64,000 nucleotides of DNA from Cladocopium goreaui (lineage: Eukaryota; Sar; Dinophyceae; Suessiales; Symbiodiniaceae): assembly GCA_947184155.2 (NCBI GenBank), contig CAMXCT020002668.1:1221214-1285213 (forward strand), written 5' to 3'. A program made the translations under genes and the position numbers. Position 1 is the first letter of the stretch. Every line of letters starts with the position of its first letter. The notes under the pieces are model-generated. The model was given only the letters and a program-made list of their open reading frames with translations, was not told the origin of the DNA and searched no databases. This document shows positions 1 to 64,000 of this stretch, piece after piece.

Positions 1-111
1 GTGCCACCTATCCACCAGTTAAGACAAACCCATCCGATCATGTGTTGTATTTTATAATTTGTCCATAACAGTCTATAATCATACACGCTAACACCATATA
101 TTCAAACGCAG

Positions 112-176
112 CAAGCGTGGCTCTCATGTGGCTCTACGCCCTGGGGCGTTTGCAACCTCACTTGGATGTGGACCTG
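112..176 (+). CDS. Putative exon (MWLYALGR)
   Basis: An island opens after aacgcag and closes at a gtaacc donor. The best frame reads SVALMWLYALGRLQPHL and ends in phase 0, matching the next island. The gene probably starts left of the window. Confidence 0.5.
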
Positions 177-3100
177 GTAACCTTCAACGGGTGCAACTGC
201 GTATAGAAAAATGATTAGATTCATGAATGCACAAAGGATCACAAAGGTATACACAACTATATTGGTTGATTCGGTGAAACAGTTGTTAGTTATTACATAA
301 TCATCAATCCCATTCATGAATATCAGTCAACAGAATCGTTTTTTTCCTGGATATAGCAAAATAATCCAAAATACGGAGGTTTCCATAAATGGAATTTCCC
401 CCAAGTACATCCTGAATCATTTTCACAGGATTTTCCATGAAATAAACCATCCATAGAATTTTGAGGTACCCCCATTGATGCAGGCGCTTCACTTCATGGT
501 GCTGGCGCAAGTGACGTTGGAGACCTGGGCGGCGTCTCCTGACGGAGTGGGGTTTCGCCATGAAATGTCAGGGGGGATTCTTCGAAATTTGTGCCTTCAA
601 AAACAATCGAATAACAATGAAACCAGGGAAATCCAAAATAATCCAACCAAACAACATGGTGATCACTTTTTCGATTAACCTTAAAGTTAATCGGCTGAAA
701 CCACCAGCCGGAAAGTGCAAGGTAGTGTTTTTTTCAATTGCAATCACAAGGTTTACATATACATGATGTTTTTTGTATACTATGTTCAACAAGGAATATG
801 AATTTATCAATCAACCATCTATGATTTGAATTAACACAAACAAACTAAATTTTGTTCAACAAGACTTGTCTCGTCAACGAACAAACAAAGCATGCGTGAA
901 CGGACCGTTGGACCAGGTGATGCCCAAGAGGAGTACTGATCAAAGCTGGGTGGATCCGTGATGTCTATGATATGCAACCCATGGTGCTGGAAGATTTACC
1001 AACAAAACTGGGTATTTTTGTTTGTGTAAATGTTGGTAGAATCTTCCATGGAGCATTAAATAAGTATGGGTCCCAGTATGGGTCATAGATGGTCAATATG
1101 AGTTGTATGTTCTCAGGTTTTTTGGCACGGCACTTCCAGGTCTCCAACTCATTTCCGGGCCATGGTTGGCTGCGGGGTAAAGGTCTTCCCTGGAGATTGG
1201 AAATTTCCGCAACGGCAACGGATCAGATTCAATATTCTCATGGTTTGTTCCCTTAAAATCTCCACTTTGGTTTGTTGAATGCTACAGTTTTCCCAAATGG
1301 TTGCTGCTTGAATTCCCAGTGCTGTTGGTCGAAGTCACCAGATGTTGCTTTGTTGAATCCCATTAACCCTCATGCAGTGGAAGTCCCTGTTGATACTTCA
1401 AGGGCTTCAACCGCCATGTTTCACTCACCGGGTTGACCGCAACGGGAGTCCATGTTTCTGGTAAATTATAACGACCTCAATGTTCTCCCTCACTGGAAGA
1501 ATGGTTAGGATTCGGGGAATTACCCCAATATTTAGATTGCATAGTGAGTATCCCAAAATTTAGATTCCTTGCTTAGTAATAAAAAAACAGTTATTTCAGG
1601 TTAGTGAATTACTATAATTTACCCAGATATATGGATTATATAATTGAATATGATTTAGATTTATTATGAATTATGATTTAGATATACGTATATATATATA
1701 TTATTGAATATATATATATATATATTTGGATATATTGTTGAATAATATTATTATATTATGATATCATAATATGTTTCTAAAAAAAATGGTGTTTCTCCAA
1801 GGCAAGTGGCTTTCCTGGGGGCCTTGGATGGAAACCACCTTCCATCCCTCCGCGTCCTGGAGAACGCTGGCTTCAACTTCCGTTCGGAGCCATGGCCTTG
1901 AGCCGCCGTGGCCTTGGTGTTGTTTTTTTTTTTTGAAGGGGGAACTTACCCTCTGGTTATGTCAAAATAGCGATTGAAAATGGCCATTTATAGTGAGTTT
2001 TCCCATTGAAAATGGTGATTTTCTATAGTTATGTAAACGTTTACCAGAGGGTAACCTATCAAAACATCATAAGGTACTTACCCTCTGGTAAACTAACAAA
2101 AAGCGATTGAAAATGGCCATTGAAATAGGTGAGTTTTCCCATGAAAAATGGTGGATCTTTCCATAGTTATGTAAACGTTTACCAGAGGGTAAGTACCAAC
2201 ATATAACCATAAAATGTACTTGTGGTATATCAGGTACCATAAACACATAACTATAAATGGTACATGATCTATGTATAGATATAATGGTACTATCATGACC
2301 CAAGTTTTTTCAATTTTGAGGATGATGAAGGATTACTAAGGTATACTCAGAAATATGAGGAGGAGTTTATTATATACTCTATTTCAATAGATCCGCAAAA
2401 ATGGATAAACATGATGGATTATGAAGGGGTCTCTCATTTTTAGAAACCAAGCATTTAGGGAAAGGACAAGTCCAGGTGTTCCTCCGTTAAGTTTCGAACG
2501 TGTCGGCATTTCTTGTGGTTTCTTTCCGATATGTTTCTACTTCCCATATGCTCCATGTATGGTATTTTTACCTACGTTTGGGTGATTTTTAGGGCAAATG
2601 TTGGTAAATATTCCATACATGGAGCATATGGGTATGTAGATGTTGTGTTACTGAGAATGGACGCTGGCGCTGGCAATGGTCTTTTCCCCTATCAATTTAT
2701 GGATGACGCTCCGAACGGAAACGTGGTGATTGCTATGTCGGTTTGCCCAGTTCCAATGTATTATTATCATTTATTATCACTAATGTTGGTAAAACAATGC
2801 CATAAACAACCCATGACTGGGAATGGTTTATATATACCACCTACAAATTTATAGTGATGACTGGAAGATGGTGCGTTTATAGCATTGTTTGACCCACATG
2901 ATGTCTATTAAGCCATTTGGGTGTATACTGTATACCTCATCTTTTCAGACACACCCGTGTTGTGCCAGAGAGGGTTGCCAGGAACGCTCCGACATTACCA
3001 TCGAGAATGCCAACGTCACCGATCCCTATGTGCAGCAATTTCTGGCGGATGCCCGTGCTCGGCGTTGCGTGGCATTTCTTACGGGGCTGTGTTTTTGCAA

Positions 3101-6100
3101 CTCAAGGCATGGCAAACCTACTGTGTATTTGTATGGAGGGATTTTGAAATAATATAACATAAATTAAAACAATATAATAGCGTTTTCGGACATCAATGCA
3201 AATGATCATTGTTGTTTTTCGAACCCCCCCAAGAAAAATATAGGCAGTGTTCACAACTGCGGTTGGCTGATGATGAGGGAATTACCAGCCAGTTTTTCGG
3301 GACGACTTGGCCACGTAGATTTACTTGGCCCTACCACAAGGCTGGTGCGTTTCTTCACCCATTTGTTCAACGTTTTGGGATACAATGTCACCATTTTCAT
3401 CTACGATCATATCAACAATATTTTTCATGCAAGGTGGTGTCCCCCCCAGTTGTGTTTGTTGGTTTATAAACCATAGTAACTACAATATATATATATATAT
3501 TGTATAATTTATGTAGTGTGGGTAAAACAAAAAGACACAATCCCCCAAATCATCATAACTTGGTGGTAAAATCCATTCTAAATGGGTGGTTTACTATTTT
3601 TTACTCACATTATATGTATAGATAGCTATATATAATTATTCATACATATAATAATGATGATAATAATAGTTAATGATAATAGCAATAATAATAATGAATA
3701 ATGATAGAACCCAAAACAATATATATATATATATACACATCTACAGTACCATAAACCCTAGTCAACTTTGCTAAGTGTGGGTACCATATTGTAAGAGTAT
3801 ATTGTATCAATACAACTGTCACATCCCTCGGTGCCCTCCACGGTTTTTATGTGTTGGTTCATAAATCCAAAGTCACTGATTAAGCAACACACAGCTAATC
3901 TACTTATAGTAGATATTATTATCCAATTACGAGTCTGCTCCAATACTAATGATAGTCAACCTACTGTTAGCCTGGATAATATGTTTTGACACTGTTTATT
4001 ACACTAATAAATATCATAAATGATGTGATTTGCCATAAACCTGGTTCTTGGAGTAATCAAACAAACTATATAACTATTATCATTAGTAGATATGATAACA
4101 TATATATATATATATTCATACATATTCTCCAAATACAAGTGTTATCCAACACTACTCATGCAGTTAACACCTGTTTTTTCCTAGATATTTTCATAGTCCA
4201 CCTGGACATGTTTTGCATTTCCACCGTCAGTTGCGAGGTAGTGCCCCAGTAACTCAGTAACTGTACATATATCTATCATGTAAAGCACAACCTTATTGGA
4301 GTTGTGTAGTCTCCAACTTAGCTCTCCCCCCAACAAAAGCTCTAAATCCCATGAAATCACACTGTTTCGTGCTGTTTTAAGTTCCCATCTTCCTATGGTT
4401 TCACGTGGTTTTTCTAGGGTTTTCCCATGTTTTTTCTCATGTTTTCTATGGTTGTTCAGGGTTTTTCTAGGGTTTTATATTGTTTTTCTATGGTTTCTAA
4501 GTTTTTTTCTAGCGTTTTCTATTGTTTTTTTAAGGGTTTTCTAGGGGAACCCCACCTTTTTTTGGGAGGTTTCACCAATTTTCCCCGGCGTCGAGGCCTG
4601 GAGAAGAACCTGTCGCAGGTGTCGCAGGTCCTGGTGAGCCACGCAGAAACGGCCTTCGCCGCGGCGCGGCGCGGCAGCCAACTCGTGGCGGAGGCACAGT
4701 TTTTGTGGGGATGCTATGGGAATATGATATGATATATATATATATATAATTATATATACCCCCTGGTTATTTAACATAGCCATGGAAAATCACCATTTTT
4801 TAAAGGTAAACCATCTATATACATTTATATGTATATATGGGTAGATCATCCCCAAATGACCTTATTTCAGGTTAGTGAAATATTATAATTTACCCAGATG
4901 TATATATATATATACATATATATATATATTGATTACCAACAATAGAAATAGAAATGTAGTCATTTTTTTTGCATACATGAGTTACATCAGTATTTTGCAC
5001 CTGTATGCATGCATAGATCCTCAGCGATATATCTGGGGAAATTGTAACGACCTCACTGCTTTCCCTCACTGGACATCATGGTTAGGAAGGGGAATCATCC
5101 CCAAATAGCTTTATTTCAGGTTAGTGAAATATGATCATTTACCCAGATATATGATAGCCAATATTAGTATGTTGAAGGATTTAATGGAGTTAATGGGATA
5201 TACTGGGGTTTAATGGGATTTAATGGGATGTAATGGGATTTAAAACGATTTAATGGGATTTAAGGGGATTTAATGGGATTTAATGAGATTTAATGGGATT
5301 TAATGGGATTTAATGGGATTTATTGAGATTTAATGGGATTGAATTGGATTTAATGAGATTTAATGGGGTTTAATGGGATATTTTGGATATATAATAGATA
5401 TACCCTCTGGTAATTCAACATAGCTATTGAACATGGCCATGGAAATAGTTGATTTTGCCATGAAGAATGCTGATGTTCCATAGTTATGTTAGTTTACCAG
5501 AGGGTATATCTCTATCTATACATATATATATATATTATCTATTATGTTATATATGTATATGTATCGATCTATCATATCTAATTATTATGTATAAAACTGT
5601 ATATATGTATGTGTGTGTGGATACTAAATATGATGTGGATATATGTATTCTTAATTCTTAATATTGTTGAACTTGAATATACATTATATATTATGTAAGA
5701 ATACAGTATATGTAAGACTATATGTATGCGCAGATAAATTTTAACAAAACGTTTTTTTCCAAAGGATATGGGTGTTTGAATATGTTTGAACGGGGCTTAT
5801 TTAGGGTTATTTAGTTGATGAGTTGATGCTTGGTGACGAAGTAGTGTTATCCCAGCTGGTTGAGGCTATGAACCAACCATAACCAAGTGGTATTTCACGG
5901 GACGGGTTAGTCTAGACGTATTTGTTCTTGATACCTCTAGGATGATAATCGTTGGGTATAGACTGGGTACTTGTTGGGTATAGGTCAAGATGAAACCACG
6001 TAACGGAACATGAGATATAGATGAATAGATGAACCAAGATGGATGATCTTTGCGAGGATTTTTCATGGCGGCCCATCGAGGTCGATGATTTACCTTGAAA

Positions 6101-9100
6101 TTGTGATTTTCAATGACCAGAAATATCAAATTACCAGAGGGTAAATCACAGATACTACTTGAATTTTACCATCAGGTTTTTCAATTTTACCGAACTTTCA
6201 AATTACCAGAGGGTCGATACTGAAGCCGATGTTCCGTTTGTCTGTCAATTGTGCAATCACCAGTTGGATCTTTGGAAAAAAAAGGAGCTGATGCTGGGAT
6301 GACCTATTCAATTCTGAAAGGTACTGCACACGATGTTTTAGAGCAATTCTTGGATCTTGTCAAAATTTGCCAAGTAGTTCGGACATTATAAACCCTCATA
6401 AGTGGTACGGTATTAATTACCCCATATAGATTCTACAACTTTCAAATTCTGGCAACATCTAAGTATAGCACAACAAAAACTCATGGCAGCTTCTGCGAGT
6501 TCAGCGTTAGGCTCTACGGAAACACATGGAACTGCTGGAAGAGCAGCTTGGCTCTACGGGGTCCCTTTCAAGGTCTCCATAGAAATCGCAACCCCAAGTC
6601 GCAGTTGAAAACTAGCACTTTGCCAATCCAGTTCTTTGAGGCTATCCATACAACTGTAACTGGTGGCCCTCTAGTACCGGCCATTTGTATTCGTTTGTCA
6701 CGTGTATACACGTTGGTGTTGTTTGACATTGTTATTTAATGTTATGTAATGTTTTTATTGTTCTTATGTTGGAAGAGTCCCGGAAAGCAGGGCCTGCAAC
6801 TTACTTACTTATGACGTGCGCAGCTGGCAAGACAACATAATACCACTTTCATGTGCTGGTACGATGCTCTCTTCTCAATTTTCAGGAACCAAAAAGCACC
6901 AATTCATTTTACGATGTTCAGGATACATAATGTAAAAAAGGAACTTTCATGTTCATATTATTCTTATGATTTTGTCTCAGAAATGGTTCAGTTTCAACTT
7001 GCGAATATACCCTATTGATCCAAACACTGTCTGAGAAGGTACTCAATCCCCTGCCCTAAATCATACCCCAAATAAAATACTTCCTACAATGTGGCCCCCC
7101 CGAGTTATAAGTTGGTTTATAAGCCCCAGTAACTATAGTTATAAGTACCATAAACCATAGTTATTGGAGTTATAAACAAACTTAGCTATGTTGGGGGCCT
7201 CACATTGTAGGGATATATTTAAAACAGAAGCCTTTGCTTCACCACAGAATGCCCGAAGTGTTCCACGAGATTGAGCGCTCAGTGACTCAGGCAGACCTTT
7301 CTCGTAGCTCGAGCACTTGCTGAACACGTCACAGATGTGGCCACAAGCGGGGTCCTTTGGCAATTTGTTTTGTGTGATCCCCAAGTTATGGATGGTTTCT
7401 TTCATGGAAAATCATATCAAATATGGATGATAAATGGGGTATCCCTATAACTTAGGAAACATCCATCTTCTCATGAAATGTGGGTTTCTCCAAAAGTGGG
7501 GAAAAATATCAAAAACCACATTTATGTATGGATAATTATGGATACATAAGAAAACCTTGTAGACATGATATACTGATATAGCCTTTTTCAACATGACAAT
7601 TTTCAAGGAAGCCCTGGATTCGATGTGGCACAATTCAAATTTTTGAGGCATCCAACAAAAATTGAACCCCACACAGCTTAACATATTTAAATCCCCTATG
7701 GATCCAGCCGTAGCTTCTTAGGAAGTATGACTGGGGTATGATGACTAGGGGGTGTTTTGTACCTTCTCAGACAGTGGCCATGGATCCATAGGGAATATAT
7801 TTCAAGTGACCTATGCCATCCTATGCCGCCCTTTCTCGCACCACTAGTGGTTGACCCGTATAGAGCACAGTTCCGTTGCTAAGGACGTGGTGGCTTCTGC
7901 GTTGGCGCAGCACTTGCTGTGTCCGATCAACGAGACCGAGCAAGAAGTGGTTTTTTGCCCGTGCAGAAAGCCCTGTGCACTGGGGATATACAATGGGGAT
8001 GCGGGTAGTAGGAATAGGTTGACTAGCCATTGATGGGATGCAAAACTCATCATTTATAGGTGTTTTAACCGAAAAGATATGAGGATATGCTGATGAATGA
8101 AGATTGGTTGATGATTATGATTTTCGGGGGTGATACTACCCTGCATATATTTTCTGAAGCAACCAATGTAGTGGGTTCAGACAGTTTTGAACAGTGCTGA
8201 ATTGGATTTCTTCATCGTTGGGGTAAATGTAGTCAAGTGAGTCGAGAGACCTTTTTTTCAACAATACCCTCTGGTTATTTAACATAGCCATGTAAAATGG
8301 TCCATTTACAGATGATTTTCCCATGAAAACCTCCATTTATCAGGGATTTTCCATGGCTATGTTAAATGACCAGATGGTAAAAGAAGCCCATTCTGGTGGG
8401 TATGTGGAGCCTCGTATGTTTGGCCTGCAATGCGTGGTTGAATCTGTACATCAGTTCTAGTTTGTTGCGGCATAGGATCCCTTCCATGATACAATATTTG
8501 ATATCCCCAAATGCAAACATGGATTTAGTCTTGGATCCATATACAGTATTTTGAGGGCCCAATTTGAGGGAATTGAATATTCAGCAGATGGGATCATATC
8601 CACACTATCATTATAATTATATATATAATTATATATATATATGATTATATATGTACAGCGCCCGCACCTTTCTCTACCTTCTGCCGAACATCCCCTACAA
8701 TCAACTAATTTTATGTATTTGGATCAAACACCCCATTTTGGGCTGTTAAACCTTTACATGAACCCAATTTTAGAGACTAAACAAAACAACTACATTCCTT
8801 TATTGCTGGCCGAATCTTTGTTGGTCAAATCCTCCATGATATCGGGCTGGGATCAACTCAAGGCTACAGCCCTGGCGCAACACATGTTGGCAGAGGGGGA
8901 GTGCAGCTTGGCTGAATCGAAACGGGAAACACGACGAGCTAAAGATTGAAAATTTGCTACAGCTTGTCATGAGAATCTTCAACAAAACTGGAATCAGAAA
9001 CTTGCATTGGGAAGTCTTGGCCTTTCAAACAACACATTATTTGCACGCGCAGCCGTCCCAGGTGATGGTGTCCTTCCACCGGGCAGAACACCTTCGTCCT

Positions 9101-12100
9101 GTGCCCTGGCGGGGACCAGTTGGGATGAGGTCAGTGAAATGGTGGGGGACTATGATGGTATTTATATATGAAAATATATCGGGGCTATCAGGGGGACAGT
9201 GTAGCTTTGGTCATCCACAGAAATATATATATATATAATTATATATAATTATATATATATGATTATATATATATAATTGAACATCATCATATCCCTATGG
9301 ATATCTATGGATCCAGCCGTAGCTTCTAAACGGAAGTATGACTGGGGTATGATGATTTAGGGGGTGTCCCAGCCGTACCTTCTCAGTGGCCATGGATCCA
9401 TAGGGCTGGTGATGGTGGAATTCACAGGGAATCGATGTGTCTCGTCGGTGAAATCATCATTGGGTGTGTCCCCTGGTAGACATGGGTTAAAACAACCCCC
9501 AAGAAACAGCGAAACAAAAAAACAACACGTTTGAACCAATCAATAGCTTCTATCACTTTAACAGACTTACAGTAGAGGTTTCCTAAGTCATTGGGGGTTC
9601 ATCCAAGCCATGAATGACTACTTTAGTTTTCCCAACAAAACCATGGTGACTAAGGGGATACTTCCATTTTAGAACACCCCTCTAATGGCTCGCGCCTTCT
9701 CTGGTATTGGAAGCGGAAACTCTGCTCCTTCCAGGTAGCCGCAGTTCTCGTTCTCGGGACATCCATAGCACCGGAGATTCCAGTGCGCAAGACTCTTGCG
9801 AAGCTAGAGCAATGGCCAGCCGCTTATTGTTCCTTGCTGCAGCCTTGATGAACAGAAGATACCCAACCTGGTTATGTTGATTTAAAGCCATCAAAACCGA
9901 AACCCATGGGTTAAATGGGTGATGACTAATGGTGGTTGAATGGAGATCTAATGGGATTTACCCAACCTGGTTATTTTCCTAACAGTTCGCCATGGTTTTG
10001 CCATGGCCCATTTATCGAAATAGATGATAAACACCGAACTTAATAGCATGGGTGGATCTTTCCATGGCGAACTGTGAAATAACCAGATGGTATATGGGTT
10101 CAGTTTAAGAAAGCTGTTCCGAATTAAGCAAGGTTTGTTTCCGAAGGATTGACGGTTAGCAATTACAACATTGGGGGTTCACAGTCACAAACATGGGAGT
10201 CGACCACCAAAAACTATGGGATTCACTTGGGTGGACACTTAAAATAAATTAATTAAACTAGTATGTTGACTTTTTGTTTTGCACCTTTTGTTGCCTCGCA
10301 TGTTACAGATTCATCAGTGTGAAATGCCATTTGTTTCAAAGATTTGCCACTGCCAAGAGAAGTCGAAAATTGTGATCTTCTATCATAGTTATTTAATCCA
10401 GCTCTGCCCATTCCGAAAAATTGTTTCAACTTCTGTTTTTTTGATCAGACATTGAGATCCAAAGTCTTATGGTGTCAGATGCTTTCAACAGTCTTACTCG
10501 CAGGATACTGACCTTGCCCAAAGGAACTGCAGAGGTTCACTTTTGTTTCACCAGCCCATTGTCCCCATTATCCTTCGACCCCAGCTGTCAACTCCTCAAC
10601 ACTAACTGCTGGTTTTCTGTGTGTCCTTTTTTGCACACAGATTTTTGAGAAGAACGATTGTTCGAGAAGAATGCGCAAAGTTGTGTTTAAACATGCAACC
10701 CTAGCCATTCTTCTCAAAAATCCTTCTCAAGAATCCTTCTCCTCACTTTTTTTGGTGAAAAACTGTTCTGCAATTTCCACCAGAGAAATTTCTGATGAGA
10801 ACGATTGCTCTCGTGAGAACGATTGCGTCTCGTGAGACCGATCTTTGATTGAAATGTGCGAGAGAACGATGCAATGTCACTTCACAGGGGGGAGCTTGAT
10901 CATTGTCATTTTTTTGGGGCCAAACATGTGCTCAAACATGGCCCATGAGAATGGTGAGTGACTTAACATGCACTTTCCCAGTGAGAATGTGTAATCACAG
11001 CTTAGAAGTTATGTTGAATTACCAGAGGGCAATGTCTAGACCCTAAGAACAAAAACAATTCTTTGAGGCAAATCAAAACCACATGTGGTCAGATTAGGGC
11101 TGGTGTATGATTGGATTTACAACATTAGGCCACACAATGGTGGCATGTCTTATGGGTACTGCCATGACCGGTATGGCATTGTATGACACCGGAGGGATCC
11201 GGAGGGTTTGGTCCGATTGAATATCCCCATTATATCCCACTATACACAATCTATATACCCACTACTGTATCTATCCACTATATTATATATTATATATATA
11301 TATTAGTATGTTATTGTATATCTATATATAACTATTATATATATATTGTATATTATATATATATTATATATTATATATATATTATATATATATATTATAT
11401 ATATATAATATATATATATATATATTATATATTATAATATATATATATATTGTACTATTATCTATAGTATATGTATATATATATATATTATATTAAAGGT
11501 TTTATTATTCCATTACATATCATTAAAATGACTCACATCAACTGCTGGGCCTGCCATTTTGATCAGCCTGAGGTTCTTTCACGTGCAGGACACCGGGTTA
11601 ACCCATAGTGAGATAACTCCTCTGTTTAACCATATGGTTATCACCCATATAATATGGTTAATATTATGGTGATCCCATATATGATTAATATCTCATATGT
11701 GATAGAGCAGCATGGTCATTTCACAAGAGCAACTAATGATATTAGGGTGGTTTAAGTGAAATGGGGCTTTTTTCCCTGGCCTAACATCAAAAAGACCTCT
11801 AACAGAATAGCTTCATAAACCGCTGTATGAAATGATATGATTTTTATTTGTTGCTAGGATTTTATCAAAACCGACATGTAGCTTTAATCGAGCTACTGGA
11901 TCATGTAATTTGAGGCCATTTGACGTCAATTTCCAGAAATGAAAGAGACTGGCCCTCAAAGATCAAGGGTACCAAGGGTAGCAAGCATTTTAACCCCATA
12001 GAATTGAAGTGAAACCTATGGATTAAGGGTCCTTTAAAGGATAGAACCGTACATTAGAATCAACCTAGCGGGCATTCAAAATGCTCTGTGTATGGAGTAT

Positions 12101-15100
12101 GTTTGAACAGCAACTACTATCGACACAAAAAAATAACTCATTCACGCAAATGTACACCACATGGAGCATTTTATTTTGAGAATGTCTTAATCCTGAAAGC
12201 AACCAAAAACATGGGAGCATGTTGGGTGTTTTGATTTCTTTCAGCATTGAGAGCTCATTCATGGGTAAGATTGCAACATAGATTAACATGTTGTTTTACA
12301 TTTAATATATTGCTTAATATCTTAATATGTTTACATTTGCTGTTGACATATTAGGACATACTAATAAGATCTAATAAGATATTTGAATAATTATTCCATA
12401 TTCATATATGTTTAAAAACAAAAGCGTTACAACAATATAACAATTATAATATGTTATAGTATGTTGCAAATTTACAATTATAATATAGTGACGGACAATC
12501 ACTTAGAACGTATTTTTTTTTTCCATTTTTTTTTTCCGTACTTAGAACGTAGCAAAATTTCATCACTTAGAACGTAGGGAAAATTCATCACTTAGAACGT
12601 CAAAATATCACTTAGGCCCATTTATCACTTAGAACGTAAACCAACACTTAGAACGTGCTAAGTGATTGTCCGCACTTGTAAACAATTGTCAGCATATGTA
12701 TGCACACGTATATATATATATACACATAGCTTCTTGAAGTGCGTCACCAATACATGTCTATTTGGTCCCTGAGTGGCTTCGCTGAGTGCGGCAACATGAT
12801 TTCACAAGCCTTTCCACTATCATCAGTGACCTAGACACGTTCTAAGTGTTAAATCCCCGGTACGTTCTAAGTGATGAATCTTGATATTTGGACGTTCTAA
12901 GTGTATGGTTTTCGACGTTCTAAGTGCAAGGCTTAGAACGTAAAAAAAGCAGTAATATTCAGATTTTTTTTTCCAAAATACGTTCTAAGTGATTGTCCGT
13001 CACTATATATTATAATGTCTCGTGCCACTGTCTTCTTATTGTTCCATGTTTTTTTTCTCTCCAGGACGCACGACCTGCCTCCGGAGGCTCCGGAGGTCGG
13101 GTCGAAGGAGAGATGTTTTTTTAAGGACACCCGAAATAGATAGAAAACCATAGGAAAACCATAGGAAATACATATGTTATACATATGTTATGTGTTTTTT
13201 CCGGATTTTTTTCCAGGATGGGTAACTTTTCAGGATGGGTGACTATACATCCTGATCCATCCTGGGGTTTTCCATCCTGGAAACACGACTTTTCCCTGTT
13301 GCTGGAAGGATTACTACTATATAGGCTTGACTCCTGATCATTGGGGGATAAAGAATGGTATATAGAAAGAACAATTTCCTGTAGATGTTCCCTGAGAATC
13401 AATGTGTTGAACAAATTTTATATTCTGCGGCCCTCCCGCAATGTAAGTCTGGTGGTGACTGCTGGTGGGTTCAGGAATAACCACCAAAAAAACACAGATT
13501 TGTGTTTTCTACAACTCATTTAACAATTGGGTCAGGAACAATTGAAGAGACAAAAACTTGGTTAAGGGACAATTATTACATAGGGATCATTTGTCAGCGC
13601 CTGTTTACACTTCTTCTTGCCGCAGCATCCGATATCCCCTGCAGGTAGCAGACCAAGCAGACCCACGAGTGGTTCAAAGAGTTGTCGGGACGTGCACAGT
13701 GCGGGCGGGTCCAGTGCAGGCGATAGCCAGGAAGCACAAGCGTTGGCGAGTCGTTTGTTGCCACTCGTCGCCAAGGAATTGTGGGATCATGGAGTTTCTA
13801 GCACATTGAGATGATGTGAAGTAATGATTCTGGTGTTTTTTTTTACGCTGATATTTTGCAGTTATATTTTATACCCTCTGGTAAACTAACATAACTATGG
13901 AAAATCACAATTGCTAGTGGGTAAATCAACTATAAATGGCCATTTTCAATAGCTTTTTGTATGTTTACCAGAGGGTACATCCTGGATCTTCAAACGCCCA
14001 TCTATGTTTTGGTTGCTGCGGTTGTTGCACACTTTTGTTCGGAGTCGACCACAAAAAGTGGTAGTTTACCAAAACGAATGTTTTTGATTGTTTTTGAAAG
14101 AACTGGCATTGACATACATTAATTTGGGAATTTTGTGATTTTGTGGCCCAGAATGCCTTGATCCAGCAAAAATAGCTCTGGACCCCAGTGTGGGTTTCAA
14201 CAATTCCCTGATAGATTGTTCCATTGGATTTGGCTTGCGCAGGTTTGTTTCCAAGAGAGGTGACGACAGAAAACACCTAAAAAGTTTGTGCAAATCCTGA
14301 ATTTAAGCAAGAATCCGCGACTAATTTTGTGTTCAAAACGCCTACAACAACTCTCAAAACGCTAGCAAACCCATCAAACGGCTACAAACCAGGAAAAGTT
14401 GGTCAAATATGTTTTTTTGTTCTAATCCTGCCGTGGTTGTGCTGGTGGTCAATGACTCCTTCTGATAATTTGGATTGGCACTTTAGACATTGGACCATAG
14501 CTATGGTCAAAGCTAGGCGCCCTACCATGTTTCCAAGTCCCAAAGAAAAACGAAAAGACATGTACTGACATATCATAGGCCTCATCGCCATTGCACCTGC
14601 ATAGCTGGCTGAACCCACACGACCATTTTTTCTGGAAAAAACCAAATGGACTGTATATATTTTTTGGAAACGCCTAGTTTTAGCAGTACAATTCACATCG
14701 TCCAGATTTTTTTGGGTAGAACGAAGATCCAGGATGGGGTTAAAGCCCAGATATGAACCTCTAGGTCTTGTTAGTCATGAAATGATCAGTTGCTGGATGG
14801 TAGCTAGCGGAACTCTGAAGCCTGCCAGAGCAAGAAGTGTTTCATCTTTTATTCACTAATTTGTTCTATCATATCAAGATAGCATGTAGGTTACGTATGT
14901 GCATAGAAAAAAATGTTTGGACTACACCAGGACCATTTTGCACTAGACGGCATTGGGACCGGAAAAAAAAACGCTTCGATTCCAATCAGCTGAATTCTGA
15001 TCCCATTTGCTCAGGTTTCCTACAAAGTATTTGTTTTAGATAAACAGCCACATGAGGGTAGGAAATTGGTCATTTCACCCCTTCAATTTGCCCGTTATGT

Positions 15101-18100
15101 TATCCCATGCAGCCTGGACAACCCATGAACACCCTGTCACCAGGGGGTTGGGAGCATCCACTGGTATTTGGGGTGATCGACAACGCCGATCTAGTCGCGT
15201 TGTCGAGGTTCTTCCATGCCATGGAGCAGCGCTCAGTAGCTGAGCAAAGCAGTCAGAGTCGGCAGCGAATCGGACCGTGTTGATATCGTAAATTCCCCAT
15301 ATATTTGTTGCGTAAAGAACAAATTGCCGCTTCCGAAAGGTATGTTGAATCCTTGAAATTCGCACCAAAAACAGCCTCTAGACTTACAGATTGTAGTTCA
15401 CCTTCACACAGAGCTTTCAGTCGAAGCCCTTTACCAGTTATAGGACGATCATTCCTAAATGGGCTTATATTTTTGTTATAATTGACTTTATAAGTAGCAT
15501 TTTGGGCCATAACTGGTTGGTGGTTTGGAACATTTTTTATTTTCCCCAATAGTTGGGATGATGATCCAATCTGACTTTCAGATTTTTCAGGGGGGTTGAA
15601 ACCACCAATTAGATAACTGTAGTCCCCCTAAAATCCCTGCAATCCACTGCGCTCCATCGAGGCAACGCCTTCCGAAGGCCCCCAGGGCCCCCAGCCTCCG
15701 CCCGAGCGCCCGCGTGGTGCCAGCGGTGCGGAGTTTCTGTTGGTCTCGCGGGCCTTGGCGGAGCATGTGCTAAGTGCCTTGGTGATGACGTGGAGTTCAC
15801 GCAGATTTCAATGGATCCGAAATTGATGTAAAAACTACAGTAATTATATATTTATGAATTACATCTTATTACAGGTATAATTGGGTTTAAAGTTATAGTC
15901 ATAGTTATACATGAAAGTTATTGTTTATACATAATTTATACATGAATATTCCATGATTCATGAACGTTCTGACTTGGACTCTGACAGTTTTTCAGAACAG
16001 GCAAACCATGATGGTTGAAGCATAAGGAAGTGGAAGCTCCATATGGAGGTTTCCTACAAGGTGCCCCTCTTGTTCGTTTCCTAAGCTGATCATTTATAAC
16101 TCCAATCATGTTTGGGATTGTTTGGGTTTATGGTAGATTTATCATGATTTATCTATAGTTACTAGATTTGTAATGATTTATGAACCAAGAAACATAACTA
16201 GGGGGCACCAAATCATCCAAGCAATGGATGACCATGACTTAGTATTGTTTTACAACCATGGTGACTTGTGGATCCACCAACCCTTGTTGATGGGGTAACA
16301 ATCCAGAACGGGTCCCCATGGGGGGTGGAGACATGCGTATTGTAGAAGCGCTTTTTTTTTCTTTGCAGATTGCAAAATCAGACCTTTCACAACTCCATAA
16401 CAAAAAGATACAAAAAGGGGGTACACTAATCCTTTTATCTTATAATATAAAACGTTCCTCCCGACCCTCCTAAATAGTAAAATGTAAAAACCTATAGGTG
16501 TATTTTTTTAATCATTAGAATAAGGTATTTAGTAATTAGGGTTCGAAGCTGTCCCCTAATATTACCAGGTAATTTTAAAACCTACAAAAACTCCTAATAA
16601 TATGTTCGATTTCAAAATCGATCAAATCCCTTTTAAAATCCGATTAAATAGTGCCAACAATTGGATTTCGAAGCTTTTCCCCAAGATTAAACTTAAAACC
16701 TTATTCGATAAAAACAAGATGTTCGATTTCAAAGTCGGTCAAATTCATTTTCAAAATCTCATGAACATATAGCCAAAAATTGGATTTCGAAGCTCTCCCC
16801 TCATACCAAGTTTAAAACCTTAAGCATCAATTTACTAAAGTGTTGATTTGAAAAGACGGACCACAATAAAAACAACATCCCGGAGTTATATAACTAATTT
16901 TTGTGATTAGGGGGGTGGAACCTCCAATTTCAAATTGGGCCTTGATGTTAAAATTCTTGTTTGAATGGGATCGATCAAAAATCAAATTGACAAATCCATA
17001 ATTTCCCAAAACGAACAATCTGAGGTAGCTTTTATGATTTTATGATGTGGCAGTGTGTCAAAACCTTGTACCCCTTTTGTTCACATCAAAATAGCTGGGA
17101 TTTATGGATGTTCATCCCCCTAAAAATGGTATTCATAGGTATTGATCCATACCCATGTGGGAAGGTTTTTGTAATAAGAAGGGATTGGCTGGTTTGTTGG
17201 AATTGTTGGAATTGCAGCAGCAGGGAGTGATGATTGGAGTCTAGTGCTGTCAGTGTACACCATGTCATCCTGGGACTACTTGGTGATCTTGGGAAGCCGG
17301 TGACACAACGGAGCCATGGGATCCCACATGATAAGTACCTGGACATACCTGGACAGTCCATTTCTCTACACACATCCATAAACAAACATTAAAAAAACAC
17401 ATGTGTTTTACCGATAGTTTTAGTACTTTTATAATGATTCATAATGATTCATATTTGGTTTGGCTACTCTGAGTGTCTTGTTACATACCAAAATCTGAAA
17501 TAAACTTGGAATGGGTTTAGACATATTAAGAACCCAAATCTACAGGGAAAAAAGGGGTACCCGATGGACTGAACTGGTATGGTTTGCATTTCTTCATGGG
17601 AGAAATGGACACTATATAAGTAACTGGTTGGTGGTTTGGAACATAAATTTTATTTTTCCATTCAGTTGGGAATTTCATCATCCCAACTGACTTTCACTCC
17701 ATCATTTTGCAGAGGGGTAGGTAGGTATAGGGTATACCACCAACCAGCAAAATATAACCATAAAATGTACTTTGGTATATCAGGTACCATAAAAAACATA
17801 ACTATAAATGGTACATGAGATATATCCAGGTTTCATGTTTTTCCTAAAGTGAATCCCATGGACATTTTCATGGACATCCCGGCAGATTGTCTGTGAATCC
17901 TCATGTTTTCCAAGATCCCCATGGCTTTTTTTCGCCATCGCATATCGAGTAACGCTTCAAACTAAGAATGACTAGCTATGATTGGACAGAAGAGAGAGTC
18001 AGTTTACATAAATCATGATAAATCATATTTATATATATACACATGTATATAGCTTGAAATGGTTAACCAACAAAAACTAGCATATCATTATCATCAATCA

Positions 18101-21100
18101 TCGATGTTCAACTGACATAATAGTCGATGAAACTGCCGCTTAGGTCACGCTGGAGACGGATCGACAGACGCGGCGCTGGCGTCGCATGTGGTGTCTCTGT
18201 ATGACGATCAGATGGAGGTCGCTAGGGTGTCTCGGAGGATGAACGATATGTGGTGCCCAATGGGGAGACAATGTGGTGCCCAATATATAGTACATATATA
18301 ATGTATATTATATATATACAGTATATATACATAATATACATACATATACCCATGTAAATATAATGTATATGTATATATATATTAAATTATAAATGTGGGC
18401 AAATCATAACGACCTCACTGTTCTCCCTCGCTGGACTGATGGTTTAACGGATTGGGGGAATCATCGCCGAAAAACGTTGTTTGTTTTCAGGTTAATGACA
18501 TATTAACATTTACTAACTATTTCCTATGTCATTAACCTGAAATGTTAGTATTTCCATATACAACTATTGAATATCATATTAACTATTGAATATCATATTA
18601 ACTATTGATATACAAATGTCATATTAACTATTTCCAATATACAACGATTGAATCTGGAAATTTCACAAGAGAGCAATGAGTTTTTTGAATGAGTTGGAAA
18701 ATCCCATTGAAAATCCCATAGTCTATTTACTTCGGATGATAATATATATATATATGTACTGTACATTGTTGTACATAATCATGGGATACAGCTATCTAAT
18801 GGATGTGCATGGGATATTATTTAGCCAACAATTTGGTGCTCCCACATACGGTAATTCGGCTGGTTTACAATCCCCATGAACTATAGATACATCTACGGTA
18901 GTAGACCATAGTTCTACTAGTCGTAAGAGTCGATTCTATCTGGGTAAATTATAACGACCTCACTGCGACCTCACTGGAAATCAAAATTAATAAGGGAAAT
19001 CATCCCCAAATGGCCTTAATTCAGGTTAGTGAATTTATTATAATTTACCCAGATAGTTCTACTAGTCGTAAGAGTCAATTCTATGAACAAGTGTCACAAA
19101 ATCAGAAACTATTTGGATCAAAATCAGCCAGACCTACAAGAAGTTGTTCCAAGAAATAACAGAGTCAACCAGCAGAATAAACTTACCCGGCCTGGTAAAC
19201 GTTTACATTAAACTATGGGAAATCACCATGCTATAGCTGGCTAAATCCACTATGAGAAAATGGCCATGGCTTCAATAGCTTTTTGTATGTTGACCAGGCC
19301 GGGTACATGGAAAATGCATTGAAAGACCGGATCTGAAATATTCATCTTAACCAATGATCCTGGGAACTAAGAATTCCAACAACGGAATTGGACTGAATGA
19401 TCGCTGGAAGGCCGATAAAGGCTTGGGGTCCAAACTTGCTTATTTCATGAAGCATGTACGAGATCATACTCCAAAAGGGAATGTAAAGCAATGGATATGC
19501 ACACTTTTTATCACCCTTCCATTGAGTTTAATCCTTGCGAATGTATCAGCTGGATTCGATTGAAGTTGCTTGCGTTCCTATCACCGTAGTTTTGTGTTGC
19601 TTAGGCCCTGGCCAAGCACTTTCAGATCGAGGTGGGGTGGCTTCGTGTGAAAATAATCGAACCATCCCCTCACCTTCTCCTCCCGACCTGCAGGCATCCG
19701 CAGATGCGAGCGAGGCCCAAATTTTGCGGTGGGCTGCAATCGATTCTCAAAGAGAGTGAGTCAGGGCGAATAGTTTTCAGAAGACAGTGGGTGGTTGATT
19801 TTGTATGATTTTGTTTTAAGAGCTCATAGGTTGAGTCGTCAAATGACGTTTTGAGCGCTTGAATCTACTTTTTGGTTGCTCCAACTGTTACACCCTCATT
19901 GAGCCACCACCATTGTGGCTAACATACATATATATATATATATATGTTTTTCCATGCATTATTGATTATTCCTGACCTTTCAAACTTTATGCCCGTTTAG
20001 GAATAAGATTAAGATCCCTATTCGTATCTCTTGCATTCGCATTCCCATTTGTTTGAACATAGAATTTGGTTAACAGTCCTTCAAATTCCATGTTTCCTTG
20101 GTCTTGGACTTTGCCAATCCCCACTTTTGGTTGTTGAGATACTAAGATCAGATTGGTGTTGAGTTTATAGACTCTAAAAACGTGTGTATATATATACATA
20201 CATATATACATACATGTATACATGCCAATTTAGAGTTTGACATTCTTCAGTTTTGAAGTAGATATTATACTCGAGTTTGTTTGAAACTACTTAAACCACC
20301 ATATGTTTCACAAGTCGTCCCATTTTTAGCACAACGAGCACCTTTTAAACGGTGACCTTCTGCCGCAGGACGTGGCTCGTGCGCTGGCTCGGCACATAGA
20401 GAGCCATGCTTCGGCTGAAGGCGTTTGACATGGATGCCATTGTAGATATTGATATTATACAAAGATTGAGATTCTAAACATAGACACATAATTAATCATA
20501 ATTAATCTGATGATATATATATATACATATATATATATTACAATTAAAGACTCTATAATTAATGTTATATGCACAGATATTAGCTATCACCATATATATA
20601 TATATACACATGAATATGGGGCGTCCACGTCTGCCATTTACCAGCACTTTTTGCTTGATGAAGTGAAACCAACGAAACATATGGGTTGCAAAAAATTGGG
20701 GGAGATGCAATGTTTCAGAACATGTCTCAATTCCAAAGATACCCTCTGGTAGTTTAACATAGCTATTGAAAATGGCCATTTATAGTGGATTTACCCATTA
20801 AAAATGGTGATTTTCCATAGTTATGTAAACGTTTACCAGAGGGTAATTAAAACGGAGTAGACTTGGCAAAGGCTCTATATTGGATCCCAGTCCCAGCTGG
20901 ATAATTCTTGTATCACATTTACACAGTTTGATGGAGAAAAACCATGGTTGCGGACTGATATCCAAAGGAAGTACATTGATATCTCTCGTAAGGAAGTCAA
21001 CACCATGACAAATGACGCATGATCTGTTTGGACGTATATTAGTCAGAGTGGCTTTATATTGGATACCCTACCTGCTCACAGTTCACTAGTGACTGGCGGT

Positions 21101-24100
21101 TGGTGTATGAGTTGTTTCCATATATGGAGGCATATATAGCCCTACAAACATCATCAGACATCTATATATTAAATATACAATTGGTATCAAATGGTCAAGG
21201 TTGGTCATATGACTATCCTTAGGACCCTCCTTCCATACTTGGTACTTCCTGTGGATATCGTGTATGCGGGAGACATCGCGACCCGTCAGACATGATAAAT
21301 GTTCCAAGCTTAGCCGTCGGGAAGCGTTCAAACGCAATGCGACGTTTTTCACTCAAACAAGGCAAAAATGTCACGAATCACATCCTCAGAATGGGCAGCA
21401 TTTGCTGAGCAGCTGGAGATGTTGGGTTTTTTCCCTCATCGCTGCCAGTGTGCAGATCGGCAGATCATCCCAGTTGTGGTCGTTGTTTGATTTTGGGAAA
21501 TTCCAGAGGGCTCTTAAGAATCACCTGTTTGTACTGATGATCCTCTACCAACCTCTATACCAAACATGCTTTAACGTCAGAACCATTTCATCATGGCAAT
21601 GTGTCATGATTTTGTTTCAGAGCCAGGTGCTGATGGCTGAGATTTTTGTGTTTGCTCTGAAGGAGCCAGCAACAGAGTCCCCTCCGCACAAAGATTTGCG
21701 GATGGCAGGACGAATCAGAACGACTTGTGAAACGCCTCGCGAGTTTTTGCGATGCACCAAAGGGAGTTAAAAAGCTTGTGACGCATCAGTGAGATTGTAA
21801 CACGCGGTCAGAAGTCCCAGGTTTTGGGGATTTACCATGTAGATTAATATAGAACCTTTGTGTAGAACTGACTTGTAGCTTCAAATAATCCACCATGATC
21901 CACGTACTGCAAGTGGTCAGTTGCACTGGTGACAAAAACGGTGCAAAGTCCATCTCTATGAGTCCCGGCAGTTTCATGCGCCGACTTCACCATCGATGAT
22001 CCCTGTTTTTTTTTGAAAAGAAATTGAGGTTCAACTTACAATTTATCAATTTCAAGTACTCTCTGGTAATTCAACATGGCAATTCAAAATCCTCCAATTT
22101 ACAAAAGATTACTTTTTTAGCTAGAAACCGCCATTGAGTTCTGGGATTTACCATTGCCAAAGGTTGGGGTTTCACCACGACCGCTGTAGGTGAAAACCCT
22201 CTCGGAGGTCTTCACCACCTACCAGGAGGTCGTCTCGTCTCTCGCTGGATCATCCGGTCCGTGGAAGTTGATCATGGTTTTCACTACTGTAAGCCTGTAA
22301 GAGTCCAATTCCAAAATGGCATGCTAATGCATATTATAATATATATATATAATATATATATAATATCTATATATATATATAGATTTGGAAGGATTGACTA
22401 ATTTGAGGCTGCATTTTGCATATGAATTGTTGACTCTTGCTATTGTCAGCACCTATAATTGTTTACGGGCTATCCAGATGTACTGATTATTGACCCATAC
22501 CAGCACCCATATAGCCAGCAATGATGGGGATATCTAGAATATTCTAGAATAATATGATAGTGACCCCTTTGTGGATTGTGGGATGTGCTTTGAATACTCC
22601 CGAAATGGCAAGTTATTGGGGGAGGGTTCATTATTTTAGCTGTTCCACACTGACTTGTGACTATAGTCATTGTTTGCGGGTCAATAGATTCCAATAGGTT
22701 ATTTTGAGCCACTGTCAAGTGAGTTACAAAAAAAGTGCGCATCTTCTTCGAGCAGAAGCAAAGATTAACACAAAACATGACGCGCTGTCAAGGTGGCAAT
22801 ATAGCGAGGCAATTCCCAGTGTAGAGCCTGTCACGGAGCCTGTTTCATAGGGCCATTTTCCTCGTCCCGGTGATAACTGTGACAACATCCATACGCCAGC
22901 ATGGGCCAGCTAGATAGATCCTCAGTCTGGGTGGAACATTTTTGCTTTCTTCATTTCGTCGTTCACTTCTTTGTGGCTATTAGACTCCCATTGTTGGTTA
23001 GATATATCATTAGATAGACCCCCCATTGCTGGTTAAATATACCGCCACTGTTGGTTAAATAATCTGAAATATGTCATTAGGTCAACCCCCATTGTTAAAC
23101 ATATCTCAATGATCTCAATGGGAAGGATTATCCCATATATGAAATGGAAAATAAAGAATGTTTGAAACCACCAACCACATATATATATATATGGCTATAT
23201 ATATAATTAGAATATATATATATATATATCAATGATCTCAATGTTTTGTTGCATATAAAAAAACAAACTCCATTTGCTGCTACACCTTTTCATCATCGAC
23301 GTCCGAGCTGACGAGGACGTCCGGCAGAGAATTTTGAAGAAATTCCGGGACTTTGCCTGGGGCGCTTGGTATGCGGCGGTAGGGATCTGCGGCGAAGTCA
23401 AAAAGAAAAGTAGCCTAACACGACACCCAAAAGTAAGAGTAAAACTGGGAATCTAGTTGGTTAATGTTGGTGATTGAGTTTAGATGAGTTTAGCAAAATC
23501 TTAGGAGCCGAGGAACTTGGGGCTCATAGGAAAGGCTCCTGTCGGACTTGGTTTTGCATTGGTTGGACCCCTCAAACAAGATATTCAATGATGATCAATG
23601 TTATTATGTATATTATATATATAACGTATATACGTCGATACAGAACCCATATTTTTTCTAAATTTGGAAAAAACCCGAGGTCTCGGAAAAAAACCTACAA
23701 AATGTTAGGGTCTTGAAGCTATAGGTATATATATATATATATACACCTGCGAAACCCGAGTGCAGGAAAAAAACGCGATGGACCATCTTGGTTTGAAAAA
23801 ACGCGATGGAAAACAAAAATTGCGATACAACCAAAAAAATGCGATAAATGATTTTGCCAAATTGCGGCACCCACAGCCTCGTTCTCTTTTAAGTCTGGGC
23901 ACCATGGATTCGGAGAATTGGTTCTGTGGAAATAAAAGATAGAGAGGCGGGATCTTGAAATTCTTGGGCCATGGCCACACATGCCGGAAATGTTGGTTTT
24001 AAAATGGTTGAAACATATGTCCGCAAATTTCCGCGATATTCCCGCAAATTTCCGCGATATTCCCGCAAATTTCCGCGATATTTGTGTTTTGTTTTTTTTC

Positions 24101-27100
24101 TACAAGAAATATGTTGCAAACCTGTTTTCAACTGTTGTGAGAGTTTAGCTCAGGCATATCACCCAATTTTTTGGGATTGCCTTTTTCATATCTTCAGCCA
24201 AGATTGCCTTTTTCATATTATGTAATGGAAAGGGCGGCCAAAGCGTGTGAAGAACCTGAGAACACCTGAAATGACCAAAAATTGCGATATTTCAAATTTT
24301 CAAGCCTTTCCCATCCCGGATCTTCAAAAAGTAGGTTTTGTTGAATATCACTTTTTTTTCTGGCACTTAGGGCGCCCCAGGTATAGCTAATAAAGGCACA
24401 ACAGCTACCTGCCAGATGGTAATGGTTCCTGCCATGTAACAAATCCCACATTGAGGACTTGAGGCAATCCCTGTGTCTTCCAGGACCTATAGAATCCACA
24501 AAATTGGTTTGCCACGACGTTCCAAGGCATGTCTGTTAGAAGAAAAAAAGCATATTTGGAGTCGATCTCCACATCTCTTCAGCATTCTTCCGTTCCTTTC
24601 AAGAAACATGCCGCAGTTTCAGGGAATCGGGTGAGAAATCGGCCTCTGCAGCCATTCTTCTGGCTCCAATCTCATCTTAATGCAGTTTTAGGGTCGGACC
24701 GGACCGACCCACAAAAACTCCGACCACATATCTGCAGTCTCCTGTCCCCAGGGTGGAGTTGAGGGAGTTGTGACAGCTGGAAGTTATTGGGATGGAGTTG
24801 GTTTGGGTGCGTTTGGCGTGATACATCCCAATTAGACAAAGATGTTTAGGATTGTTTAGGATGAATCAGCAAGTTCAAGTCAGTTCTTTACCTTCTGAAA
24901 GCCGTGAACCTGATATGAAATGATGAATCTTCCGCTCGGTCTATGTCTGGGATACGGTGAATCCTCCGAAAAAAAAGTGGGTTATAACTATACCCTTTGG
25001 TTATTTAACATCGCTATGGAGGCCATGGCCCATTTATAGATGAGAAAAATGATGATTTACCTATTGAACATGGTGATTTTCCATGGCTACGTTAAATAAC
25101 CAAAGGATATACAATAATATAGGCTATATGGGGTTTCCAGGTTCGTTCTGCGACTTCCATCACTTACATCTGAGGCGTTTGCACTTGGCTGCTGCTCTAG
25201 GCGCGGACATGTTGGACGTGTGGGTGCAAGACCATAGGCCAAGTGGGCTAAGATTATGCCTAGTGGGCCTAGTGTTTGGCCCCATGTGTTTCCGTGCTTC
25301 ATGTTCCAACTGTTGACTGAAGGCCATGGATGGTTTCGCAAACTCACATCCGCATGTTTCTTGATTCTGCGATGTACACATCGGATTATAGGATTTATCT
25401 AAAAATTGGATATCCACAAGTCCTTTGCTGAATCATCATTTTCCCGAGGAAAGCGGCCTTTTACACTGTGGATATCCTCCATGTTAAAGCAAACCTAAGA
25501 CATCGCATTCGCTAAAAAAAACATGGGTTTGATTGAACACATGATACCCCGAAATCCCATTCAACGGATTTGTTTGGGGATACACCCCATTTTCAGACAC
25601 TCCAAATCACCCGAATCCAGCGTTTGAAATAATTTGTCTATCATCATTTCTGGTTGTTAGTAAATTCAAATTCCTAACATGTTTCATGGATACATCCAAT
25701 TGTAAAATGCATTTCTTTCCAATAATTTGATAGTCAATCCCCATGTTTCACTATAATGTTGGACGCTGATTAGTGTAGGGGCCCCCCCTAAAACAATTTT
25801 AGTCTACTTATTAACTCGGCATTTTTTGGGGGACCAGGTCTAGGGAATTCAGGATGACCAACTTAAGTAAGGATTTCAATTGAAATCAACTACTTTCAAA
25901 TGATGTTCTTTTTAAACCTCAAAGAAATCTATTGATAAGTAAGGAATTTCAATTGAAATCAATTTACTTTCAATTCATTTGAATCTACTTTCAATTGATT
26001 TCCTTTTAAATCTAAAAAAACAGTCACCCCAAAAGTTTTTGTGCACAATAGGGTACCATCCACACAATTATATTATTGAGGATCTCGGTCACTCATGGGG
26101 TACCCCCTTGAAAAGATGTTTGGGTGCTGTTTTTAAATAAGGGTTTAATGATGCATCTAATTATTTGGGACACATTGCATTTTCAAGGCTTTAACGTGGA
26201 TGTGGCTTTCTACAGTAAATGGACCAGCTTTACCCACAGAAAGGTGTATACAGGTGGATAAAGCTCCTCCTGAAAAAAATGAATCTGAGAAAACACATCT
26301 CACAATAGAGCCCCACCCCCAACAAACGGCAGGATACTGATTTATTTTGGAAAAAAAAGCACTCACAATAGGGTACCAGGACACTAACCAGCGTCCAACA
26401 TTATATGTTGATGCTGCAATCCGACGGGCGGTTCCCCAAGGCGGTGCGCCGTTCGAAGTTGGTGCAAATAACCCCAAGTCACTATAGATATCATTGATTA
26501 TCATGAACCCAAGGGAGTTATTTGCACCAATTTATCCCATGGATTCCCCATTTTCCTTGGTGATATGAACATGTTCCAAGCGTATCCAAACGTTGGTTTC
26601 GTTTGGGGCACCAGCTTCCAGTGACATCAGTAGCCCGAGGCCATCTTCGATGTGGCGTTGGATTTCCGCCATGCTGGTCACCAGCGTGGCTGGTGCCAAC
26701 TTGGAAGCCTCTCAGCAGGTGGCTTGTCGCGGTGCTACGCCATGTGTAGCCGACATGGTGGTTTCCTATGGTTTCCTGACATGGGGGTACCCCCAGACTC
26801 CCCAGATCATCCATTTATAGATGGATTTTCCATGATTTTCCACTATAAACCATCCAGAACTTGGGGTACCACCATTTATGGAAACCTCCATATGGGGAAT
26901 TCACCAACAAAAACATGGGGAAAACGATGGGTTTTCACCAACAAACTGGTGAACAATTGGCATCCATAAGCAAAAAAACATGGGGAAAATGTAGACTCTG
27001 TAGACCAAAGCAACTTCATAAAGCAGCCTAAAAATTCCTCAGAACTGTGCCCTTTGCAGAAAAAACCAGACATGGGATTAGTCACTGATCGGACATGGGA

Positions 27101-30100
27101 TTGGGGATTCAACATGAGAAAAAAACGACGAGCGCGACCAAAGCACAATTTATGGTGCAGCAAACCATGTGGCGTTTACGCATTTCATGGGCTGAAAGTG
27201 TGGAGGAACCCTCCATTTTTCGGAATCGGTTGAGGGAATCAACATATATTTGGATGTAAAAACCCTGGTTTCCTGTAGATGTTCCCTTAAACCAATCCAC
27301 CAATCAATCTGGTAGTAAGATTTTGAGTGGTGTCAGTTTTCGGAGATGAGTTGGAATTATAGTTTTAAGATGTTTTAAGTTGGTCTATAAACCTTATTAG
27401 TACAAGACCCTAATTATTTGAGTTGTAAGCCCGACTTAGCTATCGGGGGGTCCCACCTTGGTCTCTGTGAGGCTGTAGACTTAGTCACTGGGTTGCGTGT
27501 TCGCAGAGCAACAGCGACAGAGATCTCTGTGGCTTCGGAGTTCCCAGACTTTCAGACGGGCAGTGCATCAGCAACCGGTTCCTTGGGAGCTTGGCCGAAG
27601 GCCAAAGGCTATAGGTTGGTGCATCGCTGAGATCGCCTGGGAGGCCCAAGGCTGTGTTGAATCTTTCTTGGCGCGACTCGGTGAAGGTATTTCTTGATCT
27701 TAAGGGCCATGATATCAAATTGATATCAAATTGGGTGTACTGACTCACTGTGTGCCGACGTAGCTTGTCGGCTGTGCACGTGACTCCTTCTTGGTTCTAG
27801 CATGTTTCTTCCATTTCATAAGGGGTGCATGTACCCCAGGTTATCATCCAAGTTATAAGTCTTGGTCAAACCAATCGTTGAATTTTGGGGGAATCCAATG
27901 TTAAGAATGCCCAAATACAGCGAATACAGTGCATTGCTCATTGGTTACCTTCTGATAAATTAACATAGACCCTGAAAATAGCCTAGTTTTAATGGACACG
28001 AATCTTCCAAGCCCTATCTGCCAGGGTCTATGTTAATTTACCAGAGGGTACATATGCTCAAAGCTTCACAATGTTTCAATCTCCCCTTGGGCCCAAGTTG
28101 GATGATGAAAAATCGCATATATTGGATGCTGAAAAATCTTTCCACTTCGAAATTGTTCAATCCCCACTTTTGATGCGTTTCCATACCGCACATCCCAGTG
28201 TTTCTATTGAAATCCCCATGTGCGAATATTTGGGATATTTTGACCGCATATTTTGGATACCTTCTGGTAATCAAGCATGACTCGCTGGAAAAAAAACACA
28301 TCATTTATAATTCGTTCTCCCATCACAACGTCCACTTAGATGTGTTTTTTTCATGTTGTACCATATGTTCATATATTTTCCTATGTCTTTCCGATTTTCT
28401 ATAAGGGGTGTCCCATTTCTTATCCAGGGTTTATTGCCAGGACGGAATCCTCAAGTTGCTGACGGCCGACAGCGCCCACGGTGCAAGCAGCACCACGGCA
28501 AGCTCTCAGGGTAACGCCAGCAAGATGTCGAAGGCTCTAATGGCAACGGGCATGGGGGATGAGGATTCGTTAAACTGGAGCTATGCCCCATTTGGGTATG
28601 GATCAATACCTATAAGTACCATTTTTAGGGGAATGAACATCCATAAACCCCAGCTATTTTGATGTGAACAAAAGGGGTACAAGGTTTTGACACACTGCCA
28701 TTTGACATAATATGGGGATGGGTCAAAACCCATTTTTACTATATTTGGGAGAATATTTTGTCTATCCATTAACCAGCTATTTTAGGGTACCGGGTACCCT
28801 ATTTGACATGATTTAGTTACTCTCAAATATGGAATTGTCTGAAAATGCTATCTGTGCCATTTCTTATGACCATTGAATGGGGAAAACTATGATTCATCTA
28901 TGGGAAAGAAGGGTGCCGTAATTTCCAGAAAGTTAGCCATATGATATATGGATGTGTCTCAAAATATGGTATACCCGTATACCCCATTTATAGCCACTAA
29001 ATCAATGGGAATTCCAGGATCCTAATATAGGCCTTATATATGGTAGGTACCTCCAATTTAGGTTCCTGAAATGGCCATTGACTAAAGAATGGGGAATATG
29101 GCAAAAGCATCAAGATTTGGGGGTACATTTTGAGACACATGTTCTATATTTTGAAACACCAAAAGTGAACGAACTTTTCAACAGAAAGTTCTTTCTGATT
29201 TGTGAGTTCATCTAACATGTTCATTCATTTACCCAGATTCATGTCTTTGCTAACTGTGCCTTTTTTTGCGGTTGATCGGTTGATCCTCATGTTTTGTCAC
29301 CAGTTTTGGTTGAAGGGAGCATCTACAGGAATGCATGGTTTGAGTTACCAAATATGTTTTTTGTTCCCCCCCATTTCAATGTTCCCAAACCAAGTCTAGA
29401 AACTTAGTAGTTGTGTTTCCTTCCTTGAAAAAACGGGTGAATGTTTTTGTTTTGGTTGCTGTTTATCCACATGTTCTCTTATCTTTTCAAATGGTCGATT
29501 TGATTTGTCTGAAAATGGGGCATATAACCCCAAATGTGCGGTTGAATACTTGGAGGTGCGTCCCAGTTAGCGAGTGGTTTATAATAAGCCCTATACAACC
29601 TCGATCATCCGTATTCGGTATATATCTATATGGTTATTCAATATAGCGATTATATGCTTGCTCCAAGAACTATTAATGAAACCTTTACATCTATCCATAA
29701 TCCTTATTCTGGGGTATTCCACATGGTTGTCACAAGATGGGCCTTTTTTCCCCCGCAGTGATGTTTGTTGGTGTATAAGGCCCATGAACTATCGTTATGT
29801 CTACTATAAACCATAGAATTCAGCCACAGCATGCCACAGCCATATCTCAACTGAACGCTATCTTAGTTAAACCCCATCCATCCCCATCCACCCAACCGAT
29901 GTGTGAAGGCCAAGGCCAAGACCACTCAGATGGAGGCGGGGCGAGCTGGAAGTGTTTGAAAAATCCCTTAAGGTTGACAGAGTCATTAACTATTATAGTT
30001 AATAGTAGTTAATGACTATGATAGTTATTGTGGATTTTGATTAGTTTAACTTTTTTTTTTAAAAACTATCATTAACTATCCCATAACGTTCATAGTAGGG

Positions 30101-33100
30101 AAACTTTTTTACCTGGTTGGTGGGAAACGGAGCATGAATGGATTATGATTTTCCATATATTGGGAAGTTCATCATCCCGACTGACGAACTCATATTTTTC
30201 AGAGGGGCTGAAACCACCAACCACATAAAATCCACAATAACTATCATAGTTAACATCATTGTATAACAAATGGAAAATATTTGACATCATTTAGTTAGCA
30301 TCATTGGTAATATAGATATGGTATATAACTATCCCTTGGGCATATTTAAAATTTAATGATGGGGTAAGAATCCCTACTATTGGTCAACATATATTACACA
30401 TAGCCCTTTGGGAATTGTATTACCTGGTTTAATGGGGATTATATATATATATGATTATATGAACTAACCCATAGTAGGAAACCGTTTTCAACCAAGTGGT
30501 ATTTCATTTTATGTAGGGGTGTTTTTAATGGCTCAACTGGGTTGTAGCCTCCATATTGCCAATTTCTTAGGACAAATATGAGTATATAATATTATATAAT
30601 CCCCCTATCAAACATCCCATTTTTATTCCATTGCATTGGCTAATCAGCACTCTTTATGAAACTGGGCTATATCCCATTTGTTTGTCTGGGTCATTTCACA
30701 TGTTTATTACCCACAGATCGTATAGCTCTCACGAATCAAGGATCCTAGTGCTCGTGGTGTGATTTTTCAATCTCTTGCAGTCTACAATGGAACCTGAACA
30801 GATGGGGAAAAGACTATGGGAAATGATGGGAACTTGATCAGCAACTGGGCTTAAGATAGCTAGCTAAGGTGGGTATATATATACATATATATATATTATA
30901 TATATAAATAGATAGCATAGCCTGTCGACATGCCGAGACACGACACATTCAGCTTTTTTTTACATCATGTCAACAATCAGGCTTTGAAGATGTTTGGATT
31001 CATTTCCTGAAATGGAACGTGGCTATCGGCAATCAGTATGGCTATCCTCAAAATAAAAATGCAATTCCCCAGTCAATTCTATTCAATTAGTGATGATTCA
31101 CTTTTGGATTTGTCTTTGTGGTTACGGTCAAGTTGTTGGGAGCCCCATCTTGGAGATGTCATTTCAACATATTTCAACGACAACAAACTCACCAAAATGG
31201 CTTTATCTTTGGATTTGCGAAAAAAAATATGGGTATGTCTGAAAATCCCCCAATTATAGCCATTATAGCCATGGATAATGATCATTAACCATTGGATGTA
31301 GCTATTAGTACACTATTTTCAGACAAAGCCATATGATAGACCAGTGGATTTTATGGCTTGTCGACAGAAAAAAAACGGGTATCTTTTATCTCAAATCCAA
31401 TGCTTCATCAGCCGTGTCCTTTGTAGATTTGCCATTTTTATTGAGGCAAATCACATAAAATTGCAATTTATTGGGACAAACTCCATATATCACATTGTTG
31501 GTCATACTCATTGATCCCAGTCGACATACTTTGGATGGGCCAGCGAAATCCGAAAACCACCTTGAATGGTTGGAACCCTATGAATTATTGGATTTCTACC
31601 ACATATCTCTTGTATTTGCTGTGGCTTCGTAGTTTATAAACAGCTTGGAATTTTATAAAACATACTTTATTAGTTTATAAACTATATATACATTATTGTA
31701 TATCTATACACATATTATATATGATGTGTATATATATATATATATATATCATATATGCCCATATGTTCAGTATCTAAACCCAGTGGTTTTTTGTCGCTCC
31801 AAGTTGGATCACAGCTCCCCGAGGACATGGTCCTCTTGCTGGCGCAGCAAGCGAAAGCAGCACGGGAGGCCTCGAAGAACAAGGCCGGAGCCGGGACACT
31901 AAAATAGCTGGTTAATAGATGGCCCCCCAGTGATGTTAGTTGGTTTATAAGCCCCAGTAACTATACCATAAACCATAGTTATTGGAGTTATAAATAGCTG
32001 GTTACCCTCTGGTAAACTAACATAGCCATGGTATAGATGGCCCATAGAAATAGATGGTTTACGTATTAATAGCATGGTGATTTTCCATGGCTATGTTAGT
32101 CGTAACCAGATGGTAATAGATGTTGATTCCCCTAAATAATGGCAATTTTCACGAAACAACAATCTATTAACTATCTATTAACAGCTGAATGGTTACATCT
32201 ATGGGTTAATAGCTCATGGTTAATAGGGCTGACTGTTAAGTATTACTGAAACACTAATTATATGGAAATAGATGAAAATGACTATGAGTCAAAACCCTGG
32301 GACCCTACCCTGTGGTGAAATAGCCGGTAGAGCTGAATGGCGATTCCCCTAAATAATGGTAATTTTCATAGGTTTTGACCCATCCCTTGTTATATCAGAA
32401 TATGTCTGAATGGTTTTCAATGAACATCAAGTGCCTTAATGATTCTCAAACTATGGGTTAGATTATTATCTCATGGTCTTGTGATGCTGGGGTCTATTTA
32501 GATTAATGTGATGTTACCTGGTTACCTGAAAAGGTGGAGCATAAAGAAAACTGCTAGATAATGGGTGTTTGTGGGGTATACCAAGACACTGCGACATAGG
32601 ATGTTCGAAGTTTTTGTTCCAATTACTTTACTTCGTGTGATCCCCACCATGACATTTATACATTTTCTTACTGGCAAATCTTCTGGCATTCTATCTGACA
32701 TATCTTCTGACATTCTATTTGACATTCTATCTGGCATATCTTCTGGCATATCTGGCATATCTTCTGGCATATCTGGCATCTTCTGGCATTCTATCTGGCA
32801 TATCTTCTGGCACTCTATCTGACATATCTTCTGGCATTCTATCTGGCATATCTTCTGGCATATATTCTGACATATCTTCTGGCATTCTATCTGACATATC
32901 TTCTGGCATATCTTCTGGCATATCTTCTGGCATATCTTCTGACATATCTATCTGGCATATCTTCTGGCATATTTTCTGGCATTCTATCTGGCAAATCTTC
33001 TGGCATTCTATCTGGCATTCTATCTGGCATATCTTCTGCATATTATCTGGCATTCTATCTGGCATATCTTCTGGCATATCTTCTGGCATATCTTCTGACA

Positions 33101-36100
33101 TTCTTTCTGACATTCTTTCTAACTTTCTTCTGCACATTCTTTGTCCCATATCTTCCTACATGAGGTCCGGCAGGGAACACTTGGCGTGGATACTCGCGGT
33201 TGAGGTCCGGCAGGGAACACTGGGCGTGGATGGTCGTGGTTGAGGTCCGGCAGGGAACACTGGGCGAGGATGGTCGTGGTTGAGGTCCGGCAGGGAACAT
33301 TGGGCGTGGATGGTCGTGGTTGAGGTCCGGCAGGGAACACTGGGCGTGGATGGTCGTGGTTGAGGTCCGGCAGAGAACACTGTGGATCGCGGGTCGCAGT
33401 TGAGCAAGGACGACGAGGACGACGAGGACGACGAGGACGACGAGGAGGACGAGGAGGAGGAGGAGAGGAGGACGAGGCAGGAGGAGGAGGAGAAGGAGGA
33501 GGAGGCAACTGACATAAAATCTAACAACCCTCAGCTGGCAGGTGGGGAAAAATGGAAACTGAAAATTCGTGTTTGGGGATCTTAAATGGATTGTCTAGGT
33601 AGCTGCAGGACTGTATCGATGTAGGACCGTCGGCACTCCTTTCGGATCCTTTCGGACTTGGTGCATGGCTTCCCCATACGGTATGTCAGCAATCATACCA
33701 GATGACAACATCAATCTCGATGTGGTAAAAAAAGAAAGGCGTTGCGAATGAGCTCGGGAACGTGGTAAATTTATGTAAATTTGTCCTTTCCTGAAATGGA
33801 GCTGTGGGGTCTGCATTCCTTGTTTCAGGATGCTCAGGATGGCAAAACTTGGGATGTGTGTCGCCCCTGTAACTATGGTTATAAATAAGTTATTCACTTT
33901 TTGCTGGAACTGCACCCCACTTAAGCGTCCATTGAAGTTATCTCATCTCCAGAACTGCTCGGATTTTCTCGGTCAAATCGCGATTTTGAATCCAAGGATT
34001 CAATCCCTCCTAGCAGGCGACCTGGAAAAATCTACTGGTGGTTCATCATTATCCCCAATCAATTTGCTATTTGGGAGGTAGTTATATATAAAAATCTAAT
34101 ATAATGTTATATTATATATATAAAAAAACAATTCTCAACATTTATCAACCCTTTTCAATCCCAGTACACACATAATGTGTTCCTTGCTTAAAATTGTCAT
34201 TATCAACACATTTTGTTGATTGCTTGGGATTATTTGGGTGATAAAAAATGAATGGAAACCATATGTAGGAACAATAATAATTGATATTATCAACATTGAT
34301 CAACTCTTCATATGATTGGTTTTATCAATAATTATGAAATAATTGGAACAATACTGGTTCCTGGCTGAAAAACCACTCATTTATGGTGTTTTTTGCAGGA
34401 CGAGGACAAGGAAATGGAGGAGATGATTGAACAGCTGAGACAAGAGCTGAAGATGATGCAGTGCCCTGGTAAAAAAAAAAAAAATCTGAGGAAAATATCG
34501 GAAAATGCTGGTTTAATGAGTTTAATGGGATATTAATCCGGATTTCCTGGGATTTCATGGGGAAAATCATCTTTTCATACTGAGTTTAATGGTGAATTTG
34601 AATGGGGATATCGTCAATTTTATGTCACCTGTCGTAGGATATCCTATGGAAGATGGCCATATTCATGGGGTTGGGATCCGAGAGATAGGTACGAATTAGC
34701 TTCCAGTAAACTAATATAGCTATGGAACATGAATGAACATGGTCTGTCTCTAGATGATTTCCCCCAAAAAAACATGATGATTTCCATAGCTACGTTACCA
34801 GAGGGTAGGTGGTTAGGATGTAATTTTGCTGGATTTAAACATGATTTACTTACTGGATGGCTTACAACGGAAAATCCTATCTATTATTAATGGATTATTT
34901 TGATGGGGTACCATCATTTTAGGAAACCTCCATATTTACTGTACTTCAAATAATATTCATAGAATTGGATGATGGGAAAATTTTCAGGAAAGCCCTATAT
35001 TTGATGGTAAAAACCATGGTTTCCTGTAAAATTTCCCTTAAACCAATCCAGTGAAATATGGCATTTGTTTTTAGAGTTTATAGTGAACATTGTCCATCCA
35101 TTCGAATCTGGCTATCTTTTACATCGACATCATTGGCCGACGTCACGAGCAAGATGATGGCTAAAAGAGGATCACCTGCCCATTTATGGACCCCCCCAAA
35201 CGTTTAGGTAAGTTGATTCTGATAGGTAAGTTGATTCTGATTTCAAGTTCAGCCTCCAGGCCTCAAGGTGTATATACATACTGCAATATAAGACACATAC
35301 ATCAATTGAACAGCAGTATGTAATATTATGGTAGACATGTTTATGTCAAAATGTATAAATACACTTATTAACAGTATACATAATTATGGTAAAACTAATC
35401 CAAATGTATGTGTATATACAACATATATACATACAATCACATGTATAAATATACATAATTATACATATAGAAAAATCATGTTTGGGCTTTGTGGTTGCCA
35501 CAAGTTCTATGCCAACACATCGTATCGGTTGGTGATTTTTTTTTTTTGCACGGCGTTTGGGCTAGTCTAGCAACCCGCACGTATATATATATATAGAGAT
35601 AGATATCTAGATATCGATATATCTATATACTATATATCATTATTATTATATTTATCATTATGATTATATTTAATTATAGATTATATATAATTATATATAT
35701 ATATATTTGTCTATACGTCTACCGAATGGTGGTGTTCTCTTTATTTTCAAAACGGGATAATGATCCCCAATGTCTAATTTGTGTCAGAGGGGTTGAAACC
35801 ACCAACCAAATTATAAGTTGGTCTTTGAACCTCATTGATTATAGATATATCTACCACAGGCCATAATCCAATCCCCCTAATATTAGACACACCCTAAATG
35901 GTCCCAAATATGTGGTTTCATCCCGAACAAAATCATGGTTGCTCGGGCGCGTTTGATATTGGGGGAATGGGATTAGTTATAGTTGCTTAGTTTTAAGCCA
36001 GAATATCCGCATTAATCTCCCATTCAATCACCATTCAGTTCAATGATGTTCAACCATGAAATCCGCATGAACCTAGCATTTTCATCATCATTTGTCATGG

Positions 36101-39100
36101 TTACCCTCTGGTAAATTAACAGTTGGACCCTGAACATCACCATAGTGGAAACGAATTTACTGGAGGGTAAACCATGTGAAACTTGACTTAAACCATGGTT
36201 ACAGTACCCTCTGGTAAATTAACTGGAGGGTAAATCCCAATTAAATTTAAATCCTAATGAACCATAATGAACCACCATTTTCCTATGGTTTTCCTATGGT
36301 TAAAGCCATGGTGCACCCTGAAGTTTCAGACATCCAAGGACCGAGATCAATGAAGCGGCCAACACCTCGAATGCAGCGTGTCAAGCCGTCGGACTGCCCG
36401 GTGGTCGAATCGTTTCAACGTTTGTTTTGATTTACCCGGCCTGGTGATGTCAAAATAGATTTTAATGGTGATTTAATGGGGTTTAATGGTGATTTAATGG
36501 GATTTAATGGTGATTTAATTGTGATTTAATGGGATTTAATGGGGTTTAATGGTGATTTAATGGTGATTTAATGGGGTTTAATGGTGATTTAATGGGGTTT
36601 AATGGTGATTTAATGGTGATTTAATGGGATTTAATGGGGTTTAATGGTGATTTAATGGGGTTTAATGAGGTTTAATGGGGTTTAATGGGATATTTTGGAT
36701 ATATAATATATATTAATAGATATACCCTCTGGTAATGACTAACAGTTTGCTATTGAAAATTGCCATTTATAGTGAGTTGTCCCATTAAAAATGGTGGATC
36801 TTTCCATAGTTATGTAAACGTTTACCAGAGGGTATTCTTCTGGGTGTGTCTGAAAATAAGGTTTTGTGTGGGTAAAACAATGTCATGAACCATCCCCCAA
36901 TCATCACCATTTTGATAGGTGGTATGGTTACCATTCCCAGTCATGGGTGGTTTCGTATTGTTTTACCCACCTCATATCCCCAAGTATGGTCATTTCATAG
37001 GGAAACTGATCTTTTTTTTATGGAATGGGGTACACTTAATTTTTAGACAAACCCATGTTGGTCATTCATGTTTAATGATTTAATCAGTCACTATGTGTTT
37101 TTTATATTATTTAGATTGGTATACCATACTTTGACCATCACACATGAATGAATATTATATAATATATATATAGTATAGATATTCATCACAAATTATAGAT
37201 AATCATAGGCAATCATAGAGAATATTAGTGGATCCTGGATTTGTTCTGCGACTGCTCACTGAGTTTTTCCGGAACCTGCCGATTTGAGCCAAACGTTTTG
37301 TTTTGATGTTGTGCAAATGTCATGTCTCTTAGATTTAAGTGTTAGATGAGTTAGATGATATAACATGATATAACCTGGTTGGTGGTTTGGAACATTTTTT
37401 CCCATATATTCGGAATAGCAACCCCGACTGACTTTCATATGTTTCAGAGGGGTTGAAGCCACCAACCAGTAACTGTTGTTTTGGTGTATAGAGCTATGTT
37501 CAATCCATTTTATGGCTCGACGCGTGTGGACATGTCATGACTAGCTCAGAATAAATCTCATAAAGTGGTTGACACGAGGCTTAAAGAGCTTATGCTCTTT
37601 GGGTTGGTTTCAGGGAACATCTACAGGAAACCATGATTTATAGCAGCAAATTACTGGGTCCCCATGGTGATCCTGCAATTGTATCAATCGTTACTGTAGG
37701 TGGTTTCAAAGGGTGTCTCATTGTGTTTGACGATAGTATGGTGTTTGATAATATAACCATTCGTATCTATTCTTATCATTCTTGATACGATAGTTCTATT
37801 CCTGAGAATAGGACTACGACTGCGAGTGTATTATACTTATTCATCATAGTTCATAAGTATTTGGTTTGTGTTTTGAAACATGTTTTTTTTCTCCATATAT
37901 TGGGATAATAATCCCAACTGACTTTCATATGTTTCAGAGGAGTTGAAACCACCAACCAGTTGTAATCCTTAACATTATGTTGTCATTTCCTATTTTCATA
38001 CCTGCTGTGATGATTCGTTTTGGATTTTCATGGTGGCCGTGACACAGGCCTATGATAACCTCACCGTGGGTTGCCCATTCTACGAAAACGACACGCTCTT
38101 TCTGCCCGAAGGTGCGGAGGGTCGTTGTAGAAAAGTCGTGGCAGATGATAAGCCATATAATTATGCAGGTTTCCTAAAATGGGGGGTACCCCAAAAATGG
38201 ATGATTTGGGAGTACCCCCATTGTAGGAAACCTCCATAGATGTATAATCCTAGAGTAGATGGAACGTGTTGTTGTTTTTAGACCAAGATGCTGCCTATGT
38301 AAAATGTGTTTTTATGAAAACTTCCATGTTCTATCAACTTTAGGATGATTATGTATACAAGTGGGTTTCATCCAAGTTATGAATGGGTCATACCAGTCAG
38401 GAAATAGTCAAGTTATAACTGAGTGGGGTTTCCATACTTGATCTACAGATGAACAAACCGTGTATGGTTGTGAAACTTGTACGATCCCAGCATTCGGAAA
38501 GCTTTGACAATTACCCCTCCTGTGCCGTGTGCCATGAAAATTGGCGACGCACTCAACAGCCTGAAATTGCGCAGGTGAAGACATTGAACACAGGTACCCT
38601 CTGCTTATTTAACATAGCCATGGAAAATGGCCCATTTATAGATGGTTTACCTATAAAAAATGGTGATTTTCCATGGCTATGTTAAATAACCAGATGGTAT
38701 ATCGGCAGTTACCTTACCCCCAGTTTGACCAGTGCCCAAATGGTGCAGTTTCGGAACGAGGGTCGGCAAGTTAAGATCAGAATGGTCCTGGAGGAGACTC
38801 CATACTTGGAGGCACGCATTAAATGCTGTGTAAATGGCTTAGACACTGGGTATGCAATTGGTTAAAACCCATTTACTTTACGAACTAGTCAACTAATCCA
38901 ATAGCCCATCTAAGTACAGTCTTGCATTGGCCTCCAAGCAAATGGAAGATTGTGTTTGGTTCAGTTTCCAAACCAGAAGTGGTTATGATCTCTATACAAT
39001 TGATTTTGCTTTTTCACTTGCAAACGAGTCCGAAAAACCGTGGTGATGATCCACTTTCTTGAGTTACTTGGGGCGTCACGGAGATCTTGTTCGATTGCAC

Positions 39101-40644
39101 AAACAACCGCAACTTCCGGCTTTTCGTGGCCGGCTCAGAGCTAGAAATCCATGAAATCCATGAAAACCCTGGGACCGCAACTGTGTAACTCTTCCATGAA
39201 GGGCCTGGAAAGTCTCCAAAAACGACCAAAAACAAGATCAATTCCAACTCAGCAAAATATGTGTCTCTAGTTTATTTTTGGGCAGAATTCCATGCCAAAC
39301 AATAGCAGTTTCACATAGCATTTTCACATCATAAACAAACAGCCCAACAGCCCAGAGCCTGTCCCGTCGACCTTTGCGAAAGTCGTGTATCGTCGCCATG
39401 GCCCAAATGATGCAAAACAACGACCTGGGTGCACTCCTTCAGTGACTTGGACATTGCGAATGGCTCAAGCGGAAACATTTTCCGGTTGAGGTTGTTTCAA
39501 ATATGATGAACATACAGAATGACAAATGGTGATTTGACTATCAAAAATTATGAACATGTTGATTTGACCATCAAACATAGGTGGACATGTTAGATTCAAC
39601 ACTCAAGAATGGTGAACAATTTAAATTTAACCATGAAACATGGGGATTTTAACATATAATAATTAATTCTGAACTGGTTGTTGGTGGGTTCATTTGGCTT
39701 TTTTTTTTAATATAATGTTCAACCGCATAGACATGGGATGATGACCCCCGATAAGTAGCATAGTTTCCGAGAGGGATGGCTTTCATCAAAAAGAAGGAAA
39801 CTTGTTGGTGGTTTGGAGCATTTTTTTTTTTTCAATATATTGTTTTTTTTCCCAACTGACTAATATGTTTCAGAGGGGTTGAAACCACCAACGAGGAAAT
39901 GTAAGGGAACCGTGTGATTTGTCGTGAGATGTCGTAAATGATCATGTGGCCGCTCATTGTTCTATGAAGGGAAAAACAAACAACATCCGATGAAGGTGAT
40001 CAAGAGCCTACATGCGGAATTCAAAAGAAACATGGGGGATTCAACTAAAGAAAAAATGTGAAATTTACAGATTGAACTGGGCAAAATGTGACCCTGATGA
40101 ATTAAACAAAATCCCTTGCCGCAAAGATGTTAAATTGATTTGAATTGATCCCCTCCCCAAATGAACATCACCAAACCATGGGTAAGATTGGGGGTGTCTT
40201 CATGTGGGTTTCGCAGGGCTGAATACACCAACCAGATATGCCAAAAATGACATGCCGAGAATGTGCCGCCCCCAGGTCCCCCAAGCTATGTTCGTTGGTT
40301 CATGGACCCCAATAAGTATGGATAATTATGGATATATGTACCATTATTGACTATTATTAAAGCAATTGAGCTATTACTTAGCCTTTATCAAACCTCCAAT
40401 CCAACATTATTGAACATTATTAAACCAATTTAGTTATTAGTTAGCCTTTATCAAACCTCCAATCAATTATTATTGAACTAAACTTTATCCATGATGATTC
40501 TTTGCGAATTCTCTCATCTTTGATGGCTAACTATAACCTCATCCCTGGCAGTGCTGGCAGCTGGAAGGGTTTCGTTGAGGCCTTGGGCTTCTCGAGTCTT
40601 GGAGATTTGCTTCAAGCCGCTTGGTGAAGATAAGCGCTTGTAAC

Positions 40645-40677
<33 letters not shown>

Positions 40678-40749
40678 AAATCATCATTTTTAATGGGAAA
40701 ACTCACTATAAATGGCCATTTTCAATAGCTATGTTAAATTACCAGAGTG

Positions 40750-40781
<32 letters not shown>

Positions 40782-43700
40782 AAGTCACTAGTTTAAGAGG
40801 TGAATCATCTATAAATGATCCATTTTCCATAGCTATGTTAGTTTACTGGAGGGTATAACAGAACTGGTTTGTTGATGACATGGTTATTCGTGGGATTCAT
40901 CGAACCCATGGCGAAACAAAATGCACAAAAGAAACCAGAGGGACTGGGGTCAACTACCCCAAGAATGGGTGATGTAATATCTATCATATCCCTATTATTT
41001 ATATATATATACACCTCTATTGGATCTCCCATCATATCTCTATAATACAATTAGATCTCTATTACATCCCATTATTCCCACTTTAACCAGCAACGAATTT
41101 CTATCCTTGCCCAGTCCCTTCCGGTCATCGCCACGGACCAAAAAGGAATGATTCGGAGGAGTCGACACGAGGATTCCTGGCATATTTGATGAAGCTTGGC
41201 TGAGTGAAACGGGTACCTCCACTGGGACGAGAATGGTGATGGTGTTTGTTTTCCATTGTCATTCATGGATATGAATGACACTACGTATGGATGTGGAAAT
41301 TGGAATATATAGTGATTATTGTAATATTATATATATATATATATGCCGTATATATATATATATTATAATATATATATATATATACGGAAATAGGATGATA
41401 TTTGATGGTCGGTGAAGGTTGTTTTTTCCTAGCCAGAATTGAGAAAATATGTAGAACTATACACGAATGCACTATACACCTGGCTGAGGAACAGCTTGTT
41501 TTGCAGGCATCTTAGATTGACCATGCAAATTGACATTCAACAAGCCCAAGGACTGGAGGGCTTGAAAGAGATACAGCATGGATGACTTCGAACATGTCAC
41601 CAAGCAGAAAGGACTTTTGGAAAGGCGATGACTGGGGTTCCAGCAGTTCGATTTCATGATAAAATCTATCTGCATATCATTGGGGTGGAGAGATTCAGCA
41701 ATGGAAACGGTTCCTTTTCTTAACGGACGTGCTCATCAATTTGTAGATCTTACCCTCTGGTAAACATACAAAAAGCTATTGAAAATGGCCATTGATAGTG
41801 GATTTACCCATTAAAAATGGTGATTTTCCATAGTTACGTTAGTTGACCAGAGGGTACCCAGTGGTTCAGGATCCGGCATGCTCCAAAAAACCTTCCACCC
41901 GATGCCTAAGGACCAGCAAGTTGCCGGACGGGACATACATCAACCAGTCACTCGGGAATGGCGTGGTGGGCGTTGCCATGGTCCTGGAAATGCGCTGGTG
42001 AATGCTCAAGATGACCACCAAAAGCACCAAAAGTTGGGGATGGAGTACGCTCCACAGGGGTTGGTAACTGTCCCATTTTGGGAATATTGGACATCACCTT
42101 ATAGTAGCCATTGTAGACCATTATACCTAATGGTTGGGTGATGTTCAATGGGGACATTTAATGACCCATGCTCCAAAAGTCAGGATGTGCTGGCATACAT
42201 CTTGCATTCTCGTCAACTATTTGTTGAACTGTTCCTTCAAACTACCTTCTGGTCATTGTAACCATGGAAGTCATGGGTTATTTTTAGATGATTTACATTG
42301 ATTTGCCTAGTAAACATGGTGAAATCTTCCATAATGTTCACCTCTGATTTATAAACGTGGGGGCCCCTCCCCCCCCCTCTTTGCCCCTAAATAAACTTAA
42401 AGCCACCATCAAACTTGTTTGTATGTATTGGTTTTCAATTACCACAATTTGAAACGACAATATAAATGCAATTTCCAAAGAAAAGGAATCCAACAATTGT
42501 TTTAGTATTGATCTAGTATTCATGTCATGGATTTAGTATTGATTTAGTATTCATGTCATGGATTTAGTATTGATTTAGTATTCATGTCATGGATTTAGTA
42601 TTGATTTAGTATTCATGTCATGGATTTAGTATTGATTTAGTATTCATGTCATGGATTTAGTATTGATTTAGTATTCATGTCATGGATTTAGTATTGATTT
42701 AGTATTCATCTCATGGATTTCGTATTGATTTAGTATTCATTTAGTATTGATTTAGTTTTGATTTAGTTTTGATTTAGTATTCATGTCATGGATCTAGTAT
42801 TGATTTAGTATTCATTTCATGGATTTATTATTGATTTAGTATTCATTTCTTGATCAGCGGGAGGGGGAAGCTCGGTGGCTTTATTCAGGGTCAAACTCTA
42901 ATTAGTGCTAAGGCACCTCATGGGGGGTACCCTTGATGAGTTGATTTGGGATTGATTTTGGATGGGTTTATATAAAGGATTTGAATAGAAAGAGCATCCA
43001 TTATTTTTGAAAATTTGAAGCTATCAAGGTAAGATCTAATGAGCTGGCAGTATGAATTAGTACCTGAAAGCCACCTCAAATAAAGCATGGACAATTTTTT
43101 TCCAGCCCCATCTGGGCAAACCCTGGGTTTAGGGCCAAAAAAAATATAGCTTTATTTAGGGGTCATTTATTATTTAGTTTGGGAGTTTGGTTAGCTTTAT
43201 TCAGGTCAACATCAAACATGTTAAATCACTGGAGGCTATCGGCCAGCAGTTCCGAAACCTGTTGGAACTGACATAGACCCGATCAACCTTGCATCAACCA
43301 TCAACCTCACAAATTGTCTCAGATGGATATGTCCAACCATTAGGTATAAACTGAATGGTATGTCCAATAACATCAACCATCAACCATCAACCATCAACTG
43401 AATGGTATGTCCTTGTCTCAACCTTGCATCAACCATCAACCATCAGCCAATTCGAATGGATATGTCCAGTATTTTCTCCCAATCAAACGCCCACGACTCG
43501 GATGATTCCTTGTCCCAAAATCCGGAGCCAAATCAATGATTCATTGCTTAAATGGTTTTAGTTATGGTTGAATCTGTTATTTCATAAATGGTTCACGAAA
43601 AAAAAACATGAATTGCTTATTCGCGATTATATAAGCAATATAACCATTAATGGCTTATTCGCGATTATATAAGCATTATAACATATTATAGCCATTAATG

Positions 43701-46700
43701 GCTATTTGTTTAATCCTTATTAAACATTCTGAAAAACAATCTTTTTTTACTTCACCATCCATGGGTGAAATCTTCAAGTTGTTTTTCTTAAGGGACGTTT
43801 TTTTGGTCATGTTCAATCACCATTTGAGGATGGTTAAATCGCCATCTTTGATGCTTACATTTGGTTAAATCATGTTAAATCTCCCAATCCACATCATTTT
43901 CCCCCATCATGGATTTCCCTGTTTTTTTTTCTCGTGGTGAAATCCCAATTCTTGACACTTAAATCATCACTGCTTGGTGGTTTGGATGAGTTTTTATTTT
44001 CCCCAATAGCTGGGATGATGATCCAATCTGATTTTCATATTCTTCAGACGGATAGGTATACCACCAATTAGTAATTAACTATATAATTACGGGGAACATG
44101 ATTATGATCTTTTGTCTGGGATTTAGGGGGTACCCTATTTTCAGCCTATTTTCAGCTTATTATTACTATATTTGGGAGAAACACCATCCATTAGCCAGCT
44201 ATTTTAGGGTACCTATTCCCTATTTGACGCTTAAATCATGTTAAATCCTTTTTTCTGATGAACTCAGCATCCAGCTCCGAGGTTCACCCAGCAGGTGCCC
44301 CAGGAGGTGTTTCTGCGGCAGGTGCTTCTGGCCTTGGCCAATTGGGTGAGCCGCTTGGATGACAATTTCTGGTTGGTGGTTTGGAACATGGTTTTTATTT
44401 TCCATAATATATTGGATGTCATCCACCAACCATTGACTTTCATATTTTTCAAGATGGTTAAAACCACCAACTAGATTCGGGGAATCCATGACAAACTGCT
44501 GATTGAAGCGGGAAAACATGGGAAAACTTGGAATTGAATCCATGAAAAAATAGCGATCTAAGCCATCAGACATATGGATAATGGAGGGTAATGAGGAATC
44601 CATCAAAAAATTGGGGATTGAATTCATCTATATGCAGGCTTTTGTCCCACTGCTCCTGTGATGTTTATTTTTTACTGCAACTTTCTGATTGAATCATCGT
44701 GAATCCATGAACAAAGTTATGTGATTTGACCCATCAGAAATGTGGATAACAAGAGAGATTTAAGACATGAACAGTGAAAACATGTGAAAACTAAGTCCCC
44801 ATCGATGGGGACTTAAGCCATCATAAAATGATATTTTTTTCACATCCAGAATTGTTAAACAAAATGTGGGTTTTATATGGTCTTATCAATCATCTCAAAA
44901 AGGGGTTTTGAGATGATATAAGCATCAAAATTGGGTTTGCAATGTTTTCACCATCAAAATCATGTTGGAACATACATACTCAATAAGGTTTTGTTTGCAT
45001 TTTTTAGTTCCACTACATGGTTCATCGCTGTTTATAGGGTATCCCAGGCCCAGAAATTTCGATCATGTGCCCTTTGAAATGGCCGGTGTATACTGCCCAG
45101 CTCACCAGTGTTCCATTCTTCATTGGTTAAATATCTTTAAACCGCCGTGTTTGATGGTTAAATCTTACATGGATACTTTAATCCTTTAGTCTTTTGGCAT
45201 CAATGGGATTATCTACTAACCAGCAAAAAACCTAGTTTTTTGCAGGGTATCTAAGATTGGCAATGGATATGTTTTTCACAATTATCTGGGTAAATTTGAT
45301 CACGACCTCACTGTTCTCCCGAACCCTGGAATCATGGTTTAGTAAGGGAAATCATGCCCAAAGAGCCTTAACTCAGATTGGTGAAATACTTAGATTTACC
45401 CAGAATTATGGATTGTTAAATACCAATCTTTGATGGGTGAATCACTCTTTTTGAGGGTTAAATCCTCATATGTTTCAATGGGACGGAAGCAGCGTGGGTA
45501 TGTCGCTGAGCCAGGTACTGCAGGCCTATCCTTGGACTCGCACGTTCCGTTGCTCGGTTGTTGGAAGACCATGTTTCTTCGAAAAAACAAAAATAACATG
45601 AGTAATTAACATGTTTTCTTCAGAATCCTCTACCATTGGTAGCTAACCAACCTGTTGTATATATATATATATTTTTTCCATTTTTTTCAGGGTTCCCTGA
45701 TGTTTTTTGCAGGAAATGATGATCACAGTTATGAACTCTTTGAGTCACAGAACTGGGTTGTTTTTTTTTGTGGGTACAAGAAAAACCAGCCATTGCAGTT
45801 ATGGCCCGAAATACCAGTTATAACATCTTATAACATCTTATACCCATTATAAGATGGGATTAACATCCTATAACATCCAGTTATAACATCCTATAACATC
45901 CATTGGGATTATAACATCTTATAAGCCCACTTATAGAATGTATAATCCCATACCCATATGCAACCCATGGTGCTGGAATATGAATCCCAACATGTGCCCT
46001 TGTCCAAAAAAAACACAAAAAGTTTTGTAGGTAAATATACCAGCACCATGGGACCATGGGTTTCATATGGGATAGAAATAACCAGCTATAACTAGTTATA
46101 CCCTCTGGTAAACATACAAAAAACTATGGAAAGATTCACCATTTTTAATGGGTAAATCCACTATTTCTATGACCATTTTCAATAGCTATGTTAGTTTACC
46201 AGAGGGTATGTCATCTATGTTAGTTTACTCCTCCTGAACCATTAAAACCTCCATTTATAGATGATTTTCCCATTAAAACCTCCATTTATGAGGGATTTTC
46301 CATGGCTATGTTAGTCATAACCAGAGGGTAACTGATAAATGGCCATAACTCTGGTTTTGTCAAAAACCCACTGATTTCCCGAAGTCCAGCGATTTCATGG
46401 CGAATCTTCTCGACCTTTTTTTGTGACACAACGGTGGAGACCGTGGTGTTGCCCGCGTAGATGATCTTGTTTAGTACTATTATTTTATGTTTATATACAT
46501 TATTTATCTATAGTACATAGACAATACACCAATATGATGCTTAATGATGTCGTTTATCTATATATATATACATGTTATCAATTTCTATGTACTATGTATT
46601 ACTATGTCATAGTTAGTTTATCTGATATATTCATCTATATTTTATCAAATGGATTCAAATTGTATATATACACCCCCTAAATCATCATACCCCAGTCATA

Positions 46701-49700
46701 CTTCCCAAGAAGGTACGGCTGGATCCATAGGCGTTATCAATTTTGATGTACTATGCCATAGTTATTTTATAGTTATTTTATCTAGACTTTATCTATAGTT
46801 CATCAATTTTAAAATTTTATCCATATATATATATACTATAAAGTTAGATATTGTTCCTTTACCTTATTGATATTTAAATATGTTTTTTATTTACTATTAA
46901 TATAGTTCCTTATTTTGTTCAGAGATGTTTCGTGAGTTCGTTACGCAGGTTCCAGGCCATGCCGGGGAACAACGCCAACCACAAGTTGGATGCTGGGACG
47001 AAGGGACGAATTGTCGCTACGCAGCTACCCCCGTTTCGCTTCGTCAACGGTTCGTTTCGGGTCTGTCAGCTACGCGTTGTGAAGTTTCCCAGTTAGGGAC
47101 TTGATGAAATGTGGGAAACACGTGGGGAATTCCTGAGTGTTTTGAGCTGTAAATGGAGGTTTTCATGGGAAAATGAGGGGAAACAAAAAATCAATAAATG
47201 GTATTAAATGGTGGATGTTCGATCAAGCCATGTATTTCATTGCCGACGGGTACGTCTGAAATATCTACTAGGTACTATAGCAACCACCAAAAAAGATGCA
47301 AAGTTGAGAATCCCACTGAAAGGGTAAACTACTGTTCTCTCTTTTTGGGGGTTGCTATATGATCTTTCATGGAATCCAACACCCAACAACACATAGCTCA
47401 CATAGCTTGAAACCCTGGTATTTGCAGCTCTCAATGCTGCACTGCGTGGAGTTCGAAATGTGTCGGTATTATCTTTGCTCTTAGACCCAGTGATGACTTT
47501 ATGATTTGTTTTTTGGTCTCAGAATCCAGTGCGCTCTGAGAGTGGCCACTGGAGCCGTCAGTGACGAATGGAATGTGCGAGTTGAAGGGTAATTGCCATC
47601 ACCCTGATTTTAAATTAATCACCTCCCATAAAACCATGGTTTACTAGGGGATGAAATCACATATTTGAGACCATGGGATGGGGGTGTTTAATATGAACGG
47701 GAGATGGGATTATCCATTAATATCCACTTATTATTATCAATATCCAAGTATAGTGTATTATATCATACTGCTGATTACTATATATATATATTTAGATACA
47801 TAGTAACCCATGAATATTCGGGAAGTGTGACTAGTTTTTGTGTGTCAATTTCAATGAGAGCTGAGACCCTACGATTTTCAACACTCAGGCTTGAAGGAAC
47901 ATGTCTTCACATCTACGGCTCAATACATGGTGCCAATGTGGTGCCAACCCTCTGGTAAACGTTTACATAGCTGTGAAACATCACCTTCTTTGATAGGTAA
48001 ATCCACTAGAAATGATTCCAATGGCCATGTTCAATAGCTATGTAACACATTAAAAAAGGGTTGGCACCATGAAATTTCACGAAAAAAACCCATGGAAATC
48101 CCATGAACAAACCTCCATGAAATCCAACGAATTCCAGCTTTGTTCAGCTGCCATTGGGACGATGAGACGATGTGGGGAGGCTGGGATGGTCTGTTTTTCA
48201 CAGACACGGCTGGCTGTCGCGGTTGATATTTTTAACATTCCAGGGTATCATTGGTATAATGGCTAATCTACTGGTTAATAATGGTTAATATAATGGTTAT
48301 ATAATGATGGTTAATATAATGGCTGGTTGGTGGTTTCAAACATGGCTTTCATGTTCCATCATATATGGGATGTCATCCACCAACCATTGACGAACTCATA
48401 TTTTTCAAGATGGTTGAAACCACCAGTGTTTGTGTTTATTCACCGTGTTTGCACCATTATAGTATTATTATACACTATTGTACACTATTGTACACTGTAC
48501 ATACACTGTACATACACTGTACATACAGTACATCCTTATTTGTGTGGGTCAAAGCTCGGCATGTTCATGGTTGTTGGTTATGTGTTATGTGTGTTAGTCT
48601 GAAAAGCGGGTATGCCATTATTTATCCATTGCTCACTCATCATTTATCCTGTCAAACTGGCCATGTATGTGGTCAAATCCCAATGTCTGATGGTTCAATC
48701 CCCATTGAAAACAGCATTTAACTGATGGTTTCCGGAACTGTTTCATCCCAATATCATACCTTCAATCCTATTTTTGTTGTTTTCCGGAAAATGGATCTGA
48801 TGGTTATTCATATAGGATTGTAGATCCATATCATGTTGTTTTCCCCATCTCATAACAATCCTACAATGTGAGGCCCCCAAGATAGCGTTCAGTTGGTGCC
48901 AATAACTCCAATAACTATGGTTTATGTAGTATTCATGGGGCTTATAGTCTAATAACTCTGGTTTATAGGTAATATATATATATATATTTATTATAATATC
49001 TATAGTTACTGGGGCTTTTGTTAACCAACAAACATCACTGGGGGGCCTCACATTGTATGATTTTTGGCAACCCCACAGATCCGATAAAAAACATCGTTGC
49101 GGATCCGAGGAGCAATTCCTTCAGAAAATTGAGGCGCTCCTGGGATCCTGGGAGCCACTGGGAGCTACGGCCCAGTTTCACGGTGGAATCAAAGATGGCT
49201 GGGTAAATTAATGGTTAATGTTGGTTAATGATGATTAATAGTGCTTATGAATGGTTAATGATGATTATTCTGGGTAACTTTTTTCACGACCGAAGCCTGT
49301 TCTCCCTCACTAGAATCATAGTTAGTAAGGGAAATGATCCCCAAGATAGCCTTAATTCAGGTTAGTGAAATATGATAATTTACACAGAAACATGGCTGGT
49401 AAATCCGGGAAGTCATTTGGCAAAAATGGGAACATCATCCATTTTCATGAAAAGAGTCATAGAGGTTTTTTCATAGGAAAATACGGGTTAAAATCATCAA
49501 ACAAAATTGTGGATTTTCCAGCCATCGACACAGCGATTGAACACGTCGCGAACTGGAACGACTCACCTTATTTTGATGGGTTCTTTTTGGACAATGCTGC
49601 ATAGCCTACATAGCTATGTTAAACTACTGGAGAGTGAGTTGGTTTACACTTCGATGTGCATCCCAGTTAGTAAGTGGTTTATAAGTTGTCAATAACCGCT

Positions 49701-52700
49701 ACATACCTGGGGAGTTTTGTTTATATATAAATATATAACTGGGTTGCACCATGATTATGAATTACAAACCACTTGCTAACTGGGATGCACCCCCTAGTAA
49801 CTCATATAGCAGGGGTTCATGGCACATTAAAAAGAAAAAACTGAAGTTACATGGATGTATACGATATACAAACATATACGAACCATTGTTTTATTGGGGG
49901 CCACCATTTACGTGATTTGAACAGCCCATTTTGAATCGTTGTTGCACATTTGTATGTCTTTGTATGTCTTTGTTGGCTATGTATCTATCAAGTTGCATGA
50001 GTTATATCATATTATATCTCCATGATATTTTTTTTCTATGGGATTGGAGAGTTCTTCCAGCCATCAAGCGTTGGAACATTCATGACCCACCTGGCCCTTT
50101 CAGGAGAGCTCCGGACAACGGACTGCGTCAGCGAGAGAGCTGAGTGCTGCTTGGATTCCATCTGATTCCTGCTCCCTTTTGTTGGAACAAATGACCATCT
50201 GGTTGGTGGTTTGGAACATGGTTTTTATTTTCCATAATATATGGATATATATATATATATAGATGGGATAATCCACCAACCATTGACTTTCATATTTTTC
50301 AGATGATTGGAAGGGTAGACATAATCTGATTATACAGTAAGTAGTATGGTTGGCCGGTGAATACGGATAGCCACCCCCATTTAACATGGGATCTTGCCTG
50401 CCAAATTGGCGACTTGACCCACAGACAGGCGCATCACTTGAGGAACTTAGGTGGGTGGATCAGGACTTTGGAAATCTTGAGTCTTGAGGTCACTTCGAAG
50501 ATTTACCGAACTTGAACATGGTGAGTGTCCAGTTGGCAAACTGGATAGTAACAATATGTCACTAATATGTAACTATAGTTTCACAATTAGTTTCACTATC
50601 AGCCACAATAGTACAAACTCTCCACTTAGTTTACCAGAGGGAAGCCCACTTATGTACTTGATAGTCACAATAATTATGTCACAATGACTTGGTGATCCCT
50701 TGGATGGATGCGACCTGATTTTCTCGGAAAGCCCCAGATATTCAGGCCGTTGGGAAAATCAGGAAACACAACCATGTTTAATACAGTAATTATAGAAGGA
50801 AACTAGGACATTATATGATTATTAGATGATCACTAGATGATGATTAGATGAATTCAACAATTTCTAAGATATGATTGATAATTCAAGTGATTTTGCATTT
50901 ATCGTTCGATCTCATGCCATCTAATCAGATTTCATGTTCTGCTTATCCAACTCTTGAGTGAGAAAACCACTGATGTATGGCCAGCCTTGAAAAATGAATC
51001 ACAAAAACACTGCAGGTTTTTCCGTCAAATTTCACTATAATGTAATTAAATATTGTTATCAGCCAGGTTTACTGTAAATGTTATTAATCACATTGATAAT
51101 GGATAATCAAATTTGCCAACATCAGAATGAGTGTTACCAGTCACAGGTATTTTGTGACTGCACCGAAAAGATTGGCATGGATATTTACCCTCTGGGAAAT
51201 TAACAGTTGGACCCTGATTTTATCACCAATTTATAGTGGAAACTAATCTTCCAACCCCGACAACTGCCAGGGTCTATGTTAATTTACTGGAGGCTAATTT
51301 TTGTCATGTTGAAACAGCTCAGGCAAATCAGGGGATCCCCAGGGTGATCCCCATGCCATAAATGGTTACCCAACAAGACCCTGGGATCTTCAAAGGGAAG
51401 ACCTGCGGGGAAACCAGCATGGCCGCCATGCCATCGAAACAACGTTACGGCCTGATTGAATTCTATGGTTTTGTTGACCCCTAATGCCATTCAGTGGTTG
51501 AATCCCCGTTCTTGATTGTTAAATCCGTATAAATCCGTAGCTGGTTCACCATTCTTCACCATTCGTATGTTATTCTTGTTGATTAAATTCCAATTTATCA
51601 TATGACTTCATACGTTTTTCCCGCAGCATTTTTAAGCGAAACTAAGCGAAACGAACAGGAGTTCATCTATCACATGGTGCTGCAGTTGTTGAACACGAGT
51701 GAGTTCGCCTGTGTGGCCAGTGTCTTTGGCTGAAGTTGGAGACTGGAAGAGCGATGCACGACGATTTCAAGGATTGAGGCGAATAATCGATGCACTGCAC
51801 AAAATATCATAATATAATATATATATACACATACCCTGAGTATCTTGCTACATGAGGCATCAACTTGTAATAAGTAATATTACACAATATTGATAATTGA
51901 TCATACTGCAATTTGCAGCTCATTCTTTCAAGGGTGCTTGGAACTACCAAACATTCACCCTCAAAAGTCCATTTGGGAAGGATCCCATCTGCAGGAAGAA
52001 TACGCGAACGATTATTGTTCGCTCAGACAAACAAGCTTCATGGTGTCCTGCAAAACGTTTTCAGTGGACATCGTTTTCGCTGCATCATACTTATCAGCCA
52101 TGAAAATTCCATGCTGGCTGGGTGAACAGTTATGAAAAGTTGGGGTGAGTATCAATGATACACTAACTGGTCTGGTTGATGGTTTCAAACATTGTTTTTT
52201 ATTTTCCATCATATATGGGATGTCATCCTTCCCATTTACGAACTCATATTTTTCAAGATGGTTATTGCACCACCAACCAGCTACCCTCTGGTAAACGTTT
52301 ACATAACGAACTGGAAAGATCCACCATTTTCTAGCTGGATAAACCCACTATTTCGACTGGGCCACGGCTTCAATAGCTATGTTAGTTTACCAGAGGGTAG
52401 TATATCACGATATATCTACCATAAACCCTGGTTAACCATGGTTAACCTACTTCAATAGCGACTTTTTTGGAACTGGGTTACCGCGACTTGTATCATAGGA
52501 TCCTAACCAAAGTCCTCCAGGTGCGCTGGCAGGGACCTTATCAGATGCCTATGCGAGTCGCTTGGCGGCAAGCCCGTGAAGTGCTGTGAAATTGATCCAA
52601 TGTTTGGCCAAGATATTAAACACACGTGTATATATATATAATTATATATATACATAGAACATGTTGATTATACAGTTGATATGTCTTACTCATATATGTC

Positions 52701-55700
52701 ATATATGTTACATATGGTATGTATATATATACATATTACATGTTATATATATGCTATATTAAGGCCTATGATTTATGACCGTTACGTCGTTACGGTGGCA
52801 TCCCATGGCTCCCATGGCTCAGAGCCATCGAGGCGACGTGACCATCGCGGGGCTCGCGTCATATCCTGCGCTGATGTTGGCGCAGCTGGTGAACATCTTA
52901 GAGCCTCGGCAGCGGCGGAGTCCTGTCGATGATAGGACTGGTTATTTCACCCATGGGTTATTGCCCTCTGGTAAACGTTAACCTGGTTAGTGGTTTCAAA
53001 CATTTTTTATTTTTCCATATTGGGAACAATCATCCCAACTGACTAATATTTTTCAGAGGGGTTGAAACCACCAACCAGTAACAGTTTGCGAACTGGAACA
53101 TGGTGATTTAGTTCGTGGATTTAGCCATTAAAAATGGTGATTTTCCATAGTTATGTCAGTTTACCGGAGGGTAATGGACATTATGGAAATAACCAGAGGG
53201 AATCAATGGTGAATCAATGGTGAATCAATGGTGAATCAATGGTGAATCAATGGTGAATCAATGGTGAATAGTGGTAAATAATGGGATATTAATGGTTAAT
53301 ACTCTGGTTGGTGTTTTGGAACATGAATTTTATTTTCCATAATATATAATATATGGGATGTCATCCTTTCCATTGACTTTCATATTTTTCAAGATTGTTA
53401 AAACCACCAACCAGTTATGGAAATAACCAGAGGGTTTCATGAATCATAGATAGTTATAACCAGAATCCAATGGTACAGTAATTATTATTAACATTGTAGG
53501 ATTTCATGGAAATTCATGGGATTTCATGGAAATTAGTTTTATTCGATGGACATGTACGGGATTTATTATGATTTAATGAGAAGGTTGCCATGATTTTGCC
53601 ATTTATTACCTCTCTGGTAGTTTAACAGTCTGCGACCTGGAAACCATGGCCCATAAAATGGCCACAAAACCAGTCTGGCCATACAAAAACGTTGGGTGAT
53701 TTTCCAGAGCTACGTAGAAAATTACCAGAGGGTACATAGATTTACTAGGTTGAACATAAATTAAGGTGAGTTCACCACAATCAAATGTGCATGTATATAG
53801 GTGTCCGGAAACTGGCTGGGTGACCTGGAAGATGAATAGATCCACCCTCGGACATATCAGCAGGGGGTGATCAGCAAACCACGGATACCCTATCCTGTTT
53901 GTCGGGGCTCCACAGGGTTCCATGTTTGTCGATGAAAGTGTACTGCTTTCCATTCCTATTGGGCCTATTGGCCTGTCATGTTGATGTGTACTGCAGATAG
54001 TCATGTTTTGTCATTCCTATTGTCCTATTGGCTATGAGTAGATTCGTTTTTCTTAGTAAAATAATACACCAACACTACATTAACAATGTTGGATGCATGA
54101 ACACAATAAACAGTCCTTTTTCTCACCTAATAAAATAGGTATTTTTCAACACATGCCTGTTGAGTATAGATAGAGCTGATTAATAATCAGATTATGCCTA
54201 TCTATGGGTTTTTTAATCTATCATTTCAGGTACCTCCAATCGGTTCCTGAGTCCTGGCCATGTTTCGATTGTGGGCCCAAGGAGGAGATGCGCGCCAAAG
54301 TCTTGCGAATCGCCCTCGAGTTGGCGCCCTACGTGCCTTGGCGCTGGCATGGCATGGTGATTTCGATTGCCACATGGCTAGCCCTGTTGGGTTCTTTTTG
54401 AATCCCAACGAACAGCTATTTTCTCAGCATTTCTCAACTATGTTTTCGGCGCAACTGGTGGTGTTGATTGTGTTATCTTCAATTTTCTAGCCACATAGAC
54501 ATGTCTTTTAGTACACTCATAGTACCAAGCAATTGATCCTGTTGGTGCAGCGGATGTCACAGTCTGTTGGGAAGGCTTTGGTGCGTGGACATAGCTAGAT
54601 AGATCGATAGATCGGTAGATAGATAGATAGATAAATAGATAGATGATTTCGGGTGCTTGGTTGTTGTTTTTTCTTTTCATCCAGAAGCTCGCCACGTGAA
54701 ATCTTCTCTGGCAATTTTTCAACTCCTCAGGCATTCCATGTGTCCATAGCGATAGACAGGATTTTCACTGCTGCTCTCCCGTTGGAAATGGGACCCCCAA
54801 ACTTGGGCATTTCCAAGTGCTGACAGCTGAAAAAGATTCTCACAATCTCCCCGCAGGGACAGCTTAGAAGTAGCAACTCTGCCGCATCAAATGCCGGAGA
54901 GGGGTTCGCCCGTTCGCCCTGAAATCATAAGATATGGGGGTTTCCTGAAATGGGGGTACCCAATATCTGGATGGCTTATAAGTTTATAAGGTAAAACCCT
55001 ACTCAAATTTGGATGATTTTTGGGAGTACCCCTATGACTTAGGAAACCTCCATATGGAAGTACAGATGGCCACGTCTTCTATCATTAATCTTATTGGTTG
55101 GCAAATCCACTGGGGAAACCTTTGGTGATGCCCGGCTCCAATTCGAAAAATGACACGTCACCTTGTAAACGTTTGGAATTTCAATGGATACAACATGTTG
55201 GTATCCAAAATACTGTAAACATTTCTCTAACCTGATTTTGGGAATTTCAATGTTTGACGTCATTTTGGTGTATCAGTTCTGTATCTTACCAGTCTCACAA
55301 TAGAGAATGTTCATTTATCTTCACCAAATTCTACAGCATGATGACCCAACAAAGATGGGCTGTGAACTTAAGTTCCACAACAGCTCTGAGTAAAATTTGG
55401 CACGTGCACTTATTGACTTTGATTGACTTTGATTATCCAAACTATTCACTATGATTAGCCAGTTTTATATAGTTTTATGGGGTTGCAATCCACTTATCAA
55501 CTAAGTGGGTCCCGCTGAACATGGTTTCATACTCCCAAATACAACCATTCGAATTGGCAACGTGATGATTCAGCAATGTATTTTGGATCATCCAGTCGTA
55601 CATCTTCCGGGTGGTGCCCTTTGATCAAAGTTGGATCCTCTAACAGCCATTGGATTTTTTAGGCATATCATACCCTCTGGTAATGACTAACATAACTATG

Positions 55701-55980: not shown

Positions 55981-56280
55981 GAAGAGTATGGGGATAACTA
56001 GATAGTACGGGGATTTTTTTTGGGATGTCTAATCATGTCTAATCTATGGATACAAAATGCATATGATGGGGGAATGGGAAAAAATAATGGGATACTAAAG
56101 GGATATTCCTGGAATATGCTGGAATAGTATCCGACAACGTCAGCCTTTTTTTTAATATATAGCAACCCCAAAAGGATAAAAATGTGTCTTTGTTGTTTTG
56201 TTGGTTTAACCAAAATTCAATGGAATGGTTGAGAGTTGGCTCGCCCACATCCATTTTGGCTGCAAAGGGTTATCCTGCAG

Positions 56281-56328
56281 CCTGACAAGTTGACCAAGAA
56301 ATTGGGAACTCTCAATGTCCAGGAATCA
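56281..56328 (+). CDS. Putative exon (KLTKKLGTLNVQES)
   Basis: Acceptor ttatcctgcag, donor gtacat. Reads PDKLTKKLGTLNVQES; the other two frames stop at once. The frame stays open into the downstream CAC/CAT repeat. It may belong to the exonuclease gene. Confidence 0.45.
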
Positions 56329-56362
56329 GTACATATCCAGGACAGGTTCATCTTGACTAGCA

Positions 56363-56408
56363 CCACCCACCACCACCACCACCACCTCATCATTAAAATC
56401 AATATCAT

Positions 56409-56443
<35 letters not shown>

Positions 56444-56452
56444 TCATCATTG
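56363..56452. repeat. (CAC/CAT)n microsatellite
   Basis: CACCACCACC then CATCATCATC runs. Open in frame with the upstream 56281 exon (poly-His), but likely intronic. Confidence 0.85.
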
Positions 56453-56675
56453 TTTTTAACTATTGGTACTAATTGGTAATACGTAATAACACTAATTATT
56501 GATTGGTAATATATTAAAGTACACATAATAACACTAATAGAGAAAACCCTCATATAGTCAACATCTCCTCATTTTTCTGTTGGATCCTTTTGGGGGTTTC
56601 CAGAAATCAGGATACCCAATAGCTAGTTGGTTTATGATGGAAAATCCCATCTATAGATGGATGTTTTTTGGGGAA

Positions 56676-56865
56676 ACAACCATATATATATATATGTTAC
56701 ATATAATATATATATATATATATATCTTACATATATATATACAGTATATATATATATATATGAACATGTAACATATATATATATATGTTACATATATATA
56801 TATATATACTGTATATATATATATATATACATGCACATTATTATATCCTATATATATATATGGGT
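56676..56865. repeat. (AT)n microsatellite with ACATATATATGT palindromes
   Basis: Repeated TATATATATATGTTACATAT blocks, self-complementary. Confidence 0.9.
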
Positions 56866-56941
56866 TCCATATATGCTTTTAGGAAGCCTCCATGTCTTGA
56901 GTTGCGTTCCCTGTTTCACTTCATGTGCCCTATGCCTCCAG

Positions 56942-56996
56942 GCACGAGGCGATTGATGAAGACTTTCACAATTCGCAGTTCGGCATAGTGCTGATC
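56942..56996 (+). CDS. Putative exon (DFHNSQFGIVLI)
   Basis: Acceptor atgcctccag, donor gtatct. Reads HEAIDEDFHNSQFGIVLI, phase 0 at the end, matching the next exon. The frame is open to 57058. Confidence 0.55.
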
Positions 56997-57059
56997 GTAT
57001 CTTGGCGTATCATTCGGCCGAGGCATCTGGCGACCGGTCCCCTGTTTTTGTGGCGATAA

Positions 57060-57798
57060 AAAAAGGGGGGGGGCTATCGCACGATAGATCAGTTGCTGAA
57101 CGGCTGATCAGTAAGAATTGAGGTGGATTTGTCTATAATTAGATGGAGTTACAAAGCATTTTTCGAAAAAAAACAAACATCTACTATATTTATCTGGATT
57201 TGCTGGTCCACGTATCTATTCTTGTTTGTGTGTTTAAACTTTAAAACCTCCCCATGTCTGTTGGTGAAGTATCCAAGCCACTGAGGGCAAGTTGTTCCCA
57301 TCCAATCTGTGGGCAAGACTTGGACTTTGATTGACATTTTGATCGGGTCCTCTGGTAGTTTGTATTTCATAGTTTCCCCGCTTTTTAGGATTCAATAGGC
57401 CTGTCCTAATTTAAATCACAACTTTTCGTATGCAATTTGAGGATATAGAATGATATGTAATATTATGTAATGGCATTCAATCGGGGCCATTTAAGAGCCA
57501 GACCTGAACGGAAGTGGCTCCACACTTTTGGTTTGTTGGTTTACAACACCATCCAACTGTTTATAATATATACACACATATTAATAATGATAATATACAT
57601 CACAACCTCCTTTGTTAGCCTTCTGATGTTTGATGTTTACCAACGTTCCTATCATTAATTGCTTTGTAGATTGAATACAACAACCACTTCCCGCAAAAAA
57701 TTGCCTAGCTATCAATTCATCCATCATAGATTCAACCTCAAACATGAAGAATCCAATGCTTTTGTGCTGAAATCCTGGTAGATCTCACGTTCCCTTAG
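57060..57798. other. Intron or intergenic sequence, nothing seen
   Basis: No element, repeat or exon recognised beyond a short (G)9 run at 57064. Confidence 0.4.
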
Positions 57799-57855
57799 GA
57801 TTCCTATGGCAGCCTGCTGAAGATGCTGCAGCACATAGACCACTTGCAGCTTGGG
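57799..57855 (+). CDS. Putative exon (LLKMLQHIDHLQL)
   Basis: Acceptor gttcccttag. Reads DSYGSLLKMLQHIDHLQL before an in-frame TGA at 57859. No GT donor; the end is approximate (GA donor gatatg possible). Confidence 0.45.
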
Positions 57856-60800
57856 ATATGACGACCGCAAAGCGCAAAAAAAATGTAGCAAAGTTATAAA
57901 TCCGGCTAAACATATCTAAATCCTAAAGTAGTGGCAACTCTTGCAGTAGTAACTAACACAGCAATGGTATCTGAGCCGAGTGTTGACAGTCCCCCAGTAG
58001 TGGCAAAGTACTTTTCTATCCTTTTGGGTGGCTACCATACTATATTACTATATAGTCTGGAAAAAATGCAAAATGATGAAAGTGTCTAAGGAAGAATCTA
58101 AGGTGACCATGATTGAGATACGTTAATTTCTTATATATCTGAATGGCTACGACTATTTTCGCACACGACCTTAGATGTAATCAGCTTGAAGAGATGTAAA
58201 ACAACTTCCATTACCAGCTTTGATTCCCTGAATTCCGTTGTGCCAGGTCAGTTCCTATGATTTTCTCATTTTTGATAGGGCATTTCCTCGGATTTCCCAT
58301 TTTTTACAGCTCAGTACCAGGGATTTCCTTTTTTTTGGGGGATTTCCATGGATGTCACCAGAGGTCCCTTTGTTAACAAAGGGGGAATCCTCCCCCTAGC
58401 GGTACCGGATGGCGGTACCGGGGCATCCGGGGCGAGGTATTGCAGCTACGAACAGTTGATTGTGGCGGTGGATTTCGAGGGTGTCGAGCTGAATCGCCAT
58501 GGCCCTCTTTGTTTGGTGCAGATGATCCTCGGTGCGGTGAAGAATTTGGATTGAGAGTTTGACATGCTGATTTAATCAAGGATATAGAGATTTAACCATG
58601 AGAATTGGTGAAGATTTGGAGAGATATTGGATGAACCATATCTAACCAATGAACAATGGATTTGGGGTTTGTACAGCAATGGTATATGTACACCAAAATT
58701 GAAAAATTATTGATCACAGCTTTTTTTTCTATCATTTGATGGTTATTTAAGGGAGTACATACACGATACTTTCAGACAGACCCAGATCCAGATGTGTGAT
58801 CAATGGCCATTTCAGGAACCTAAATTGGAGGTATACCATATATGTATATATATATAAGGCCTATATAAGGATCCTGAAGATCTCCCATTGATGTGATGTT
58901 TCAGATTGTTTCAGCCATTTCGATATGTTTTTTTAGGCCTCCAGGAAGCCTCCAGGTTTGAGATTCCGGTGCCTTTTTGGCCTCGTAGGCCCTTTTAGGC
59001 TATGGATGGTAGCCCTTACCGGTAAACGTTTACATAACGAACTGGAAAATCACTGGAAAATCACCATTTTGAATGGGAAAACTCACTATTTCTATGGCCA
59101 TGTTCAATAGCTATGTTAAATTACCAGAGGGTAGATGTCTTTATTTCATCTGTTTTCTTGTTGTAATGGTAGATGTTCACCATTTCTCGCACGAAAAATT
59201 GTATAAACTTTTGGCGATCGGTAGGTCCGTTTCTTGGGTTCAGTTTGAATGAATCAGATAGCTACATATTAATCCGTATCGTCCATCTACATTGTATGGG
59301 TGCATAGAGTTGTAAAAGAGGCAACCAAAAGACCCGCAGAATTAGTGACTTTTGGCACCACACCATCCAATGTTGTACGCTAATTTTTGTACGATCACGC
59401 AATTGGAGAGCCCAAAAACCCATGGTTGATCAATGTTTATCAGCATGTTCACCTTACCCCTGCAATATATTCGGGTAATTTTATCATGTACACCCAGCAT
59501 GTTTTTTTTTTTTACCTGGTTGGTGGTTTGGAACATGATTCTTATGACTTTCCATTCAGTTGGGAATTTCATCATCCCGACTGACTTTCACTCATATTTG
59601 TCAGAGGGGTAGGCTCAACCACCAACCAGTTTCTGTTTTTTTACTGATCTTGTTATATGTTTATCATTGCACCTTAATATTTATCAGCATGTAGCATGAT
59701 CATTTGGGGGACCATCTCAGGACGATCCACGACAATCCTGCGTTGGTTTATGCTCCTTGATCTGAAAGAGTTGGCAGCGATTTGTTGGACTGGTATGGAG
59801 TTGATGGGAGAATCTAATCTGCGTTAGATTTCTTAATGTTGTGTTTGTTGGATTTACTGGTATTTTCTAGCCATTTCATGTTCATGGGATGAACTAACTA
59901 TTTTAATTGGATAGTTTAAGATTAAGACACCTTCCATAAAAATGCTTGTGGACGGTCTTTAATTGGATCACATTGGATCAAAGGTGTCGGTGTCATTGGA
60001 TCACATGCTCGGGGAAATCCCCGCAGCCATCATCGGCAATTCGCGGGTGGTCACCAGCCAGGTATGATTGGCACAGGGTACCCCAATTTTATGGGAATTG
60101 AATGGAATTGAAATGGGCAAATGATGATCAACCAAGATATTCAGGCAAGTTACTATGTATGCAGCGATCTCAAATGGCCAAACCCCAATGATGGCTTTTG
60201 ATATTGAGGAAACTATCAATTTTGACGCCGAAACACATCAGCTTTGCAATTTTTCATCCTAATGGCTTTTCGCCATTACCCTAACGAGGTCATGATAGTG
60301 GTTGAGTCATGTGTTTTCCAGGTAGAGTGACATCGTTCCCTCCTGTTCTGATGCCTTCTCTATGCTCTGAACTAAGCTGGTTGGTGGTTTGGTACATGAA
60401 TTTTATGACTTTCCATATTTTTCCATTCAGTTCGGAACAACAATCCCAGCTGACGAACTCCATCATTTTTCAGAGGGGTAGGCTCAACCACCAAGCAGTA
60501 AGATTCTGTGACATCTAGAGACTCCCCAGGATGGTGATCCACAATTTTTCATCGCTGACTTTCAGGTGCTGGATATCCACGTGCTGAAACGTTTCTTGTC
60601 CGGAATGCTACAGCTGAAAACGAGGTTATACATGTTACAGTTTATTAAAGGTTATACAATGTTATATCTGGGGAAATTATAACGACCTCACTGTTCTCCC
60701 GAAGCCTGGAATCATGGTTTATAAGGGAAATCATCCCCAAACGGCCTTAATTCAGGTTATTGAAATATTACAATTTACCCCTATATAATTATATATATAT

Positions 60801-63800
60801 ATATATGTACACCTCCTTAAACAGCTTGTCTTTCGATTGGAACACATATTTCTTCAACCATCCTTTTTTTGGGGGGGGGTTCCTGTTTTCCAGACAAATC
60901 CATATGAATCCGTTCCCTTCGATCATAGTTTTCGTACCTCCCACGAAAACCCTGGAATGTTCTGATCGCCTCGTACTTCCAGCTGTTTGTAAACCCACTG
61001 ACCAAAACGATCCATGATGTACCAAAATACAGTATATAGTGCTTGATGATTTTGGAATATTTTAGATATTCCACCAACTCCAATATGCTCCATGGTGCTG
61101 GAATATTTACCAACATTTGCCCGAACAAAATCATCCAGTTTTGTAGGTAAATATACCAGCACCATGGGTTGCATATGGGTATAGAAATAACCGGCTATAA
61201 CTAGTTTTAACTGACCAGCCCGTTTAGATATTCCACCAACTATAGAGCAGGTGTTTTTGTTTCTTCCTTCCACCATTTTCGTTTTCCTTTTGCTCCCGAG
61301 GTGCTTGCAATCCCTTCGAGCTGGCCTCTCCGGGTGGCCGCTTTTTTACGGAATGGCTGATGGCTAGGACTCAGGAACCGATAAAAATTGGAGGTACCCT
61401 CTGGTAGTTAAACATAGCAATGGAAAATGGCCCAGTTATAATTGATTTACCTATTAAAAGTGGTGATTTTCCATAGCTATGTTAGTTTACCAGAGGGTAT
61501 CTACCTTTTCGAGGCCTAAGGGGATATACCCCCAATTTCTATGGCCAGAAATATGATACGAACGTAGCTCCATTTTTGGATCCTGGAGATCTCCCAATTG
61601 CTCTATGTAAATTGAATCTATGAAATCCCAACATGTATAGCATCCCTCCAATTCTGAGAATGGTATGCAATTGAAATGGTAGGCAATTCCGGGAATCATA
61701 TATTTAACCGGATGTTATGCTGTTTTTTTCTTCTGGGATATGAAGATGGGTTTAATGCGATCATGAAGGGGAAGTCATCTATGGCATTTATCTATTGAAT
61801 CATCAATAGGATTCATACTATACTATTACTATAACCATCAGCAACTGTGGGAAACCACTAGGCGATACTCATCTATAAACCATCGAACTAGATGGTGATT
61901 TAATGGGACATCAACGGGGAGTTAGTTCTTTAAAACTAACCAACATAATGATGAAAAATGGGAAGAATAAGGGATACCCTCCGGTTATCAAACGTGGCAC
62001 TGGAAACTCCACCATTTAGTTCGACAACATTTCTCAATATTCCCATTAAAACTTCCATTTCTGGGAAATTTCCCATTGCCACGTTTGACTACCAGAGGAT
62101 ATTTATGGCTTTAGCAGGATTTAGTAAAATACTGTTGGGAAAAAAATCTATAAATGGGGATCCAATAGGTTATTCATGGGGCGTATATAATGGGATATAA
62201 CCAACATGATAATAACCCCTTCCGCCAAATATAAAACTTCCGCAATATCAACCATGGTTTAGTAGAGTATGAAAGCGCATAGTGCGGACCATAGAATGTC
62301 ATTTGGGGTTCAATAGTCGGGGATGATATTCTGTGAATTTCATTTGGAGGAAGGTGTTTTCCATGGCATCAAGAATGGGATCAGACCCATTACACAGAGA
62401 TTCAACCAACACATCAGAAATTTCCAGACGCCGATTTACCCATCAATGAGGGTCCAACAAAATGGGAATGGCTCAGATTTGTCCACTGATCGTTTGATAT
62501 CAAGTCGCCATGTCGCCGGCGAACAACAACCCGCCCTGGTTTTATCAAAGCCTCCGGTAAACTAACATAGCTATTGAACATGGCCATAGAAATAGTTGAT
62601 TTTCCCATTGAAAATGGTGATTGTCCATAGCTTTTTGTATGTTTACCAGAGGGTAGCTATAGCTATAGCTGCTGTATAGCTGGATCTGCACCGAAATGGC
62701 ACCATGTGTTGACCCCTCTCCACTTCGCCCAGTTTCTTGCTGTCGCTGAGGCATTTCAATGAAGTTTATCCTCGAGGACTGGGCAGATGAAGCAATTGGC
62801 CGTCCATATAGCCAATAGGCCAATATAGCTGGATATTCAACAAAAATAGTTTCATATTTTCCATAGCAATAGGATCCTGGAGTGGAGTACTTGTAGGTTT
62901 TGCATGGTAATGTTGCCGGTTGCTCCATCCCAAGTGTTTCTCTTAAGTCAACCAAAACTAATGAGCAGCGCACAGCCAGGACAATGCCAAGATCTTGAAG
63001 CTCTGGTTTGATCCACGTCTCTCGGTGCGAAACGCCGTGCTAGAACTTCCAAATCGGCTGGATGTTTGCTATGTTATCCAATAGGGCAACCTCTAGCTGG
63101 AAGTAAAGGAGAATGACATCTCACCATGTTCATAGACAGCATGCAGCTTTGCCATTGCCAAAGTAGGGAAAAATCCATAAAGTTCATGTCAGCTTCCGGT
63201 AAGCTATGGTTGTGTGATGATTGTTCCCGGACGGATTTGTCTTTGAAACTGAGGAAATGACGTGGATGCCTTGTACCATCAGTTTGGACGCTGCACTGGT
63301 CTTGGGTTTTTCAATGGAGAATACCCTCGAATTGATTCGACGACTGCTTTCTAATCATCTAAAATAGCGACGGAATTTCCAGTTGATTCTATTGTATCTA
63401 TCTGGTTGTATAGTTACAACTGAGTCATGTTCCTACCAACACCTTCCGATGATGTTCCAGCTTTGTGACCCAAAAGTGTGAACCTGAATGGTGGCTTTGT
63501 CTCTAAACCGGGGATACAGGAAATTACAATTTTAATGGGGACATATCCATTGTCGGAAACGCGGGGATGGCCCAAAATCGCTTAAAAAAACAAGTTTAAT
63601 GTGGATAATTGATGACAAAGCATATGGACGTTTCGTTTTTTTGATGTTGACACAATCACATGTATTTTGGACACAACATGTACCGTTAAGATTCGGTTGA
63701 GACACCCTGGTACCATCCGGTACCTTTACACACTTGGCTGAAACTGAGGTACCCCTAAAAACCGACGGTTTATCATCATTTTCCTCGCAAATTTTGGGTA

Positions 63801-64000
63801 TCATGGGTATCCAGGTTACCTCATTTTTGAGCTTCAATATGTTACAATATGTTTCTTTTTCACAGCTTGCAAGTGTTTGGCATTGACCATGTGGCCATGT
63901 TGCTCCAAAAAGGAGTCGCTTCGCAAAACATCTATGATCTCCAACTTGCAGATGTGGCGCTGAGACGGTTGAATGGAGACACTTGGCCGCTTCAACATGT
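57799..64000 (+). CDS. DEDD-type 3'-5' exonuclease domain gene, partial (gene-level span)
   Basis: Exons at 58456-58536, 60566-60624, 62733-62763, 62980-63016, 63253-63304 and 63866-64000 join in phase and spell the RNase D/EXD-like fold in order. Exo I is VAVDFEGVEL; LCLVQ and VLDIHVL follow; then KILKLWFDPR joined to NDVDALYHQFG (Exo II region); then IYDLQLADVALRR. Family members remove nucleotides from RNA or DNA 3' ends using acidic metal ligands. The first Asp and Glu (DFEG) and the later Asp residues are present; the last catalytic Asp would lie past the right edge. The start codon is not identified, and the 57799 exon is included only because it is the nearest good upstream island. Confidence 0.7.
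58456..58536 (+). CDS. Exonuclease Exo I exon (AVDFEGVEL)
   Basis: Acceptor ctacgaacag, donor gtgaag. Reads LIVAVDFEGVELNRHGPLCL then VQMILGA. The D-x-E-G-x-x-L followed by R-x-G-x-L-C-L-x-Q is the first motif of DEDD 3'-5' exonucleases; Asp and Glu are metal ligands. The frame is open back to 58348 over a GC-rich stretch (acceptors at 58361 and 58445), so the exon may start earlier. Donors gtgcag at 58516 and gtgcgg at 58532 are alternatives. Confidence 0.8.
59017..59133. mobile_element. Family A MITE
   Basis: Left end reduced to TACCGGTAAACGTTTACA; right end AAATTACCAGAGGGTA intact. Confidence 0.7.
59516..59629. mobile_element. Family B MITE
   Basis: CTGGTTGGTGGTTTGGAACA to CAACCACCAACCAG. 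Confidence 0.75.
59984..60061 (+). CDS. Putative exon (GEIPAAIIGNSRVV)
   Basis: Acceptor ggatcaaag, donor gtatga. Reads VSVSLDHMLGEIPAAIIGNS then RVVTSQ. In phase 0 on both sides, but the exonuclease fold also reads well without it, so it could be an insertion or an alternative exon. Confidence 0.4.
60377..60498. mobile_element. Family B MITE with TAAG duplication
   Basis: CTGGTTGGTGGTTTGGTACA to AACCACCAAGCAG, flanked by TAAG at 60373-60376 and 60499-60502. Confidence 0.85.
60566..60624 (+). CDS. Exonuclease exon (VLDIHVLKRFL)
   Basis: Acceptor ctgactttcag, donor gttata. Reads VLDIHVLKRFLSGMLQLKT. This corresponds to the [VI]-x-[LF]-D-[IV] strand after the LCLVQ strand in RNase D/EXD proteins. 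Confidence 0.65.
60668..60780. mobile_element. Family C element
   Basis: CTGGGGAAATTATAACGACC to ATTACAATTTACCC, 43 bp after an exonuclease exon. Confidence 0.7.
61083..61180. mobile_element. Family D palindromic element
   Basis: ATATGCTCCATGGTGCTGGA ... TACCAGCACCATGGGTTGCA arms. Confidence 0.7.
61395..61499. mobile_element. Family A MITE
   Basis: TACCCTCTGGTAGTTAAACA to GTTTACCAGAGGGTA. Confidence 0.8.
61975..62101. mobile_element. Family A-like MITE
   Basis: TACCCTCCGGTTATCAAACG to CGTTTGACTACCAGAGGATA with GTGGCA / TGCCAC arms. Confidence 0.7.
62548..62655. mobile_element. Family A MITE, left end trimmed
   Basis: AAGCCTCCGGTAAACTAACA to TATGTTTACCAGAGGGTA, 78 bp before a predicted exonuclease micro-exon. 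Confidence 0.75.
62733..62763 (+). CDS. Exonuclease micro-exon (FLLSLRHFNE)
   Basis: Acceptor acttcgcccag, donor gtttat. Reads FLLSLRHFNE and links the 60566 exon (phase 2) to the 62980 exon (phase 0). It matches the L-x-x-L-L segment that precedes KxLFD in the family. A longer frame (HVLTPLHFAQFLAVAEAF) is open over the same DNA and would need another acceptor. Confidence 0.5.
62980..63016 (+). CDS. Exonuclease exon (AKILKLWFDP)
   Basis: Acceptor gcgcacagccag. Reads DNAKILKLWFDP; the gtctct donor leaves one base that completes Arg with the next exon, giving FDPR-NDVDALYHQFG, the family motif. A later donor at 63025 is rejected because it breaks that motif. Confidence 0.75.
63253..63304 (+). 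CDS. Exonuclease Exo II exon (NDVDALYHQFG)
   Basis: Acceptor gaaactgag, donor gttttt. Reads NDVDALYHQFGRCTGL. D-x-D-A-L-Y-H-x-F-G is diagnostic of the EXD/RNase D Exo II region. Phase 2 at the end fits the last exon. Confidence 0.8.
63866..64000 (+). CDS. Exonuclease exon, cut by window edge (NIYDLQLADVALRR)
   Basis: Acceptor tttctttttcacag. Reads LQVFGIDHVAMLLQKGVASQ, NIYDLQLADVALRRLNGD, TWPLQHV to the last base. The Y-D-L-Q-L motif follows Exo II in this family. The remainder, including the final Y/H-x(3)-D motif, is outside the window. Confidence 0.8.

Follow-up and report, generated by a model that had tools for sequence, protein, structure and literature searches.

Nine A-L-A-x-H-like helix units in coding islands of Cladocopium goreaui, lying between ankyrin-repeat exons and a putative EXD1-like exonuclease gene

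The units described here are most readily compared with described families of helical repeats. The second helix of the ankyrin repeat (Pfam PF12796, PF00023) has the consensus VVRLLLEHGAD and is followed by Gly; leucine-rich repeats (LRRs) of the RNase-inhibitor type carry a helix GAxALAxAL, preceded in constant register by an LxxLxL strand; and the octatricopeptide repeat has Trp-Ala-Leu-Ala at its core. The present locus resembles ankyrin genes in having a helical repeat distributed across many short exons, with ankyrin exons lying 5' on the same strand, but its units have neither the ankyrin Leu positions nor the loop Gly and are undetected by the Pfam ankyrin models. They share A-x-A-L-A with the helix of RNase-inhibitor-type LRRs, but have no regular LxxLxL strand (judged by eye), and His or Arg replaces the small residue of that family. 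With octatricopeptide and related alpha-solenoid repeats they have in common short ALA helices, sometimes behind PQD, but they contain no Trp and the spacing before ALA differs.

The window, i.e. the whole stretch of 64,000 nucleotides analysed (C2668:1221214-1285213), comes from an assembly of 1.166 Gb in 6202 contigs and was examined with 50 kb of flanking sequence on each side (164 kb in all), some stretches of which are N; positions are those of the window, with negative values upstream. Across the whole window, coding segments of at least 16 bits numbered 43 on the plus strand, compared to a mean of 10.2 in 20 local shuffles, and 28 on the minus strand. A splice-aware exon chain built blind to the motif scored 514.8 on the plus strand, 329.5 on the minus strand and between 175 and 211 in the three shuffled controls, with one low-complexity exon contributing 60 of the plus-strand points and another 50 of the minus-strand points; the codon weights and splice scores are home-made approximations, untrained on this genome and biased toward GC-rich islands. 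The excess of plus-strand coding islands over local shuffles is confirmed. PMC9860276 reports that Symbiodinium microadriaticum has introners bearing terminal inverted repeats.

A sequence-only reading of this DNA had proposed a recurrent ALA helix in a dozen or more exons of a single protein, extending from 4.6 to 52.9 kb. The recurrence is real, but it involves fewer islands in a shorter stretch than was proposed: nine coding islands between 7.3 and 20.4 kb, spanning 13 kb, carry the helix, and five of the 13 islands originally listed (4604, 31815, 44268, 52521 and 52825) are not confirmed as members. The pattern as literally proposed, [VL]xxALAxx[LV], occurs four times on the plus strand and not at all on the minus strand, compared to an average of 0.17 in plus-strand shuffles; a count of four was not attained in any of the 100 shuffles. 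Since that pattern had been picked after seeing the data, we ran a test of every gapped four-residue pattern within six residues on the motif-blind exons (50 of the 53 predicted, low-complexity and tandem-repeat exons having been dropped). A-L-A-x-H was the commonest pattern of all, present in 7/50 exons compared to a shuffled maximum of 3 (100 shuffles), while the maximum for any pattern was 3 in minus-strand exons (50), 4 in upstream exons (47) and 3 in downstream exons (56), masked parts of the flanks having been removed beforehand.

A refined motif, A-[LM]-A-x-[HR]-hydrophobic, which was defined post hoc and includes two ASR variants, marks plus-strand islands at 7304, 7890, 8863, 9735, 13626, 15743, 18144, 19605 and 20372. 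All nine matches between 7.0 and 20.6 kb are on the plus strand, compared to a single match in the other 207.6 kb of unmasked sequence examined; that one lies on the minus strand, directly behind a stop, in the remaining 50.4 kb of the window, with none in 45.0 kb of unmasked upstream sequence, 47.3 kb downstream or 64.9 kb of another contig, C1653. When each of eight units (19605 was omitted) was in turn left out of the profile, it scored 13.2 to 25.1 and ranked above the other six-frame positions of the 164 kb; the units had been chosen by the motif, so that this ranking is not independent. The motif was missed by an expectation-maximisation search for 8 sites when this was run on the 53 unedited exons (z 0.3). 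An edited exon set to which two motif-bearing exons had been added gave z of about 6 at width 9 and about 4 at width 12, but this set is biased and was discarded as evidence. When 77 exon peptides were aligned all against all, one pair scored 98, far in excess of shuffles, followed by two at 43 and 42; apart from that one pair the comparison departed only modestly from shuffles.

Five of the units are each supported by a motif-blind exon, the pattern test, the profile and the frame test: unit 2 (ALAQHL, 7848..7949), unit 3 (ALAQHM, 8803..8946), unit 6 (ALAEHV behind a Pro/Gly-rich linker, 15678..15794), unit 7 (ALASHV behind AGDGSTD, 18144..18226) and unit 9 (ALARHI behind LPQD, 20330..20422), all, like the others, on the plus strand. 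Units 2 and 3 align locally with a score of 43, which was reached by 0/400 shuffles. Unit 1 (ALAEHV, 7292..7351) has a weak exon score (-0.2) and its frame beats the other two plus-strand frames but is not the best of all six; its island, 7304, was absent from the original list. Units 4 (AMASRL, 9735..9844) and 5 (ALASRL, 13645..13769, in island 13626) are copies 1 and 2 of a duplicated exon, and their 3' ends are approximate. At island 9735 the motif-blind exon finder picked a different frame from the ALA frame. Unit 8 (ALAKHF, 19605..19640) is the least secure of the nine, lying at the extreme start of a predicted exon (19605-19793) and adjoining an in-frame TAG which the exon model takes as a splice acceptor. 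An in-frame TGA lies 3' of unit 9 and is a possible C-terminus. Exon boundaries and phases differ among units, without the regularity of a classical exon-duplication array, and the linker said often to precede the helix is found in some units (where it is Ser/Gly/Asp-rich) but not in all.

Units 9735 and 13626 are homologous, sharing 62% identity over 37 amino acids (E 1.4e-9). In the ALA frame, the 36 differences among their 89 aligned bases fall 8/8/20 at codon positions 1/2/3, and of the 23 codons that differ 13 are synonymous. This third-position excess and the synonymous codons are evidence of selection on the protein encoded in the ALA frame, and apply to these two units. More generally, using stretches bounded by hand, the ALA frame outscored the two other plus-strand frames in 9/9 units, and in 7/9 no other open frame among the six was better. 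The earlier reading had suggested predicting the structure, and an AlphaFold2 model of the 13626 unit, with seven other units supplied as the alignment, agrees with a helical unit, predicting one helix at residues 21-47 of 48 (pLDDT 75.0 on average and about 92 across the final 18 residues, with a low-confidence linker in front). Short Ala-rich peptides often come out as helix in such predictions.

The description of the unit as degenerate, present once per island and belonging to no nameable family holds in the libraries searched. Single and joined window exons gave no Pfam family for the units above chance, in searches where the hmmscan filters drop most weak matches, and no match to the Pfam LRR models. 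A profile of eight units found 7 PDB matches from mixed molecules (best E 0.31) that name no family, and the joined array as query found no PDB match up to E 10. Within the genome itself, the joined exons without 9735 and 13626 gave 17 matches up to E 1, every one of them on the window's own contig, while the 13626 unit found itself, 9735 and one weak match on C1653 (E 2.1). As a paralogous locus C1653 (70 kb examined) was rejected: its best 70 matches to the gene region resemble dispersed repeats, and the refined motif is absent. Likenesses to mTERF, Pumilio, UIM, spectrin and AKAP helices were considered and set aside. A set of fourteen peptides, made up of the nine units together with the five islands excluded above, gave a combined z of 2.56 against a typed octatricopeptide consensus, which is confounded as that consensus itself has ALA.

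Upstream of the window, plus-strand exons lying between -13.2 and -4.4 kb score, once joined, 30.9 bits with Ank_2 (cutoff 27.3), 24.8 with Ank_4 (22.7) and 21.2 with Ank (21.1). Two choices favour this outcome, namely that an exon near -7.19 kb was read by eye in an ankyrin-like frame and that a predicted exon near -9.5 kb was omitted. In the PDB the joined exons match a designed ankyrin protein at E 2.9e-5 and, at E 0.009, FEM-1; long open frames elsewhere in the genome agree, though they match more weakly (E at least 0.056). An earlier Pfam test of single upstream exons and of a shorter join detected no ankyrin; the ankyrin gathering score was reached solely by the joined upstream exons and by none of the window exons. 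A tentative last repeat of the upstream array lies within the window at 1802..1886 on the plus strand, this being the best untrained match to a home-made ankyrin profile (8.2 bits, compared to 10.0 for the best reversed-sequence match), with a Smith-Waterman score of 42 to an upstream ankyrin exon. The gene containing the ALA units may be a 3' continuation of this ankyrin-repeat gene.

The explanation we favour, tentatively and at a little short of even confidence, is that the nine islands are exons of one intron-rich gene encoding a degenerate array of amphipathic helices that would serve as a protein-binding scaffold, duplicated by exon once and perhaps lying 3' of an ankyrin gene. Each island would encode a short amphipathic helix with the consensus V/E-A-x-A-L-A-x-H/R-hydrophobic-hydrophobic, set apart from the next by variable, flexible linkers, some of them Ser/Gly/Pro/Asp-rich; duplication of one exon inside the gene would have produced 9735 and 13626; and the helices together might bind partner proteins, perhaps beside the ankyrin domain. 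What the sequence itself shows is the recurrence of the motif, its clustering, the coding constraint on the duplicated pair and the presence of ankyrin exons upstream; the splicing of all nine units into one protein, its identity with the ankyrin protein and its scaffold role are what we infer. Alternatively, the exons could make up an independent gene that encodes an unrelated helical domain and is separate from the ankyrin gene. The array gives no ankyrin signal with Pfam, the consensus or the home-made profile, as such a gene would, but no boundary was noticed between -4 and 7 kb, and we consider a separate gene distinctly unlikely. It is also unlikely, if less so, that the array consists of ankyrin repeats that have decayed, each unit representing a second helix and all together extending the upstream array. 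Recognised ankyrin exons do lie on the same strand, and the V..(R).L.(E)H spacing is common to the units and the ankyrin second helix; but the fourteen peptides have a combined z of -1.44 against a typed ankyrin consensus, compared to +6.49 for seven peptides chosen as ankyrin-like (five upstream, two in the window), the motif has Ala at an ankyrin Leu position, the home-made ankyrin profile does not pick up the units, and Gly follows the His in 0/7 of the A-L-A-x-H exons (a place left free in the pattern), the other two units having Leu there.

Little credence attaches to the units being degenerate LRRs of the RNase-inhibitor type. The fourteen peptides have a combined z of 3.76 against the typed consensus for that family, but this value is confounded because the consensus itself contains ALA, and while linkers such as AGDSQ are reminiscent of IGDEG, no LxxLxL strand is seen by eye at a fixed distance before the helix and Pfam LRR models are silent. 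We think it equally improbable that the motif recurs merely by chance, through Ala-rich helix codons in exons with a high GC content. The unedited 8-site search, the post hoc choice of the refined pattern and a coding score that favours GC-rich islands in several frames all count in favour of chance; against this, A-L-A-x-H still ranks top in a test that allows for the choice of pattern, the refined motif has a single match in the 207.6 kb of other sequence, and codon constraint is evident between 9735 and 13626. A more specific reading, that an A-x-A-L-A-x-H-hydrophobic helical repeat unrecognised by the libraries searched is arrayed in an ankyrin-containing protein and was partly spread by exon duplication, is possible but on balance doubtful. 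If real at the protein level, it would be a repeat missed by the searched profile libraries and visible through its recurrence across the exons of one gene.

The 3' part of the window contains a different gene. Using its exons as query, we found on another contig a paralog (L051) with an uninterrupted frame of 516 amino acids, which matches DNA_pol_A_exo1 (PF01612) at 51.1 bits (cutoff 23.6); the domain score is that of L051, and the window gene is assigned through collinearity with it. When L051 was compared with the open frames across the 164 kb, 42 matches were listed, of which 16 are on the plus strand and collinear with L051 from 41.8 to 71 kb; these include the seven best, and 11 lie inside the window, and while several are weak alone (E up to 23), it is their order that constitutes the evidence. 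The window exons of this putative EXD1-like 3'-5' exonuclease gene occupy 41843..63967 on the plus strand, and the gene would run on to approximately 71 kb. Two of them match Egalitarian at E 1.2. The L051 match at 44262 (VPQEVFLRQVLLALANWVS) corresponds to island 44268 and that at 52772 (LASYPALMLAQLVNILE) to island 52825, so by collinearity both of these islands are assigned to the exonuclease gene and not to the array. Island 52521, which falls between matched exons, probably belongs there too, with GALAGTLSDAYAS opposite SALAVLSESSD of L051 (read by eye, unscored). A reading of raw sequence can fuse the exons of two adjacent genes in this way, and an uninterrupted paralog can part them.

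None of these three islands, nor island 31815, was among the 40 positions listed in the profile scan, and island 4604 scored 11.9, below the best minus-strand background of 13.4. Island 31815 has one sub-threshold Pfam match (E 0.027). Islands 4604 and 31815 both lie upstream of the exonuclease gene, whose start is suggested to be near 39.4 kb by a candidate start exon (AMAQMMQNNDL, 39356..39428, plus strand) that matches L051 weakly (E 14) but in order with the rest.

An element of roughly 100 bp with inverted ends CTGGTTGGTGGTTT/AAACCACCAACCAG occurs at 16 places, 15 of them on the + strand, a count which includes fragments and of which 14 places were inspected. These places include window positions 15513, 17624, 37375, 37862, 39801, 43970 and 44364, and further along 48318, 50198, 52171, 52983, 53303 and 59516, among others. 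Splice-aware exon prediction places a 5' splice site at the left-end GT of the 44364 copy. PMC9860276 reports introner elements from Symbiodinium, and the window element looks similar to them. Another dispersed element, with ends TACCCTCTGGTA, was found in both orientations, with a count of 30 that may include fragments (window 20740–20845 and 29 more places).

The EXD1/Egalitarian-like exonuclease gene appears to extend from about 39.4 kb to 71 kb in window coordinates, reaching into the downstream flanking sequence (L009), and it displays 16 matches in order to its uninterrupted paralog on contig C2194 (L051), which looks like a retrocopy. Beyond it, an open frame at 73060–74418 (L009–L010) carries tandem VVTWG repeats, named by eye for their similarity to RCC1 and perhaps preceded by a ubiquitin-like stretch.

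Arrays lie at window 5177–5379, 36461–36691 and 33161–33382: a related pair of the TTTAATGGGA type (10 bp and about 21 bp) from two places far apart, plus one 40-bp array. The sequence at about 4727–4820 recurs often across the genome: a first look gave 1327 candidates, of which 40 were scored.
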